Positions 1 to 64,000 of a stretch of DNA of 64,000 nucleotides are shown in pieces; within the stretch, counting starts at the first letter, position 1, and every line of letters begins with the position of its first letter. Origin of the DNA: a virus. Below the pieces are notes generated by a model. That model searched no databases. It was not told where the DNA came from and saw only the letters and a program-made list of their open reading frames with translations. The position numbers and the translations under genes are program-made. The stretch covers positions 59,979 to 123,978 of the IMG/VR virus record IMGVR_UViG_3300020435_000116. The stretch is one strand, 5' to 3'.

Positions 1-143
1 AGATATAGCACCTTACCTGTATAGTTATAATAGCTTTCAGTCACACGCAGTGCTGCATGTCGCGGCTGACTATACGTATTTTCCTTATACGCTTCCATTG
101 ATCTTATACGTGTAAAATGCCCCCTTTTCCTAGATTTGTCCAT
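1..143 (-). CDS. Hypothetical protein, 5' part (runs off the left edge)
   Basis: An ATG at 143 opens a leftward frame that stays open for 47 codons to the window edge. The visible N-terminus (MDKSRKRGHFTRIRS) is strongly basic and no family is recognised. A promoter-like site lies about 55 bases upstream and a terminator precedes that, so a gene is expected here. The ribosome binding site is weak (GAGAA). Function unknown. Confidence 0.45.
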   Translation of the reverse strand, partial: MDKSRKRGHFTRIRSMEAYKENTYSQPRHAALRVTESYYNYTGKVLY

Positions 144-196
144 TTGGCGTATTCTCTAAACTTAACCCTATTAATGGTCTTAGCGCAAAGACCACT

Positions 197-212
197 CTAG
201 TAATGTAGGTCT
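197..212 (-). promoter_or_regulatory. Putative phage early-type promoter
   Basis: Leftward this reads ACCTACATTACTA, one of several copies of a site just upstream of leftward units. It matches the phiKZ early promoter core TATATTAC except for one base. It sits between the terminator at 226-274 and the partial gene starting at 143. Confidence 0.5.
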
Positions 213-225
213 GAAGTATCGTCGA

Positions 226-274
226 GACGGCATAGACGGCATAACACCCAGGAACCTTAAGTCCCCAGGTGTTA
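226..274 (-). terminator. Hairpin terminator with two tandem TATGCCGTC tails
   Basis: Leftward, a stem beginning AACACC and ending GGTGTT (about 243-274) is followed directly by two tandem copies of TATGCCGTC (226-243). It is the second hairpin downstream of the capsid gene, so it probably ends that transcript. Confidence 0.7.
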
Positions 275-378
275 CTTAACCACACTAAGTGATATTTAAA
301 ACGGTAATTAAACCGGCATTGTCTTTTTTTGTTTTGTAATACGCAAGCGCATTTTAACCAGATTGTTAATGAAGCGTT

Positions 379-396
379 GGGGAGGAAACCCTCCCC
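379..396 (-). terminator. GC-rich hairpin after the capsid gene
   Basis: A perfect GGGGAGG / CCTCCCC stem with a three-base loop lies ten bases past the capsid stop codon. No T-tract follows, so it may be a weak terminator or protect the mRNA 3' end. The stretch 275-378 between the two hairpins shows no gene. Confidence 0.55.
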
Positions 397-405
397 GAAG
401 TAGGC

Positions 406-2568
406 TTAGCTACGTGTTGGTACACCACCGATGTAGTCAGTGAAGACTGCGTCGATGTTAGACACGTTGATCACACCCAATACTGGTAGGTGTGGAACGT
501 GTAGGTCACGTGGTTGAACCTGAGTTTCTTTAGTTGTAGCATTGTCACGTGAAACTTGCGCTGTGCTAGTAAGCTCAGGCATGTAGAAGTGAGTACCAAA
601 ACCAAGTGCATCAGGCTTACCGCTTGCACCGCGACCGAAACCAAGAACGATCTTACCATTCATACGAGAATCAGGTGAAGATACAACTTCAAAGTCCATA
701 CCGATGCTTGCAGTGCGTTCATCACCAGAAACCATGATGTGCTGAGCGATAACGTTATCTGTACCGATGATCAACTTAGGCTTAACGCTAGTACCACCAG
801 TTTCCATTTCTAGCGCTGCTGCGTAGTTAGAACGATCCATCATCTTATAAGCTATTTGACGAATGGCGTCTACTAGTACCGCAGAGAAGTCAGCTGCTTT
901 CTCATGAGACTTGGTAGAGTTGATCACTGCTTTAGCATCGATAGTTTCTTCTTGGAAGTAAGGCTTCACTAGAAGACGACCGATACCTTGTACTTGTGGA
1001 GCAGCACCAGTTGCGCTTGCACGTGCAACAGTTGAACGAAGGCTATCTACATAGTTAAGTAGAGTAGTTACCGCGTTGTTTGAAGTACGTGTACGTGCAG
1101 TTGTAATAAGAGCACGTAGATCAGAAGCGCTGTCGCTAGCACCGTGAACAGGCTGAGGTGCAGAGATAGGTGCACCTAGTGGTACAGTGTAACGCTCTTT
1201 AACTTCAGTGCGATCGATCAAGATACCACGAGTACGGCGGTTAGCGTTAGTTAGACGCGCGTCCAATTTGTAACCGATAACTTCCATAGAGAAGCTGTCG
1301 ATAGCAGTCTTACCAGCACCAGTGCTAGTAGAGATAGGTGTACCGCTAGCGTCGTGTAGACCGTTAACGCGAACAGGTGAAGCATTGATTTCAAGTGCAC
1401 CAGTTTCAACGTTAATTGTACCGTTAAGCTTAAGGTCAACAGACGCAACGTTGTCACCAAGACCGCTAAGTGCAGCAGCAGCAGAACCATCAACACCTTT
1501 AGTGTCGTTAGCAAGCAATACCGCGTTGTTAGAGAACGTTAGTGTCATTTCACGGCTATCACCTTCAGCAGCAGGCTGGAAAGTAGTACGTGGAAGACCT
1601 TTAACCTGGATCTCAAGAACGTCAGATTCACCAGTAGATGAATCGGCTTGGTTAGCTGCATCACGAACAAGAACGTAAACAGTCTTAAGTTCAACACGAC
1701 CGTCGATAGAATCAGTGCTGTCGATCTGTGCATTGATACGGTTAGGACCAGTTGCAAGAGAAACCAGATCCATTTGCGTGTCTACGCGAAGTGCAGAAGT
1801 CTTGAACTCGTCACCGTCAACTTTAGTGTCAACAGGTGCTAGTACGTCTGTGTCTACGAAGAAGTCAGCGCGGCTGTCGTCAGCCAGGTAAACTGGAACA
1901 AGTGCAGTAGTTTGGTTCTCAAGAATAGTTGCATCTTGAACCGCTTCTACTAGGTTAACTTTACCGAAGTTAGTGATGCTGCCAGTAGCAGAACGAGTAA
2001 CTTCATTGAAAACCATGGTACGCTGTACAGATACTTCAGCACCTGCGTTGTCAGGAGACATTACGTAAGTTGGGAAGAATGCTTCAGCAAACGGGTCTTG
2101 TACCGCAGCAAGGGCGTTGAATACAATTGAGTGTGGAGCAAACTTACGAAGTTCAGTTTCATCGAACGCTTCGTTAGAAGGCGTTAGGCGGAAGTCCATT
2201 GAACCCGCTGAACCAAATGCTGGAAGTTCTGCGTTGCTTTCTGTAGAAACACGCATTGCTTTCTGAGCGTAAACCGCAGGGTTACCGCTAGCAAGTAGAG
2301 CAATTGCAGCTGCTTCAAGACCGATTTCGTTTACACGGAAATCTTCACCAAGCGTATCTTTAAGTACAGTGTTAAGCTCTTGTGAACCGTGTTCAAAAGA
2401 CGCTTCAAGATCCGTACGTGCGTTGTCGTCCAAAGACTCCAATGCCACAAGATTGTTCGCGATGGTGTGGTTAGACAGATCAGCACCTTGACCCTGCAGA
2501 AGCGCGGAGATGCTTGTTTGAGCGGCACCTAAACCAGTTGCCTTTTTCTTGATGCTTAATAGGGACAT
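406..2568 (-). CDS. Major capsid protein (phiKZ-like)
   Basis: A 720-residue protein resembling in length and layout the phiKZ-type major capsid protein (about 750 residues), the HK97-fold shell subunit that is proteolytically matured. The N-terminal ~110 residues are Ala/Gln/Glu-rich and predicted helical, as expected of a delta-type propeptide, and contain (S/A/G)-x-E sites such as ALE at residues 42-44 and STE near 109. The rest is a beta-rich, Asp/Thr/Val-rich shell domain. It starts at ATG after AAGGAAAGG, stands alone in its transcript with a ~100-base leader, and is followed by strong hairpins, fitting a highly expressed late gene. Recognition rests on remembered family resemblance. 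Confidence 0.72.
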   Translation of the reverse strand: MSLLSIKKKATGLGAAQTSISALLQGQGADLSNHTIANNLVALESLDDNARTDLEASFEHGSQELNTVLKDTLGEDFRVNEIGLEAAAIALLASGNPAVYAQKAMRVSTESNAELPAFGSAGSMDFRLTPSNEAFDETELRKFAPHSIVFNALAAVQDPFAEAFFPTYVMSPDNAGAEVSVQRTMVFNEVTRSATGSITNFGKVNLVEAVQDATILENQTTALVPVYLADDSRADFFVDTDVLAPVDTKVDGDEFKTSALRVDTQMDLVSLATGPNRINAQIDSTDSIDGRVELKTVYVLVRDAANQADSSTGESDVLEIQVKGLPRTTFQPAAEGDSREMTLTFSNNAVLLANDTKGVDGSAAAALSGLGDNVASVDLKLNGTINVETGALEINASPVRVNGLHDASGTPISTSTGAGKTAIDSFSMEVIGYKLDARLTNANRRTRGILIDRTEVKERYTVPLGAPISAPQPVHGASDSASDLRALITTARTRTSNNAVTTLLNYVDSLRSTVARASATGAAPQVQGIGRLLVKPYFQEETIDAKAVINSTKSHEKAADFSAVLVDAIRQIAYKMMDRSNYAAALEMETGGTSVKPKLIIGTDNVIAQHIMVSGDERTASIGMDFEVVSSPDSRMNGKIVLGFGRGASGKPDALGFGTHFYMPELTSTAQVSRDNATTKETQVQPRDLHVPHLPVLGVINVSNIDAVFTDYIGGVPTRS

Positions 2569-2667
2569 TATCGTACCTTTCCTTTCATTAACGTGGATTA
2601 TTAAGAAGCGTGTGTCTCATACAGTGTGTGACACGAGTTTGCTTCTACAGGTTAAAAATGCGGATGA

Positions 2668-3201
2668 CTACGCTGCGTGACGCAGCTGCATCGCAACGTA
2701 GCTGGTATACAGTGGCGTCTTTAGTATGTCGCCATGACTATAGCGTATCTGAAGAATGTTGAACAGTTCCTCATATAAATCTACAACCACTACAGGTTCT
2801 TCACTAGGCTCGACGCATAAGCCTATAGTATCCGTGCCGATTAGGCAGGGTTTCATAGAGATAGACTCAATGGCGCTTCCTAATGTTTGCCCGAAGACTA
2901 AAAGTTGCGCCTGACTAGCGGTATCCTGGTACTGCATAAGTTTAATGCGTGCGCCGTCTTCTGGAACATCTGGCAACCCTTTAATAGTAGCATGAGGAAA
3001 ACTTGCTGCTAATGCGTTAAGCCAAACGGTATCATTAGAACCTAGTCTCATAAGCGTGTTATAACAACAAGCTTGGTAGAACTGAACATCTTCGGGTGAT
3101 AGTATAGACGACAATTTCTCAATATCCAGCACACTGGTGAGAGGCTCGCCCAGACGCGCTAAAGTTTGCTTTAGCCAATGGGGTATAATGACATAATTCA
3201 T
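2668..3201 (-). CDS. Hypothetical protein
   Basis: A 177-residue acidic protein upstream of the capsid gene and divergent from the helicase gene at 3256. It has no signal peptide, membrane segment or recognised motif. It ends about 100 bases before the capsid start. Function unknown. Confidence 0.6.
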   Translation of the reverse strand: MNYVIIPHWLKQTLARLGEPLTSVLDIEKLSSILSPEDVQFYQACCYNTLMRLGSNDTVWLNALAASFPHATIKGLPDVPEDGARIKLMQYQDTASQAQLLVFGQTLGSAIESISMKPCLIGTDTIGLCVEPSEEPVVVVDLYEELFNILQIRYSHGDILKTPLYTSYVAMQLRHAA

Positions 3202-3255
3202 AAAGGGCCTTTAAACGGTAGTTGCGTGTGATTCATCTATACAATAGGAAACCTC

Positions 3256-4818
3256 ATGGACTCAAAACTCTTACTCGTAAAAGCAATTATGCTGCTGTAT
3301 CGCGAGGGTCAATTAGAGGATAATAGCGGTCAATCTGAATCGATTATCAAAGATGTAATAGAGGCACTTAAACCAACCTTCAACAGTGCGGTATCAGGAT
3401 CGTCAAAAGACACACTCATTGCCCTTAGAGATACACTTCTATATATGCTAGAAGAACCGTCAGGGTATAAACATGACCGAGATACTATCATACAACGACT
3501 TCGTGTAAACATCATTGATGATGAGTCGTTATTCAAAGCAGTTGAACTTGGCATGGTAGAGGTAGAGAGCGAAGAACGTATACAACAAATCTGCTACGAC
3601 CACATCCGTACCCTTCGTCAATTCTTATCAAGAAACACTATTAAGAACATCATTAAACAAGCATCGCAGGATGTACACTTTAATGAAGAGTCAGTTAACT
3701 GGACTAGTTTTACCGCCGACCTTGTTGAGAAGCTAGAGCCTTATACCAGTAATATGATTGAAAATGCACAAGGCTTGGTCACTGAATTAGACATTGATAA
3801 CATCGATGATCTTGAAAAGGTCATGAAAGATGGTAATGAGTCAAACTCTACAGAAGGCATCATGCGCTTAGGTTGGCAAGGTGTGAATCGAATGACAGGT
3901 GACCATGGTGGGATTAGACGTGGTGACTTCATTCTAATAGGGGCGCTACAGCACAACTTTAAATCAGGGATGTTAATGAACATTCCTAAGCATGTTGCGC
4001 TTTATAACAAACCTTACATGTTAGACCCTAAGAAGAAACCCCTCATTATCTATATCTCTTTAGAGAATAAGATTGAAGATAACATTCTTATCCTTTATAA
4101 GAACCTTAAAGAGAATGAGACGAAGGAAGAGTGTGATGTTTCTAACGTTAACATACAAGAAGCAGCGGCTTACCTTAAAGAGCGTTTAGGTAGGAACGGG
4201 TATCACTTTAAGTTCTTGCGTTTCGACCCAACTGACTTTACTTATCGTGATTTGTTTGAGCTACTAGACAGATACCAGGCTGAAGGCTACGAGATCCACC
4301 TTGTTTCCGTTGACTACTTGAACATGATGAGTAAGCAAGGTTGTAACTCAGGTACTAATGAAGCATTTCGTATTCGTGAGTTGTTTAGACGTGTACGTAA
4401 CTATTGTAACCCTAAAGCGATTACGTTCTTAACAGCCCACCAGTTAAGTTCAGATGCTAAACAGTTAGTACGTATGGGTAATAGCGACTTTGTTAAGGAA
4501 GTGGCTAACAAAGGTTACTACGATTCTGCTAAAGGTATTGACCAAGAGCCTGATTTAGAAATAACCATCCACATCGAGAAACCTGGAGATGGACATAGCT
4601 ACCTTACCATGATGCGTGGTAAACACCGTAAGTCAGGTAAGATTACACCAGATAAGGATCTCTTCTGCGTGTATCGCTTTGAGTCAGTAGGTGATATTCC
4701 AGATGATATTCATGGAGCTGACCTATCCAGACGTTCAGTAGGTGGTGGTGTTAACAGTGAGCCAGGTGCTGGCGACAGTGCATGGTGGGATTTACCCAAA
4801 GGCGACAGTGCCGCATAA
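3256..4818 (+). CDS. DnaB-like replicative helicase (RecA-fold ATPase)
   Basis: A 520-residue protein whose C-terminal half has the DnaB/SF4 layout: a P-loop variant (GALQHNFKSGML, about residues 236-247), a helicase motif 1a-like LIIYISLEN, a Walker B-like HLVSVDYLNMM and a sensor-like TFLTAHQLSSD. SF4 helicases form hexameric rings that unwind DNA at the fork. The N-terminal ~200 residues are helical and unlike the bacterial DnaB N-domain. It is a single-gene rightward unit ending in the shared bidirectional terminator at 4817-4864. The P-loop lacks a canonical GK(T/S) glycine before the lysine (FKSG), which is unusual. Confidence 0.75.
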   Translation: MDSKLLLVKAIMLLYREGQLEDNSGQSESIIKDVIEALKPTFNSAVSGSSKDTLIALRDTLLYMLEEPSGYKHDRDTIIQRLRVNIIDDESLFKAVELGMVEVESEERIQQICYDHIRTLRQFLSRNTIKNIIKQASQDVHFNEESVNWTSFTADLVEKLEPYTSNMIENAQGLVTELDIDNIDDLEKVMKDGNESNSTEGIMRLGWQGVNRMTGDHGGIRRGDFILIGALQHNFKSGMLMNIPKHVALYNKPYMLDPKKKPLIIYISLENKIEDNILILYKNLKENETKEECDVSNVNIQEAAAYLKERLGRNGYHFKFLRFDPTDFTYRDLFELLDRYQAEGYEIHLVSVDYLNMMSKQGCNSGTNEAFRIRELFRRVRNYCNPKAITFLTAHQLSSDAKQLVRMGNSDFVKEVANKGYYDSAKGIDQEPDLEITIHIEKPGDGHSYLTMMRGKHRKSGKITPDKDLFCVYRFESVGDIPDDIHGADLSRRSVGGGVNSEPGAGDSAWWDLPKGDSAA

Positions 4819-4864
4819 AAGCCTAACCACCCGGCCTCACGGCTAGGTGGTTAGCTTATGCCGT
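4817..4864. terminator. Bidirectional terminator, copy 1 of a 48-base repeat
   Basis: A long stem (CTAACCACC pairing with GGTGGTTAG, with an inner GGCC/GGCT stem) lies between the convergent helicase and HDOD genes. Rightward it runs into TTATGCCGT, leftward into a T-rich tail. The 48 bases are identical, in inverted orientation, to 32682-32729. Confidence 0.85.
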
Positions 4865-5695
4865 TTAGATAAAGCTAGCAAGTACTGCTTGAGATATTTC
4901 ATGGTAACGTTCACACTCTAGTAAATCAGGATGTTTAAACATACCTTTAGATTTACAGTGTCTGATCATCCTATCTTGCTTCTCACCGTAGTAGCCATTA
5001 AGCGCCGCACCTAGACGCAGGTAGTCTACGTAGTCTATACGTTTCTTAGATTCATCCGTTTCACGACGTCGCCAATGTTCAACCGCATAAATAACAGGTT
5101 GTTCAAATTCCCATTGCTTTAAGATCTGACCACCTAGGATAGGGGAAAGTCGATTGGCAGTTTCATTAAGAAACGCATCGGTAGCATACTCGGATGGGTT
5201 AGTCTCCGCCTCGTTAAGTATAGCTAGCATGCCGATGTTGTGGGCTAGGCAAGCAAGGAATAATGTTTCTTCTCTTATATGCTTTTGTTTAGCGCAGACC
5301 TCCAACGCCCCCATGGCGCATGAGGTCATAGTAACGGTATCCATCCATACTTCATGCATTTTAATTTGGATTTGTTTGTTCTTAGAATCAAACAACTGTT
5401 CCATCGCCATACCTATAGCTAGGTTTTTAAGCTTAACCAAGCCAATACGCTTACAGGCTTCGTGAATATCATTAATTGTTGACACACCACGCACTAATAC
5501 AGTATTGGAGTAGCGTAGGATGCGGGTAGTAAGTGCAGCATCCGTTGCAACGACTTGACTAACATCAGTAATTGTTGAGTCTTCTAACTCAGCAGTTTGT
5601 TTTACACGTAGTGCGATATCAGGAAGTGTTGGTAGTGTTAGCGCATTGCTATTAATCTTATCCAGAATAGATAAAGTTAATGCGTTATGTTTCAT
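4865..5695 (-). CDS. HDOD domain protein
   Basis: A 276-residue protein made of one HDOD domain. It begins with LPTLPDIALRVKQTAE, typical of the family, followed by VSQVVATDAALTTRILRYSN and the helix KRIGLVKLKNLAIGMAME. HDOD domains are HD-fold relatives that usually lack phosphohydrolase metal ligands and act as signalling or scaffold modules in bacteria (chemotaxis, two-component and cyclic-di-GMP systems). The C-terminal part carries AHNIGMLAILNEAE and EHWRRR. Its ATG overlaps the previous gene's stop (ATGA), so the two are translationally coupled. No partner domain is fused, so its phage role is unknown. Confidence 0.82.
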   Translation of the reverse strand: MKHNALTLSILDKINSNALTLPTLPDIALRVKQTAELEDSTITDVSQVVATDAALTTRILRYSNTVLVRGVSTINDIHEACKRIGLVKLKNLAIGMAMEQLFDSKNKQIQIKMHEVWMDTVTMTSCAMGALEVCAKQKHIREETLFLACLAHNIGMLAILNEAETNPSEYATDAFLNETANRLSPILGGQILKQWEFEQPVIYAVEHWRRRETDESKKRIDYVDYLRLGAALNGYYGEKQDRMIRHCKSKGMFKHPDLLECERYHEISQAVLASFI

Positions 5696-6915
5696 GATTG
5701 AACAGGCTCCGTTGTCATAGAAGAACTTAGCAATAACCGGCTAAGTTCGTTAGGGATATAACTCCCGTATAGATACTGAGTTATAATACTGCGGCTGGCT
5801 AGCTTACCCTCAGCCAGAAGTTTAAACTGTGCGAATTGAAAACCGTGATTTAAAACAACACCTAAGACCGACCGTTCGTGTAGAGGTAGGCGCTCCTGAT
5901 GTTCTTCTAATGCACGTCGCACAGGTCTTATATAATTCCAATCCAGTTGTTGGATGATGATTTCTTGTACTTTCTCTTTGAACGACTCCATCCAGATAGA
6001 TAGCACATTGAAATTTATATCTACATCTTGCATAGCCGCATGTAAGCTGTGCTGACTCTGCGTACGCCACTTATTCATTACACGCACCCTAACCTCGTCC
6101 TGATGGATACAGAATAATCGATATACCGTAATGTAGGTGAGGGTCTCTAACACGCCTATAATGCCCGTCAGGCGCTTATATGGTGTGTTATCTCCTAGAG
6201 TAGCTATGATTTGGCTAACGTAGTTAACGTTGTAGCTTAAAAGACGTCTAAATTTGATCTCCGCCGATTGACGTTTAACAACCATCCCCGTGTCGGTGGT
6301 TTGTTGTATAAGTAGGAGCGGTAACAATTCATCTATGGTATCTTTACCTAGCTGACCTAAAACTGTCTGCATGTTTTGACGTTTAACATCTACCTTAGTC
6401 AGACGTCCTTGATTCTGCTCACGCAAAACAAATCTACCAATGCCGTCGGTTAGTGCGTCTGATTGCTGTACTAGTTTACTCAACTTCTTAAAATCCACAT
6501 TAGGATGGTAAAGGACGTTAACTAGATCAGGTATCTCGACCCCTATAGCTTTTAAAGGGTTTTCAGTTAATGCAATATCGATGGCTTTATATAACTCACG
6601 GTGATATAACTCACTTGCTTTGAGTTGCCATTCTTGATTTTTAGCATTTGCTTTAATTTTATCTTCTTGACGTACCCTCTCTATCTCTAATAGCGTTCTA
6701 TTAGCAGGGAGTTCATTAGGTTGTCTAATACCACGCTTTAATATATCCTCGACGCTTGGCGTATAGCCAGCGGTAATGGAGTTGGCGTGTTGTGGGTTAA
6801 ATAGATAAGTCTGACAACGCTGTCTTAACAGCCTTTTAACTAATGAGAATTGTTCTAATTGTTCTTCAGTCAGACGTCCTCTATCCAAGAGTAGTTTAAC
6901 ATTACGCATGGTCAT
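5692..6915 (-). CDS. Hypothetical protein, coupled to the HDOD gene
   Basis: A 407-residue helical, charged protein with no recognised domain. The start is placed at ATG 6915 because AAAGGA lies four bases upstream; an upstream GTG at 6960 would overlap the previous gene. The stop overlaps the HDOD start, suggesting the two products act together. A promoter-like ACCTACATTAC sits inside the gene near 6127-6138, about 430 bases before the HDOD start; it may be chance. Confidence 0.65.
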   Translation of the reverse strand: MTMRNVKLLLDRGRLTEEQLEQFSLVKRLLRQRCQTYLFNPQHANSITAGYTPSVEDILKRGIRQPNELPANRTLLEIERVRQEDKIKANAKNQEWQLKASELYHRELYKAIDIALTENPLKAIGVEIPDLVNVLYHPNVDFKKLSKLVQQSDALTDGIGRFVLREQNQGRLTKVDVKRQNMQTVLGQLGKDTIDELLPLLLIQQTTDTGMVVKRQSAEIKFRRLLSYNVNYVSQIIATLGDNTPYKRLTGIIGVLETLTYITVYRLFCIHQDEVRVRVMNKWRTQSQHSLHAAMQDVDINFNVLSIWMESFKEKVQEIIIQQLDWNYIRPVRRALEEHQERLPLHERSVLGVVLNHGFQFAQFKLLAEGKLASRSIITQYLYGSYIPNELSRLLLSSSMTTEPVQS

Positions 6916-6946
6916 TTGGTCCTTTATCGTCATAAGGTGAGGACCG

Positions 6947-7654
6947 TTACCGATCCTCACTGCTTATCAACGTATCGCGAAGTCTAACAATGCCATCAAG
7001 GCATTTATTTAACGGTTCGGCGGGGAAATGGATTTCCTGGCCCTTATCACCGACGTCTAGCAATTCCTTAGCTGTTGCGGCGTGGTCAGTATAGAGATCT
7101 AACATGGCCTCCATGGCATCTAGCTTATCTTCTATGGTATTAGTCTCTTCGAGTAATTTACCAAGATGACTACCGTATTGATTTAAGTTAACAATCCAAT
7201 ACACTATCCCAGTTCTTACATCCCTTTCTCTATCCATCGCTAAATAGCTAAAAGCTGCTTGGCCACGATAAAGTTCGTGGATATCACGATTACGCTTCTC
7301 ATCGATGTTAATGGTAATGTCAAAATGATTACGTCGAGCAGGTTTAAGACCTACTTTGTCAAACACATCCATGATAACATCTATAATACGCATGTAGGTA
7401 TTATAGAAAGCATTAAAACGTCGAAAAGTCACGTAGTGGAGCTTGTTGGTAACATAAGACTTGACAGCCTTATCTACCTCCCCATACGCCCGTTTAGTGG
7501 GGTGGGGATCCTCGGCGGCATCATTGAAGCACTGATCGCGTTGACTTGTTAGAATATCACGAATAGCGCCTGCCAATACCTTCTTTTCTTCAAGTCTCTC
7601 AATCAAAACATCAATGTTAGCACGAGTAAAGCTGATGGTAAGTAATCGTCTCAT
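6947..7654 (-). CDS. Hypothetical protein
   Basis: A 235-residue helical protein, rich in charged residues, with no signal peptide or membrane segment and no recognised motif. It ends 31 bases before the next gene and probably shares a transcript with it and the HDOD gene. Function unknown. Confidence 0.62.
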   Translation of the reverse strand: MRRLLTISFTRANIDVLIERLEEKKVLAGAIRDILTSQRDQCFNDAAEDPHPTKRAYGEVDKAVKSYVTNKLHYVTFRRFNAFYNTYMRIIDVIMDVFDKVGLKPARRNHFDITINIDEKRNRDIHELYRGQAAFSYLAMDRERDVRTGIVYWIVNLNQYGSHLGKLLEETNTIEDKLDAMEAMLDLYTDHAATAKELLDVGDKGQEIHFPAEPLNKCLDGIVRLRDTLISSEDR

Positions 7655-7684
7655 GCTTGTGTCCTGTAACGGTTATATCGCACC

Positions 7685-8236
7685 CTACCAGTTTAGAGAT
7701 ACAATCATAGCATGAGTATCTTCTAGGCTCACCTTTGCCTTTTGACCCATCCGTTTTGCGTTACGCTTCACTTGCTCGTCGCTATAAGAAACGCTACTAT
7801 CCCACGCCCACTGTAGCAAAGCTTGACGCTGTTTAGGACGACAACTCTTATCACCCAGCGTACAGTTAGCGCTAATCTGACCTTGATGACGTGCTACAAA
7901 ACTACGCCAACGTTTAATCTCTAACTCATCTTTCTTACCTAAACGACGACCTAAGTAATATAGACAGTACCATTCAAACCATCCGAAGGGGTAATCTGGA
8001 TCGGTCCAGCCATTTTCTTTCCAAACAGACAATGGTTGACGGGATTTAACACCATAGTAGTTGATAGAGGGATCTGGATCATCTTTGGGACCTAATACCT
8101 TAGGGATATCGTACCATTCTTTAGGCAGACCCTTGACACTATTAATATACTTTCCTTCAAACACACCCATACGCAACATTTGATCGGGGGTGTAGCTGGG
8201 ACCAAAATCACTGCTCCACGTGACTTTATTACTCAT
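7685..8236 (-). CDS. Conserved hypothetical protein, Trp/Lys-rich
   Basis: A 183-residue protein, dense in Trp and Tyr, containing WSSDFGPSYTPDQMLRMGVF and DYPFGWFEWYCLYYLGRR. I recall similar hypothetical proteins outside phages, but no assigned function. The start is placed at ATG 8236 (after GGAG, six-base spacing) instead of a TTG at 8272 that falls in the upstream terminator. The C-terminus has a C-x6-C pair (CTLGDKSC). Confidence 0.68.
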   Translation of the reverse strand: MSNKVTWSSDFGPSYTPDQMLRMGVFEGKYINSVKGLPKEWYDIPKVLGPKDDPDPSINYYGVKSRQPLSVWKENGWTDPDYPFGWFEWYCLYYLGRRLGKKDELEIKRWRSFVARHQGQISANCTLGDKSCRPKQRQALLQWAWDSSVSYSDEQVKRNAKRMGQKAKVSLEDTHAMIVSLNW

Positions 8237-8270
8237 TACGTTCTCCACAACGTTAAGAATAGATGGAAAC

Positions 8271-8302
8271 AAAAAAAGAAAGGGACGCCGTAACGCCCCT
8301 TA
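8271..8302 (-). terminator. Rho-independent terminator
   Basis: Leftward, an AAGGG...CCCTT stem is followed by TTCTTTTTTTG, directly after the stop of the gene at 8307-8954. Confidence 0.75.
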
Positions 8303-8306
8303 TCTA

Positions 8307-8954
8307 TCATGCATGATTATTTTCATAATAACGCAGTGCTTCTGCGCATTGCATTTTATTAGGGATCATAAAACTAGCGCTTAACGTCCCACCTTTCCAA
8401 CTACCCACACCGACGCCTACTTCCTCGGCAAAATCAATTTCTGCGCGGTAAATCTTCCACGATAGAAAAGGGATCCAGCGAAATCCGATAGGGGCAACCT
8501 TAATATAGTAGACCCGCACATTGGCATCCACGCTATTAAGGTTAGGTCGGTCATGGTAATGTAGACCAACGGTCTCAGCAAGCGTATGTTCCTTATAAGG
8601 CTCAACAGCACTTACCCGCCATGGTAGATCTACTAACTTAGAACCCCGTCCTCCTAGATAGAAGTGTAGCGATTCGCTTCTAATAAAAACACCGTACCAA
8701 AAACTTTCTTGATCTGAATTAAGGGTTTCTGTACAGGCCCAATTACCTAAATGAATAGTAATACATAGCCAGTAAAGGGAAAGCGTAATGTCATTTCTTC
8801 CCTCATCCCAACTGATCATTTGTTTGGTGGTACGCGTTAATAGAAAATGTAGCGAACGATCAAACTTAGGTATTGCCCATCGTATCTCCATCGCCCCTAT
8901 TCTTAAACGGGCGGCGGTTAGGCATTTAGGAAGTAAACGTTTTTTAGTTAGCAT
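8307..8954 (-). CDS. Hypothetical protein
   Basis: A 215-residue basic protein rich in Trp, Arg and aromatic residues (ISWDEGRNDITLSLYWL, IGFRWIPFLSWKIYRAE). It has no catalytic motif I recognise. It forms its own small unit between terminators at 8985-9031 and 8271-8302. Function unknown. Confidence 0.6.
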   Translation of the reverse strand: MLTKKRLLPKCLTAARLRIGAMEIRWAIPKFDRSLHFLLTRTTKQMISWDEGRNDITLSLYWLCITIHLGNWACTETLNSDQESFWYGVFIRSESLHFYLGGRGSKLVDLPWRVSAVEPYKEHTLAETVGLHYHDRPNLNSVDANVRVYYIKVAPIGFRWIPFLSWKIYRAEIDFAEEVGVGVGSWKGGTLSASFMIPNKMQCAEALRYYENNHA

Positions 8955-8984
8955 AGTTTATCCTTAAAAGGGTTTAGTTTATTA

Positions 8985-9031
8985 TAAAAAAAGAAAGGGG
9001 ATCATAGTAGCTAGCATCTATGTAATCCCCT
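8985..9031 (-). terminator. Rho-independent terminator
   Basis: Leftward, a two-part stem (GGGGAT / ATCCCC outer, CATAG / CTATG inner) is followed by TTCTTTTTTTATAAT, about 20 bases after the stop of the gene at 9052-9462. Confidence 0.75.
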
Positions 9032-9051
9032 ACCCCTTAAAAACTCTATTG

Positions 9052-9462
9052 TTATTTGGTGATATCTAGACCTAGGTCACGTAAGAAGCGAATCCCCTTA
9101 CGCGTCATACCGTAGGCCATGTAACGACCGTGGCGCTCTTTAGCCAACAGGTCTTTCTTAACCAACTTATTAAGCATCTGTGCAATAGCCGAGTAACCCC
9201 ATGGATTATCACCATTTCTATAGTAGCTCATGAAGAACCCTTCAACCTCACCTACGTAGACTAGAGGATATTTGCCATGGTGGTTACTATCTACAATAGC
9301 TAACGCTAATACGGCTGGCAGACTCAGATCTGATAGGCGCAGCTTCACCATAATCTCAAGCGGTGTTAACTTAACATCATGCTTTTGTTTAAACAGTTGA
9401 ATAACCTCAGCTGAGGCTTGTTGTACTTCTTCACGCTGTAGACGGGTAGTTTTAGTTTTCAT
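9052..9462 (-). CDS. Putative winged-helix protein
   Basis: A 136-residue protein whose C-terminal part (YSAIAQMLNKLVKKDLLA, then YGMTRKGIRFLRDLG) looks like a winged helix-turn-helix, so DNA binding is possible. The N-terminus is basic. Its start overlaps the previous gene's stop (TAATG), so the two are coupled. A regulatory role is inferred from fold-like spacing only. Confidence 0.55.
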   Translation of the reverse strand: MKTKTTRLQREEVQQASAEVIQLFKQKHDVKLTPLEIMVKLRLSDLSLPAVLALAIVDSNHHGKYPLVYVGEVEGFFMSYYRNGDNPWGYSAIAQMLNKLVKKDLLAKERHGRYMAYGMTRKGIRFLRDLGLDITK

Positions 9463-9962
9463 TATTTTGCTTCCTTGCAGTAATCAACCATGTCGAATAA
9501 TGCTTTACCTAAGTTATAACGCACGGTATTATCAATAGCCATGTCAGATAGCTGTCCACGCATAAGCGACCCATACATGCGTTTAATGTGTTCTGGCATA
9601 TTTGCTACAATTACACCGTTGCTACCATAGCTGTAGCGATCAAACATAATAACGTTACCTACTGGTGTATTAGTTACATGTACTAGACGGTTATCTTCGG
9701 TTAGACCGATGAATTGAATACGCTTAGCTACGCTGGCGTCGTCTACACCGTGATCTAGATAGCCCGAGCCATTATTCCAATGGGTTGGGATTTGATCGAT
9801 GATATATAAGTCATCGTCTAATACAGCATTGTCTTCAAAACCCGCAATTAGATTAACCAGCGCCTTAGCTAGACGACCTTCGTTATCTTTGATAAGTTGT
9901 TTGATGTTAGCGGGAGTTGCAGGTGTTAGGTTAGTAGTTGTTTCAATAGCAGTAGCTGTCAT
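9462..9962 (-). CDS. Hypothetical protein
   Basis: A 166-residue protein with no recognised domain, no signal peptide and no membrane segment. It has a good ribosome binding site (AAGGAAA) and is coupled to the winged-helix-like gene downstream. Function unknown. Confidence 0.6.
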   Translation of the reverse strand: MTATAIETTTNLTPATPANIKQLIKDNEGRLAKALVNLIAGFEDNAVLDDDLYIIDQIPTHWNNGSGYLDHGVDDASVAKRIQFIGLTEDNRLVHVTNTPVGNVIMFDRYSYGSNGVIVANMPEHIKRMYGSLMRGQLSDMAIDNTVRYNLGKALFDMVDYCKEAK

Positions 9963-10017
9963 GTTAATGTTTCCTTAAAGATTAATAGTAACCCACGTTA
10001 TAGTGGGGATACGGTGT

Positions 10018-10389
10018 TTAAGTTACAGGCCATAGTTTCTTTGCAATGGACATAAGTCTAGTATTTAAATAATAGTCTAGATTAAATGCTTTCGCTATAA
10101 CGTACTTGCTTAACTCACGAGCGTCTTCAGAGTTTAACGTTTTGAGAAGTTTCTTGGAAAGACATTCAACCTCAGATAGATGTTTGGCTTTAAACTCCTC
10201 CATTAACACAATCCTCTCATCACTGTTGGATGTTTGAACGTCGTCTACCATCCAGCTATCTTTATCGACATTGATAAAGAAACTTAAACATCTCATTAGA
10301 CGTTTATTAATGGCCGGGTGATCTTTAACTGTTAACTTGCTAGCACCTGTTAACATTGTTTCAGTTTCTGATGATTTTTTATTTGACAT
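10018..10389 (-). CDS. Hypothetical protein
   Basis: A 123-residue lysine-rich helical protein with a strong ribosome binding site (AAAGGAGAG) just below a terminator at 10403-10431. No recognised domain. Confidence 0.58.
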   Translation of the reverse strand: MSNKKSSETETMLTGASKLTVKDHPAINKRLMRCLSFFINVDKDSWMVDDVQTSNSDERIVLMEEFKAKHLSEVECLSKKLLKTLNSEDARELSKYVIAKAFNLDYYLNTRLMSIAKKLWPVT

Positions 10390-10402
10390 TTAACTCTCCT
10401 TT

Positions 10403-10431
10403 AAAAGGGTAGGTCATTTTGGACCTACCCG
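10403..10431 (-). terminator. Hairpin terminator
   Basis: Leftward GGGTAGGTC / GACCTACCC stem with a six-base loop and a short TTTT tail, between the genes at 10442-11254 and 10018-10389. The short tail may allow read-through. Confidence 0.65.
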
Positions 10432-10441
10432 TCTGAGTTAA

Positions 10442-11254
10442 TTACTTGGTTTTAAAATTACCCATGCCGTCGTGGCTAGCTGGTACGAGGTTATTAAAGA
10501 TCTTAGCTTCCTCTTTAACCTCCTCATCCATAATGTAAAAATCTTCAAATTTAGAAGATTTAATTACTTCACCATTTTTAACAACCATCCTGACTCTTGC
10601 TGATGCAGTTAACGTCAAGACTTTATCTGGACGTTCCAGACTAAGCTCTAGTAATAGAGCCTGAATGTCGTTAATACCACTGTCTGCATCGATAGATAGC
10701 ACGTCTGAGACTTGATCTTCTTGAGATACAGTCCAGTATGGATAAACATACTCGTCTTTTTCGTGGGCTTCTTTTAACTCATTTACCATCTCAGCACCGT
10801 TTACTTTCACGTTAGTCTGATCATCACCCATACGTTCTTTAAGCGCCACGAGACGGCGGGTAGAACGTAATTCACTATCGGTTTGAAGTTCTTTTAAATT
10901 AACAACTAGATTAATCATTGCTTTAAGGATACCCATGTAATCTTTTAGAAGATCTACACCGTAAGCCATTAGCTCGGTAAATACTTCATCATCAACATCA
11001 ACGGTCAGTACGACCTCAACATCATCTTTTATACGTAGCAGGTAACCCACCGTGCTTAGTTTATTTGCAACTTTAACATCAACAGTTATAGAGGTTTTTA
11101 ACTGCTCTAGGAGCTTCGCTGCTTGGGCTTCAGTCTTTTGCTCACCCATCAACTCTGCAGCTAGTGGTTTAAGTAAGTCAATAGCTTGACTAGACTGTTC
11201 GCGAAAAGCAGCAACTTCTGTACGGGTCATGGTAAATGTTTGTGTAATTCGCAT
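10442..11254 (-). CDS. Hypothetical protein, acidic
   Basis: A 270-residue Val/Asp/Glu/Lys-rich protein, mixed helix and strand, with no recognised motif. It is the first gene after a strong promoter-like site at 11310-11326, so it may be expressed early. Function unknown. Confidence 0.6.
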   Translation of the reverse strand: MRITQTFTMTRTEVAAFREQSSQAIDLLKPLAAELMGEQKTEAQAAKLLEQLKTSITVDVKVANKLSTVGYLLRIKDDVEVVLTVDVDDEVFTELMAYGVDLLKDYMGILKAMINLVVNLKELQTDSELRSTRRLVALKERMGDDQTNVKVNGAEMVNELKEAHEKDEYVYPYWTVSQEDQVSDVLSIDADSGINDIQALLLELSLERPDKVLTLTASARVRMVVKNGEVIKSSKFEDFYIMDEEVKEEAKIFNNLVPASHDGMGNFKTK

Positions 11255-11309
11255 GGGTTTAATACCTTATTTAGTTTAAAGAATAATACATTATTGTATT
11301 TATTCACTA

Positions 11310-11326
11310 AGGTAATATAGAGGTAT
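11310..11326 (-). promoter_or_regulatory. Putative phage early promoter
   Basis: Leftward this reads ACCTCTATATTACCTTAG and contains the exact phiKZ early promoter core TATATTAC. It lies between the terminator at 11339-11370 and the gene starting at 11254. Confidence 0.6.
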
Positions 11327-11338
11327 AAATGTTACGGA

Positions 11339-11370
11339 TACGGCATAAAGTAGGGACTAGCCCTACTTTA
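11339..11370 (-). terminator. Hairpin terminator with TTATGCCGT tail
   Basis: Leftward AAAGTAGGG / CCCTACTTT stem followed by ATGCCGTATCC, just after the dCTP deaminase gene. Confidence 0.78.
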
Positions 11371-11386
11371 GTTAACTATTTAGTCA

Positions 11387-12004
11387 TTATAGCTTACTGC
11401 CGGTAATACCTGTCTGACCCTGGTACTTGCCCCCTCTATCACCGTAAGTGACGTTTGGGCGGACCTTAGATGCTTTAAACTCTATCTGCGCAATACCCAC
11501 CCCTGCGTATATACGCATGGGTAGATTAGTACAGTTAGTGATCTCCACCACTAAGTTACCTTCCCAACCTGGCTCCAGCGGTGTTACCAGACTAAACATG
11601 CCAATACGTGCCCATGTGCTCTTATTAGAACATGTACCCATGACGTTATTTGGAATAGAGAAGTATTCTACTGTACGAGATAGCAACAACCCACCTGGAG
11701 GCAGGATAACACTGTCGGCCTTCACTTCTTCAACAAACTCACGCTCATCAAAGTTCATGATATCGATAATGCGACCATCGTTAGGTTTACTAAAGAGTTT
11801 AAACTCAGGGGCAAGACGGACATCATACCCAAAGCTACTAAGGCCATAACTAGGAATACGTTGATCGTTGTCGTTAACTTTCACCGACGTATTAATGAAT
11901 GGCTCAATCATAGGACGCTTTTTATTATTGACAATCGTTCCATCAATTTCGATAGAACAATCACCCGTACAAAGTGACTCTATAGCGTAATCTGGTATCA
12001 ACAT
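11387..12004 (-). CDS. dcd: dCTP deaminase
   Basis: A 205-residue member of the Dcd/dUTPase family, which deaminates dCTP to dUTP (some also cleave dUTP to dUMP) and so feeds the adjacent thymidylate synthase. It shows SSFGYDVRL, CSNKSTWARIG, the catalytic-site block PLEPGWEGNLVVEITN with the expected general base Glu154, and a glycine-rich C-terminal lid (GDRGGKYQGQTG). Length is normal. It lies six bases from a small gene and two genes from thymidylate synthase, forming a dTMP supply group. The KSTWAR form resembles archaeal/eukaryotic-type members more than the E. coli SSLAR form. Confidence 0.93.
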   Translation of the reverse strand: MLIPDYAIESLCTGDCSIEIDGTIVNNKKRPMIEPFINTSVKVNDNDQRIPSYGLSSFGYDVRLAPEFKLFSKPNDGRIIDIMNFDEREFVEEVKADSVILPPGGLLLSRTVEYFSIPNNVMGTCSNKSTWARIGMFSLVTPLEPGWEGNLVVEITNCTNLPMRIYAGVGIAQIEFKASKVRPNVTYGDRGGKYQGQTGITGSKL

Positions 12005-12009
12005 AACAA

Positions 12010-12216
12010 CTAACTTAATCCTGGTTGTAAATTAAAGAAATCATCTGTGGCTATAATGACCACATGATTGTTTTCAATGAAGTAACTGGTAAATAGCGCA
12101 TCCTCAAATAAACTCAAGGCATCTTTAGCAACGCCAAGTTTAGTTATCTGATTGCCATCTGCACTTTTTGCAATTACGTTTTTATCGCCATGGGTCTGTA
12201 TGATCTCTTCAATCAT
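12010..12216 (-). CDS. Small hypothetical protein
   Basis: A 68-residue protein between thymidylate synthase and dCTP deaminase, with ten- and six-base gaps, so clearly part of that operon. No recognised domain. Confidence 0.6.
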   Translation of the reverse strand: MIEEIIQTHGDKNVIAKSADGNQITKLGVAKDALSLFEDALFTSYFIENNHVVIIATDDFFNLQPGLS

Positions 12217-12225
12217 GTAAGTTCC

Positions 12226-13104
12226 TTATGCTGACATTTTACCTGAAATAGGTGGGTGTGACTGATAACCTATTACCTCAAAGTCTTCATCGGTCATATG
12301 GTTAACCACATAGTCCCAATCCGTGATACGGTCACTTAACTTTATTGTAGGCATCTCATAGGGATCACGACTCAACTGTTCCGTCACCTGTTCAAAATGG
12401 TTTTCGTAGATGTGGAAGTTATTATGGTCATGTTTAACCCAACCCGGCTTATGACCTGTTATCTTAGCCATTACCGCTAAGAAAACATAACACTGCATCA
12501 TATTCCAATTCACACCTAAAAACGCATCAGAGCTACGCTGAGTCGACGTCATGTGAAGTGTGTCGCCTAACAGTGTAAAGGTGTGGCTATACATACATGG
12601 TCTTAGCGCACCTAATTCAAAAAGACCTGGATTCCAAAACGTAACGATCTCGCCGCGATCATCTACTCCTGCTTTAAGGTTAGTGTAGACCTTTTTAAAT
12701 AGATCCATGGTGTGGCCGTCATGCGTTGGCCAGCGTTTAGCTACGCCTCCGTAAACCAAACCAATGTCATCCGTACCTTTACGATGAGGGTTATCTAACC
12801 ATGCACGTGTTTCATTAGCGTTGATATCCCAGCTATCAGTACCTAGGTCTCTAAACTGCGCTGCGCTGCTAAACCCACGGAAGTAGCCGCAGAGTTCTCT
12901 AATCGCCTTACGCCAATAGCTTTTACGTGTAGTGGTAAGAGGAAATTCACCCCCTCCTACATTGTAATACATCACCGCACCTGTAACTGTGCGGCAGACC
13001 ATCCCAGTACGATCATTGCGAATGTCGTGACCGTGCTCCATGGTTGTACGTAAAAGGTCAAGATACTGTACTTCAGCTGACGGTAAGTTCTTTGGTAAGA
13101 TCAT
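12226..13104 (-). CDS. thyA: Thymidylate synthase
   Basis: A 292-residue ThyA-family enzyme that methylates dUMP to dTMP with methylenetetrahydrofolate. The catalytic cysteine is in ALRPCMYSHTF (Cys170), followed by the phosphate-binding QRSSDAFLG and by NWNMMQCY. Asn201 matches the residue that selects dUMP in E. coli ThyA; in dCMP hydroxymethylases it is Asp, so thymidylate synthesis is preferred. Late residues DHNNFHIYENH fit the HxY region. Length is close to E. coli ThyA. It is two bases from the NADAR gene. The usual GLPFN is GVNWN here. Confidence 0.93.
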   Translation of the reverse strand: MILPKNLPSAEVQYLDLLRTTMEHGHDIRNDRTGMVCRTVTGAVMYYNVGGGEFPLTTTRKSYWRKAIRELCGYFRGFSSAAQFRDLGTDSWDINANETRAWLDNPHRKGTDDIGLVYGGVAKRWPTHDGHTMDLFKKVYTNLKAGVDDRGEIVTFWNPGLFELGALRPCMYSHTFTLLGDTLHMTSTQRSSDAFLGVNWNMMQCYVFLAVMAKITGHKPGWVKHDHNNFHIYENHFEQVTEQLSRDPYEMPTIKLSDRITDWDYVVNHMTDEDFEVIGYQSHPPISGKMSA

Positions 13105-13106
13105 GG

Positions 13107-13586
13107 TTATTCCTCTATATCTCTAAAGTAATCACGCAGCTCCATGAGCATACGTCCTAAATGGTTGCTACCTTCCCCGGTGCGCATACACACGCCCCAG
13201 TATTTATCACCATGCCAATTCCCTTCGACTAGTTCTCGGTCACCAGTAGCAAGTAGCTTTTCTTTTAAATGGGGATTAAAGGTGAATTTTGCATATAACA
13301 CATCCCACATACATGCTTGTCTGATATCATCCCAATTGTCTACGATGTCGATAGATCGTCCATAGCGCTTAACTTCACCGGGTTTATATAGACTTGCAAT
13401 ATATCTGCGAATCTCTTCATTATCAGTCTTACAGGCTACGTAAGCGTGTTCAGAGGTCGCAAAGTAAAACAGGGGATGTGAGCGTGTTTTAAATATAGCG
13501 TTCTCAGGAAGCGGGGTTTCTAATATGTAAAAGTTACTTAAGAACGAATATTCGCCCCTAAACATCGTTATAGCTTCAGCGCCCAT
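13107..13586 (-). CDS. NADAR (YbiA-like) ADP-ribose-family protein
   Basis: A 159-residue NADAR-superfamily protein. It shows the family blocks FRGEYSFLSNFY, SEHAYVACK, GNWHGDKYWGVC and SNHLGRMLMELRD in the correct order. NADAR proteins hydrolyse N-glycosidic bonds of ADP-ribose-type compounds, and some remove ADP-ribose from guanine bases in DNA, acting as antitoxins to DarT1. The start is placed at ATG 13586 after AAGGAGAG; the frame is open a further 20 codons but that part overlaps an unrelated leader. It is the first gene of the thymidylate operon. In a phage it may act in NAD metabolism or undo host ADP-ribosylation. Confidence 0.85.
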   Translation of the reverse strand: MGAEAITMFRGEYSFLSNFYILETPLPENAIFKTRSHPLFYFATSEHAYVACKTDNEEIRRYIASLYKPGEVKRYGRSIDIVDNWDDIRQACMWDVLYAKFTFNPHLKEKLLATGDRELVEGNWHGDKYWGVCMRTGEGSNHLGRMLMELRDYFRDIEE

Positions 13587-13638
13587 AGTCACTCTCCTTA
13601 GTATTATAAGATCCCTAAGGGCTGTTAAATACAACATT

Positions 13639-13670
13639 GACGGCAAAAAAAGAAGGGCGTTAACCCTTCT
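13639..13670 (-). terminator. Rho-independent terminator with GCCGTC tail
   Basis: Leftward AGAAGGG / CCCTTCT stem, then TTTTTTGCCGTC, directly after the stop of the gene at 13674. Confidence 0.8.
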
Positions 13671-13673
13671 TAT

Positions 13674-13967
13674 TTATTCAAAGTCTACTTTAGGTAGAGG
13701 TCGCATCCATTCTAATAAATGCTTGTCTATCTCAAACTTATCGTTAATTCTACCACGATTAGTGTCATCCTCGTAGCGAATAACTTTAACATGGCGTTTA
13801 GTTTGATACGCTTTGACCAGTGCGGGATTAAAGACGTTGGTGTTCCATTCCTGGTACGTCATGCTGGTATCTTTTAGGATACGCATGTCGGCGATAACTG
13901 GTGTGCATTTTTTATAGTACTCGTACGCCACCCACAATAATGCCACTAATAAAAGAAGTTTAAACAT
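13674..13967 (-). CDS. Small membrane-anchored protein
   Basis: A 97-residue protein with one N-terminal hydrophobic segment (MFKLLLLVALLWVAYEYY) and a charged, probably cytoplasmic or periplasmic, remainder. It overlaps the previous gene by eight bases. Function unknown. Confidence 0.62.
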   Translation of the reverse strand: MFKLLLLVALLWVAYEYYKKCTPVIADMRILKDTSMTYQEWNTNVFNPALVKAYQTKRHVKVIRYEDDTNRGRINDKFEIDKHLLEWMRPLPKVDFE

Positions 13968-14169
13968 TAGAACATTCCTCGTTACTATTAAAGGGTAAAG
14001 GCACTTCTACTTTTCGTGTTGCTTCAAGTTCATATTTGAAACTAAAGCCTTTGATTGACAATTTGGTTTGGTAGTCATATTCGCCTGTCTCTATGGCGTC
14101 TGCTAGACTACGAAGACGTGCTGCCACATCTTTGGCCTTGTCTTCTATGTTAAATGTTGAATCAGACAT
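13960..14169 (-). CDS. Small hypothetical protein
   Basis: A 69-residue protein: a helical N-terminal half (AKDVAARLRSLADAIETGEY) followed by alternating charged/hydrophobic strands. No family recognised. It overlaps its downstream neighbour, suggesting coupled translation. Confidence 0.58.
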   Translation of the reverse strand: MSDSTFNIEDKAKDVAARLRSLADAIETGEYDYQTKLSIKGFSFKYELEATRKVEVPLPFNSNEECSNV

Positions 14170-14177
14170 AAGGTTTC

Positions 14178-14690
14178 CTATTGTAACAAGCTAACTAAAT
14201 TAGCCAAAATGTGATTAAGTGTTCGGCCGTCGTTGTCTTGTTTAATCCAAGCAGCCATATCTTTTAAACTATCAAATACAGGGGACTTTGGTGTACCTAA
14301 TGTAGTAGTATCATAGAGACAATACGATGTAGCTTCAAAGGCAGTGTAACCTTGAGTTGCATGCGTTGGATCAATTAAACCGTCTTCACAGGGTATAAAG
14401 GGAGCACCCATCCAATATAGCAGCCCGTCGATAGTAGCAAACCCTTCTTTTGCTCGACTCTTATATAGCATAATTTTATAATTGTGCTTTTCTACTAACA
14501 AACCATCGAATAAAGGAATATAGTTTCCTTCATTATCTTTTGGATGTTTCCAATCTGGCGGTACACGTCGTACTTCAACTTGGCTAGTTTTTCGTGGTAC
14601 TATACCCTGACCCTTGGTCTCAGGTTTAAGATAGTGTGGCTTCTTACAGTCACCCGTATCAAAATCTATAAACGGTGTTAGTTTATTCAT
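14178..14690 (-). CDS. Hypothetical protein
   Basis: A 170-residue protein with no recognised motif. It is the first gene of a three-gene unit ending at the terminator 13639-13670. Function unknown. Confidence 0.58.
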   Translation of the reverse strand: MNKLTPFIDFDTGDCKKPHYLKPETKGQGIVPRKTSQVEVRRVPPDWKHPKDNEGNYIPLFDGLLVEKHNYKIMLYKSRAKEGFATIDGLLYWMGAPFIPCEDGLIDPTHATQGYTAFEATSYCLYDTTTLGTPKSPVFDSLKDMAAWIKQDNDGRTLNHILANLVSLLQ

Positions 14691-14714
14691 AAACCATTTC
14701 TCTATTTAAATTCA

Positions 14715-14744
14715 GGCATAAGGGGAGGGCCGAAGCCCTCCCTA
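14715..14744 (-). terminator. Hairpin terminator with TTATGCC tail
   Basis: Leftward GGGAGGG-CTTCGG-CCCTCCC with a stable tetraloop-type hairpin, then CTTATGCC, immediately after the endonuclease I stop. Confidence 0.78.
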
Positions 14745-14745
14745 A

Positions 14746-15519
14746 TTATTCACATTCACCTACGTAGTGGTTACCACTACCTTGTTTTTCACAGATACGC
14801 TGATTACGTAAACGCTCATCATCACTCACGGGGTCTTTTAAATCCCAATAATAGAGATGCATGAGTTCTTTATCGCTTATTACAATATCAAGTGGTAATG
14901 AGTAGGCATCTAACATATACAGAAAGATGCGGGCTACATCCCCACGCATAACGTCACGCACCTCTACATATTCTTGGTTGACTTCAACATCACAACTACC
15001 AAAGTCACGCCCCTCACCATGTATATTTGAAAACAACTTGTCTGAACGTAGGTTATTAAGCTCGCCAATGGCGGGCACTAGATTCACTAAGTCGTTTTGC
15101 GCCCGCTCGTAGATCATGTTAGTTTTCTCGCAACACGCTCTAGATGATAACAAATCCCCATCCGACTCATAACACGCAGGAATATCTTTACGTGTATCAC
15201 CCCAACACATTAACCCACCACCTAACATAACCGCAGGCATGGCATGTTCAGCTTCAATGCGGTTAGCGCGCGTGCCGTTTATATTAACAGGCTGATAGTC
15301 ACAGTCTGAATAATCCACACTTTTATTATCTTTAAAAGCACACCCACAATAAAACGTCTGGTTCAATGGGGGTTTGTGGATGTCCTCTACCATCCATTTT
15401 ACACTGGTAGGGAATGACTTAGGAATGTCCGCTGCATAACCGGTACTTGCAGACATGATAATACCAATAGCAACGGTAGCTAGTAGTATGGTGAATAGTC
15501 CTACTGATTTTTGTTTCAT
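14746..15519 (-). CDS. endA: Secreted endonuclease I (EndA/Dns type)
   Basis: A 257-residue ββα-metal nuclease of the endonuclease I family, enzymes that in bacteria degrade double-stranded DNA in the periplasm or medium. It has a signal peptide (MKQKSVGLFTILL..., likely cut after STGYAA), the catalytic block RANRIEAEHAMPA with His92, NDLVNLVPAIGELNN, RGDVARIFLYM and a late RNQRICEKQGSGNHYVG. Eight or more cysteines fit the disulfide-bonded Vibrio Dns type. The start is set at ATG 15519 (AAAGGA upstream, ATGA overlap with the previous gene); upstream codons lack a signal. A nuclease destined for export is unusual for a phage. Confidence 0.9.
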   Translation of the reverse strand: MKQKSVGLFTILLATVAIGIIMSASTGYAADIPKSFPTSVKWMVEDIHKPPLNQTFYCGCAFKDNKSVDYSDCDYQPVNINGTRANRIEAEHAMPAVMLGGGLMCWGDTRKDIPACYESDGDLLSSRACCEKTNMIYERAQNDLVNLVPAIGELNNLRSDKLFSNIHGEGRDFGSCDVEVNQEYVEVRDVMRGDVARIFLYMLDAYSLPLDIVISDKELMHLYYWDLKDPVSDDERLRNQRICEKQGSGNHYVGECE

Positions 15520-16133
15520 TTTATTATATCCTTTAAAAGGGGTGAGCGTTTTAATAATTCTTGATATAGCACAGCAAACTTCGTTGCACGTTCCGCACAA
15601 GCCTTTAGTAAAGCGGACGATGGCTTACCTGTACAGACGTGTCGTTCGAGTATGAGGATGTTACCCAGTATTAATATATGGCGCAAATACCAATCTAATA
15701 CCCTATCCTGCAGCATCACGTTGAAGTTAATAACTGACTTCCTATTCCTAGCAAAGATACCACGACCTATTTTAACGGTAGGAATGCTATCTGGTAACAT
15801 TACAATTTCATTAACAAGATCTTGATATATGGCATTTTGCATAGCCGTGTATGGCAGGTGTTTAACTACAGCCATAGTTACACGCGCGGCAGGTTCACTT
15901 AGACCCAACGCGTTGATCTCAGCAGTATTAAAAACGTGTGTTAGTGTAACCGATGAGGTGTTGCGGAATTGGAAGTTTTCTAGTTGTCTGAGCGATGCTT
16001 CGTAAACGTTGTTGAATCCCTGGATGAAATTACTTGCTCGTCTGTCCAAAGACGGATCAAGAAACTGCTTTAAAAACATCCGGGCTTTGTTGGCTTCCTG
16101 CCTTACAGTTATTAAATTGGCATTGTTGCTCAT
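15516..16133 (-). CDS. Hypothetical protein
   Basis: A 205-residue basic helical protein with no recognised motif. Its stop overlaps the endonuclease I start (ATGA), so the two are co-translated; a functional link, such as protection or targeting, is possible but unproven. Confidence 0.6.
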   Translation of the reverse strand: MSNNANLITVRQEANKARMFLKQFLDPSLDRRASNFIQGFNNVYEASLRQLENFQFRNTSSVTLTHVFNTAEINALGLSEPAARVTMAVVKHLPYTAMQNAIYQDLVNEIVMLPDSIPTVKIGRGIFARNRKSVINFNVMLQDRVLDWYLRHILILGNILILERHVCTGKPSSALLKACAERATKFAVLYQELLKRSPLLKDIIK

Positions 16134-16142
16134 TACCTATCC

Positions 16143-16679
16143 TTATATGCAAACACTTTCTTTAATAAATGCCTTGCCGTTAATTAACCGGTAAAACGTT
16201 TTTGTAAGCGTAGGCGCGTACTGCCCCATGGCTTCTATCTCACACCACGATATAGTAGGGCGATCCCATATAGTAGTACGATGGATGTTCATTGCTTTTT
16301 CAATAGCAGTTAGGTCTATTGCGTGAGGGTCGTTATGCAATTGCTCGATCTCATCTAAATGAACATTAGTCAGCAAGTCTTCTTCATACAGACGACCTGA
16401 CATGATGTTAGTTAACGCAAGGATACGCAGTTGAGCATTGTCCAAGCGGTTTACACGACACACCCACTCCAGACATGCTGTAACGCACTCTGACGACACA
16501 TTCATGTCAATGCTGTACTGATCAACCAAGGCGGTAGGTAGACCCTTAGCTGGATGTAGTGCGCCTACAACTTGTTTAAAATGCGACAGATTAGTTAGGG
16601 TAATCAGACGCTTAGCGTTGTCAGCAACACGGTGTTTAGGAGAATGAAATACGGTATTTAAAGGGATTGAATTGTTCAT
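16143..16679 (-). CDS. Hypothetical protein
   Basis: A 178-residue helical protein, nine bases upstream of the next gene in the endonuclease I operon. No recognised domain. The ~95 bases upstream (16680-16776) contain a CGTGTT/AACACG hairpin. Confidence 0.58.
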   Translation of the reverse strand: MNNSIPLNTVFHSPKHRVADNAKRLITLTNLSHFKQVVGALHPAKGLPTALVDQYSIDMNVSSECVTACLEWVCRVNRLDNAQLRILALTNIMSGRLYEEDLLTNVHLDEIEQLHNDPHAIDLTAIEKAMNIHRTTIWDRPTISWCEIEAMGQYAPTLTKTFYRLINGKAFIKESVCI

Positions 16680-16776
16680 TGTAATAATCCATTAATTTAT
16701 TATTTTGGTTTAAAAGGTGTAAGCGTGTTTAAAGAACACGTCTCATAATAGTTTAAAGGCAGTGTGTATTTATATA

Positions 16777-17247
16777 CTAGCTGTCACCTGCCCTGATTAT
16801 TGGAGAGTCAGGTGCTTGTATTAGTTTTAAAAGCGCAGTTTGATTTACTGGTTTAATAATGCAAGGATGGGTGTTAATCCAGTTGATCATCTCCATGGTA
16901 AGTTTAAGATCACGCCTAAAGGGAAATCCATTTTTAGCGTGTAGAGGGTGATGCTGTCTATGTAGCCAGATAGCTTCACTACTTTTATCAAACCGTACAT
17001 CTAACCCATGGTGCGTCATAAGTCGCTCGATGGCATTCCAGGCTTTAAAGGGGCGAGGGAATTCGCCTTTTACTGCTTGGCGTCTAAAACTACGAGCAGT
17101 GGGTAAGTCGCTGTTGATATGGTTTACCATTAACGCATTAAAAGCCTTAACGGGTTCGGGTGACCCTTCAGCGATGTCTAACAACTGAGCTACCCGAGTT
17201 TGGTTTCTCTGATACGCTTTGACATCTAAGGGTTTCATTCTAGCCAT
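16777..17247 (-). CDS. Hypothetical basic protein
   Basis: A 156-residue protein rich in Arg, Lys and His (AIWLHRQHHPLHAKNGFPFRR). Its composition suggests nucleic acid contact, but no fold is recognised. Confidence 0.57.
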   Translation of the reverse strand: MARMKPLDVKAYQRNQTRVAQLLDIAEGSPEPVKAFNALMVNHINSDLPTARSFRRQAVKGEFPRPFKAWNAIERLMTHHGLDVRFDKSSEAIWLHRQHHPLHAKNGFPFRRDLKLTMEMINWINTHPCIIKPVNQTALLKLIQAPDSPIIRAGDS

Positions 17248-17261
17248 TTATTACTTGTCCT

Positions 17262-17813
17262 TTAAGTCTTGCTTGGTTTTTTAGTAAATGTAAAATCCGC
17301 GTTTTCTGACCACGCCTTCATGCCTTTATACGGACTGGTAGGCTGGTTAAAGATACCTTGATTGCTGTCAGTAGTATTATCGAGCTTATTTATAATCACA
17401 GAGCATTTAGTTTCATCAAGAACTAGAGTTAATGACGTTATGTATGGCATTAACGTTAACAACCAGAGACCTGACGTAGAATGAACAGACACCAGACAAT
17501 GTCCATTAACTACGACCGCGCAATGTATTCGCCTGAATACTGCGCTAAGATTAGATGTAAAAACCATCTTCCCGTTTGCATAATCAATCTCGTCATGGTC
17601 TACAAGTAATGATTCAATAAACACAGTTTTTGTTATAGCGTTTTCTAACTCATTCGCTAGGGCGATATAGTCATCTATAGTTCTTAATGGCTCACGTATA
17701 GACATGTCTAATTCATCAAGTTCTTTACTTAGACATTCAGTTAGTTTCGGCTTAGATATAACCTCAACGATTACGCCGCGCAACTGACATAATTTTTTAA
17801 TATCTTCTTTCAT
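17262..17813 (-). CDS. Hypothetical protein
   Basis: A 183-residue protein with no recognised motif; the N-terminal third is helical, the rest is strand-rich. It is the first gene of its unit after the terminator at 17839-17870. Confidence 0.57.
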   Translation of the reverse strand: MKEDIKKLCQLRGVIVEVISKPKLTECLSKELDELDMSIREPLRTIDDYIALANELENAITKTVFIESLLVDHDEIDYANGKMVFTSNLSAVFRRIHCAVVVNGHCLVSVHSTSGLWLLTLMPYITSLTLVLDETKCSVIINKLDNTTDSNQGIFNQPTSPYKGMKAWSENADFTFTKKPSKT

Positions 17814-17838
17814 GATTTTTTACCTTTAGTTTCCTTAA

Positions 17839-17870
17839 GGGCATAACGGGAAGACCCGAAAGTCTTCCCT
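17839..17870 (-). terminator. Hairpin terminator with TTATGCCC tail
   Basis: Leftward GGGAAGAC / GTCTTCCC stem followed by GTTATGCCC, nine bases after the stop of the 50-residue gene. Confidence 0.75.
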
Positions 17871-17878
17871 ATAGTTCT

Positions 17879-18031
17879 TTAGATTTTACATGCACCGCCT
17901 TCACAGCCATCGACATCGCCTTCCGTTAAAGCTTTCGCTTCTTCATCTTGCTCTGCCATACGTTCTGCATTTGCACGCTCTAGTGCTGCTTCGTCGATAT
18001 CAAAATCAAAATCATCAAAACCATCACTCAT
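17879..18031 (-). CDS. Small acidic protein with Cys tail
   Basis: A 50-residue protein with a strong ribosome binding site (AAGGAGA), its own promoter-like site and its own terminator, so it is a real monocistronic gene although very short. The N-terminus is extremely acidic (MSDGFDDFDFDIDEA), the middle is a charged helix and the end is CEGGACKI. Small acidic phage proteins often inhibit or mimic DNA binding of host enzymes; that is only a suggestion here. Confidence 0.72.
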   Translation of the reverse strand: MSDGFDDFDFDIDEAALERANAERMAEQDEEAKALTEGDVDGCEGGACKI

Positions 18032-18043
18032 GATAGTCTCCTT

Positions 18044-18059
18044 TTAGTAATGTAGGTGT
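18044..18059 (-). promoter_or_regulatory. Putative phage early-type promoter
   Basis: Leftward ACCTACATTACTA, another match to the recurring site, 14 bases upstream of the 50-residue gene's start. Very close spacing leaves only a short leader. Confidence 0.5.
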
Positions 18060-18064
18060 TTAGG

Positions 18065-19501
18065 TTAATCGGTTTTATCACGCTCTACCCAAACGGTAAT
18101 AACCGCGTTTCTTAAATGACGGTGTTCGGTAGGTCCAGGTTCTATAGCGGTAGAGTCCTGGTCGATACGCTGTAATGTGCCGTAAAGTTTAGCCACGTTA
18201 CCATCTAAGATGTAGAGTAGCAGTACAGGCATACCAGGATACACCTGGTCAATATCTGCATTCTCCCAACGTATTTGAACATGAGAGCCTACTTGTCTAG
18301 ATAGCCTGCTGTTTTCAACAAACGCGTTATGCGTAATGGCATCTTTACTTAACTTAAGGAAGTTAGTATGGATACGACTCTCTACCGCAGCTTGGACTTC
18401 ATGGTCTTCGTCATTAATGGTGGTTACGTTAGCACTGGTAGTACTGAACACATCCATAACCTTGTCTGCATTGACGTGGTAATAGGCATTACCATCATTC
18501 ATCTGACGACGCTCACTATGGTCTTTCTGCACCACATCCCCTGTAGCCAACATATAAACCTTACCGTAATGTTTAATGGGGTCGTTGACCTTATATGTCT
18601 TTTCTACCCCAGGCATTCGATTAGCAGGCAAGTTAGCTATAGTGAGAGTTTGTTCAACACTGTCATAACGACGTGTATGATAGGCGGGAAAGATAAACCA
18701 TATAGTCTTTTGGAAGAAATACCCCATCCCCGTCTTATAAACACCATAAGTTTTCTGCAGATAATTAGGCAAGTCAACCAACCGCGTACCGTGAGGTATA
18801 ACGATGTGGTCATAGACACGCGTATTGTCTGGTTCTATGATGTGTGCGCCACTTACAAGGTTTTTAAGACGCCATTCAAGATAATCCTCAGAGGTTACCG
18901 TTAACGAGCTAGGGGGTGTTTCAGGACGCTGTACGTTAGCGAAGAATAGCGTAAGTATCTGCTTTACCGTGCAGTCTTTAAAGATCCCACCTACCTCTAC
19001 AACACGAAACTCATCAACAATCTGCTCGATAAGTTGTAACTCTACGTTAATAACATCTGAACGATCTCCGGTCTCCTGGTCTGATGTTGCTTCGGTAGAT
19101 GCCACGACTGACGGGGACTGGTCCCCTACGATGATGCATTGATAATCCCACGACTCCTCAGCGCTATCTGTTACAATTTTACCGTTAGCTGCCGTCAATA
19201 CCAACTGTCGATAAAGCTTAGCGGTGAGTCCTTGTTTATTAGGATAGATGGCGTGGGCGTATGTGCCCACACCTAATACCGCTTCAACAATAAGGGATTC
19301 ACTAAACTCGTTTTGAAAGTCACGCTGTACATCAACGGCGACTACTTTAATCGCCTCGTAAGGCGTATCACCAACGTAAAGTTCTAAACGATAACGATAG
19401 TGTTTATCGGGGCGCTTGCGCTCGTCCACGTCGTCATACTGCGTGGTAATGACATCAATGACATCGTTATAAAGCGCCGTTTCATCTACTAATCCCGCCA
19501 T
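18065..19501 (-). CDS. Virion structural protein, possible baseplate hub
   Basis: A 478-residue beta-rich protein in the tail/baseplate gene block. Its layout (an N-terminal domain, a central block VKQILTLFFANVQ and YLQKTYGVYKTGMGYFF, and a C-terminal DVYPGMP-like loop) is reminiscent of contractile-tail hub proteins (gp27/gpD type), but no motif proves it. It overlaps the next upstream gene by 13 bases. It is the last gene of a four-gene run. Confidence 0.5.
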   Translation of the reverse strand: MAGLVDETALYNDVIDVITTQYDDVDERKRPDKHYRYRLELYVGDTPYEAIKVVAVDVQRDFQNEFSESLIVEAVLGVGTYAHAIYPNKQGLTAKLYRQLVLTAANGKIVTDSAEESWDYQCIIVGDQSPSVVASTEATSDQETGDRSDVINVELQLIEQIVDEFRVVEVGGIFKDCTVKQILTLFFANVQRPETPPSSLTVTSEDYLEWRLKNLVSGAHIIEPDNTRVYDHIVIPHGTRLVDLPNYLQKTYGVYKTGMGYFFQKTIWFIFPAYHTRRYDSVEQTLTIANLPANRMPGVEKTYKVNDPIKHYGKVYMLATGDVVQKDHSERRQMNDGNAYYHVNADKVMDVFSTTSANVTTINDEDHEVQAAVESRIHTNFLKLSKDAITHNAFVENSRLSRQVGSHVQIRWENADIDQVYPGMPVLLLYILDGNVAKLYGTLQRIDQDSTAIEPGPTEHRHLRNAVITVWVERDKTD

Positions 19502-20055
19502 CGTCTTATATCCCTAAGTTCGCCAACATCCGCTATCATATCGGTGATGGGGTGTTTGTGATCCTTAGCTACACTGTCCTTAACAAGTTTCTGAGGGGTA
19601 GCCATTGGTGACATATTCAATAGTTTCTGTACTAACTTAGGTACAGACGTATCAGATACCATGCGAATACGTGCACTCTTATAGATCATTGCCGCCAATG
19701 CATCTAGCTGACGTAGGTCATCTTTAGGGGGTCGACGAATGTTAACACGATTATTGATCGCGTCCACCCAGTCGCTTAAGTGACCGACAATGATGTCATA
19801 GGCGCGTTGTGCGTCTTCACCGTTAATGAAACTGAAGCTCCCACCCATCTCTACGATTTCTACCATCTTAGAAATGGTTACCATGCGACGGCATTCTTGT
19901 TGGGCAAGTTGTTGGTCTTCTGCCATATTACCGGTTGAAAAAGTACCGACTTCTCTTGCTTCAACTTCAGACACCATATACATGTTAGCTACCCAGATGG
20001 TAAAGGGATAGTTAAACAGTTTAAATGCATTAGAGTGTTTGGGTTTACTAGCCAT
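19489..20055 (-). CDS. Probable virion-associated protein
   Basis: A 188-residue helical protein in the tail gene run, overlapping its downstream neighbour and two bases from its upstream one. No motif recognised; assignment to the virion is from position. Confidence 0.5.
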   Translation of the reverse strand: MASKPKHSNAFKLFNYPFTIWVANMYMVSEVEAREVGTFSTGNMAEDQQLAQQECRRMVTISKMVEIVEMGGSFSFINGEDAQRAYDIIVGHLSDWVDAINNRVNIRRPPKDDLRQLDALAAMIYKSARIRMVSDTSVPKLVQKLLNMSPMATPQKLVKDSVAKDHKHPITDMIADVGELRDIRRWRD

Positions 20056-20057
20056 GG

Positions 20058-21428
20058 TTATAAATTCCTAACAAAGACTTTAAGCAGTAGTAATACCACT
20101 GGTATGTGATAATACTGCTGAAGTGGTGTGGCCTGATAAAGCTTCTCTAGGATAGCTTTAATATCTCCTAAGCGCAGACTATCCCCATCTAGATACTGAT
20201 CAACCATGTATTCTAATTTAGACATAGACTCCGTATCACCATCGTAGAACGGCTTACTAAATACATAGTAGCCATCCATATCTGGCTCGTAGAAATCTAC
20301 AGAATCAGGCGTTTGATAGTTATCAGCACCCTCGTCATCTAACGCATCGATAAGCGAGCTACGTTTAATACCCGCTTGCTTTTCTTTGTGCGTCAGCTCA
20401 GAGGCAGGCCAAATAACCTCTTCAATTCCCGTTAATGCAATCGATGAGAAGAACGGTTGAACGGAAAAGGCAGAGGCAGGGACTTTACGATATTGCGTTG
20501 CAGCAAAGCGTAAAAGGTCAGGCTCACGCTTAAGTAGTGCATCCCATACCGTGAGGGTGTCCGTTTCAACGTCACCACCTACTTGTTTAATAGTAGGGTA
20601 TTCCATACCAAACACGTCATTACGTGAAATGATCAAATGGAATAACTTCATCACCATGGGATCATACACCGATGCCGTATTACCGTTACTATCAGGTAGT
20701 AGTACTGTTTTGTATTCTCTACTGTAGAACGCTTGAAGGTAATGTTGAATTAACGTGTAGTAATCAGATTTAAGGTCTTTCTCAGTAACCGCATCGCTGG
20801 TACTTAAAAAAGGATCTTCACCGTTAAGTAAATAATCTTTGTTGAAATGTCGCGTCTCAACAACTTTCTCACTTAAATCTTGTTCTACCTCACCGGTTAA
20901 GAAAGACGTCATCTGGTATTCAATACCGTAGACCGTGTCTCTTAACATACTCATACGGCGTGAGCTGGTTATTGTGAATACACCAACACGACCATCACCT
21001 ACATCGGCAGTGAACATATCGCCCGTATTAGGTACTAGACCTGGTAGAGTGGTGGCTGCGCCTGATACAGTAAATGTCCCGTCTTCAGCGTTCTGCTCTT
21101 GTGAGATCTCACTGGTTACTTTAATAGCTAGACCTGTGATTAGACGATACTGTTGATGTACTGCATCTTGCGTTAAAGCTTGGGGGTTTGCCTCAGATCC
21201 GTTAGTTAAAACTTGACCGTAATAGTTAACCGTCCATTCTGAGCCCTCTACGTGCGCTAGTAAAGAGTTTGTCGGTAAATACGACGTATCTATCACTTCT
21301 TCAAGATGTGCTCTCTGAGCTTCTTCTGGATGCGTAATAGGTGTAACCAGGTCTTTGATCGTCTTTGCTTTATCTTCGATCTGGGTACGTGTACGTGCAT
21401 CTGGCTTTGGGGGTGTCATTAAAGGCAT
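20058..21428 (-). CDS. Virion structural protein
   Basis: A 456-residue protein in the leftward tail/baseplate run. The N-terminal ~50 residues are charged and helical; the remainder mixes beta segments with acidic loops (DALDDEGADNYQTPDSVD). No recognised enzymatic motif. Role inferred from size, composition and neighbours. Confidence 0.52.
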   Translation of the reverse strand: MPLMTPPKPDARTRTQIEDKAKTIKDLVTPITHPEEAQRAHLEEVIDTSYLPTNSLLAHVEGSEWTVNYYGQVLTNGSEANPQALTQDAVHQQYRLITGLAIKVTSEISQEQNAEDGTFTVSGAATTLPGLVPNTGDMFTADVGDGRVGVFTITSSRRMSMLRDTVYGIEYQMTSFLTGEVEQDLSEKVVETRHFNKDYLLNGEDPFLSTSDAVTEKDLKSDYYTLIQHYLQAFYSREYKTVLLPDSNGNTASVYDPMVMKLFHLIISRNDVFGMEYPTIKQVGGDVETDTLTVWDALLKREPDLLRFAATQYRKVPASAFSVQPFFSSIALTGIEEVIWPASELTHKEKQAGIKRSSLIDALDDEGADNYQTPDSVDFYEPDMDGYYVFSKPFYDGDTESMSKLEYMVDQYLDGDSLRLGDIKAILEKLYQATPLQQYYHIPVVLLLLKVFVRNL

Positions 21429-21437
21429 AGTTTACTC

Positions 21438-22973
21438 CTACGCGTACTGAGAAGGGCGGTTGGCCGTTAACATTAAACTGGCTACAGTAAACCGCGATAC
21501 TTCTATCTTGTTTTTGTACATGGCATTTGTTCCTTTAATCTTTGCAATAGCGTCCCAGAATTGACGCTTAGGCATACGACCATCAGGTAACAATTCAATT
21601 AAAGGGTCATCTTTTAATTGAGGTTCAAGTGCCGTCAGTAATATCTGAGCAAAACGACCATTGATACGGATGTCTTCCAACGTCTCTTGATTAAGTAACG
21701 TTAAGTCGTTATACACACCTACTCGCAGGTGATATACTCGCCGTAAAGAAAGATCTACGGTGGTAAATAGATTACCTTCCTCATCCATAGCTAACACACT
21801 ATCTGACATACGAGTATGGTCCTGGTAGAGGCTAAAGAATACTGGACACGCGCCTAGCACCGTTGCAAACTCATGACGTTCTTTCAAATAGGTTATCACT
21901 TCATCAATTAGCGCAAAGTCTCCCAGCTCTTCAATGTTACACAAGTAGCGAGGGTTTTGTTCATCGACCGCAAGTAAAATACGCGCCATAGTACTGGTGC
22001 CCATAGGGACGCTAGTAGGTAACCACTCATCAAAGGCTGGAACGGAATACCCCATAATAGTAGATAAGGCAGGAAGACGATGGCGATGTGCAATTACATC
22101 TAATCCCTGATTAAAGGCTGTGCTTAAGTACATCTCTAAATTAAGGTTGAAGTTTTCCGAATCATCAAAGAAACGAGGATCCAATAGTTGATTGTGTACT
22201 ACTAAAGGATATTGCATTACCACTGAGTGGGGTCTGTCAAACTGCACCACGTAATCAAACGTACTAATCCAATTACCGTTTTCCCCTTTCTCAAGTTCAG
22301 GTACTGATTCAAAATCGAAATACCCTAGGATATTGGTTTGACGTTCACGCACACCTAGTGCTTTACGCTGTCCGCTTTGGTTAGACAACCACGTGACTTT
22401 AGGGTGGAAGTGTTTATTTAAGTACGTGTTAAGGTCTTCACCATAAGGCGCTACATTCTCACGTCGCTGATGGATTTGATCTAGGATAACTAGGATCTCT
22501 TTAGGGATGAGATAATGATAGTCACTTTCATGGATAAGTTCTTTAAACCCTTGGGCGGTACGGCGCTTGATTTCGCTTATCCACCGCTCAGCGCTATTCT
22601 TACTCTGTGCCTTATACTTAACACTGATGGTAACCTGCGTATGACCCACCACTGGTGTTACCACTACACCTAATTCAGGATCGTTGAATAAAGGAATATT
22701 ACCTCGTGCAAATACATTGTTAGTCAACATATCCGAATCGACGTATTGCGTTCTTACTTCTAGTTGTAAGTATTCTTCATTTGAAAACGAAACATCTTTA
22801 GCCTCCCCATTTAGACTGCCACCAATTTGAGGTGTGTTTTGAGGATCACCTGTAAATAGAGTCTTCACGTTACTTAGACCGGTGACTTTCTTTACTTTAT
22901 CTATTACTTGGATGACAGTTGGGCGTATGACGCTATCGTAACTATCACCACAATCTAACGCTATACGTGGCAT
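21438..22973 (-). CDS. Virion structural protein, tail/baseplate region
   Basis: A 511-residue mixed alpha/beta protein beginning MPRIALDCGDSYDS. It starts a run of four tightly packed leftward genes (gaps 9 and 2 bases, then a 13-base overlap). No motif is recognised; jumbo phages carry several proteins like this in the baseplate region. Confidence 0.52.
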   Translation of the reverse strand: MPRIALDCGDSYDSVIRPTVIQVIDKVKKVTGLSNVKTLFTGDPQNTPQIGGSLNGEAKDVSFSNEEYLQLEVRTQYVDSDMLTNNVFARGNIPLFNDPELGVVVTPVVGHTQVTISVKYKAQSKNSAERWISEIKRRTAQGFKELIHESDYHYLIPKEILVILDQIHQRRENVAPYGEDLNTYLNKHFHPKVTWLSNQSGQRKALGVRERQTNILGYFDFESVPELEKGENGNWISTFDYVVQFDRPHSVVMQYPLVVHNQLLDPRFFDDSENFNLNLEMYLSTAFNQGLDVIAHRHRLPALSTIMGYSVPAFDEWLPTSVPMGTSTMARILLAVDEQNPRYLCNIEELGDFALIDEVITYLKERHEFATVLGACPVFFSLYQDHTRMSDSVLAMDEEGNLFTTVDLSLRRVYHLRVGVYNDLTLLNQETLEDIRINGRFAQILLTALEPQLKDDPLIELLPDGRMPKRQFWDAIAKIKGTNAMYKNKIEVSRFTVASLMLTANRPSQYA

Positions 22974-23038
22974 GATATCATTCCATGGTTAATACTAATC
23001 ATAATTAATGGGCTGGTAATTATATTCATACCATCCCC

Positions 23039-23079
23039 GACGGCATAAGTAGGGATGGGGCCCCTACGACCCCATCCCT
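23039..23079 (-). terminator. Hairpin terminator with TTATGCCGTC tail
   Basis: Leftward GGGATGGGG / CCCCATCCC long stem, then ACTTATGCCGTC. It ends a ~250-base leftward unit that starts below another terminator at 23332-23363. Confidence 0.78.
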
Positions 23080-23080
23080 C

Positions 23081-23278
23081 TCAGCGACCACACTGGTGGT
23101 CAACAGCTACAGGTGTGACGGTCTGTCCAGGAACCGTACAGTGGTAGGGAAAATCAGGTAAAAAACCTACCAGAGAACACCGTGCCATGATGGTGCGTTG
23201 GAAAAGAGGCGTGTAGGTAAATAGCCCAACCCAAAACCTACACCCTGTTATCAATTGCGAATTGGCAGGAAGACACAT
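23081..23278 (-). CDS. Possible small Cys-rich protein
   Basis: A 65-codon frame (starting MCLPANSQLITGC) with five cysteines, lying between two strong terminators. No good ribosome binding site precedes the ATG at 23278 or the internal ATG at 23188, so the unit might instead be a non-coding RNA. The stop codon abuts the downstream terminator, which favours a gene. The wider stretch 22974-23410 contains nothing else I can assign. Confidence 0.35.
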   Translation of the reverse strand: MCLPANSQLITGCRFWVGLFTYTPLFQRTIMARCSLVGFLPDFPYHCTVPGQTVTPVAVDHQCGR

Positions 23279-23331
23279 GTTACGTCAACAACCCGCGTGA
23301 TAACCAATGACCGCATATCCCATCATACATA

Positions 23332-23363
23332 TACGGCATAAAGCTAGGAGGAAATCCTCCTAG
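23332..23363 (-). terminator. Hairpin terminator with TTATGCCGT tail
   Basis: Leftward GCTAGGAGG / CCTCCTAGC stem followed by TTTATGCCGTA. It ends the transcript of the internal head-type protein gene at 23411. Confidence 0.82.
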
Positions 23364-23410
23364 CCTAAGACCCAGATAATGGGATTTCTTTAGTACGTGT
23401 CGCTTAACGC

Positions 23411-24745
23411 TTACGCTTTGTCTTTCTTATACTGAGATAAGTTAGACTGAGCAACGCTAAGAGCTGCACGAACAGTGGTCATCGCAACGCGAGAAACCTG
23501 TGCTTCAAACTTAGTTGATGCAGTAGTAAAGGCAACGTTGAACTTCATCGCTGAATCTACGTAGCTAGACGCAGAGCTGATGCCCGCTTCGTCTTTGCTT
23601 GCTGCTTTAAACTTCTTGTTAACCGCGTCAGATGCCTTAACGATGTTGTCAGCAATAGACTTAAGCGCTTTAGCGTCATGTTCTGCAATCATGTCGCAGA
23701 TAGCAATAGAACGCTCAGCAATAGTTACTACGTCAGATGTTGCAAAGATTTCCATCTCGGCTTCTTTATCTTTCGCTTTAGACTCTTGCTCGCTTGACTG
23801 CATTACAACCAAAGAAGACTTACGGATACGCTCGGCACGACCCAATACATCTTCGTTTTCTTCAACCGGCGCTTCAACGTGGAAGATAGCCATGTCAGTT
23901 GGCAGGTGAACCGCTTCAACAGATTCTGAACGATTGAAACGTGTATCGCGACCTACTTTAACCATCTTAACGCCTTTGAACTCGCTCATCTCGTGGATGG
24001 TAGCAAATGCGTTACTAACAGCGTCAAGTGAGCTGCGTGCTGTTTCGATAGACGTTACATCGAATTCGCCTAGCGCAGCGTCGATGTCTTTACCAGCTTT
24101 AATTAGCTGCTCTTTGTACTTACCGTAAAGGTGAGTAGTAATAGACTCAACCAAAGAAAGACCTTCGATAACGTCAGAACCTTTCTTAGGTACTGCACCG
24201 TCAACCGATAGTACTTTAAGAGAACGACCTGCAGAGAAGGTTTTGCCTTCTGCAGTAGCTGATCCCATTTCCGCTACCTTTTCAGTTAGCGCTTCAGCAC
24301 GTAGCTTAAGACCAGGTGCTGCTTTGGTTAGGTTGCCCCAGAAGATTTGGATCTGCTTCCACATGTTAGCGATAACTTTCTTAATCGCTTCCCAGATCTT
24401 CTCAACTGTTTGGTTAACCGCTTCAGTTGAAATGGTTTTACCCTGCATGTCTTCAAGACCAGGCTCAATCTCTTCAGTACCGATACCAGTACCTACTAGT
24501 GCAAGCTCAAGGCCAGCGTCAAAGAAAGCAAGATCAGTGTTACGTGCTTCAGATACATGACCTGCAACGGTTGCTAGGTTTTCTAAGCCCGCAGCAATTT
24601 CCATTGCGCGTTGGTTTTCAACGTCTAATTTAATGAATTCGTGAAAGCTTTCTTCAGATGCGATTAGCGCATCTTCTTGTTCTTCAACACTCAGCGCTAC
24701 TGGCGCTGGTTTAACCGCTACAGGTTCTTTAAAAAAGTTACGCAT
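23411..24745 (-). CDS. Internal head-type protein, paralog A
   Basis: A 444-residue helical, Ala/Lys/Glu-rich protein, one of five paralogs in the window. It shares the N-terminal block MEIAAGLENL and, after ISTE (Glu108), the helical block AVNQTVEKIWEAIKKVIANM. phiKZ-like phages package many copies of such paralogous inner-body proteins, which are trimmed by the prohead protease after (S/A/G)-x-E. STE fits that rule. It has its own terminator and is next to paralog B, probably a tandem duplication. Inner-body role is inferred. Confidence 0.65.
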   Translation of the reverse strand: MRNFFKEPVAVKPAPVALSVEEQEDALIASEESFHEFIKLDVENQRAMEIAAGLENLATVAGHVSEARNTDLAFFDAGLELALVGTGIGTEEIEPGLEDMQGKTISTEAVNQTVEKIWEAIKKVIANMWKQIQIFWGNLTKAAPGLKLRAEALTEKVAEMGSATAEGKTFSAGRSLKVLSVDGAVPKKGSDVIEGLSLVESITTHLYGKYKEQLIKAGKDIDAALGEFDVTSIETARSSLDAVSNAFATIHEMSEFKGVKMVKVGRDTRFNRSESVEAVHLPTDMAIFHVEAPVEENEDVLGRAERIRKSSLVVMQSSEQESKAKDKEAEMEIFATSDVVTIAERSIAICDMIAEHDAKALKSIADNIVKASDAVNKKFKAASKDEAGISSASSYVDSAMKFNVAFTTASTKFEAQVSRVAMTTVRAALSVAQSNLSQYKKDKA

Positions 24746-24792
24746 TATTCTATCCTAATTACGTGTTGGGTTTGTTAATAAACTAACTTAAC

Positions 24793-24822
24793 AGGGAATA
24801 AGGTGGACCGAAGCCCACCTTA
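24793..24822 (-). terminator. Hairpin terminator
   Basis: Leftward AAGGTGGGC-TTCG-GTCCACCTT stem, then ATTCCC. It lies just after the stop of paralog B. Confidence 0.7.
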
Positions 24823-24831
24823 CGATTTAAC

Positions 24832-26142
24832 TTACTCGTACTGCTTTGAAGAAGCAGCTGCGATGTCTAGAACGCCACCAAGTGCTTTTGCAGAGTGTGC
24901 AAGAAGCGCCATTGAAGGCTGGTCAACCATACGTGTAAACGTAGGTAGCATGCGAACCATTGCTTGAGTGTTAGATGCTACTGCTTTATCAGCGTCATCG
25001 CCTAACGCAGCTGATGCATCTTTACCGGCTTTAAGTAGGTCGTTCTTAACGTCGCTACCTTTATCAAAGACAGTATCTTTAGCACCGGCTAGTTCGTCAG
25101 CACAATCGATTACCAGGTCACACAATGACTCGATGTCAGCAACTGCAAGCGTTGATACTTCTTTGTCAGCATCGTCAAGCTTCACGTCAGCCTTATCTTG
25201 AAGTGACGCAGAGTAGCTCTTTTCATTCGCTACCATCTTGATAACTTTACCGCCAAACAACTCGTCTGAGAAGTAAGCTTTCTCGCCATCAACGGTGCTT
25301 TCTTTAAGATCCAGCGTGCCTTTGAATGCTTGAGGTGCTTCAACTAGCTTAAGACCTGCTTCAACTAATAGCTCAGCGCCTTTCTCAGCATTTTCTTTTG
25401 CAACCTTACCTACGATATCGCCAAGTTCACCAGCAGTTTTAGTAAGTTCAGTTTGTGCTGTTACTACGTTGCCAAGTACAGTTTTAACTTCAGCCGCTAC
25501 AGTAGAAACAGAAGCAAGCTTGCCGCCTTTGTGCAATTTAGCTACCGCAGAGCCAACGCTAACTTTTGATTCTTTCGCATCGCCAGTTTTGTCTTTAACA
25601 CCTGCTTTGATTGCTTCAGCGCGTGCTTTGATTTTCTCAGCGTTGATGAAGAACTTAGCAAACCATGCCTTAACTGCTTCAATCGCTTTAAGTACCGCTG
25701 CTTTAACCGCTTCCCAAACACGTTGAATAGTTTCTTTGATACCTTCAACTGATACTTGAGTTGCTGTGATAGCTTCGCCTTCAGAACCGAAAGACTCGAT
25801 GCCTGGAACGAAAGACTCTTCCAAACCTAAACGGTTAGCATAGCCTTCAACCGCTACGTGTAGCATAGCAGCGCCAGAACGCTTAAGACCGCCTTCAGGG
25901 ATAGTTGCAGAAGCAGCACCACAGATAGATTCAAGACCTGCAGCGATTTCCATTAGTTCGTTTACATCGCTATCAGCATGTTCAACACCAACGGTAGCAA
26001 GCGCTAGGTTTGCTTCAGCGTGCTCTAGAGCAGGGCCGGTAAGATCAACAACAGGTGCTTTCTCTACTGGCTTGTCTTTCTGGCTTTCTACTGCTACTGT
26101 TGGTGCAGTAGAGGCTAGTAATGTTTTTAAACGGTTAGACAT
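24832..26142 (-). CDS. Internal head-type protein, paralog B
   Basis: A 436-residue Ala/Lys/Glu/Asp-rich helical protein related to paralogs at 23411, 32737, 35766 and 43027. It has LMEIAAGLESI near residue 63 and, directly after VSVE (Glu133), GIKETIQRVWEAVKAAVLKA. The candidate prohead-protease site SVE lies exactly at the start of the shared helical domain. It is monocistronic with its own terminator, consistent with high-level late expression. Function inferred from phiKZ inner-body proteins. Confidence 0.65.
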   Translation of the reverse strand: MSNRLKTLLASTAPTVAVESQKDKPVEKAPVVDLTGPALEHAEANLALATVGVEHADSDVNELMEIAAGLESICGAASATIPEGGLKRSGAAMLHVAVEGYANRLGLEESFVPGIESFGSEGEAITATQVSVEGIKETIQRVWEAVKAAVLKAIEAVKAWFAKFFINAEKIKARAEAIKAGVKDKTGDAKESKVSVGSAVAKLHKGGKLASVSTVAAEVKTVLGNVVTAQTELTKTAGELGDIVGKVAKENAEKGAELLVEAGLKLVEAPQAFKGTLDLKESTVDGEKAYFSDELFGGKVIKMVANEKSYSASLQDKADVKLDDADKEVSTLAVADIESLCDLVIDCADELAGAKDTVFDKGSDVKNDLLKAGKDASAALGDDADKAVASNTQAMVRMLPTFTRMVDQPSMALLAHSAKALGGVLDIAAASSKQYE

Positions 26143-26205
26143 AATTGTCTTACTCCCATATTAAGTTTTTTGTTTAATTAAACGTTTGGATAGTTTTACG
26201 TAAAA

Positions 26206-26793
26206 CTACACCCGGTTAGGGGTAACCTGCCAAGGATCATAGTTCGCTTGGGCAAATAAGATATACAGCGTTGTCAGGAGGTCTTCAAAACCGCCATCCA
26301 TGGCAAGCCATGTCGCTATAGGGTTAGCGGGCAACGTTGTTTTTAACGCGTCATATAAAGAGTGATCCGAGATAGGTCCTTTCTTAGACGCACCCCACTC
26401 TGTGGTAGATGCCGTAGTAAGACGCAACCAGGTATACACGTTCATTTTACGTGAGCCAGTAGAAAGCATCTCAACTGTGTCAACTAAGAAGTCACGCGTT
26501 TGATCTTTCAGCATGTTATTATCACACTGTGTGATCAACACGTCGTAAAAGTGACTGCCACCTGTTAACCAGATTGCATACTTTACAAACTCATTCACCA
26601 ACTCCATTGGGATGTTATCGGTGCGACGATAAACAACTTTCTCCATAAAGTCATGAAGCGTATTATGGATTTCTTCGATACTATAGTAAGTATCGTCATC
26701 ACGCATGATGAACGGTTGTACTAAGCCACTTTGAAAAACCGTGGCGTTGTAGTTACGATACATGCGTGGGCGGTTAGGCAGCCTTCTCTTCAT
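26206..26793 (-). CDS. Probable virion-associated protein
   Basis: A 195-residue protein with an Arg-rich N-terminus (MKRRLPNRPRMYRNYN). The start is uncertain: ATG 26793 overlaps the previous gene by 20 bases and lacks a strong ribosome binding site, and ATG 26763 is an alternative. No recognised domain. It sits at the end of a three-gene leftward unit. Confidence 0.5.
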   Translation of the reverse strand: MKRRLPNRPRMYRNYNATVFQSGLVQPFIMRDDDTYYSIEEIHNTLHDFMEKVVYRRTDNIPMELVNEFVKYAIWLTGGSHFYDVLITQCDNNMLKDQTRDFLVDTVEMLSTGSRKMNVYTWLRLTTASTTEWGASKKGPISDHSLYDALKTTLPANPIATWLAMDGGFEDLLTTLYILFAQANYDPWQVTPNRV

Positions 26794-27661
26794 CTCGATG
26801 GAGTTTGTAGCGCAACTTATCGATGCGTCCTTGGGTGTGGTTAATCTGCTGTTCGATACTTGCATTTTCTTTACCGTCTCGACGTTGTTTAAGGTGGAGT
26901 AAGCGAAGCTCTAATGACTCAAGTTCTTCTTGTGCAAGTTTTGCATTTTGGACTTGATAGTTAGCAATCGCCATGCGAAGGTGATAGATCGGATTCCAAC
27001 GATAAGGGATCAAGTTAAACTTAAAGGGATCCATGCGGTTGATACCCACAGTCTGTTTGGTCACATCTACCGTTTCAGGGTTTAACAAGATATCTGGAAT
27101 CTTTTCAAAGGCTTCTACAGTATCTTGTTTCTTACCACCAATCGCGTTAATACCACGAATGAAACCATCCATGTACTGCTTGACGTATTCCATCTCGCGG
27201 TTACTTGACTTGCTGTAATCGTCAGACAATACTTCTGATGCTTCTTCAGTCATAACCAGCAGAAGACGACGTGCATAAGAAGAACAGAAGCGTGCAACCT
27301 GAACGTATTGAATTAGGCTAGCCTGCGTGTATGTCATGGCATCACGCATTAAGCTATCTTGTTCAATGTTCTTACGGATGAGTTCTTCAACAACTGACAG
27401 GTTAGCTACAGCGCGTGTAAGCGATGTATGCACTGTCTGGATAGCGTTGTCTTTGTAAAGCTCTAGATTGCGCTTAGCCTTACGTTCAAACTCCTCAGCA
27501 ATCTCACCTTTAAGTGGTGCTTTGCGAGTTAGGTCAGCTGCCGTCTTATAGACAGGCAGCGTGTGTAAGTTGATAGACTCACGGATTAGGTTAATATCAC
27601 CCAATAGCGTCTCTTTAGAAGTAGACGGTAACAGCGATGAGAAAAGGGCTGTCAGTTTCAT
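26774..27661 (-). CDS. Probable virion-associated helical protein
   Basis: A 295-residue predominantly helical, Lys/Arg/Glu-rich protein with coiled-coil-like ends (AKLAQEELESLELRLLHLKQ). It lies between two genes of the structural block. No enzymatic motif. Structural or assembly role inferred from position. Confidence 0.5.
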   Translation of the reverse strand: MKLTALFSSLLPSTSKETLLGDINLIRESINLHTLPVYKTAADLTRKAPLKGEIAEEFERKAKRNLELYKDNAIQTVHTSLTRAVANLSVVEELIRKNIEQDSLMRDAMTYTQASLIQYVQVARFCSSYARRLLLVMTEEASEVLSDDYSKSSNREMEYVKQYMDGFIRGINAIGGKKQDTVEAFEKIPDILLNPETVDVTKQTVGINRMDPFKFNLIPYRWNPIYHLRMAIANYQVQNAKLAQEELESLELRLLHLKQRRDGKENASIEQQINHTQGRIDKLRYKLHRDEEKAA

Positions 27662-27673
27662 AAATTCGTTTCC

Positions 27674-28723
27674 TTAATAACGAGGGGTGTTACCTGCTTG
27701 AAAAGCTTTAAGCAGTTCAACAACATCAGGACCAGTACGCTTGTTAGCAGTCTGCAAGTCACGATAGCTAAGCTCAGACTCATCTTCAATACCACGATGA
27801 TAGATTGTGACACGTTCCCACTCAGTATCAACAACAACCATCAACATGACGAATGCATTTTTAAACAATGCTTCACGATGTTTGAACTTGCTTAACTTAC
27901 CACCGATTTCTTTTTCGATATCAGCAGCCGTATCACTTGATACTACAACAATACCAGAGGCATCATTAAGTGACGCTTTCCCTGATAGGATACCGGATAG
28001 GCGGTTTTTATTACGACGCTGTTCAATACGTGCTAATGTGTCAGTTTTATCTTCCAACATAGCTTGCTTACGAGCATCGATGATGTCCTGGCACAAAATC
28101 AAATCTTGGATAAACTTAAGTTCACCTGCACGCCAGCGGTAGAAACGTTCTTTAGCGCTGTTATCCTTAACCCCGGCGGCTAAAATATGAACCAAACCTT
28201 GAGTGTTAATGTCTTTTACGTTAAGACGAACAGACATAGGGATGGTGACTTTCTGCTCACCTACACCTACACTCACCTCGAACAATTTACCTACTGCTAG
28301 GTTATTGACAGTGGTTAACTCATTAAGCCCACGATCTTCAACGCTTGGCAGTAAAGAAACTGCAACATTACCTACCGTTTTAGTTTCGTAGTTTGGCAAT
28401 GCGTATTTATACGCTTCAGTCCCAATTGCGTCAACCGGTGAGCGTTCTGTTGCTAGGCGATCTAGCGTGCGGACAACTTCAACGCCATTTACTTTAGTCA
28501 ATACCGCAACGGCTTGTAAATAGTAGCCAGTGAATATTGAAGTAAGCGTTTGAAGTACATCTGTCATAAACGGTTCATTGCGTAAACGCGATTCCATCAT
28601 CACAATGGGTTCAACACGTGTTGATCGCGTTACATCCGTTAGCGTTGAGCCTTTAGCAGATTCAATTATACCGGCTAGTTTGCTCACCACTGAAATAGTG
28701 GTATCGGCCGTGTCTTTAATCAT
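27674..28723 (-). CDS. Probable virion structural protein
   Basis: A 349-residue mixed alpha/beta protein with no recognised motif, divergently transcribed from the baseplate genes at 28757. The 33-base divergent gap must hold both ribosome binding sites. Function unknown. Confidence 0.5.
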   Translation of the reverse strand: MIKDTADTTISVVSKLAGIIESAKGSTLTDVTRSTRVEPIVMMESRLRNEPFMTDVLQTLTSIFTGYYLQAVAVLTKVNGVEVVRTLDRLATERSPVDAIGTEAYKYALPNYETKTVGNVAVSLLPSVEDRGLNELTTVNNLAVGKLFEVSVGVGEQKVTIPMSVRLNVKDINTQGLVHILAAGVKDNSAKERFYRWRAGELKFIQDLILCQDIIDARKQAMLEDKTDTLARIEQRRNKNRLSGILSGKASLNDASGIVVVSSDTAADIEKEIGGKLSKFKHREALFKNAFVMLMVVVDTEWERVTIYHRGIEDESELSYRDLQTANKRTGPDVVELLKAFQAGNTPRY

Positions 28724-28756
28724 GATAACAAGTCCTATAATGGGAGAGTAATTAGA

Positions 28757-29785
28757 ATGTCAAATCGTGAAACGATTAACCTTATCTCGAAAGGGAGTGG
28801 GCTTGGGAATTTGTCAGCAACAGCAACTAATGTCCATAAAGGCATTAACCACCGAGGCGTTGGGAACCCGGTTACCCAGAATACGGATAATCACGGCCTG
28901 ACGTTTTTCACACGGCCTAGATTAAATTTGTCATACGATAACTTAAGCGCCAGCCGTATACTTGCCCCTCTCCTCACTCAATCAGAGTTAACGCAACAGC
29001 GTTTGATACGAGTTTTATTAGATCCCGATGGTACTAAATCACCGCGTTCAGTGAAAGCACCTGGTTTAGTTGATGAACGTAGCGCATTCATCCCCATGCT
29101 AACTAATAATTTATTATCCATCAGTGGTTGGCCTGATGTGGATGTCGATACCTATACTTCACAAGAAGGTATAGCAAAAGAAAGCTGGTCGATGATTGAT
29201 GACATACCGCGTAATTATGGTACGTATTCATTGACTGCAAACTTTCGTAACATCATAGGTGACCCGATCTCTGCATTGTTTTACGCCTGGACACATTACG
29301 CTATGGCGGTAGGTCGAGGTGAGCTTGTACCTTATCCAGAGATGATCGTTGAAAATGAGATAGACTACATGACGCGTATCTATCGTTTAGTCTTGGATCC
29401 AACGAGAACCTATGTTCAAAAAATAGCGAACTGCGGGGCTGCATTTCCAACAGCGGTTCCCATGGGTGCTGCCTTTAACTATACAGCCGATAGTCCTTTG
29501 GCTAACGATAACGAACAAATCTCTATCCCGTTTCAATGCATAGGGGTTGAGTACAATGACCCTATAAGTATTCAAGAGTTTAACGCAACCGTTGTTTACT
29601 TTAATCCAGAAATGGCTGATGCAACCAGAGAGCAGCTGTTTACTAAATTGACCAAATCAGAATTGTCTTTATTTAACTATCAAGGTTATCCAAGGATAGC
29701 AGAAGACAACGAATTAGAATGGTGGGTAGCTAAAGACACCTACCAACTTACTATCGACGAACAAGTCGCTATAGCAGGAGTATAA
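28757..29785 (+). CDS. Virion structural protein upstream of baseplate wedge
   Basis: A 342-residue protein with a Gly/Asn-rich N-terminus (LISKGSGLGNLSATAT) and a compact C-terminal domain. It is three bases upstream of the gp6-like wedge gene and co-transcribed with it, so a baseplate or tail-tube-initiator role is likely. No diagnostic motif seen. Confidence 0.55.
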   Translation: MSNRETINLISKGSGLGNLSATATNVHKGINHRGVGNPVTQNTDNHGLTFFTRPRLNLSYDNLSASRILAPLLTQSELTQQRLIRVLLDPDGTKSPRSVKAPGLVDERSAFIPMLTNNLLSISGWPDVDVDTYTSQEGIAKESWSMIDDIPRNYGTYSLTANFRNIIGDPISALFYAWTHYAMAVGRGELVPYPEMIVENEIDYMTRIYRLVLDPTRTYVQKIANCGAAFPTAVPMGAAFNYTADSPLANDNEQISIPFQCIGVEYNDPISIQEFNATVVYFNPEMADATREQLFTKLTKSELSLFNYQGYPRIAEDNELEWWVAKDTYQLTIDEQVAIAGV

Positions 29786-29788
29786 TAC

Positions 29789-32680
29789 ATGTCGACGCTT
29801 AATAACGTAATGTCTAAACTGGGTCGTTTTCGTTTTGATCCAGGTAACATTCAGCGCACCACGCTAGATGCGCTTGAAGAGGCGTATGATGGCACTTACG
29901 ATCTAACTGACCCTACCAATCCGTTTATCTTTCTGTTAGAAGCCTCCGCCGTACAAGCCGCCTCTGCAGGTATTCAAAATGATATTGCTTTACGTAAGCT
30001 GTATCCTACTTTAGCTGAGACTGAAGAAGACCTTTATCGCCATATGGCTGATGAAGATTACATTGGACGTTTTGCTCTTCCCTCGACCGCTACCTTTAGC
30101 TTGTTATTTAGTAAGGAAGAGATTGTCTCTCAAGCAGTAGTAGATGGTAATACTGGTTTAAGGAAGATTACTATTCCGCGTAATACCGTGTTTGTTGTAT
30201 CTGAAACGTATTTTGGATTACACTATCCGATTGATATTCGTGTATTGGAAAACAACGCAGTACAGGTACTCTACGATACGTCGGAAGAAAACCCACTGCA
30301 GACATTGACCACTAACGTAGTTGACAGCGAGATTGTTAATATTAGCGGAGTAGATTACTTACGTATTGATGCTCAAGTGTTCCAATTCCGCCTGACACCG
30401 AAATACTTTGCTACTACCGTCTCTACTGGATTAAGTCAGCGTTATACGTTTAATGGTCAGTTTTATCATGCGCGTGTTTGGATGGGTGACGGTCAAGGTA
30501 ATTATACTGAGATCCACACAACGCATTCAGATCAAGTATTTGCCAGTGATACGGTCACTGCATTATTAACAGTAGCGGATCAGTCATTAACGGTGACAAT
30601 CCCTGAGATCTATTACACCAGCGCTTTGCTGCAATCTAATATCCGGGTTGATATCTATACTACGGAAGGTGAACTTAGCCTTATTCTGGACAACTTCCCA
30701 ACAAGCGAATATGCGGTAGAGTGGCGTGACATTGACAATATTGCTAACGCACCTTGGGTGGCACCGCTTAGCTCGCTGGCTAATATCTCTATCTTCTCAG
30801 AAGACACAACACGAAATGGTAGAGGCTCGCTAACCATTGATGAACTTAAACAGCGTGTCATTTATAATGACAATCGTCAAGACGTTCCTATTACTGATAC
30901 TGCGCTAACCACAACGTTAAGTGATTTGGGGTATAAAGTCGTTAAGCGTCTAGATAATGTTACAGATAGAATCTACCAGGCCACTCGTCTACTTCCGTCA
31001 CCGAATCTGTCATCGCTTACTTCACCTATTGGTGCATTGACGCGGACCATGCAGGTTAACATGCAGGCGTTGGCTGAGTTGGATACCTGTTATGATAATA
31101 TCAACAGACTAACCATTGGACCTGATACGCTATATCGCTTAGACGATGGGTTGTTACGCTATCTGCCCTCAGACGAGCAGGCAATCTACGAGTCATTAGC
31201 ATCAGACTCATTGATATCAGCCATGAACAACAATACGTTCTTGTACACGCCGTTTCACTATGTGTTAGACACCACTGAGAATGCGTTTGATTGCAGGCCG
31301 TATTACTTAGATAACCCATCTATTGTTACTCGTCGTTTCTACGAAGATAACAACCTTATTACACAACAAGCGTCAACCTACGCGTTGTCTTTTGAACGTG
31401 TTAAGGAAGGGTATCGTTTATTGGTAACCGTAGATGTACGTGATCTAGGTGATGATATTGACATTAGTCAACTTGTCTTACAGTTAGGCTTTAACCCACC
31501 GGGCGATGTCAACTTAAGTGTACAACATGGTCGCTATGAGGGGCTGGTAGACGATCGTCCTGTGTATTCTTTTATGCTAACCACTAACTTTGATGTAACC
31601 GTTGAAGATAGAATAGCCATGACTGGATTTAAACAGTACGAAGAAGATCTACAGGTTTACTACATTGATCTGGTAAGTGAGTTACGACTAACCTACATTC
31701 TGACAGGTACGACACCTACCGCTCAAGAAGTGAATGCATTCTCAGGTCAAATTAACGTAAATATGCTTGATGGTAATTACGTTGGCTTATTGCAAGAAGG
31801 TATTACTTTTAAGTTTGGTACAGCCATGTCATTGCTGCGCTCAGACTCACGTTCTATTGTCTCATCATTACGCTATGAGACGTATGAAGAGCCAGTCTAT
31901 GCAAAATACGACCAAGATGTCTACGAGGTAGATGAGTATGGGGCTAGAACCTATACCGTGGATGATGAAGGCAATGTGAAGTTTAATCTACTGCACAACA
32001 AAGGTGAGTTGGTATTAAAAGATGGTAGTCCGATCATCCGCCATCGGGCAGGTGAGACTAAGTTAGATAATAACGGCAACCCCATCATTGATAATGAACG
32101 TGCTATTAATAACGTCATTACGCTAGTATGCTTTGACGCTAAGTATCGCTTTGCAACAGCTAGCGATGTAGTAACTTATCGCGACAGCATTCCTGATACT
32201 ATTATTAAGTATTTGGAAGAAGACATCGCTAGTTTAGATGATTTGCTGCTTGAACGTACAGATATTAGCTTTGCACCACGTCAGACGCTAGGTGATTTAA
32301 CTATCACAGTGAGTGATGGGATAAAACAGACTATTCCAGCCGCTCAGAGCTTTGTGGTGACGTACTACATGACAGCAGATGGCAGTGGGAACAGTGATCT
32401 AAGAAATGCCATCGAGCGCCAGACACGTACGCTGATAGCTGAAGCTTTAGACAATGACACGGTAACTACCTTAGGTATTGAACGTGCACTTCTAACTGCA
32501 GGCGGTTCTGAGGTTGTATCAGTCGCCATCGATGGTTTAGGTCCTGATAATAACATCGATGCGTATACAGTGTTAGATGCTAACGGTATCAGCACTATTG
32601 CAAATCGTTTGTCATTATCAACGGATGGTACGCTGACGGTGGTGGATGACATCACTATCAACTTTATCTTACATCAATAA
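29789..32680 (+). CDS. Baseplate wedge protein, T4 gp6/gpJ-like
   Basis: A 963-residue protein whose N-terminus (NPFIFLLEASAVQAASAG, then LYPTLAETEEDLYRHMADED) resembles the helical start of T4 gp6-type baseplate wedge proteins, followed by a long beta-rich region and a C-terminal gpJ-like domain with ITVSDG and AIERQTRTLIAEAL. These proteins form the ring that couples baseplate change to sheath contraction. It ends two bases before the bidirectional terminator at 32682. Identification is by family resemblance from sequence patterns. Confidence 0.65.
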   Translation: MSTLNNVMSKLGRFRFDPGNIQRTTLDALEEAYDGTYDLTDPTNPFIFLLEASAVQAASAGIQNDIALRKLYPTLAETEEDLYRHMADEDYIGRFALPSTATFSLLFSKEEIVSQAVVDGNTGLRKITIPRNTVFVVSETYFGLHYPIDIRVLENNAVQVLYDTSEENPLQTLTTNVVDSEIVNISGVDYLRIDAQVFQFRLTPKYFATTVSTGLSQRYTFNGQFYHARVWMGDGQGNYTEIHTTHSDQVFASDTVTALLTVADQSLTVTIPEIYYTSALLQSNIRVDIYTTEGELSLILDNFPTSEYAVEWRDIDNIANAPWVAPLSSLANISIFSEDTTRNGRGSLTIDELKQRVIYNDNRQDVPITDTALTTTLSDLGYKVVKRLDNVTDRIYQATRLLPSPNLSSLTSPIGALTRTMQVNMQALAELDTCYDNINRLTIGPDTLYRLDDGLLRYLPSDEQAIYESLASDSLISAMNNNTFLYTPFHYVLDTTENAFDCRPYYLDNPSIVTRRFYEDNNLITQQASTYALSFERVKEGYRLLVTVDVRDLGDDIDISQLVLQLGFNPPGDVNLSVQHGRYEGLVDDRPVYSFMLTTNFDVTVEDRIAMTGFKQYEEDLQVYYIDLVSELRLTYILTGTTPTAQEVNAFSGQINVNMLDGNYVGLLQEGITFKFGTAMSLLRSDSRSIVSSLRYETYEEPVYAKYDQDVYEVDEYGARTYTVDDEGNVKFNLLHNKGELVLKDGSPIIRHRAGETKLDNNGNPIIDNERAINNVITLVCFDAKYRFATASDVVTYRDSIPDTIIKYLEEDIASLDDLLLERTDISFAPRQTLGDLTITVSDGIKQTIPAAQSFVVTYYMTADGSGNSDLRNAIERQTRTLIAEALDNDTVTTLGIERALLTAGGSEVVSVAIDGLGPDNNIDAYTVLDANGISTIANRLSLSTDGTLTVVDDITINFILHQ

Positions 32681-32681
32681 T

Positions 32682-32729
32682 ACGGCATAAGCTAACCACC
32701 TAGCCGTGAGGCCGGGTGGTTAGGCTTTT
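32682..32729. terminator. Bidirectional terminator, copy 2 of a 48-base repeat
   Basis: Identical over 48 bases, in inverted orientation, to 4817-4864, and again placed exactly between two convergent genes. The stem pairs CTAACCACC with GGTGGTTAG. Rightward a TTTTATGC tail follows; leftward the tail is TTATGCCGT. Confidence 0.85.
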
Positions 32730-32736
32730 ATGCTGT

Positions 32737-34008
32737 CTAAGTGGCCATTTTGTAAAGTTCTTTTACAGTGAGTAGTTCACCGTAGAGTTTACTTTCAAAC
32801 TGTTGCTGAGCATGTGTAAAGCGTGTTAACGCATTAACCACAACAGCGCATGTAGTAACGATCTGGGTATTGAAACGACTGCGGTTTCTGAAATACTCTA
32901 GATAGATATTCACTGACTGTTGTACTTTCTCTCTGACCTCAGGTGACCATCCACGCTCAACTAATGTAAAGGTGGATTTATGGATACCATTGATACCTTT
33001 GTCTAGCTTCTTGATTTGTTTTTCAAAATCACCAAACGCAGAAAGTTGCTCAAGGTCGTAGCGACTACGCACCATGCGTTTAAAAATAGGGTCAGTTGCC
33101 GCTTCACCCTCGTAACGCATTTTATCTTCTTGATTTAACAAGGTGATAACCGGACCCAAACCATGACCCATTAGATTAGGTAAGTCTTTATGTAGATCTT
33201 TATCTTGATCTACCAAAGCTGCTAATGGTTTAATATCATGGAAATGTTCACGCTCTTCTTCATTACGTAGCCAGCTTACTAACTCTTGCAAAGTCGCATC
33301 AGTTGGATCGTCATTAAAGTTATTAACAACTTCTACAAACTGCTCGTAACGCGCATTAGTGCTCTTAGCATCTTGTAAGGCGGCAATGATGTTTTGTTGA
33401 ATGATACCTGGTGTCAAGTTTTGCTCAAACACACGAACTACTAGAGGAGACAATGCTTCTTTAATAATGTCGTAATGTAAAGTGAGCTTGTATTCACCAT
33501 CGTCAAATTCAACACGGTCGTTTAACTGGTAGCTACCGTCTTCCGGCTTATAGCCTTCAATGGCTTCACCGTCTAACTCCGCACCCATCTCATTGCTTTT
33601 GGCTTGTAACTCATCAGCACGCTTTTGACCTTTGACTACCCTGGCTACTTTATCAAATAGTTTAGAGATAGCCTCAAGAACGGCGTTATAAAGTTTAACA
33701 ATAAATTCAATGACAGCCTTCGCTGCTTTGTTCACCGCCTTTAAAGCAGCCTGTACGGCGCTCTCAAGCGCAACTGCTAAGTTGGTAGGTGATGGGTCCT
33801 GTGTAAAGCTTTCACGTGGGTAACGTTCAGGGAGGGCCTCTGGATCGATAGACTCAATCATGATGGCTATCTCTTGAGACGCTCCTTCCTTGTTTAGTCT
33901 GTTTGTTATTTCTTTTAACAAACAAATACCTTCCACCGCTTGTTGTGTAAGACTCGTAACAACACGTTCGTCATCTATTAGCGCATGATCGTCTAAAGGT
34001 ACTAACAT
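32737..34008 (-). CDS. Internal head-type protein, paralog C (divergent)
   Basis: A 423-residue helical protein. After VALE (Glu82) it has SAVQAALKAVNKAAKAVIEFIVKL, which aligns with the shared helical block of the paralogs, although it is the most divergent copy. ALE fits the (S/A/G)-x-E protease rule. It is the last gene of a four-gene leftward unit with the metalloprotease and paralog D. Confidence 0.55.
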   Translation of the reverse strand: MLVPLDDHALIDDERVVTSLTQQAVEGICLLKEITNRLNKEGASQEIAIMIESIDPEALPERYPRESFTQDPSPTNLAVALESAVQAALKAVNKAAKAVIEFIVKLYNAVLEAISKLFDKVARVVKGQKRADELQAKSNEMGAELDGEAIEGYKPEDGSYQLNDRVEFDDGEYKLTLHYDIIKEALSPLVVRVFEQNLTPGIIQQNIIAALQDAKSTNARYEQFVEVVNNFNDDPTDATLQELVSWLRNEEEREHFHDIKPLAALVDQDKDLHKDLPNLMGHGLGPVITLLNQEDKMRYEGEAATDPIFKRMVRSRYDLEQLSAFGDFEKQIKKLDKGINGIHKSTFTLVERGWSPEVREKVQQSVNIYLEYFRNRSRFNTQIVTTCAVVVNALTRFTHAQQQFESKLYGELLTVKELYKMAT

Positions 34009-34011
34009 AGT

Positions 34012-34452
34012 TTACTCCGCTTGGGTGAAGTTTGCCAGCGTTGAACCAAGACGTACGGCGAAGGTATTCCACTTCTCTTTGTATTCAACGTCGCTGAACG
34101 TTTTGCTACTATGCATTGACATCAACGTTTCAAGTGATAAAGAACGAGGATGGAACACTAGGTTATAGCGCGTTGTCCAGATTTTAAATGCCAGATCACT
34201 TGCCGCCGCCACATCGATAACAAACTGTTCATTAAGCGATGATAGGAATTCATCCACTTCATGTTTGTAGGTTTCAAGGAAGTACGTACGTGTGTTATGT
34301 ACTTCACTAGTAGGCAGTTCACACTCGTAGCCTACATATCGAGCAATACCTAGCGTCATTACCGCCTTACGCTCTTGTGGTGCAATTGAACAACCGTTGA
34401 ATAGTTGCGTAAATTCACCAATTAGCATGGCGGACTTCTTTAATTGTTTCAT
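34012..34452 (-). CDS. Hypothetical protein in head-protein cluster
   Basis: A 146-residue helical protein three bases upstream of paralog C and ten bases after the metalloprotease gene. No motif recognised. Its packing in this operon suggests a head-assembly role. Confidence 0.5.
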   Translation of the reverse strand: MKQLKKSAMLIGEFTQLFNGCSIAPQERKAVMTLGIARYVGYECELPTSEVHNTRTYFLETYKHEVDEFLSSLNEQFVIDVAAASDLAFKIWTTRYNLVFHPRSLSLETLMSMHSSKTFSDVEYKEKWNTFAVRLGSTLANFTQAE

Positions 34453-34462
34453 GTTGGGGTCC

Positions 34463-35764
34463 TTAGACGTTTACTTGTTTAAGCTCGACGGCTTTAATGA
34501 ATAGATCGTTAGCCAGCATCGCTTCTAGATCCTGCTGGAACAGTTTAGAACGGCTAGCCGCTTTCTTACTAGGGATAAGGTGGTTCATGATGAACATTGC
34601 AAAAGATGGATGCTCGTTTACCTGCTCGATGGCTTGGTCGATCTGGGCGATGTCTGCCGTGATAGACTTAGCGATAGTATCATCTTTAACTTTCTTAAGA
34701 CCATCTACTAGCTGATGGCGTATGCGCTTATAGCGCTGTGGCAATTCATCATATTCCTGTACGCCAGTTAAAGCAACTAACGTTCTAACGGCTAGGAATA
34801 ATGTTAGGATGGGCAGGCCAACAATAGGTAAGACCATAGCAGTGACTAGCATGGTAGAATACACGCCTATTTTGACAAACACCTGGGTGCGGGTTGCTAG
34901 AAAGCTAGGGTTACCGCTAACACGTGAAACTTTGTCAAGACCTGTAACCAACGCTAATGCAAGACCATGTCGAGCGGCGTATTGATCAGCAAGTGATTCA
35001 GCACCAGTGGTATCGTATTCACTATAACTGATTTCTTGACGTGTGCTTTTATCTATGCGATCAACCAGCGTAATGGCTACTGCTTTTCGATCATTCAAAT
35101 CAGCTAACTCGTCCAGGTTGCCTAAATCTAACCCGGCAATTGATTCAACGTCTTTATATAGCTGAATGCGTTGTTTTCTATCGCTGCTGGTATCCAATTG
35201 TTCAAGTGTACCACGAATGATGTAGTTAGTTGACGTTGTCTTTGCTATCATCTCGTAGTAAGTGAAGACATGACCTATCTCGTGAAATACATAAGCGGCA
35301 AGTTCTTCATCGTTAAGCGCGACCAAAGGGTGTTTAAATAACTCTAACCCTAAGTGAAGGGTTTGGGTGGTTTCTGAGAATACACCTGAAACATGACCTC
35401 GATTAAGATCAACTTCACCCATAGGGGCTTTATTAGATGCTTTAATAAGTTCTAAGCCTTTCTTATTCATCCATGGTCCACGACGCCATTCATTTACAAT
35501 CGGGTTGTTAGCGCTTAAGTCAGGCAGGTTAATAAATGCATTTAAACCTTCAACAAACTTAACACCTATGTTTAAGCCTTCGTTACCCTTACCGGTGTGG
35601 GTTTTGATGATCTTAGTTAACTGGGTATCAACGTCACCTACCTTAGGTAAAGTACCTGCACGTAGGGTGTTAATGTGTTTAATAACAGCAGCCTTAAAGA
35701 CGCCGTTAAACTGATGGTCGATTGCCTCGTTTGAGACATTAAAAAACTGGGATAAGCGATTCAT
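34463..35764 (-). CDS. Zinc metalloprotease with membrane hairpin
   Basis: A 433-residue protein with the gluzincin motif HEIGH (residues 161-165) in AAYVFHEIGHVFTYYE and a likely third ligand Glu256 in GAESLADQYAARHG, the ExxxD pattern seen in M48-type peptidases. A long hydrophobic stretch follows at about 299-333 (VYSTMLVTAMVLPIVGLPIL onward), enough for one or two membrane passes. Such enzymes cleave proteins at membranes. It lies between genes for internal head-type proteins, so it may be packaged or act late on the envelope. Substrate unknown. Confidence 0.72.
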   Translation of the reverse strand: MNRLSQFFNVSNEAIDHQFNGVFKAAVIKHINTLRAGTLPKVGDVDTQLTKIIKTHTGKGNEGLNIGVKFVEGLNAFINLPDLSANNPIVNEWRRGPWMNKKGLELIKASNKAPMGEVDLNRGHVSGVFSETTQTLHLGLELFKHPLVALNDEELAAYVFHEIGHVFTYYEMIAKTTSTNYIIRGTLEQLDTSSDRKQRIQLYKDVESIAGLDLGNLDELADLNDRKAVAITLVDRIDKSTRQEISYSEYDTTGAESLADQYAARHGLALALVTGLDKVSRVSGNPSFLATRTQVFVKIGVYSTMLVTAMVLPIVGLPILTLFLAVRTLVALTGVQEYDELPQRYKRIRHQLVDGLKKVKDDTIAKSITADIAQIDQAIEQVNEHPSFAMFIMNHLIPSKKAASRSKLFQQDLEAMLANDLFIKAVELKQVNV

Positions 35765-35765
35765 G

Positions 35766-37145
35766 TTATTTACTCTCTAATAGCGTGCTTTCGTCAAGAT
35801 CATCTTCATAGCGAGTTGAAGATAGCTCAACATATTTAATTATGCTTCGACAAGTTTTAACGGTATAACGGACAACGTCTAGAGTAACAGCGCCGCTAAG
35901 GCCATATACTTCTCGACTTATACCAGATATATGTCTAAATACATCTTGCGCGGTAATGGCATTATCTTCATCGTCAATTTTATCGTAAATGTCTTTTGAC
36001 AATTTATCGACAGCGTCAAACATTTTCTCTGACGATTTCAAAGAACGTTTAGTGTAATAGTCGTTGAAATAAATGACATCGTCTAATTTTGAAGACACAA
36101 AGTTACAAAGGTCGGTCATCTCAGCAATAGTCAATACAGGGAGCTTGTTTTCTTTAAACTTAATCCCGGGATTTATCAAAGATAAACTACCTAAACGCCC
36201 TAAGAAATTTAACGCACCGCTATCAACTTTTATTTTCTCATGCTTGCCCATAAAGCGACTTGACAGGACATAAAACGCCTTATTACCCGGCAATGTCTCA
36301 GTCGAATGAATCTGACGTGCGCTATCAGCGAACTCAAATAAATCTGAAACAATGGGGGTGGTTGGAAACAAGTTATTCATAATTCTATCTTTGATAGGTA
36401 AGTCTTTCTTCGATAAAACAATCCCACCTAAAACCTGACTGACCTTTTTCTTGACCCTATAGGAGTCAGTAGAGACAGAGTCTTCTTTGATATTAGTGAC
36501 GTCTACACCAGCCATCCCCTCTACCATTGCAGTAATAGCCTCTACATTTGCTACCATTTGCTTACTGAACAGTGGGGTAACTAGCGATAATCGGTCTTTA
36601 ATCAATACTGGGCTAATCTCTCCATCAATATCTAACGCGCCCGAAACTAAAGGTGCGGTGATATCTTTTTTGTCTTTTGGTATCTTGGCAAGGGTAGTGA
36701 TCTTACCGCTAAGCATATCGACGTGTTGTTTAAACTTTTCTGTTCCATCAAAAAGTACCTTTAGCCAGATCTTGACCTGTCTGACACCCTTGCGTATAGC
36801 TCCGATTATAGCCCGCCATACTCGACGTATGGTTTCTTTTATATCCTCTACTACACCCTTGGCCTCCAGACCAACCTCGCCTACTACGGCGTTTACACCT
36901 GCCAACACTACATCGTCAATCTCATTTACAGGGAGAGACTCGTTAATGGATTCAAGACCTGCAGCGATATCTACTAGCCTCTCAATATCAAACTGGCTAT
37001 CTTCCACACCCATATATGCAACTTCTGCATTGGTGAATGCTGCCTCTGATAGTAGCGACAATACCTCGCCCTTAGATGGGGACTCAACGGCAACGTTAGA
37101 TTGCTCGTTTAATAAATTATCTAATAATACTTTTCTCACGGTCAA
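35766..37145 (-). CDS. Internal head-type protein, paralog D
   Basis: A 459-residue helical protein related to paralogs A and B: LVDIAAGLESI near residue 58, then after VVE (Glu100) DIKETIRRVWRAIIGAIRKG. Candidate protease sites are GLE (Glu94) and VVE (Glu100), of which GLE fits the (S/A/G)-x-E rule best. The stop lies two bases from the metalloprotease start, so all four genes form one unit. It is divergent from the DNA polymerase gene. Confidence 0.63.
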   Translation of the reverse strand: MTVRKVLLDNLLNEQSNVAVESPSKGEVLSLLSEAAFTNAEVAYMGVEDSQFDIERLVDIAAGLESINESLPVNEIDDVVLAGVNAVVGEVGLEAKGVVEDIKETIRRVWRAIIGAIRKGVRQVKIWLKVLFDGTEKFKQHVDMLSGKITTLAKIPKDKKDITAPLVSGALDIDGEISPVLIKDRLSLVTPLFSKQMVANVEAITAMVEGMAGVDVTNIKEDSVSTDSYRVKKKVSQVLGGIVLSKKDLPIKDRIMNNLFPTTPIVSDLFEFADSARQIHSTETLPGNKAFYVLSSRFMGKHEKIKVDSGALNFLGRLGSLSLINPGIKFKENKLPVLTIAEMTDLCNFVSSKLDDVIYFNDYYTKRSLKSSEKMFDAVDKLSKDIYDKIDDEDNAITAQDVFRHISGISREVYGLSGAVTLDVVRYTVKTCRSIIKYVELSSTRYEDDLDESTLLESK

Positions 37146-37211
37146 TCCTATATTTTATTAATAACACGTCATAGAAATAGTATAGCCGTGTTAATTAAGG
37201 AGCCTTCACCC

Positions 37212-39125
37212 ATGGGTATAACAAAAGACGATATTGCTGGAATTGAGTGTATTCACGCTAATTATTTTGTTAATCAACACACACGTCGCGATGACTTGGT
37301 GTTAGTAAAAGAACGTGTACATTTAAAAGATGGCAGACGCATATCGCGCATGGTACCGAAGATTAATGTAAAGAAAGCCTTCTATATTACACGAGAGGGC
37401 TATCAGACACATCACGAGAAAAAAGAATGGGAAGAGCGTAACCGTGTCCAGCGTTACGAGTCTACTCAAGTACTGCTAGCTGATAAAGTCGCGATGGCGT
37501 TGGGTAGAACGCCAGGTATGGGACATCTGGGTATGTTGAACCAAAGCCCGTATGTTTACGGTACGGATATCATGCCTACTGTGTTAGTAAAACACAAATA
37601 CATGAAAGACTACCCAGAGTATAACGATGCGCGTTATGACGCTGACAACGCGGTACTGGATTTAGAAACCAATACTGTTTTTGATCATCTACATCCAGAT
37701 GACAAAGCCATGTGTCTTAAGTATGACGATAAGATAGGTGAAGTACAGCGTCGTATGGATTTCATGCGTATGCAGCTTGAAGAAGCTAATAAAGATAAGA
37801 AAGGGGCTAAGCAGGCCAAACGTATCAGCGAGCAGTTAAAACTAGCACGTGATGAAATTGTTAGCTTACAGGCAGAGCGCAAACCTTACGAACAGCCTAT
37901 TATATCTGGTTCATTAACCATGAAAGATAAAGTGTTCATTGCAGTGACTAAACGCTTCGCTGACAGAATACAAGGAGATGCGGTTTCTATCGTGGACGGG
38001 TTGTTTGATCTTTATTTGGAAAAATATAAGAAAGAACGCAACATCAAGTTAGAAATTGAAGTTGTTGATAATGACTTTGGTGTAACAAAAGCGCTATTAG
38101 ATAGGGCACATGCGTGGCGTCCTGATTTTATCTTAATATGGAACATGAACTTTGATATTCCAAAGATGATAGAGTCGTGCAAGCGTCACAATCAAGATCC
38201 TGCATACGTCTTCAGTGATCCTAAGATCCCACCTGAGTACAAATACTTTAAGTATAAAGAAGGGCAATTACAGAAGACCAAGGCGGATGGTAAGACCTAC
38301 TCGCAGCACGTTGCAGATTTATGGCATAGCGTCATAGCACCTGCTAGCTTTTACTTTATTGACTCTATGTGTCTTTATAAGAAACTACGTGTAACCGAAG
38401 CCCAACAACCATCTTATAGCTTAGATGCTATCTTAGGTAGGCATCTGAACTTATCTAAATTGAAGTTTGAAGAAGCTGATGCATACAAAGGTTTAGAATG
38501 GCATCAATTCATGCAGACTAACTACCCTGCTGAATACCTTATCTATAACGCCTTTGACTGCATTGCCGTTGAGTTGCTAGATGAGGACCAGACTGATATT
38601 AAGAAGATGCGCATCTTGCTAGGTCACTCTGATATTATTAAGTTTCCTTCTACTCCTAGACGTTTGGCTGATGATTTACATTTCGTCTGTGAAGAAGAAG
38701 AGAACAAGGTAATGGGTTCAACGAGTAATGAGATGGTAGCTGAGGTAGATCATCTACTACCCTCACTACAAGGATGGATCTGTACCCTACCTAGTCATTT
38801 GATTCACAAGCGTGGTCTTAACCTTATAGAAGAAGACCCGTCCATTGAAACAGGGTTATCTGTTGCAGTATCTGACTTAGACGTTGCAGCAGGTTATCCA
38901 AACATCGGCATCATTACTAACGCCTCACGTGAGACTACTATCTTAGAGTTTTGTCGTATACAAGGTAAGAGTGAAGATGTATATAGACGTGCTGCTATTA
39001 ACATGACGGCTGCTCAGACTAATGCAGTAGAGGTGTGTAGGGAAGTGTTATCCATGCCGAGTATGAATACGCTACTTGCTGAATTTACCAAAGAGAAAGG
39101 GATTGAACATCCTGTAAACAGATAA
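37212..39125 (+). CDS. Family B DNA polymerase, N-terminal/exonuclease part
   Basis: A 637-residue protein carrying the N-terminal and 3'-5' proofreading domains of a family B DNA polymerase: Exo I DLETN, Exo II LIWNMNFDIPKM, Exo III YNAFDCIAVEL, and then polymerase motif A as VSDLDVAAGYPN near residue 565. It ends about 70 residues later, before motif B (KxxxNSxYG) and motif C (DTD), which are absent, and a strong terminator follows. The polymerase must therefore be split, the rest being encoded elsewhere. The start is ATG 37212 after TAAGGAG instead of an upstream GTG at 37188. Confidence 0.85.
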   Translation: MGITKDDIAGIECIHANYFVNQHTRRDDLVLVKERVHLKDGRRISRMVPKINVKKAFYITREGYQTHHEKKEWEERNRVQRYESTQVLLADKVAMALGRTPGMGHLGMLNQSPYVYGTDIMPTVLVKHKYMKDYPEYNDARYDADNAVLDLETNTVFDHLHPDDKAMCLKYDDKIGEVQRRMDFMRMQLEEANKDKKGAKQAKRISEQLKLARDEIVSLQAERKPYEQPIISGSLTMKDKVFIAVTKRFADRIQGDAVSIVDGLFDLYLEKYKKERNIKLEIEVVDNDFGVTKALLDRAHAWRPDFILIWNMNFDIPKMIESCKRHNQDPAYVFSDPKIPPEYKYFKYKEGQLQKTKADGKTYSQHVADLWHSVIAPASFYFIDSMCLYKKLRVTEAQQPSYSLDAILGRHLNLSKLKFEEADAYKGLEWHQFMQTNYPAEYLIYNAFDCIAVELLDEDQTDIKKMRILLGHSDIIKFPSTPRRLADDLHFVCEEEENKVMGSTSNEMVAEVDHLLPSLQGWICTLPSHLIHKRGLNLIEEDPSIETGLSVAVSDLDVAAGYPNIGIITNASRETTILEFCRIQGKSEDVYRRAAINMTAAQTNAVEVCREVLSMPSMNTLLAEFTKEKGIEHPVNR

Positions 39126-39178
39126 AAAAAGAAAGGGCATAGCCTACCTCTACCTATCGCGGGTAGAGGTAGGGTTTT
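39126..39178. terminator. Bidirectional rho-independent terminator
   Basis: CCTACCTCTACC / GGTAGAGGTAGG stem between the polymerase gene and the convergent gene ending at 39190. Rightward it runs into GTTTTTATGC; leftward into CCCTTTCTTTTTTT. Confidence 0.85.
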
Positions 39179-39189
39179 TATGCGTTACT

Positions 39190-39471
39190 TTAATTTGTAT
39201 CTTTTACACTAGTGAAGATGTATTCAACACAAGCTTCTTTAATGGCAGGTGCCATCCAATCGGGGACAACCATGAATACACCGTTTCCAAATAACTTTGG
39301 ATATCCAGGACCATCGGCCTCGCCGTTCCACCGCACGCCCATTGTCTTAGACCAGTTACCGTCATCGTGACGATACTCACCTTCTACCACGCTAAAATTA
39401 TCGTCATCAAAGACGACAGTGGCATTTCTCCAACGCTTAGCGCGTTCTACTACTTCTTTTGCTGATGGCAT
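39190..39471 (-). CDS. Small hypothetical protein
   Basis: A 93-residue protein (VVERAKRWRNATVVFDDD at the start) with an alternating strand pattern. No recognised domain. Last gene of a leftward trio. Confidence 0.55.
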   Translation of the reverse strand: MPSAKEVVERAKRWRNATVVFDDDNFSVVEGEYRHDDGNWSKTMGVRWNGEADGPGYPKLFGNGVFMVVPDWMAPAIKEACVEYIFTSVKDTN

Positions 39472-39515
39472 ATTATAGATTCCTCAAATATATACACATG
39501 GTTACAAAAAGGTTA

Positions 39516-40004
39516 TTAGTCTAGTGGGATGATTACCGTAATAGCATCATCAGGTATATCCCAACTACCAAAAACCAGGGTTTCTCCGGTATTAGGTATA
39601 AGATCAGCACCTGTTATCTCATAATAGCTATTGAAGGTATCAATAACGAGTTCTCTACCTTCAACCCACCCATAGCCTATTGTTAGCATCAGGGACGTAA
39701 AGTCAGAATTATAAAGCCCTATTACACCTTTTACAAATGATAACAACTCTTTATCAGTGAGATCGGTTTTGTCTTTCATTAAAGCTGCTATATCCAGACA
39801 GTCTAAAGCTGAAAGCTTAAAGGGCTTGGTAGTTTTCTTATCGATGGATCTTTCATAGACGCAATGGATAAAGAACGGAACCGGACTGGCTAGGTTATCG
39901 TGAAGTGATCCTAGGTCCATTGCCAGCTCTTTCTTTCTACCGACGTTACTTACCTCATCGGGGTTATGGTTTTTTCCCGTAATGTCAACTATGTGGTTAT
40001 CCAT
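39516..40004 (-). CDS. Hypothetical protein
   Basis: A 162-residue protein, acidic and beta-rich at its C-terminus, 15 bases downstream of the gene at 40020. No recognised domain. Confidence 0.55.
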   Translation of the reverse strand: MDNHIVDITGKNHNPDEVSNVGRKKELAMDLGSLHDNLASPVPFFIHCVYERSIDKKTTKPFKLSALDCLDIAALMKDKTDLTDKELLSFVKGVIGLYNSDFTSLMLTIGYGWVEGRELVIDTFNSYYEITGADLIPNTGETLVFGSWDIPDDAITVIIPLD

Positions 40005-40019
40005 TAACAGTCCTTCGAT

Positions 40020-40397
40020 TTATTGATTAAAAGATAATGCATGGATAATAGATTCACATGCTTGTTGCTCGCCAATCCCCTCATCCACCGCTTGGACAAT
40101 GCGATCAATTAACTGCTGTTCGATATCAGACATATAACCCGCGCGTTCAGTGACAGCGCCAGGCTGATTACCTAACTCGATTAACCCACGTTTAAGGATA
40201 CAAGTATAGCGGTCAAAGAAAGCAACGGCTAGGGTAGCGTATGGGTGACCTATACTTTGGAAAATAGAGCGTAAACCTTCAAGACGTGTATGTACCATGG
40301 AATGGACTTCACCAGCATCAATTAACGCCTGGCCAATTTTATATTTAACCCAGTAGTTATTGTGGTATTGATTTAAAACGTCTAGTTTGTTTTTCAT
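40020..40397 (-). CDS. Hypothetical protein
   Basis: A 125-residue helical protein, the first gene after a strong promoter-like site at 40456-40471, so probably expressed early. No recognised domain. Confidence 0.58.
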   Translation of the reverse strand: MKNKLDVLNQYHNNYWVKYKIGQALIDAGEVHSMVHTRLEGLRSIFQSIGHPYATLAVAFFDRYTCILKRGLIELGNQPGAVTERAGYMSDIEQQLIDRIVQAVDEGIGEQQACESIIHALSFNQ

Positions 40398-40455
40398 TAG
40401 TTAATTCTCTTATATTAGTTATTTAGCGCTACTCAATAAGGGCATTGAGTCACAA

Positions 40456-40471
40456 TAGTAATATAGGTCTA
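40456..40471 (-). promoter_or_regulatory. Putative phage early promoter
   Basis: Leftward ACCTATATTACTA contains the complete phiKZ early promoter core TATATTAC. It lies between the terminator at 40492-40534 and the gene starting at 40397. Confidence 0.65.
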
Positions 40472-40491
40472 TAAACTTTTACTATCATCTA

Positions 40492-40534
40492 GACGGCATA
40501 AAACCACGACCAGCCTGGAGGGACTGGTCGTGGA
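40492..40534 (-). terminator. Rho-independent terminator with TTATGCCGTC tail
   Basis: Leftward CCACGACCAG / CTGGTCGTGG ten-base-pair stem, then TTTTATGCCGTC. It ends the gene at 40561. Confidence 0.88.
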
Positions 40535-40560
40535 GTGGGGCGCATGTGCGCAAAGGTTAA

Positions 40561-41325
40561 TTACTTCCCAAAGAAAGCAATCAACTTCTGCTCTTTTTCG
40601 CCGTTACGAAGTGTAGAGGCAACCAGTTCAAGGTCAGTCTGCTTAAGCGCTTGTTCACGGGTGGCTGGGTCGCATACCGTGATGAAAAGGTTAAGTAGAC
40701 GCTCAAAACACTTACGATCTTGACCAGAAAGTTTAACTTGGTCAATGAAGCGATATAAACGTTTTTCGTGGAACGCGCTATCACGGTTTTCGTTGATGAT
40801 AGCAAGTACGCTGTTAAGGCTGGCGTATAGTTCTTTACCGTCCAAGGTTAAGATGCGCTGGATAGCACGGTATAGAAGCAATTGCTGCTGAGAGCCTTCT
40901 AGTGCCGACATTGGTCGACCCTTAGCCATTTTCTCAGCATAGGTAGCAACAGTCGCCACAGCGCCTTCTGCTTGCGCTGACAGACCTTCAGGCATGGTAA
41001 ATCTAGCTTTGTCTTCAGCTTTGTCTTCAGACTGTTGATCTTTAGCTTGGTCATCCTGAGATGCTTCAGGTTGAGTCTCGCCTTTATCAGCGCCGTCAGA
41101 TTCTTCACCCTCACCGGCCTCTGGTGTCTGCGCACCTTGAACTTCCGTAGAACCTTCAACTACCGCCGGATCGACTGGCTTGTCGTCAGCTTGCTGTTGT
41201 TTTGCTTCTGCTTCTTTAGCAGCCTCTACCTTTTCTTGTTCTGCTTTAGATGGAGCAGGAGCTGCCGTTGTCTTCTTAGCAGCGCCACGGCGTGATGATT
41301 GGCGCTTAGTTTTTTGGTCAGTCAT
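40561..41325 (-). CDS. Protein with long disordered Ala/Glu/Lys-rich N-terminus
   Basis: A 254-residue protein. Residues 1-15 are basic (TKRQSSRRGAAKKTT), residues 16-110 are low-complexity and acidic (Ala/Glu/Gln/Asp/Lys), and residues 110-254 form a helical domain ending LIAFFGK. The tripartite plan suggests a nucleic-acid-associated or scaffolding protein, but no family is recognised. Monocistronic, with a good terminator. Confidence 0.6.
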   Translation of the reverse strand: MTDQKTKRQSSRRGAAKKTTAAPAPSKAEQEKVEAAKEAEAKQQQADDKPVDPAVVEGSTEVQGAQTPEAGEGEESDGADKGETQPEASQDDQAKDQQSEDKAEDKARFTMPEGLSAQAEGAVATVATYAEKMAKGRPMSALEGSQQQLLLYRAIQRILTLDGKELYASLNSVLAIINENRDSAFHEKRLYRFIDQVKLSGQDRKCFERLLNLFITVCDPATREQALKQTDLELVASTLRNGEKEQKLIAFFGK

Positions 41326-41428
41326 ATTTCTTTCACCTTGTTAGATGGGATGGATGAAGTTGTGCATAGAATAGACAATAAGTCATTTATTCGTACACGA
41401 CTTGGTTGGTTTAAACTCAATCATACTA

Positions 41429-41944
41429 TCAGACTACAGGGTACTCTTTAATGCGCCCATCTATAACACGTGTTTGCACGCTAGCATCTAGACTCTTATA
41501 CGGATAGCGCATCTGTGTATGTTTAACTAAAAAGTAATTAGCAATACCCTCACCTAAGCTGTCGTATGGCATAAAGGACATATGCATTTGCTTAACGGTT
41601 TGTTCTTTAACGGGCTTATCTACGGTGTAGCCATACATCTTTTTATGGTCATCAGTTCCTTCTGGTATAAGCGTGTCGTAGTAATAACCATCTACGCCAA
41701 AATAGGCGTGTTGTGAGTTTTCAAAGAACGATATATTGTAACCTGCACGCTTTAGACGTATGCCTATAGCTAGCGCCGCTAATCCACAATCCCCTGAATT
41801 GATAAGTTCCAATGTACTTTGTATTTCCACCGGGTGTCTGCTAATAGCTTCTACTAGACGCTTAGAATGCCTAAGCGTCTTATCTTGCACATCCATCAGC
41901 TGTTTATAGTCTTGTATGAATGCGTTGATAGTATCTTTAATCAT
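41429..41944 (-). CDS. Putative papain-like cysteine peptidase
   Basis: A 171-residue protein with an ordered Cys-His-Asp set: INSGDCGLAALAIG (Cys53), SQHAYFGVDG (His79) and YYYDT (Asp90). This spacing is typical of small papain/NlpC-like peptidases and related transferases in phages. No signal peptide, so it would act in the cytoplasm. Substrate unknown; a structural rather than enzymatic fold relative cannot be excluded. Confidence 0.6.
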   Translation of the reverse strand: MIKDTINAFIQDYKQLMDVQDKTLRHSKRLVEAISRHPVEIQSTLELINSGDCGLAALAIGIRLKRAGYNISFFENSQHAYFGVDGYYYDTLIPEGTDDHKKMYGYTVDKPVKEQTVKQMHMSFMPYDSLGEGIANYFLVKHTQMRYPYKSLDASVQTRVIDGRIKEYPVV

Positions 41945-42004
41945 GTTATTCTACTTTGTAATCACTTATCACTGTCTATGTAATTAAGAGATAATGTTTT
42001 CTCT

Positions 42005-42034
42005 GACGGCATAAAAGGAGGCCGAAGCCTCCTA
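42005..42034 (-). terminator. Rho-independent terminator with TTATGCCGTC tail
   Basis: Leftward AGGAGGC-TTCG-GCCTCCT stem, then TTTATGCCGTC. It overlaps the last bases of the transglycosylase gene. Confidence 0.85.
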
Positions 42035-42763
42035 ATAACTGATAGGGTCAGGCACCCCTAATTCCTTTCTAAAACCATCAATTAATATTACATAACTAAT
42101 AGTCTCTTTAGAGTGCTTACCGGTTATTTGCGGTAAGCACTTGATAATGTCATTGTAACCACTTGGATTACCACATGCCTTTTGTGCATTAAGTACATGA
42201 CCACAACCAGCATTATAACACGCCTGGGCTAACCATATCCTGTCTAACTGAGGGCGGGGTGACGTCCAGAAGTTATAGCGGGTATTCATATACCACGCAC
42301 CAGCTTCGATGTTAGTACGTGCATCCCACACATCCCTACCTTGTTTAACAGATTCGGGAACCCCATCAAACGTCCCTGGCATAAACTGACACACACCGCC
42401 AGCCCCGACCGGACTAACCGCTTTAGGATTAAAACGACTCTCCTGCCAACATTGAGCTTTGAGCCAACGCCAGTCTATCTGAGGCATATGCCAGCTCATG
42501 GCTGATTTAAAGAAAAGATCGTATTTAATAGATTGCAAACCCTTTAACTTGCTGGCATCTACTACTTGGTACGTGTTCTCTTTAATCTCATCCTTTTCTT
42601 CCGCAATAGGATCGGGTTCTTCAACAGGCTCTTCGACCTCAACAACCTCCACCTCTTCAACTATCTCCACAGGTAAAGGCTCGGTCTTATCTGTATCAGG
42701 GGGTGGGATAGATTCCCCACACCCCCATAGAAGGATAACAAGTATAATGGTCAAATAACGCAT
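42032..42763 (-). CDS. Lipoprotein lytic transglycosylase (SLT)
   Basis: A 243-residue cell-wall enzyme. A signal peptide ends in a lipobox (LLWGC, Cys15), so it should be lipid-anchored. An acidic Pro/Glu/Val-rich linker (residues 25-60) leads to a lysozyme-like SLT domain with the catalytic glutamate in CWQESRFNP (Glu108), GAGGVCQFMPGTF and AQACYNAGCGHV. These enzymes cleave peptidoglycan to 1,6-anhydro products. With the small membrane protein just upstream it probably forms part of the lysis module. Strong ribosome binding site GGAGG. Confidence 0.88.
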   Translation of the reverse strand: MRYLTIILVILLWGCGESIPPPDTDKTEPLPVEIVEEVEVVEVEEPVEEPDPIAEEKDEIKENTYQVVDASKLKGLQSIKYDLFFKSAMSWHMPQIDWRWLKAQCWQESRFNPKAVSPVGAGGVCQFMPGTFDGVPESVKQGRDVWDARTNIEAGAWYMNTRYNFWTSPRPQLDRIWLAQACYNAGCGHVLNAQKACGNPSGYNDIIKCLPQITGKHSKETISYVILIDGFRKELGVPDPISY

Positions 42764-42772
42764 GGTGACCTC

Positions 42773-43003
42773 CTATACTAGGGCAAAGCATCCCAGTAAC
42801 ATAATGGCAAACGCAATCATCCGCGTATTCCAATAACTCACTTTTGCTTTATCATCTTCGATCAAATCCCACTCTTCTTTGAACCTAATGTCCAATAATT
42901 TATCTGCAATACGTAAAGACGTAAACCAAAAGATCAACACTAACGCTGCTGCGATAAGTTTCTTACTGATAGCAAACAAAATAGGATATAGAAATGCTTC
43001 CAT
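42773..43003 (-). CDS. Small two-segment membrane protein, possible holin
   Basis: A 76-residue protein with an N-terminal hydrophobic segment (LIAAALVLIFWFTSL) and a C-terminal one (MIAFAIMLLGCFALV) separated by a charged loop. It is nine bases upstream of the lipoprotein transglycosylase gene and shares its transcript. Size, topology and position fit a class II holin, but holins are too diverse to name from sequence. Confidence 0.55.
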   Translation of the reverse strand: MEAFLYPILFAISKKLIAAALVLIFWFTSLRIADKLLDIRFKEEWDLIEDDKAKVSYWNTRMIAFAIMLLGCFALV

Positions 43004-43026
43004 AATAGTACTCCGGTAGATTAAAA

Positions 43027-44325
43027 CTAGGCTAATGATTTTTGACAGTATGACATTAGAGCATACATGGATCTTACACCATGACCTATAAGTGATACAT
43101 ACGGTTTGTCTAATCTCACGGCTTGAAATCTTACTACGTTTCTAATGAACTCAGAAACAGACTGACGCGTTTCATCTTCTTCATCAGTAATGATACCTAC
43201 CGCTTTATTACCTGTTCTAATGAGATCTTCTTTACATTTCTCAATCTCATCAAACTGCTCGTAGTAGATTTCAAATGAGTCCAATATCGCTAGGCAGTTT
43301 CTACACACCTCAATTACTTGATCGTCGGTGAGCGCATCTATCTCCGCAGCGTCACCTGAAGTATTAGCTGTCTTACTATAGACATCTACATGCGTACTTG
43401 ACAGATGCGCTGTACCTAGACGCGAGTAGTTGATCACTGTAGGGAGGTTTTTCAACATTGCGGCGTGAGCTGGCTCCTTATTAAAACGTGGGTAACGCAT
43501 TAAGGGATAACGACCTCCTACTACTGGAACAGCTCTAGGGGAAAAAGTTAAATGGCTATCGCTGGTAATCCCGCGTATTTTAAGCGACTCGTGCCAGATC
43601 CCATTAGGTGGATTAGATTCACCTACGTCAGGTGCAATATGACACGTAGTCCATAGCGATTTAATCATGTCTCTTAATTCACTATACCCCGCGTCACCGT
43701 ACTCACCAATGCCTTTATTGAAAACAATGGGAATGTTCTTAAGGATATTAGAGGTATTCTCAACGCTGCTAAGTACAGATGGGAAATCCACTTCAAAACA
43801 ATCACGCATAATGACAACGGTATTGTTAAAGTCTTTTAACAATTGATCACGAGTGATAGTATCACCACCTAGGTAGTTTAATTCATCACGTAAAGACACG
43901 ACTTCGTTGTAGCGGCGATCACGGTCTAGTTTACTGACAGATTCGATTAACTTACGCAAGTTAGGTATAGCCAGTGCTATTTTCTTAGCCCAAAGTTTTA
44001 CTTTCTTCATCCCCTCCACAATGTATTTAACGATACCTTTCCAAAGGGATTTAACTTGATTACGTATACTTTCAACACTCACTGTCTCTTCGGTTATACC
44101 TAGTGAGCGAAAATACTCTAAGTGTTCTGCCGATACAGTTGTTTCATTGTTTTCTTCTAAAGCAGTAACCGTTCTATCTAATAGAACTAATCGATCGAAG
44201 TGATCGGTAATGGTTTTAAAGAAACCCTCAACGTCTAACGTCAGGCGTTCCACAGAGACCATAATAGTATCTAATTCGATGATCTCTACCATCCTTGCCG
44301 CTACAGCTGGGTTTAAAATAGACAC
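43027..44325 (-). CDS. Internal head-type protein, paralog E
   Basis: A 432-residue helical protein. After VSVE (Glu85) it has SIRNQVKSLWKGIVKYIVEGMKKVKLW, matching the helical block of paralogs A, B and D. It lacks the AAGLE block. It starts with GTG after TAAGGAG. It heads the operon with the small membrane protein and transglycosylase, suggesting all three are late genes. Confidence 0.6.
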   Translation of the reverse strand: MSILNPAVAARMVEIIELDTIMVSVERLTLDVEGFFKTITDHFDRLVLLDRTVTALEENNETTVSAEHLEYFRSLGITEETVSVESIRNQVKSLWKGIVKYIVEGMKKVKLWAKKIALAIPNLRKLIESVSKLDRDRRYNEVVSLRDELNYLGGDTITRDQLLKDFNNTVVIMRDCFEVDFPSVLSSVENTSNILKNIPIVFNKGIGEYGDAGYSELRDMIKSLWTTCHIAPDVGESNPPNGIWHESLKIRGITSDSHLTFSPRAVPVVGGRYPLMRYPRFNKEPAHAAMLKNLPTVINYSRLGTAHLSSTHVDVYSKTANTSGDAAEIDALTDDQVIEVCRNCLAILDSFEIYYEQFDEIEKCKEDLIRTGNKAVGIITDEEDETRQSVSEFIRNVVRFQAVRLDKPYVSLIGHGVRSMYALMSYCQKSLA

Positions 44326-44353
44326 AGCGTGCTCCTTATATTCTGTTAATTGA

Positions 44354-44806
44354 TCATAAACATACCGTGACTTTTAAATCGACCCCTTCTACTATATCAG
44401 GATCAAAGACCTCTCTAAATAACTCAATCACATCATGTTTATTTAAATTACCCTTACCACATCCTAATAAAGGAAAGCCGATATGTCTCACACCTAAACG
44501 TGGGAGATTATCTAGGCAGGCATAAAGTCCCCTAGATATCCATTCTAACTTAGAGTCATTACGCCATCTGTCTTTAGTTGCAAAGCACAATACGTTTTTA
44601 TATGGATGACGATAAAGCCAACTATGACCTGGGTTGAGTTTACGCTCGCCACACAAATAGTGGTATTGATTAAACAGATCATCTGGGTATTTGAATTTAA
44701 ACGCTAACGCTAATCCATTCCCCATGGTCCCGTCACAGTTCACAGGACAGACTATGGTGTCTGCTTCTAATTGAAATAAATCTGCATGTACAAATTCTAA
44801 TATCAT
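44354..44806 (-). CDS. Macrodomain protein (DarG-like ADP-ribosylhydrolase)
   Basis: A 150-residue single macrodomain. It shows the ADP-ribose loop VNCDGTMGNGLALAFKFKYP and the second loop FPLLGCGKGNLN, in the form found in DarG antitoxins and Appr-1''-p processing enzymes. DarG-type macrodomains remove ADP-ribose from thymine bases in DNA, cancelling the DarT2 toxin, a known anti-phage defence. It is a stand-alone domain with no DarG C-terminal part. A site like TCTATAATTACG lies between it and the terminator upstream. General ADP-ribose or phosphate hydrolysis is the alternative. Confidence 0.87.
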   Translation of the reverse strand: MILEFVHADLFQLEADTIVCPVNCDGTMGNGLALAFKFKYPDDLFNQYHYLCGERKLNPGHSWLYRHPYKNVLCFATKDRWRNDSKLEWISRGLYACLDNLPRLGVRHIGFPLLGCGKGNLNKHDVIELFREVFDPDIVEGVDLKVTVCL

Positions 44807-44866
44807 TGTTTTATTATCTCACCTTTTACCTCTATATAGTTACACCACGACGTAATTATAGACGAA

Positions 44867-44898
44867 ACGGCATAAGGCCAGGAATTACTTCCCAGCCT
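44867..44898 (-). terminator. Hairpin terminator with TTATGCCGTTT tail
   Basis: Leftward GGCTGGGAA / TTCCTGGCC stem that includes the stop codon of the gene at 44885, followed by TTATGCCGTTTC. Confidence 0.72.
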
Positions 44899-45301
44899 TC
44901 TTTACTTTCTTTTGTTTCTGAGCTCGCATGGTTTTACGCTTAGCTGCCTTCTGCTCGTTAATAGCTTCACGCATTTCATTTTGAATCTCCTGCATCTGCT
45001 CTTCTTCTTCAGCAATGGCTTTAGCAGCATCATCAAATATATCAGTAACCGTATCACGAGGTAAGGCAAGAAGCTCCGTTAACGACAAGCCATAACGTTT
45101 GTGAATGTCATACATCCTAAAACGTTTAATCATGAAAGGTTTCAACCCCACTTTAAGGGTATCCTCTACCGGATGCATGGCTACAATACTTAAAGGATTA
45201 TAATCGATGCCATCATAGTTGAAGATACCGTAAGTGTGATCGTAAGCCTCTGTCAACGCTATCTGGGCCCCAATACTATCTAAGGCAGGTAACGTCATCA
45301 T
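44885..45301 (-). CDS. Baseplate assembly protein, T4 gp51-like, possibly made by frameshift
   Basis: A 138-residue protein with KRYGLSLTELLALPRDTV, a pattern seen in T4 gp51-type baseplate hub assembly proteins, and a strongly basic helical tail. Its first ATG (45301) has no ribosome binding site, and its frame is open about 125 bases further upstream, overlapping the end of the previous gene in the -1 frame. It may therefore be produced mainly as a -1 frameshift extension of the upstream protein. See the matching finding. Confidence 0.6.
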   Translation of the reverse strand: MMTLPALDSIGAQIALTEAYDHTYGIFNYDGIDYNPLSIVAMHPVEDTLKVGLKPFMIKRFRMYDIHKRYGLSLTELLALPRDTVTDIFDDAAKAIAEEEEQMQEIQNEMREAINEQKAAKRKTMRAQKQKKVKKAGK

Positions 45302-45360
45302 TGCTTGGTTTAACGGGGAGTCAGCGTTTTGTTCACGCTCAAGCCCAAAACGAGGAGAGA

Positions 45361-46917
45361 TTAATCTACCTCGCTGCGCTCGTTTATCCTCTTGCTCCGT
45401 TTGAACGCTACGAGGATAATAAAAAGCTGTTCAATCTCAAGTGGAATTAGATAAGGCGAACGACCGTGCGCATCTTTCTGTTCACCACCGCACGATGGGC
45501 ATGTGTAAGTAGGAATACCTACAATGCTAAAGGCTGCGTTGTCAATGAAAGTTTGCATGTGGTTTCTGAATGTCTTGATAGTATCCGTATCTGCAGACAG
45601 TTGTTCACAAAGCTTATCGATAGTTTCACGATCGTTTCCTGCTACAACAGCAGCATCATCACCCTCGCCTATCACAAAACGACCTACCCAATGTGAGTAA
45701 CGACGTAACATGATCAACTTACTCTGTTCTTGCATATAGCGAGCACGTTTCTCATATTTGATGTCTTTACCTAACCCTTCTTCAGTCATGCGTTCGATGT
45801 CTTCTGCCCAACGCACACCTGATGAGATAGTCTCAAGCATAGTAGGCACACGAAGATCCATACTTACCGCTGCATTTATACGAAGTGCTTTTGCATTAGG
45901 ATGTGTAAACTCTTCCTGATACCACTTAACACGCTCTAGCGTTACCTTACTACTACGCTGCGCCATATGAGTACGTTGTTTCTCACTAAGTACACTGTTA
46001 TCAGTCCATAATAGCTTAGGAATGTTTAACGTTTCTTTAATGACGTGTTGACACTCGCTAATGTCCGACATACAGGCACGAGTAAACGGATAACCTTTAG
46101 GGAAGACTGCACAACTTAGCCCCCATATTAACAATGAGTAGTCTGTTACTAAGATATTCTCGCGTAACATTTGCTCATTCCAGTCTTTAACATTACAATC
46201 GTAGATGTGATCGATAATAAAGTTAAATAGGTGACCGCGTATATAAACGCCTGAGTGGCTAAAAGCGGTACCGCGTGTACTCCTACCTAGTTTTCCTTTC
46301 TCAAGAGCAATACGTTCGTCTAACTCAATTAGAGCGCCTTCTGAGGGAGCTTTGATACTGACCCACATACCAGAATGCCACAAAGGTATCTGAACCGACG
46401 TACCCATAGTTAACATAGCGTTAACTTTCAATAAAGCCGCTTCACCACTAATGGTACCGCCTGGGTTTGTTTTGCCAATCCTAGGCTTAACAGCAGACAA
46501 ACGCCCAGAGTCGCTATCAACGTATTGTCTAAAATCACTGCCCTCAGATGCTAATCTCTCTTCAAAGAAAGGCTTAGCAAACATTTTAGAGTAAGGCATG
46601 ATGTCTTCACCTAGACTAAGCTCTAGCGTATCTTTCCATAACTGCGCTGAGTCAGATGATACAGACACCTTTGCCATGTCAGATAAGACATCAAACATAT
46701 TAGACATGTTGGCGCTGGGAAGAGCCAGTGGAACATCGGTATTCTTAGACTCATCTAACGGCGTACTATAATCACCTGTTTGTGTAAAGGTAGGCTTTAT
46801 CGTTTCTTCTGGTTCTTCAGCCTGACCTAACTCATGTTGGTCGTAGTGGTCAGTTACTCGTGTTCTTGGTTGCTCATTGTGATCTACGTTACGAGGATCT
46901 TGTTCGTCATGACTCAT
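45361..46917 (-). CDS. Baseplate assembly protein, T4 gp26-like
   Basis: A 518-residue protein with a charged disordered N-terminus (~65 residues) and a C-terminal zinc-ribbon half, YTCPSCGGEQ, followed by LIPLEIEQLFIILV. T4 gp26/gp51-type hub assembly proteins end in this way (CxxC then a short hydrophobic strand-helix). It overlaps the upstream gene's stop (TAATG). Only one CxxC pair is visible, so zinc binding needs a partner or dimer. Confidence 0.55.
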   Translation of the reverse strand: MSHDEQDPRNVDHNEQPRTRVTDHYDQHELGQAEEPEETIKPTFTQTGDYSTPLDESKNTDVPLALPSANMSNMFDVLSDMAKVSVSSDSAQLWKDTLELSLGEDIMPYSKMFAKPFFEERLASEGSDFRQYVDSDSGRLSAVKPRIGKTNPGGTISGEAALLKVNAMLTMGTSVQIPLWHSGMWVSIKAPSEGALIELDERIALEKGKLGRSTRGTAFSHSGVYIRGHLFNFIIDHIYDCNVKDWNEQMLRENILVTDYSLLIWGLSCAVFPKGYPFTRACMSDISECQHVIKETLNIPKLLWTDNSVLSEKQRTHMAQRSSKVTLERVKWYQEEFTHPNAKALRINAAVSMDLRVPTMLETISSGVRWAEDIERMTEEGLGKDIKYEKRARYMQEQSKLIMLRRYSHWVGRFVIGEGDDAAVVAGNDRETIDKLCEQLSADTDTIKTFRNHMQTFIDNAAFSIVGIPTYTCPSCGGEQKDAHGRSPYLIPLEIEQLFIILVAFKRSKRINERSEVD

Positions 46918-47483
46918 TACTTTCTACCTCCTTTAGCCATTGCCATCAGGTCTAACGTTTTCTTAGGTGTGGCTGTAGCACCTAAGCGACGTTGTTTGAC
47001 CGGTGGTTGTTTTTTCTGCTTCTCAATCTCAACACGAGCCTGATTAGCGTTTTCTTCGACTTCCTCTACCGAACGCCCTTCGGTGAGTTCTAAAATCTGT
47101 GCCGTGGTAATAGGTACAACGGTGTTATAATCCTCCATCCACTGTTGGTAGTCTTGACCAATATCAATTGCAATGAAGTTTGCTTCCATCTCATCTTTTG
47201 GAGCTTCGCGGTTAATATGTCTATCGCGAATGGCAGTAAGACGTGTATTGAAGTTAGTAAGGTCGTTGAGCAGAACGCGACCTAGCGCGTTAAGCTTTTG
47301 TTTATCCTGTACCTTACGAAGCGCATCTGGATTTTTAAATAATTGAGATACTTGAGTAGCCGCTGCCAGCATAGTTGACGCTGCACCACTTAGTGATCTT
47401 AACTCAGCCCATGCGTCCGTTTTCTTTGCAGTAGACTTCGCTGGTGCTTTATTTTTACGTTGGTTCTTTGGGGACTTGGCCAT
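46917..47483 (-). CDS. Hypothetical structural/assembly protein
   Basis: A 188-residue protein with a very basic N-terminus (KSPKNQRKNKAPAKSTAKK) and tail (KKQPPVKQRRLG). The start is placed at ATG 47483; the longer frame would overlap the divergent gene at 47585. It heads the unit that includes the gp26- and gp51-like genes, so a baseplate assembly role is likely. Confidence 0.58.
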   Translation of the reverse strand: MAKSPKNQRKNKAPAKSTAKKTDAWAELRSLSGAASTMLAAATQVSQLFKNPDALRKVQDKQKLNALGRVLLNDLTNFNTRLTAIRDRHINREAPKDEMEANFIAIDIGQDYQQWMEDYNTVVPITTAQILELTEGRSVEEVEENANQARVEIEKQKKQPPVKQRRLGATATPKKTLDLMAMAKGGRK

Positions 47484-47584
47484 TTTATTTATATTCCTGT
47501 CTGATAAAATATGAATAACACGTCTTGTATAATTACAAGACGCTGTATTAATTAACGTAGCAACCATTACATAAGGTAGATACC

Positions 47585-48442
47585 ATGTATATAACCGACG
47601 CCGATGCCCTGACATCCACCCTACCTGAACCGCGTCAGGCATTCTATATAGGATGCAATCAGTTATTCTTCGACATGCAAGTGGTCGGTTTTGTTGAAAC
47701 CATCGATGCGTTTGTACTGGCAAGCAACACACAGACGAATACGTACATCATTGATGAAGTGACGTTGATGTATAACGAGTATCTGATCAACCTACTAGCC
47801 AGCCATGGTGTGGTGGTAGATGATGAACAGTCACCAGATTCTTTTACTTACCTTGCTATTTTGGAAACGTTGTGGTTACTTCCTCAAATTGAAGATGCGC
47901 AAATGATTATCGACACATTGACGGGAAGTGAAGATAACATAGAAGCTCTAGCCATGCTGGTAGAGTCTGTAAGTACTCAGGGTGATGTAGTTACCTGGTC
48001 GACGGTAACGCAAGCAGTAACGCATGTTGATGAAGCGTTAATGGATCGTTTGGTAGAGATAGCCAATGGTAAGATTGATAACTTAATCGTAAATACTACT
48101 GCTACTAAAGAACGCGCTAAACAGCGCTATGAGATCCACCCTGTAGCGACTTATCCAGCTAACCCATTACGCGGCATGTTAGAACGCGGCATCGATTACG
48201 GTCTGCCTTTAGACACACTCTGGCTACATGCCAATAGCACCGTAGATACTCTAATAGAATCTAAAGCTATTGTTCCTCTCGCCGCACTTATCTATGGCTG
48301 CGTCTTGATTAGCGATGTTGAAGATCATCTACTTCAAGAGACGACACAATTACTTGTCAATACCGAAATTGGTGACGAGGTGTTAGCCGCCGCAATCATG
48401 CGTGAACTTAATCAAACTATCTATCCGGGACGTATACAATGA
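47585..48442 (+). CDS. Protein coupled to the second RNA polymerase subunit
   Basis: A 285-residue acidic protein with no recognised domain. Its stop overlaps the start of the next gene (ATGA), which encodes an RNA polymerase beta-prime part, so the two are made in equal amounts and may belong to the same complex. It contains helical C-terminal segments but no beta-prime motif that I can see. Confidence 0.55.
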   Translation: MYITDADALTSTLPEPRQAFYIGCNQLFFDMQVVGFVETIDAFVLASNTQTNTYIIDEVTLMYNEYLINLLASHGVVVDDEQSPDSFTYLAILETLWLLPQIEDAQMIIDTLTGSEDNIEALAMLVESVSTQGDVVTWSTVTQAVTHVDEALMDRLVEIANGKIDNLIVNTTATKERAKQRYEIHPVATYPANPLRGMLERGIDYGLPLDTLWLHANSTVDTLIESKAIVPLAALIYGCVLISDVEDHLLQETTQLLVNTEIGDEVLAAAIMRELNQTIYPGRIQ

Positions 48443-49704
48443 GTATAGATAAAAACACTTATTTAGCGTTTGCTATCAAGCATAATGCCTTTATACAAAA
48501 ACACTGGCATTTAAGTGTATTTGGCATCTTCTCACCTAAACCACGTGAATCTCAATACGTCGGTATGTTATTAGATGTGGAAGGTGAATTACACTACATC
48601 GACGAACAAGGTAGCATCGCTGGACCTGTAGTTGGCTATAAAGAAGATCAACCATTATTCACAGCAAGTGATGTAATAACTGTTGAAAAGGATACCCTTA
48701 AAAACATTAAGGGTAAGACAGAAACAACCGTAGGTCGACTGCTAGCCAACGCTATGCTATTGTCGTATCCCTTTGGGGATGTAATTCCTTATATCAACGA
48801 AGAAGTTAAAGCAGGTAAGGTAGGAGACCAGGTAGCAGTAGCGCTTAAAGATGATATCATCACACCTGAACAAGTCTCTGTCTATTTCAAACAGCTGTAC
48901 TTTCTTTCATCGTTAACATCACTGTGGGTGCCGTCTGCTTCTGAGAAATCTATCACCACAAGCCCGGCAATTGTTAAACGTCGTGACGAATTGCTTAAGC
49001 AACACAAAGATGAGTTAGATAACCCCGCAGTTATTGCTAAGATTGAGAAAGAACTCATTGACATGGACCGCGAGTATATCAAAGATGATCCATCGTCAGG
49101 CTTCTATAAGTCAGCTAAAGCATTTAACGTTACTCGTAAGCAGGCGTATATAATGCATGGTGGTGAGTCCTCGTTTGAAGACCCATCTAAGATCGACGTT
49201 ATCCCTCGCTCGCTGCAAGATGGGTGGAACGTTGAAGATCTCCCTGCATTAATCAACTCATTGCGTGATGGCTCTTACGCGCGTTCTACACAGACGGCGC
49301 TAGGTGGTGAGGCTGTTAAAACTATCACTCGTGTATTCCAAAATAGCTTTATCTCTCAAGACGACTGTAAGGATAAAGTAGGCATGCCAATGGCTATTAC
49401 CAACATGAACTACAAAGCGTTTGAGGGTCGTCGTCTGGTATCAGCACCTGATAAACCCTTAAGTGAAGCTGCATTAAAAGCAAGCATCGGTAAGACACTT
49501 ACACTTAGAAGTCCCATGGCGTGTAAAGTACCTTTCACCGACTATTGTAAAGTGTGTATGGGTGATGCTATTGCTGATAACGATAAAGCGTTGTCGTTAC
49601 TTGCATCTGCTACAGGTAGTGCCTTTCTTTCGTTATTCTTAAGTAAGTTTCACCAGAGCAATATTCAAACAGAAGAGCTTCAGGGTTTAGATTTTATACA
49701 ATAG
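48439..49704 (+). CDS. RNA polymerase beta-prime C-terminal part (second, probably virion, set)
   Basis: A 421-residue part of a multisubunit RNA polymerase. After a bridge-helix-like stretch (SLRDGSYARSTQTALGG) come DDCKDKVGMPM and LRSPMACKVPFTDYCKVCMG, matching the second zinc site of bacterial beta-prime (four cysteines), then SKFHQSNIQTEELQG at the trigger-loop start, where the protein ends. phiKZ-like phages carry a virion and a non-virion polymerase; this copy differs from the one at 56095 and stands away from the intron-bearing beta gene, so it is tentatively the virion set. Confidence 0.8.
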   Translation: MSIDKNTYLAFAIKHNAFIQKHWHLSVFGIFSPKPRESQYVGMLLDVEGELHYIDEQGSIAGPVVGYKEDQPLFTASDVITVEKDTLKNIKGKTETTVGRLLANAMLLSYPFGDVIPYINEEVKAGKVGDQVAVALKDDIITPEQVSVYFKQLYFLSSLTSLWVPSASEKSITTSPAIVKRRDELLKQHKDELDNPAVIAKIEKELIDMDREYIKDDPSSGFYKSAKAFNVTRKQAYIMHGGESSFEDPSKIDVIPRSLQDGWNVEDLPALINSLRDGSYARSTQTALGGEAVKTITRVFQNSFISQDDCKDKVGMPMAITNMNYKAFEGRRLVSAPDKPLSEAALKASIGKTLTLRSPMACKVPFTDYCKVCMGDAIADNDKALSLLASATGSAFLSLFLSKFHQSNIQTEELQGLDFIQ

Positions 49705-49715
49705 GTTATACGGGC

Positions 49716-51716
49716 ATGATAAGTATTTTACAGAGACTTATAGGCCACATTAGTGTGGAAGAAAAGGATGGGGTGATAACGGTCTCCGGGATTAAAACTA
49801 GAGCCGTTGTTTCAGATATGAAGAATATGTGGAATAGTGTTAGAATTCCTAATAATCTTTTTATTAGTCAAGGCGCAGCGGAAGTAAGTCTAGATTCGTT
49901 CTTTGCCTATGAGTTTTACAATGCTCTTGATATACTATCTGAGCAAAGTAAGACTTATCTGTCAAGGGGTGTTATTCTAAAGATAATGGAATTACTTAAA
50001 GAAAACACCTGGCTTGGTAGAGAGGTGGAGGTGGGTGATGTTGTTAATTACAGACGTCTTAGAAACTTCAATCTTAAACCGCTTGACCATCAAAGTAGCT
50101 TCATTGAGAGCTATGCCATCAATACCGTTAAGATGGGTCTTAACGGCTACTACTTGGCATCTCCACCTGGGTCGGGTAAGACATTCTCAGGTCTTTTACT
50201 CCATGGGTTGTTGGAGTTAGACACGATGATAATAGTCTGTCCTAAAAACGCGATACGTGAGGTATGGTTAGATAACATTGAAAAATACGTTAAGGGTGAT
50301 AAGGAATGCTGGTTGTCCGATTCAGGCACACCACCACCCAAAGGTATGGATTACTATATCTGTCACTACGAGGCACTACCCGTCCTGTTAAATAATGTCG
50401 ACATTTTCAAGCGAAAAGACGTATTCATTGACCTTGACGAGAGCCATCATTTCAATGAAGTTACTTCGGCGCGGACGTTGTCCTTTATTGAGTTATGCAG
50501 GCAGACTGCATGTCGGCATATACTCTGGTCGTCAGGCACGCCATTTAAGGCACTAGCGACGGAGATGGTTAGTTTCTTACGAGCCTGTGATCCCTTGTTT
50601 ACACCAGAGGTCGAGAAGCGATTCAAAGGTATCTTTGGTGTAAGTTCATCAAGAGCTAATGACATACTTGCCAGAAGAATAGGTAAGAGTGTATTCAATG
50701 TTGATAAGACTGTAGTCAGAACTGATGATCCGATTGAAGAAGATATCAAAGTTCAAGTAAAGGATTCTGATCGTTTTACGTTGGAGCACGTCAAACAGGA
50801 AATGTTAGAATTCATTACCGAACGACTTGCCTTCTATAAGGAACATTACAACTCGTACCTTCAGGATTTTGAGAAGGTTTTGACTGTGTTTGAACAAACA
50901 CTTCGGGATGGTGAACGTAGCGACTTTAATAATTATCTTCAAAAGATAGACGTATTAAAATCCACCAGTGACTATCGCCCTTTAGCTGAATTGATAAGGG
51001 ACGTCAACGCTTACGAAGATAGTGTTATATATCCTAGATTATCTGCTGAAAATCGTAAAGAATTTAAACGGGTGAAAGGGGTGGTGAAGTATGTGGAGTT
51101 GGTAATTCGTGGTGAGGCGCTAGGTCGGGTTTTAGGTAGAAGACGTATAGAGTGTTTTAAAGAGATTGCCAAGGTTGTTGACTACGATGGTATAATTAAA
51201 GCAAGTAAGAAGAAAGTACTTATCTTTTCTAGTTTTGTCGAAGTCGTAGATATTGCTGTCGAACATTTAAAGCCGACTTATAAACCCGCTATCGTATACG
51301 GTGATACCAACAAGAACATTGTTAACATCATGGAAAGGTTTGACAATGACTCTAAAGTCAATCCCCTGGTAGCTACACTTAAATCCCTATCCACCGCCAT
51401 CCCAGTCATCAGTGCTAATACGGTGGTGTTTCTTAACAATCCATTTAGAGATTATGAGAAAAATCAAGCAGTGAGTCGGGTTGATCGTCTTGGGCAGGAT
51501 ACGCAAACTTACGTTATCAATATTCTTTTAGATACGGGTGATAAGCAAAATTTAAGTACACGTAATCTTGACATAATGAAATGGTCAAAAGCGGAAGTAG
51601 ACCGTCTCATGGGTGAAACTTTAGAAGTTAATATGGAATCATTAACTGAGGGTGATGTCGTCCCACTCGTAGCATCGAGTAGCAAGGATAGTGGTACTGC
51701 ATCGTTAAGTTGGTAA
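49716..51716 (+). CDS. SNF2-type SF2 helicase/ATPase
   Basis: A 666-residue SF2 ATPase. It has a Q-like DHQSSFIESYAI, motif I PPGSGKT, motif II FIDLDESHHF (DESH), motif III-like WSSGTPFK, and the SNF2-type motif VI QAVSRVDRLGQDTQTYV. SNF2 proteins move along double-stranded DNA to displace proteins or remodel forks. The ~130-residue N-terminus is unlike host Rad54-type enzymes. It starts 11 bases after the polymerase subunit gene. Confidence 0.87.
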   Translation: MISILQRLIGHISVEEKDGVITVSGIKTRAVVSDMKNMWNSVRIPNNLFISQGAAEVSLDSFFAYEFYNALDILSEQSKTYLSRGVILKIMELLKENTWLGREVEVGDVVNYRRLRNFNLKPLDHQSSFIESYAINTVKMGLNGYYLASPPGSGKTFSGLLLHGLLELDTMIIVCPKNAIREVWLDNIEKYVKGDKECWLSDSGTPPPKGMDYYICHYEALPVLLNNVDIFKRKDVFIDLDESHHFNEVTSARTLSFIELCRQTACRHILWSSGTPFKALATEMVSFLRACDPLFTPEVEKRFKGIFGVSSSRANDILARRIGKSVFNVDKTVVRTDDPIEEDIKVQVKDSDRFTLEHVKQEMLEFITERLAFYKEHYNSYLQDFEKVLTVFEQTLRDGERSDFNNYLQKIDVLKSTSDYRPLAELIRDVNAYEDSVIYPRLSAENRKEFKRVKGVVKYVELVIRGEALGRVLGRRRIECFKEIAKVVDYDGIIKASKKKVLIFSSFVEVVDIAVEHLKPTYKPAIVYGDTNKNIVNIMERFDNDSKVNPLVATLKSLSTAIPVISANTVVFLNNPFRDYEKNQAVSRVDRLGQDTQTYVINILLDTGDKQNLSTRNLDIMKWSKAEVDRLMGETLEVNMESLTEGDVVPLVASSSKDSGTASLSW

Positions 51717-51729
51717 TTGGAATAGATAA

Positions 51730-52035
51730 ATGAAAATTAAACTCGATTATGAGTTAAAGGGTGCTAAAGAAGTACGCACCCACCGTCAGTTTTTTGAAAA
51801 AGATGAACTAGTAACCGACCCTATAGGTAAACTAAGTTCCATGATAGAGCTACACGTAAAACGCTGGATTGTTATACGTGATCAGTTCTATATAAGTGCC
51901 TTAATTAAAGAGTTGTTAACAGAAGACCCTATTACCTTAGGAACGATGTTAAGAACACCTGAATTAAAGTGGATACGTCAGATACCTAGCCATAGGCCGG
52001 GTATCTATGTTGAATTAACATTAGAATTATTATAA
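51730..52035 (+). CDS. Small hypothetical protein
   Basis: A 101-residue strand-rich protein, 13 bases after the SNF2 gene and 13 bases before the peptidase-like gene. No recognised domain. Confidence 0.58.
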   Translation: MKIKLDYELKGAKEVRTHRQFFEKDELVTDPIGKLSSMIELHVKRWIVIRDQFYISALIKELLTEDPITLGTMLRTPELKWIRQIPSHRPGIYVELTLELL

Positions 52036-52048
52036 CGAGGAAACACAC

Positions 52049-52459
52049 ATGCCGCGTATTAGTGAAGAAGCGCAACGTAAAATTAAAAACCTTATTAATC
52101 GTTTTAAATATAAATACGACTCTAAGGTTGACAGTTGGCGTATATTAGAGATGGATGAAACCGGACACTATCGTGGTGACTGTGATGATTTTGCAGTTAC
52201 TGTATGGTGGTACATCTGTGGGGAGAGCTACTGGAAGTTCTGGACAGGTATATTGTTGTTTAAAGCTAAGTTCTGGCGTTGTTTGACCGAGAAAGATTAC
52301 ATTGGTCATTTAGTGTTAGAATACGATGGCGAGGCCATTGACAATATTTATTTGAAATGGCTGAAGAAAGACGAGATGTCTCATCACTTCAGTGGCTATC
52401 TAATTAACAACATCCTGATGGTTGCCATTAAGATGCTGTTAGGTAAGATATTTAAATAA
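52049..52459 (+). CDS. Transglutaminase-like cysteine peptidase
   Basis: A 136-residue protein with an ordered Cys-His-Asp set: YRGDCDDFAVTVWWY (Cys45), DYIGHLVLEYDG (His87) and AIDNIY (Asp98). GDCDDFA is the hallmark of bacterial transglutaminase-like cysteine peptidases. The C-terminal ~25 residues are amphipathic or weakly hydrophobic (INNILMVAIKMLLG). Last gene of the rightward unit. Substrate unknown. Confidence 0.65.
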   Translation: MPRISEEAQRKIKNLINRFKYKYDSKVDSWRILEMDETGHYRGDCDDFAVTVWWYICGESYWKFWTGILLFKAKFWRCLTEKDYIGHLVLEYDGEAIDNIYLKWLKKDEMSHHFSGYLINNILMVAIKMLLGKIFK

Positions 52460-52519
52460 AAAAAGAAAGCGCATAACGAGGAAGAGCTAGCGCTACGCTA
52501 GCTCTTCCTCTATGCCGTC
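52457..52519. terminator. Long bidirectional terminator
   Basis: A 15-base-pair perfect stem (GAGGAAGAGCTAGCG with its complement, three-base loop) between convergent genes. Rightward it is followed by TATGCCGTC; leftward by TTATGCGCTTTC and seven Ts. Confidence 0.9.
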
Positions 52520-53363
52520 AAGACGTTGTTGTATTAAACTCTTTTACAAATACCTGACCTTCTATGACATATTCTAGTCTAAATGAATTAGTATTGATAT
52601 TTCCTTTCGCATCTATATCTGCATAGGTGAATAACACCGCCATACCGTGCGCCTTAACAGAAGCTAAATTAGATTTATATATGTAGTCAGACTGCCACGA
52701 CACCATCTCCTCCATACTTGCATGTACTTTATTAGTTTTATGGTTAGGGTAAACAATCAATTCTCTTCTATAAACCTTGATTCCATTAGTAAACTCAACA
52801 TCTACTATATAACCATCCTGATAGGTCGTGATTGAATTTATCCCACGTGGACGCAATGGGTGGTTATCGCTGATTCGTTCTTTAGTAGATAACTTAAAGC
52901 TTTGTGACGTAAAGCCATCATGATTTAATCGCTTATATACTCTAACGCTATCTACTGTTTCTAAAGTAGGAAACGGTTGGTTGTTTAGCGCCACCAACCC
53001 GTCTTTAAGCAACATACATTCGGAATAAGAGTCACTTATAATTAGTTTTCTATACCTTACTTCATTACCCGACATGTAAAGTACAGTAACTAGATCATCT
53101 AACTGCATGACATCGTAAATTTTATCAGGTATAGCAATACCTTCTACCTGGGAGATAGCGGCTACCTCATTTACTTTTATAACCGTATAGAGGCCGTTAT
53201 AGTTATCAATGGTAAATAATGAATTAAAGGGTACGGTTTCTATTTTGCAAACGTCACTGTCTATCATCATTACACAGATGTCTTCACCTGGGAACGGTTC
53301 AGGATCTGAAACCTGCTCACCATTAACAAGATGATACAACATAAAAAACTCCTTATAGGTCAT
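52518..53363 (-). CDS. Hypothetical beta-rich protein
   Basis: A 281-residue protein, strand-rich and acidic, without catalytic motif, signal peptide or membrane segment. It is the last gene of the helicase/RNA polymerase operon. Function unknown. Confidence 0.58.
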   Translation of the reverse strand: MTYKEFFMLYHLVNGEQVSDPEPFPGEDICVMMIDSDVCKIETVPFNSLFTIDNYNGLYTVIKVNEVAAISQVEGIAIPDKIYDVMQLDDLVTVLYMSGNEVRYRKLIISDSYSECMLLKDGLVALNNQPFPTLETVDSVRVYKRLNHDGFTSQSFKLSTKERISDNHPLRPRGINSITTYQDGYIVDVEFTNGIKVYRRELIVYPNHKTNKVHASMEEMVSWQSDYIYKSNLASVKAHGMAVLFTYADIDAKGNINTNSFRLEYVIEGQVFVKEFNTTTS

Positions 53364-53399
53364 AGGCTCACCCCCAAAAGGAGGCGAGCCTAGATACGT

Positions 53400-53504
53400 C
53401 TACTTTAACTTTCTAAGTCTACGGTTAAGCATGGCTAGCACCTTGGGACTTAATTGTTTTGAGGTTGTCTTATAGGGACGATTACTACTACCTGTTGTTG
53501 GCAT
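53400..53504 (-). CDS. Very small basic protein
   Basis: A 34-residue frame (starting MPTTGSSNRPYKTT) with a strong ribosome binding site, AAGGAGAG, directly in front of its ATG, packed between the helicase and the gene at 52518. It ends in LNRRLRKLK, so it is highly basic. Short basic phage proteins may bind nucleic acid or polymerase; not recognised. Confidence 0.5.
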   Translation of the reverse strand: MPTTGSSNRPYKTTSKQLSPKVLAMLNRRLRKLK

Positions 53505-53513
53505 GATCTCTCC

Positions 53514-56075
53514 TTATAGCACATACGCAGTTTGCAGCGTACGGTGAGTTTTAACTTTATCTGAGAAAGTAGCAAGTTTTCTTTCATGGTACTTAACATG
53601 AGAATCTATATCTTCGCAAACTAAGTAAAAGAAACGTGGTACGTTATCTTTAAAGCCTCTTAGCTTTCTCAAACGACCCAGTATCTGCGCGTTTAATTGA
53701 CGTGAGCCAATTGCAGATGTCAGTAAGGTAACTTTAAGCCCTTTGATATCTACCGCAGTGCCTGCAGACTTAGGTGTAGTAATGATTACATCAGATTCAT
53801 AAAGATACTCATCTGGATCCTCACCCACAAACCTATTGACAGTTAAGTCAGTCAAACGTGGCTTTATAAACGATGTTAGATAGGTACACATCTCTATGGT
53901 ATCAGCAAAGATCATCATCTTTTGCCCCGGCTCACGGATACTGATGTATTCATTAAGCACGATATCATAGATCATTTCAGCGTAAGCTTCACTACGAAAC
54001 TTCTTCTTCAATATAGACGCCTCAAAGAGCATCTGAGAGTACATCTTACGTCGCTTATGCGATAGTAGCTCTACCTTGTTACAACGGTATGTGAGGGCTG
54101 TACAGGCGATATATTTGCCATCATAATCCGGTGTTATACGTTCGCCAACAGGATAGGCAACTTCTAACATTGAATTAATGAAAGCATTATCAGAAACTAA
54201 CGTCGCCGACATGTAAATCGTCTTAGCCACATGACCGTACAGATCCTGCGTAAAGTTGAGATGGAAGTTCTCATGTACTTCATCTATTACGCGTAGTCCT
54301 GTTTTAGTAACCGTGTACAATTCATCGGGGTCGCAGTTATACCCTTCTTCCTCCAGCTTTCCTTCCTCATACGCCTTGTAGAAGTTGTACATGGTAGTCG
54401 CTGATATAATGATAAAATCATATTCCAAGGCATCTGCTAATCCTAAATCGATAAGCGTCCGCATGGCTTTAGATCCTTTCACCACACACAGTTTTTCCCT
54501 AGGTACATTTAATGTCTTAGTGATATCACCAATCCATTTACCTTCGGTGATGTACTTAGCAGGAACAACCAAGATGGTTCTTTTCTTTATCATCCATGTG
54601 GAATATAAAGACATCATGGTGTTGTGTGTAACCACAAAATCATCAGTCACATAAAGATGATCTTTGTGTGTAACCGATATACACTGTGCTTCAGCCATTC
54701 GGGATGGTTCTACACTTACAACCTTTAACTTCAATCCTTTAGAATACTGATTATCATCATTAGCCCTTTCGAGCTTATGTGGTACAGTAAAGAGTGAAGA
54801 TGGTTTAGGATGGCGAATGTTAACCCTGAAGCTAGGCTGTCCAGGTTTCTTTTCTCCCTTGTAGGTGTAGTAGGTTTGACGTTTAGATATTTTTGCAATA
54901 CCTCCTAGACTTCTGACTAAGTATTGAACGTCTTTGGCTAGTTGTTCAGATACGCTTGAGTAGTCCATGGATGAATTGACATCAATACCTCCATCGGTAT
55001 CCATCAGACCCTGAAGTAACGCGTAACGCTGCTCTACGGAAGCTTCTAAATAAATCTTAGGGATGAATTTATCAGCGGAACGACAACCCCATAGTCCTAA
55101 GTGCTTGAAGTAATCTCTAAACACATGACTATTTCCAAAACCAATAGTTCGCCCGTTAGCACCACAACTTAATGTAACGTGTTCTGGTAACAGAGTTGAC
55201 AGCTTATGGAAGACATCCACGTAGGTAGTGGTGAATGTGGGAGTCGTGGTAGTAAAGCAACCGTCACCCAACATAGCGCCGAGGGTCCATGGGTGAATGG
55301 GTAGTTCTTTGTACTTACCTTGTTCAGGTTGAATTAGCGGTATATACACTCTAGGTTGTGAGCGTTTAAGTTCACGCATCATTTCAAAGGTATCACCTAT
55401 ACGCCACCGCTTATCGACATCATGGTAGTTAGCAATAAACATCTTCCAAAGATGCTCACCTCCAACTTCAGTTGACCGACCATCTGCAAACGTAACCTTA
55501 TAAATCTGCATTTTCCCTTGAGGGAATACGCCATTTACAAAAGTGTCGTGTCCGTCAGGTGCTGTGATCTTATCTCCTACCTGTATATCTCCCATTCGTT
55601 TCCAACCACCAGGTATCTTAATTAGACTGTCTAATGGTTGCATCTTACCACTACCCGTTGGCGCATTGGTTATCTTACTTACACCCGGTGTAAGGAAATG
55701 GTCAATAACTGGCAATTGGTACTCGTAAGGTTGAATGTCGTCATCTATTACAAAACTAGTAACATCATCACCTTCTACCGGAGTAAAATGCTCAATTAAT
55801 AATTGTTCGGTTTTGATTCCCTTTACGTTAAGGTGTGTAAGTATATCTTTATACTGGTTAATATGGAAACGCAACTCTCTACGATCATGCGGTGATGCGG
55901 CAAAGACACGCTTAGGTATCTTATAGTAACTGTGGGTACGAGGATCGTACCCTTGGTCATAATCGATTAACCGCTCGCAATAATCATAGAGGGCGCGTTT
56001 ACACTCTGGCATCATGGTGTGGAACCGTACATGGTGACTTTTTACATCCACATGTGCGTAATACTGAGTTGGCAC
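53514..56075 (-). CDS. UvsW-like SF2 helicase interrupted by an intein
   Basis: An 853-residue precursor: host protein residues 1-144 and 486-853 (512 residues after splicing) with a 341-residue intein between. Exteins form an SF2 helicase: motif I APTGSGK joined after splicing to TMMSLYS, motif II VIDEVHENFH, motif III YMSATL and motif VI QILGRLRKLRG. T4 UvsW-like enzymes unwind branched DNA and support recombination-dependent replication. The intein sits exactly between GK and T of the Walker A motif, so the unspliced protein should be inactive. It lies just downstream of the RNA polymerase genes. Confidence 0.87.
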   Translation of the reverse strand: MPTQYYAHVDVKSHHVRFHTMMPECKRALYDYCERLIDYDQGYDPRTHSYYKIPKRVFAASPHDRRELRFHINQYKDILTHLNVKGIKTEQLLIEHFTPVEGDDVTSFVIDDDIQPYEYQLPVIDHFLTPGVSKITNAPTGSGKMQPLDSLIKIPGGWKRMGDIQVGDKITAPDGHDTFVNGVFPQGKMQIYKVTFADGRSTEVGGEHLWKMFIANYHDVDKRWRIGDTFEMMRELKRSQPRVYIPLIQPEQGKYKELPIHPWTLGAMLGDGCFTTTTPTFTTTYVDVFHKLSTLLPEHVTLSCGANGRTIGFGNSHVFRDYFKHLGLWGCRSADKFIPKIYLEASVEQRYALLQGLMDTDGGIDVNSSMDYSSVSEQLAKDVQYLVRSLGGIAKISKRQTYYTYKGEKKPGQPSFRVNIRHPKPSSLFTVPHKLERANDDNQYSKGLKLKVVSVEPSRMAEAQCISVTHKDHLYVTDDFVVTHNTMMSLYSTWMIKKRTILVVPAKYITEGKWIGDITKTLNVPREKLCVVKGSKAMRTLIDLGLADALEYDFIIISATTMYNFYKAYEEGKLEEEGYNCDPDELYTVTKTGLRVIDEVHENFHLNFTQDLYGHVAKTIYMSATLVSDNAFINSMLEVAYPVGERITPDYDGKYIACTALTYRCNKVELLSHKRRKMYSQMLFEASILKKKFRSEAYAEMIYDIVLNEYISIREPGQKMMIFADTIEMCTYLTSFIKPRLTDLTVNRFVGEDPDEYLYESDVIITTPKSAGTAVDIKGLKVTLLTSAIGSRQLNAQILGRLRKLRGFKDNVPRFFYLVCEDIDSHVKYHERKLATFSDKVKTHRTLQTAYVL
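54621..55643 (-). mobile_element. Class 3 intein with LAGLIDADG homing endonuclease
   Basis: A 341-residue intein at precursor residues 145-485. It begins MQPLDSLIKIPGGW with Met, not Cys/Ser/Ala, and ends VVTHN followed by Thr. The class 3 signature is present: Trp66 in GGEHLW (block B), Cys321 in AEAQCISV (block F) and Thr339 in VTHN (block G). Class 3 inteins use the block F cysteine to start splicing. Between the splicing blocks is a DOD endonuclease with two LAGLIDADG-type motifs, LGAMLGDGC (from about 121) and LQGLMDTDGG (from about 210). Confidence 0.9.
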
Positions 56076-56094
56076 GATGCCCTCCTTTATTGTT

Positions 56095-58071
56095 TTATTT
56101 ACCCATGAACACCGTATCCATTGGATGCTTAGGTCGATTAGTCAGAGCAAACGACGTTGGTGATATCATCATCTGCGCCTGGTTCATCCATGCAGCCTGG
56201 CCTGTTAACGATCTAAGTTCCATATTCTGCTTATACGTTCCAAAGACCTTTTGATCTTGAGGACGCGGCAGACGGTGATCCATACGATCAGGGTCGCGTG
56301 CTAAAATTGACAGGATGATAATTTCCAGATGCACCACGTTAACACCCAACTTCTCAGACACCAACACATGCAAGTCCATCAAAGCCTGTGACACTGAATC
56401 ACAATTAACGATACGGCTACGCTTATCGTCTTTAGGCTTCTTCGTTGTACGGCTAGACATGCTTGCACTCTTATCTTCCTGAGAACTTGATGACTCAATG
56501 AACGTCTTAATAACGTCCATGTACTCCAACATGTTCATGTGTTTCATTGGAAGAATAAATGCAGGCTCATTGAAGTCCCAATGGCTGAGGTCACATACGT
56601 AGAACCCTTTCTCGTTTAGAGACCAACCATGTTCTTTTAGGTAGTTTAACATTGCACCTGATAATGAAGAATAGTTCTTACCTGATGACACAGACAATAA
56701 CACATCTTCAAACTCATCTCCACGATACCCATTAAGTACAATATCACGACACGATGAAATACGGCTCGATGATAAATCAGTAATATCTTCGATTGTGTTG
56801 ATATCGCCAATATGTTTAACATCGTTGTGGTTAAGCACCAGCTCCATACGGTCGTAACGGTCTTGATCTCTAATGAATACCTTATCACCTTTAGCATTGA
56901 GGCGCAGATAACGACGATGGTGATCATCTAGACTAATCTCAATGGCAACGGAGCTTACCTCTAAGTGTTTAATAGAGAGTACGCTTTGCGAGATAACCGC
57001 ACATAGTTCTACCGCCGCTACGTGACCTAGATTAGCACCTGGTGGAACAGATGCCGCCACCGTACCCATACACTTACTACATATACCGTAAGGGTCTGGA
57101 TGCTCACACGCCAGCGGTGAACGCAGTTTAATCGTCTCGCCGATCAGATGATCTTCATTACCCATGAATACTTTTAGCTCGTTGTCACTGTCGTAGTAAT
57201 ACTTACCTACCAACACCTTGACACTTTGCGGCAATACACGGAACTTCACGGTACGCGTTGTTCCACAATCCCCTTTATGAAGATTTTGTATTATCGCACA
57301 ACCCAACTGCATACGGCGGTTATAATACTGCGTGGTCTGTAGTGGATCTTTCTGTGCTAACGATGCTTTGGAGCCTGAACGTGATTCAATCATCGAATCA
57401 TGTAGCGTATTCATCCCTTCTGTGTAGCTAGTTGGGATTGGGTTAGGTGGGATATGACTATCAATATCTGTTACAAACCCACGTGCAGCGACCGACTGAA
57501 CAATCTGACCTACACTTAAGACGTTAGAATGACAGAACCCAGCAACGTTGTTGTTAGGTAGTTCTTCTTCTTTCTTATACAGTAGATCTTTAATCTGTTC
57601 ATAGCCACGCTCAATAGCCCGTTCGTTGGGTCTAAATTCATCCCTAACCTTTGCGGTTATTGGGTGGTTGTGTATCTCAATGTAATCTAAAATACTTACC
57701 GTTGATACAAACCCAGCTAATTGATTAGTCGCATCGTTGTAGAGCTTATTAGTAATCTCATAAGCAATACGACTGAGTAGCATGATGTCAACTACTTCAT
57801 TCAACGCATAATACGTATCGAACAACACATTACTTAAGATTTCCTCATGAAGCTTAGGGGTGTAATGACCATTGCCGACATGATGGCGCTTGAGTATAGT
57901 TGCATTTGGGAAATGACGTTGCATCTCCCAGTAGTAATGACTTAGAATGGTAGGACGGGTAGAGGTAACTAATTCACCATCGTCAAAGATAATAGTAAAT
58001 ACTTCGTCGCCCATCGCCCACATTTCTTCAGAGCTAAGCTTTTGTAATTCTCTTACATTAAACTTTCTCAT
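56095..58071 (-). CDS. RNA polymerase beta-prime C-terminal part (non-virion set)
   Basis: A 658-residue part of a phage multisubunit RNA polymerase. It has a bridge-helix-like region (SRSGSKASLAQKDPLQTTQY), GDCGTTRTV, then LRSPLACEHPDPYGICSKCMG, which together give the four cysteines of the second beta-prime zinc site, and ISQSVLSIKHLEVSS at the trigger loop. It overlaps exon 2 of the beta gene by 14 bases. The pair, with a split intron-bearing beta gene, matches phiKZ gp71-73/gp74, members of the non-virion polymerase that transcribes middle and late genes. Confidence 0.85.
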   Translation of the reverse strand: MRKFNVRELQKLSSEEMWAMGDEVFTIIFDDGELVTSTRPTILSHYYWEMQRHFPNATILKRHHVGNGHYTPKLHEEILSNVLFDTYYALNEVVDIMLLSRIAYEITNKLYNDATNQLAGFVSTVSILDYIEIHNHPITAKVRDEFRPNERAIERGYEQIKDLLYKKEEELPNNNVAGFCHSNVLSVGQIVQSVAARGFVTDIDSHIPPNPIPTSYTEGMNTLHDSMIESRSGSKASLAQKDPLQTTQYYNRRMQLGCAIIQNLHKGDCGTTRTVKFRVLPQSVKVLVGKYYYDSDNELKVFMGNEDHLIGETIKLRSPLACEHPDPYGICSKCMGTVAASVPPGANLGHVAAVELCAVISQSVLSIKHLEVSSVAIEISLDDHHRRYLRLNAKGDKVFIRDQDRYDRMELVLNHNDVKHIGDINTIEDITDLSSSRISSCRDIVLNGYRGDEFEDVLLSVSSGKNYSSLSGAMLNYLKEHGWSLNEKGFYVCDLSHWDFNEPAFILPMKHMNMLEYMDVIKTFIESSSSQEDKSASMSSRTTKKPKDDKRSRIVNCDSVSQALMDLHVLVSEKLGVNVVHLEIIILSILARDPDRMDHRLPRPQDQKVFGTYKQNMELRSLTGQAAWMNQAQMMISPTSFALTNRPKHPMDTVFMGK

Positions 58072-58934
58072 GATCGTACGTCCCTCTTACAAATTTAACA
58101 CCTGCGCAACTTAATAAGTGTTTAACGTATACCAATGGTCGCGCGTTATCCATTGGGAATTTGCGACGATTAACGTTACTTTCAACATTGCTTGGTTTAT
58201 CGGAGTTTAATATTGAACGAATAATAGCTTTCTGTGTGGTTGGGGATGCAGAGCGATCTAATAGATCAGCCGTTACGTCAGATCCTAGAGCAGCATTAAG
58301 TAGTCTAACTTCATCCTCACCCATGATACGCACAGGTAGTTCACGGTTAGGTGAACCATAACGATCGCTCTTAGATGCTTTAGCAGGTAAACCATGATGC
58401 TGTAGTTTAGCGGTAGATACAGATGACCAGTTATCTGGTGCTGCTTCTAATAACATCATGTACTTAGACCCTATTAATACAGGATCAATTGTAGTTACCT
58501 GGTTAACACCATCGGGCGAATAAGTAACCGGCTGTATATCCACTGGAAACTTAGTGCGGAGGTCTTGGATTAATTTAGGTCCAATGTGTATGCTATCTAC
58601 AGGAAGGTAGAGATAAATACCCTCAGCAGCAATGATGTCTAAATGCGTAGCTATCCGGCGATCGTTGTTTAACACCTCGTTGATAGTTTGAATCATTGGC
58701 GGTGATACCACACTGTAGTACTCTTTCAAATACTCCCACGCTTGCTGGTGCTCGCCATTACCCATCAGATCTCTAACTACACATGTCACCATATGGCTAG
58801 TTGCATTAACATATTGCTCGTAAAGCTGAGACAAGTTAATACGCTTAACCGGCGAGATAGGATCCATGATAACATCTGCACGTAAACCATTTTGACCCAC
58901 AGGCATTTGACTATCTGACCACACTTCTACGACT
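58058..58934 (-). CDS. RNA polymerase beta C-terminal part, exon 2
   Basis: Continues the beta gene after the intron: VEVWSDSQMP matches the NP..DMP region of bacterial beta, then NGLRADVIMDPISPVKRINLSQLYE matches the conserved ADVIL..GVPSRMNIGQ block. Read alone, the frame closes with an in-frame TAA a few codons upstream, so it has no start of its own. Joined with 60532-61715 the reading frame is continuous: 2061 bases, 686 residues. The stop overlaps the beta-prime start. Confidence 0.85.
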
Positions 58935-59021
58935 CGTTATATTCAATCTACCTCGCTACGGTAGACCGGTTCTCTTATGAACTCCTGCATGTTTCCATGC
59001 AGACTAGACTATATCTTCTAC

Positions 59022-59037
59022 CTTTAGTAATATAGGT
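59022..59037 (-). promoter_or_regulatory. Promoter-like site within the intron core
   Basis: Leftward ACCTATATTACTA, a full match to the recurring promoter-like site including TATATTAC. It also forms part of a hairpin CCTTTAGTA / TACTAAAGG that looks like intron helix P8, so it may be structural, or serve both roles by driving the exon 2/beta-prime genes. Confidence 0.35.
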
Positions 59038-59268
59038 TTTACTAAAGGTAGCTCCCCATTTCCCATGCGCTTGCACAGTACAGGCTTGGTAGGCCTTAGT
59101 CGTTGAACCTTCACCCTCTACGTACGTAGGTAGGGTGCTTGGATGCGGATTATCCAATACTATACCTTTTTACCGTATCGTTGTAGTTAGCAACGCCCCC
59201 GCCTCTATTACTAGGACAGGTTGGTAGTATAGTCTCTAAGGACGTCCCCGCAGTTAAAGGAGGATTAC

Positions 59269-60507
59269 TTAGACATTACTATCTAAGCAGGCTGATAAAA
59301 CATTATAGCTTCGATAATGCTCTACGTCTTTCACTGAAGTATCCGGTGAAAGTTTTAAAGCATTGCAAAGTTCAATGAAGTTTCTGTAAAACTTATTATT
59401 AACACGGTATTTAAATTTACTGTCTATTGCCCTAGACAGCGTCTTTTCCACAGTATCAAAACTCTTATACGAGATACGTATAAGGTTGTAGCCGTGACTT
59501 TTTGCGAGATGGTCTTTTTCTTTATCCCGCTCTACAGTTTTCTCCCAAGCGATTAATCCACCAAAGAAGTCAACGGGTCTAAAGTGTTGCTCGCCATCGT
59601 ATTCAATAAGTAGATTTATGCCAGGTATGAAAAAGTCGTACCTGTAAAGGTGACCTTTTATTTTAAACTGCTCTTTGTAGCGTATCTTGTTTCTTTTTAA
59701 GAAGTCAGCAATACGCACCTCAGCCAGCGATGAAACTTTGCATTTCATGCAAGACTGACCAGATAGATGATTACTGACTCTAACTTTACTAACAATACCA
59801 CATTTCAAGTGTTTCATGGTCATCCAGTGGTTAGTGGTTTTCAATTCACCAATGCAATAGATGTATTCTTTACCATGTACCTTAGCGGCTCTTCTTAAAA
59901 ACTGTGATCTTGTTATTCTCAATCTATCGTAGAAACAAGGCATGCAGCCTCTACCTTCACTAATACTTGTAACGCTACGGGTCACAGTACCATGTTCAGG
60001 ACATGTAAAATCAACTGTTGCTTTCGCAATATTAAAATTACTCAAAGTGTATTTACTATCAATTAACTTTGATAGTGTTTCTATAGAGTCGTACTTGCGT
60101 ACCGTTTCACTACGCTGCTCCCTACCACACCGCTCACATCCCGTTAATGAATGTAAATGTTTCCTTAATGTAGTAGTTAAGCTGCCGTGTCTTGGACAGA
60201 CTATTATTACAGCGTCAGATTGACTAGCCTTTTCACTCACCTGAGAGTAATCAAACTTGTCATTAAACTTAAGCTTGCAAGCTTTTATTGTATCCTTTGT
60301 CTTAACGTTGCCTCTAGATTCACAAGCGCAACGGGGGCAACCGTATTTAGTGCGCAAATGGTCTCTAGATATTACCGTGAATTTACCGTGTGTTTTACAA
60401 ATTATATCCACAGGCCCTCTCTTAGGAACCGTGGTAGGTAGTAATGAGTAATCGAACTGATCCCCATACTTACCACGACCTAAATCGATATAAGCCTGTT
60501 TCTTCAT
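59269..60507 (-). CDS. Intron homing endonuclease, Vsr-like with zinc-ribbon repeats
   Basis: A 412-residue homing endonuclease encoded inside the group I intron. The N-terminal ~250 residues hold repeated C-x-x-H / CPxC-type modules (IICKTHGKF..CPRC; VCPRHGSL..CERC; TCPEHGTV..CMPC; LKCG..CMKC), which should bind zinc and DNA. The C-terminal domain has LAEVRIADFL, YDFFIPGINLLIEYDGEQHF and a late RDKEKDHLAKSHGYNLIRISY, matching the Vsr/EDxHD-type nuclease fold of I-Bth0305I. It would cut intronless alleles. Ribosome binding site AGGAAAA. Same arrangement as phiKZ gp72 inside gp71-73, as I recall it. Confidence 0.82.
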   Translation of the reverse strand: MKKQAYIDLGRGKYGDQFDYSLLPTTVPKRGPVDIICKTHGKFTVISRDHLRTKYGCPRCACESRGNVKTKDTIKACKLKFNDKFDYSQVSEKASQSDAVIIVCPRHGSLTTTLRKHLHSLTGCERCGREQRSETVRKYDSIETLSKLIDSKYTLSNFNIAKATVDFTCPEHGTVTRSVTSISEGRGCMPCFYDRLRITRSQFLRRAAKVHGKEYIYCIGELKTTNHWMTMKHLKCGIVSKVRVSNHLSGQSCMKCKVSSLAEVRIADFLKRNKIRYKEQFKIKGHLYRYDFFIPGINLLIEYDGEQHFRPVDFFGGLIAWEKTVERDKEKDHLAKSHGYNLIRISYKSFDTVEKTLSRAIDSKFKYRVNNKFYRNFIELCNALKLSPDTSVKDVEHYRSYNVLSACLDSNV

Positions 60508-60531
60508 TTATTTTCCTATAATGTTTAGTTA

Positions 60532-61715
60532 ACCCCTTTACTTCCTGAACTATCAGTAAGCTTAAACCCTTTAGTGGCTTTTACTTTCTTCGCATATTTA
60601 ATTTCTACGCGACGATCGTCAAGTGGGGTATAGCGATACTTACGTGTGACCTTATGGGGTGAAGCATTAGGCTTATTAGCAATGGCCTGTGTTACCCAGT
60701 TAGTAAATCTACCTGACAATTGAAGACCCTTACCACGATGTTTGGCAAGACGACGATATTCATTGTAAATAGATTCGTAGAACTGATCACGCAGACGCAT
60801 GTATTTATCAGGCTGCGCATTCATCCCCACAGGCGTAATGCTGTAAGGTAGGTTGTGATCCATATCGACCACGACGTCATAAACCGTCGCACCGGCTGCA
60901 GGTGAAACATACGTTAGTTTATCATACGTGTAGTCTGGTGTCATCAACGCCCTAGGTGTCATCTCTACCATCCCAAGTGCTGGATCGTATTTACGCAGAG
61001 CGAACAGTAGCCCATCTTCACGTATTTTATCACCAATGTCTGGGAATGGCTTGTAGTTGTTTTCATCACCGTATAAGTTAAGCGGGTAATACTCCTTACC
61101 CCAGCTAGCTACGCGAGAACCGGTCATGGTAGTAGTAAGTCTTTCCGCCATAGACTCACTGATAATAAAACCATCCTCAATGGTAGCCGGTAAAGACATA
61201 TAGGCAACGTTTGCTTCTAAGCCATAAGCATAGTTACCGTCATCCTTAAGCGACTTGGATTTAGCAAGTACTGTACCCTTAGGAACCTGCATTCCTGGAT
61301 AGATTTTCTCCATTGCCGGTGTGGAGTAATACTGAAACCCAAACGTGTTATGATCGGAACAATAGTTCTCAACCATCAAGATATCAACTTCCTGTGTATT
61401 GACATCTTCGTAAATAATAGCCGTGGCTGGGTTCTCTTTGATAGAATCAGCACCTGGTCGGCGAGGATAACGCTGAATGACTTTAATTATAGATGCATCA
61501 ACCGGCATCTTTATAGCTTTAGTGTATTTACCAAGCTCGCGCTCAGCACCTGTCTGAATGCGCTTAGGGGTCGAACCCTCAATAACCAATGCCTGACTCA
61601 AGTGAGATGAGAACATCTTTCTACGAGAGGCTGAGTTATGTTTACCAAATGAATCTAAGTTATTACCTAGACCCATTAACTCCGGATGTAATTCGGATGT
61701 ATTATTATTGGACAT
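60532..61715 (-). CDS. RNA polymerase beta C-terminal part, exon 1
   Basis: The 5' part (395 codons) of the phage beta C-terminal subunit. It has YGLEANVAYMSLPATIEDGF, matching the beta GYNYEDAIVIS region, FPDIGDKIREDGLLFAL and the active-site block GFKLTDSSGSKGV, whose two lysines match E. coli beta Lys1065 and Lys1073. The intron follows exactly after GGG GT. If unspliced, translation would stop after KGVN. Together with exon 2 this is the phiKZ gp71-73 equivalent. Confidence 0.87.
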
Positions 61716-61796
61716 GGTTAATTATCCTATGTAAAGGGCTTATGTTATTTGTTGCTCTAAGATAATGTAGGTGTTAAGTTGTTTAGGAGAAGCTCG

Positions 61797-62132
61797 ATGA
61801 CGTTAAAAATTCATGAACTACAGCGAACTAATGGCGCTGATGTTTACTATGACCCTGATTTTCGCATCATGATTGAAACGCATTTAAAGTATCTACGTAA
61901 TCATGAAAAGACCCAAACTGCTGTGATTGACGAACACCGTGTATATAGACAGGAGTCCGACTTCTATGGTCTTATGTTAGAGTTAGATGTAGCCACTAAG
62001 TACCATTGGATCATGCTGCGTGTAAACGGCTATGAGCACCCTAGTGACTATAAAGACAAGAACACGGTTATCATGCCTGCTATAGAAGAAATAGAACGTT
62101 TAAAGTCTATGCATTTAGCTAATAGAGTTTAA
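61797..62132 (+). CDS. Small hypothetical protein
   Basis: A 111-residue protein with start ATG 61797 after AGGAGAAG, chosen over an upstream codon at 61779. It has no recognised domain. It forms a single-gene rightward unit between the divergent polymerase gene and a bidirectional terminator. Confidence 0.58.
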   Translation: MTLKIHELQRTNGADVYYDPDFRIMIETHLKYLRNHEKTQTAVIDEHRVYRQESDFYGLMLELDVATKYHWIMLRVNGYEHPSDYKDKNTVIMPAIEEIERLKSMHLANRV

Positions 62133-62168
62133 CATATTATCTGTTTACTATGTAAAAATCGACAGCCT

Positions 62169-62218
62169 GACGGCAAAAAAAGACAAGTAGAGGGTTTGAC
62201 CCCTCTACTTATGCCGTC
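62169..62218. terminator. Symmetrical bidirectional terminator
   Basis: AAGTAGAGGG / CCCTCTACTT stem between convergent genes. Both directions end in GCCGTC: rightward ATGCCGTC, leftward TTTTTTTGCCGTC. Confidence 0.87.
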
Positions 62219-62226
62219 TTTATTAT

Positions 62227-63447
62227 TTAAACACCACCACCGTTGGAACCACCTTGGTTCCAACCTGTGTTCTGTGGTTGCGGGTTACCCCATCCAGCAT
62301 TCTGACCCTGATTCCAAGGTGAATTGTTATAAGCAACCTGGCGTTGTTTCTGCATTGCCGCAGCACGACCACTTGGTGGTGGTGCATACGCTGCATTACT
62401 CCATCCAGTGTTTGCTGGTTGGTAGCCGTTACCATGACCACGGTTTCCTGATATGGTATTCCATTCACGAGCACCGCCTGACTTAGCAGGAGCCGATGGC
62501 TTAGATTCCACTGGCTTAGGCGTTGATGCTGGTGCATTACCAGGCTTAGCCACGCTAGCTGTAGTATCTGGGGCTTTGTTTTCAACATCACCCTGATTAC
62601 CTTCTAGTGGTGGGATCTCATCACGCATGTCCGATAGACAACCCATTTCAGCTTCAAAGCTTACATCAATTAGCAAGTCATCCACATCTACTAGATGCTC
62701 TTTAAACATCTCAACACGCTGGTTAAGTTGTTTAGCGATGTTAAGGTAACTTAGCATTAGCGCATGGAAGAACGGTGCCGTTTTGTTATGCGTACCGTAG
62801 CTGTATGCGTTTTCGTTAACACCAGGTAGGATGTATTCAAATAACTGAGGAATAGAGGTAAAGTCACGTTTTCTCACCTTATGGCCAAACAACGTTCGCT
62901 CACTCTCATCAGACTTATCCAGTATTGGTAAGCTGGTAATACAAAGACGGGCGTACTTAGTACCGTTGAGTGTACCTGAGCGTTTTAGGTACATGTTAAT
63001 CAAACGGTGCTTACCATCAATGGTCACCGAACCTATCATCTTGCGATAAGCATCTACCATCTTACCATCTGCATCTTTAAGGTACGTCAGGTATTCAAGT
63101 TGTGCCGGTGAGAACTTCTCGTGCGTTTGCGTATTCGCCGCCATTGATAGCAGTTGAAACGCTAAACCATCTAATACACGAGTAGCACGCGTAAGTAGTA
63201 GCTCTTTAAGCTTCTTGATAATAGGTGACTCACCACGAGCCACGTTCTCACTAAGTGGATGAAATGCAATAGCGCTTGTCCAGTCCGTATCTTTCAATAC
63301 TTCTTTGGTTGGCAGCAATAGCGATTTCTCACCTACTGTACAGGGGATTGACTCCCCTGCTAACTTTTGATAGATACGTCCTTGCGCATCAGACTCAAGA
63401 CCCGCCGAGGTCAGTATGGTTTTATAAAGATTTATTAGGCGGCTCAT
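62227..63447 (-). CDS. Hypothetical protein with Gly/Asn/Trp-rich disordered tail
   Basis: A 406-residue protein. Residues 1-270 form a charged helical domain (VLDGLAFQLLSMAANTQ). Residues 280-406 are low-complexity Pro/Ala/Ser then Gly/Asn/Gln/Trp-rich with repeated NTGW/NAGW units and end GGSNGGGV. Tails of this kind occur in nucleic acid binding or phase-separating proteins; I do not recognise the folded part. It lies next to the non-virion polymerase genes, like phiKZ gene 70, but on the far side of a small rightward gene. Confidence 0.62.
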   Translation of the reverse strand: MSRLINLYKTILTSAGLESDAQGRIYQKLAGESIPCTVGEKSLLLPTKEVLKDTDWTSAIAFHPLSENVARGESPIIKKLKELLLTRATRVLDGLAFQLLSMAANTQTHEKFSPAQLEYLTYLKDADGKMVDAYRKMIGSVTIDGKHRLINMYLKRSGTLNGTKYARLCITSLPILDKSDESERTLFGHKVRKRDFTSIPQLFEYILPGVNENAYSYGTHNKTAPFFHALMLSYLNIAKQLNQRVEMFKEHLVDVDDLLIDVSFEAEMGCLSDMRDEIPPLEGNQGDVENKAPDTTASVAKPGNAPASTPKPVESKPSAPAKSGGAREWNTISGNRGHGNGYQPANTGWSNAAYAPPPSGRAAAMQKQRQVAYNNSPWNQGQNAGWGNPQPQNTGWNQGGSNGGGV

Positions 63448-63449
63448 GG

Positions 63450-64000
63450 TTATACTCCTTGATTGTCAAAGGGGGTTACTATAGGCGATTGACCATGGTC
63501 GTAGTGCATTGCTGCCGTGGCCTCTAGGTTGTTACTAATTGACATAATGTCATTAGCAACGTTATCTAGATCGGTACGTTGTGTGGTAAATACAGGTGTT
63601 GCTAATGCGTCGCAGAAGCTAGGCATCGTGAAACGCTCTGTATTGCCGTCTAACGTGATATCTATGGTTGTGTCTGCTACCACATCACAGCGCATGTGGA
63701 TGCCAAATGAGATGCGGTTACGGCGCGAAATATCCGATAGTATCTCAAACTTCAAACGGTCAATGAAACGTGTTACATATGGCTGTAAGTCAATACCTTC
63801 AGCAAAACTGTTAGCACCAGTTACGGCAACTGCGTAATCGCTATCTATTGTACTGTTAGTTGCTGTAAACTCTACACCTAATAGCATCAAATCTAGCATC
63901 AGCGCAGGTACTGAGTGACTTAGGATTGTAGCAATAAGTGTTTCATTGTTAGCACCGTTCCAGTGGTTTGAATCACGACCGTGACGCATTGGAGCACCAG
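63450..64000 (-). CDS. Hypothetical protein, C-terminal part (runs off the right edge)
   Basis: At least 183 codons, open to the window edge: residues GAP precede the first Met, and no ribosome binding site precedes it, so the true start is probably beyond 64000. It is two bases from the next gene and co-transcribed with it. It is beta-rich with no recognised motif. Confidence 0.6.
   Translation of the reverse strand, partial: GAPMRHGRDSNHWNGANNETLIATILSHSVPALMLDLMLLGVEFTATNSTIDSDYAVAVTGANSFAEGIDLQPYVTRFIDRLKFEILSDISRRNRISFGIHMRCDVVADTTIDITLDGNTERFTMPSFCDALATPVFTTQRTDLDNVANDIMSISNNLEATAAMHYDHGQSPIVTPFDNQGV

What the first reader, a model, noticed from the sequence alone, without database searches (positions are those of the whole stretch)
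13107..44806. Two complementary ADP-ribose erasers in one phage
NADAR (guanine-linked) and DarG-like macrodomain (thymine-linked) together would cover both known chemistries of DarT-type DNA modification. Their joint presence suggests a two-part counter-defence that, to my knowledge, is not a recognised pair.
Basis: inference. Interest (0 to 1): 0.72.

Follow-up and report, generated by a model that had tools for sequence, protein, structure and literature searches.

The report
Two unlinked phage ADP-ribose erasers
This phiKZ-like jumbo phage does carry two different enzymes that can strip ADP-ribose tags, but they were inherited separately, do not travel together in related phages, and their joint occurrence in large phages was already published, so this is a new example of something known rather than a new two-part weapon.

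Summary
Both genes are real. The NADAR (start corrected to ATG 13586; 13586-13107, minus strand) and the macrodomain (44806-44354, minus strand) each clear Pfam cut-offs and keep catalytic residues. The macrodomain is DarG-type: nearest solved structures are DarG macrodomains, Lys78/Trp81 match DarG Lys80/Trp83, and DarG's DarT-binding C-terminus is absent. The NADAR is YbiA-type (Glu141), not the Asp-type of DarT1 operons.

The pairing claim fails. In 29 phiKZ-like phages, macro occurs in 22, NADAR in 4, both in 2; adding the window gives odds ratio 0.38, one-sided p 0.93. The macro is widespread in this lineage and sits near a phiKZ gp077-like gene in five genomes. The NADARs were acquired at least twice; here NADAR heads a thymidylate-synthase operon 31 kb away. 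The macro's recurrent partner is a SLOG domain, fused or adjacent in three phages; this contig has a SLOG gene too. Iyer et al. [quoted passage not shown]

Best reading: two independently inherited ADP-ribosyl hydrolases in a broader ADP-ribose-clearing kit. Substrates in vivo are undetermined.

The parts
13107..13586 (-). NADAR-domain protein (159 aa from ATG 13586). Equivalents of the published NADAR active site: Glu66, Lys73, Lys93, Arg97, Glu141, Asp147, Trp150 in the 179-aa numbering (subtract 20 for the 159-aa form)
   Evidence: PF08719 97.9 bits; phrog_1017; YbiA 2b3w and NADAR 8bau alignments; residues; start and ribosome-binding site
12226..13104 (-). Thymidylate synthase, start codon 2 bases after the NADAR stop: NADAR is the first gene of a probable nucleotide-metabolism operon
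   Evidence: PF00303 238.7 bits; sequence
11387..12004 (-). dCTP deaminase-like protein downstream of thymidylate synthase, same strand
   Evidence: PF22769 97.7 bits
13650..13671 (-). Intrinsic terminator-like hairpin plus T-run just upstream of NADAR, separating it from the preceding genes
   Evidence: 12 found against 4.4 expected in the region; sequence
44354..44806 (-). DarG-type macrodomain, stand-alone (150 aa), no DarT-binding C-terminal domain. Asn23, Lys78, Trp81 correspond to DarG Asn22, Lys80, Trp83
   Evidence: PF01661 42.3 bits; NF048014 DarG 110.8 bits over residues 4-134 of a 338-position model; 5m3i/5m31; alignment of phiKZ-like macros
44885..45301 (-). Small ORF between the macro gene and the phiKZ gp077-like gene
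   Evidence: phrog_12109; same position in FLC9 and Goslar
45361..46917 (-). phiKZ gp077-like protein, syntenic anchor of the macro gene
   Evidence: phrog_4585; tblastn to phiKZ gp077 and relatives
43027..44325 (-). phiKZ-like internal head protein, directly downstream of the macro gene
   Evidence: PF12699 35.2 bits

Best explanation
The phage carries two independently inherited ADP-ribosyl hydrolases. The macrodomain is a widespread, probably ancestral gene of phiKZ-like phages. By homology to DarG/TARG1 its Lys78 would attack C1'' of ADP-ribose on a pyrimidine base (thymine in DNA, possibly uracil in RNA) and free the base. The NADAR is a sporadic, separately acquired YbiA-type enzyme that would cleave the N-glycosidic bond to guanine (or a related small molecule), using Glu66, Lys73 and Glu141. 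Their chemistries can be complementary, but they are not an evolved pair. With a SLOG protein also encoded here they form part of a general kit that clears ADP-ribose derivatives and tags during infection. Shown: presence, family, residues, synteny, lack of detectable association. Inferred: enzymatic activity, substrates, counter-defence role.
For: Family and residue evidence. Macro in 22 of 29 phiKZ-like phages, NADAR in 4, both in 2; Fisher one-sided p 0.93 with the window added. Macro near the gp077-like gene in the window, FLC9, Goslar, LucasX and DT01. Window NADAR 43% identical to that of pir03 but 22-29% to those of FLC9, Eowyn and SNUABM_54, which are 38-41% identical to each other. 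Macro-SLOG fusion in Proteus phage 10, adjacency in SA002 and Deimos-Minion, and a SLOG gene in this contig. [quoted passage not shown] Knock-down of the phiKZ macro protein (PHIKZ104) weakly lowered ChmA without changing CFU/PFU (PMC12571901), which fits a conditional role.
Against: No biochemical data on either protein. The association test is small, partly chosen on macro (W01-W07) or NADAR (W18) hits, and not corrected for phylogeny. A division of labour between two chemistries could be selected even if the genes are inherited separately. The macro deviates from DarG at Lys29 (Asn30 here), Gln34 (Ala35) and Thr20 (Pro21); K29E reduced activity in DarG.
Confidence: 0.6

Rival explanations
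1. One reading: a dedicated two-part counter-defence in which NADAR reverses DarT1 (guanine) and the macrodomain reverses DarT2 (thymine) marks on phage DNA.
For: Family chemistry: NADARs reverse guanine-ADPr (PMC11543638, PMC11125620), DarG macrodomains reverse thymine-ADPr (PMC5179494). Catalytic residues intact. The NADAR has Lys93 at the position of E. coli C7 Lys115, a residue needed for DarT1 rescue, where E. coli YbiA has no Lys. The DarG macrodomain alone can act as antitoxin.
Against: No linkage or association. No DarT-binding domain on the macro. NADAR has Glu, not the Asp of DarT1-operon NADARs. Near-identical phages encode chimallin, whose nucleus excludes DNA-targeting defences (PMC11087766 abstract), which weakens the need for DNA erasers.
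Confidence: 0.1
2. Both enzymes, with the SLOG protein, process low-molecular-weight ADP-ribose derivatives (for example ADPr-1''-phosphate, cyclic ADPr variants) made by NAD-based immune systems.
For: Proposed for phage Macro/NADAR/SLOG in general by Iyer et al. 2022. Macro-SLOG fusion or adjacency in related phages and a SLOG gene here. NADAR in a nucleotide-metabolism operon.
Against: The macro matches DarG far better than the generic ADP-ribose-binding macro model (110.8 against 25.9 bits), and characterised DarG/TARG1-type enzymes act on base-linked or acyl-linked ADPr. No NAD-synthesis, Nudix, TIR or ART family appeared among the ORFs scanned, though the contig is incomplete.
Confidence: 0.23
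3. The NADAR acts in metabolism (RibX/YbiA-like N-glycosidase on riboflavin intermediates or another damaged nucleotide) and has nothing to do with ADP-ribosylation; only the macro is an ADPr eraser.
For: TIGR02464 (riboflavin intermediate N-glycosidase) is the best NCBIfam hit, 73.4 bits against a cut-off of 73.7. First gene before thymidylate synthase and a dCTP deaminase-like gene.
Against: It just misses the TIGR02464 cut-off. All tested NADARs, including YbiA and T4 phage NADAR, hydrolyse guanine-ADPr in vitro.
Confidence: 0.2

Closest known systems
DarG (DarTG2 antitoxin) macrodomain
   Same: Macrodomain closest by sequence (5m3i/5m31, NF048014, PADLOC DarG); Asn22, Lys80, Trp83 equivalents kept
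   Different: Stand-alone 150-aa protein, no C-terminal DarT-binding domain, no DarT gene found beside it; Lys29 and Gln34 equivalents changed
PHIKZ104 and macro proteins of phiKZ-like phages (phrog_335)
   Same: Same family and, in several phages, same gene neighbourhood; Lys78 equivalent conserved
   Different: About 23-37% identity to the window protein; some relatives carry a C-terminal extension or SLOG fusion
YbiA / NADAR YbiA subfamily
   Same: Glu in the last-strand catalytic position (Glu141), Glu66 and Lys73 motif, naked domain without extension
   Different: Lys93 present where E. coli YbiA lacks Lys; scores just below the TIGR02464 cut-off
DarT1-associated NADAR (DarG1)
   Same: NADAR fold, Glu/Lys motif, Lys at the C7 Lys115 position
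   Different: No Asp at the catalytic position that defines the BC4488 subfamily, no DarT1 gene found, no N-terminal DNA-binding extension evident
Orphan phage antitoxin-like enzymes against DarTG1 (Johannesman et al. 2025, Nat Commun 16:1598)
   Same: From own knowledge of the paper: phage NADAR-type enzymes that neutralise DarTG1
   Different: Paper not held here; only the citation was verified; relation to this NADAR not tested
Macro/NADAR/SLOG/Nudix ADP-ribose network of large DNA viruses (Iyer et al. 2022)
   Same: Same set of domains in one jumbo-phage genome
   Different: Here on separate, unlinked genes; no Nudix seen in the ORFs scanned

Membership tests
NADAR superfamily | Significant profile match over the domain | tested here: met
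   PF08719 97.9 bits, profile positions 9-162 of 163
NADAR superfamily | Conserved Glu and Lys (E88/K95 of E. coli C7 NADAR) | tested here: met
   Glu66 and Lys73, same spacing
NADAR, YbiA subfamily | Glu at the last-strand catalytic position (E125 of P. nicotianae NADAR) | tested here: met
   Glu141 in LVEGN
NADAR, DarT1-associated (BC4488) | Asp at the catalytic position and DarT1 neighbour | tested here: not met
   Glu not Asp; no DarT family in the ORFs scanned
NADAR superfamily | Hydrolysis of guanine-linked ADP-ribose | not testable with these tools
   Needs enzyme assay
DarG antitoxin | DarG-type macrodomain with catalytic Lys80 | tested here: met
   Lys78; NF048014 110.8 bits over residues 4-134
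DarG antitoxin | C-terminal DarT-binding domain | tested here: not met
   Protein ends at 150 aa; model is 338 positions; below the NF048014 cut-off of 250
DarG antitoxin | Operon with DarT | tested here: not met
   Neighbours are a phiKZ_IP protein and the gp077-like gene
DarG antitoxin | Hydrolysis of thymine-linked ADP-ribose | not testable with these tools
   Needs enzyme assay
Two-part NADAR plus macro module | The two genes co-occur more than by chance among related phages | tested here: not met
   Odds ratio 0.38, one-sided p 0.93 in 30 genomes; small, partly biased sample
Two-part NADAR plus macro module | Genomic linkage | tested here: not met
   About 31 kb apart, different operons

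The most novel reading that the evidence does not exclude
In nucleus-forming phages the DarG-type macrodomain is a general eraser of pyrimidine-base ADP-ribosylation on cytoplasmic phage RNA or freshly injected DNA, and lineages that also gain a NADAR extend this to guanine, giving broad protection against base-modifying ART defences.
Probability: 0.12. Interest if true: 0.55.

Novelty: new member of a known kind. Interest (0 to 1): 0.24.

Why it matters
The pair itself adds a new example to a published pattern. What is worth carrying forward is that a DarG-type macrodomain with an intact catalytic lysine occurs in most phiKZ-like jumbo phages sampled, including model phages (phiKZ gp104, Goslar gp083), so its substrate can be tested directly in a laboratory system.

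Tried and rejected
The search for related loci with alignments of the gp077-like protein and the major capsid protein failed because no stretch was conserved enough, so a large IMG/VR co-occurrence test was not possible; a hand-chosen set of 29 cultured phiKZ-like phages was used instead. Structure prediction of the macrodomain with only near-identical relatives gave pLDDT 44.6; it was not used and not searched. Johannesman et al. 2025 is not held. The listed TTG start of NADAR was rejected in favour of ATG 13586. phrog_335's label 'phosphatase' was rejected as an uninformative annotation of the macro family.

Full report
What is there. The window is the last 64 kb of a 123,978-base IMG/VR virus contig. 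It is a phiKZ-like jumbo phage: phiKZ major capsid protein at 406-2568 (658 bits) and several phiKZ internal head proteins. The phage-nucleus shell protein chimallin is not in this contig. It is found in four near-identical contigs, about 139-140 bits to phiKZ PhuN, including the 190-kb contig that carries the same two genes (query identified as PhuN/chimallin). The contig here probably stops short of the corresponding place (inference from the spacing in the 190-kb contig).

The NADAR. ORF 13107-13646 (minus) matches PF08719 with 97.9 bits. The TTG start is unlikely: AAGGAG stands just before ATG 13586. Aligned with E. coli YbiA and NADAR 8bau and with the residues reported in PMC11543638, Glu66, Lys73, Lys93, Arg97, Glu141, Asp147 and Trp150 are present (numbering of the 179-aa form). 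Glu141 puts it with the YbiA subfamily, not with the Asp-type DarT1-operon NADARs nor the His-type gp30.3 phage NADARs described in PMC11125620. Lys93 sits at the position of C7 Lys115, needed for DarT1 rescue but not for catalysis. A terminator-like hairpin (13671-13650) precedes the gene, and thymidylate synthase starts 2 bases after its stop, followed by a dCTP deaminase-like gene.

The macrodomain. ORF 44354-44806 (minus) matches PF01661 with 42.3 bits. At subfamily level it is DarG: NF048014 110.8 bits over residues 4-134, against 25.9 bits for the generic macro model; PADLOC DarG 116.3 bits; closest PDB chains are the DarG macrodomains 5m3i and 5m31, with TARG1 well behind. Lys78, Asn23 and Trp81 correspond to DarG Lys80, Asn22 and Trp83 (PMC5179494). 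In 19 macro sequences, one of them a truncated piece, Lys78 and Asn23 are at least 90% conserved. DarG's C-terminal DarT-binding domain is missing.

Are they a pair? I scanned 29 phiKZ-like phages for both families. Macro is present in 22 (three of them below Pfam's cut-off), NADAR in 4 (FLC9, Eowyn, pir03, SNUABM_54), both in 2. Adding the window gives 3 both, 20 macro only, 2 NADAR only, 5 neither: odds ratio 0.38, one-sided p 0.93. In the 21 phages not chosen by either gene, macro is in 15, NADAR in 1, both in 0. The sample is small, W01-W07 were picked by macro hits and W18 by a NADAR hit, and there is no correction for phylogeny; it shows absence of evidence for association, not proof of independence. 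The macro gene keeps its place beside or near a gp077-like gene in the window, FLC9, Goslar, LucasX and DT01, which points to vertical descent. The window NADAR is 43% identical to that of pir03 and up to 48% to NADARs of other phages, but only 22-29% to those of FLC9, Eowyn and SNUABM_54, so NADAR entered this lineage more than once.

A better partner. A SLOG (YAcAr, PF10686) gene lies in the same contig at C1:9727-10101. In Proteus phage 10 the macro and SLOG are one ORF; in SA002 and Deimos-Minion the SLOG is in the next gene. This matches the Macro/NADAR/SLOG/Nudix network of Iyer et al. 2022, who reported that these domains co-occur in DNA viruses more than by chance, that several viruses have tandem NADAR-Macro proteins, and who favoured low-molecular-weight ADPr derivatives as targets (PMC9503650). 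Jumbo-phage Macro and NADAR were also noted in 2021 (PMC7824862). The pair is therefore recognised.

How they probably work. By homology the macro would use Lys78 on ADP-ribose linked to a pyrimidine base; DarG and TARG1 also act on uracil-ADPr in RNA (PMC13036486). The NADAR would hydrolyse guanine-linked ADP-ribose in DNA or RNA (PMC11833690), or a small N-glycoside. Since the lineage encodes chimallin, and the nucleus excludes DNA-targeting host defences (PMC11087766 abstract), cytoplasmic RNA, newly injected DNA or small molecules are at least as likely targets as replicating phage DNA; this is inference. The one functional datum is the phiKZ macro protein PHIKZ104: its knock-down weakly lowered ChmA without a CFU/PFU effect, and the authors suggest a benefit in hosts with other defences (PMC12571901). 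Phage anti-DarT factors known from papers read here (AdfA, AdfB) are thought to act by binding DarT, not as erasers (PMC11481870).

Limits. No activity was measured. Not all ORFs of the contig were scanned against Pfam (large tail genes in L003 and the shortest ORFs were left out), and the contig is incomplete, so absence of DarT, ART, Nudix or NAD-synthesis genes is only provisional. The macrodomain model had pLDDT 44.6 and was discarded.

Noticed in passing
G000:C1:9727-10101 (within L002:9724-10101, minus), outside the window: SLOG (YAcAr, PF10686) protein in the same contig; SLOG domains are fused or adjacent to the macro gene in related phages
   Followed up: partly
window 8307-8954 (minus): C-terminal 57 residues match the CBASS inhibitor family Acb3 (PF25187, 51.7 bits); the N-terminal part does not match, so it may be a divergent or broken copy
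   Followed up: no
window 58985-59309 (minus): Group I intron (Rfam RF00028, 78.9 bits) next to a 412-aa ORF (59269-60507) with a DUF723 domain
   Followed up: partly
window 53514-56075 (minus): 853-aa protein matching terminase large subunit and helicase profiles with an internal LAGLIDADG domain (residues 349-403): a probable intein
   Followed up: partly
W03 (Burkholderia phage FLC9) and W04 (Klebsiella phage Eowyn): Two cultured phiKZ-like phages that also hold both a macro and a NADAR gene, the latter of a different NADAR clade
   Followed up: yes
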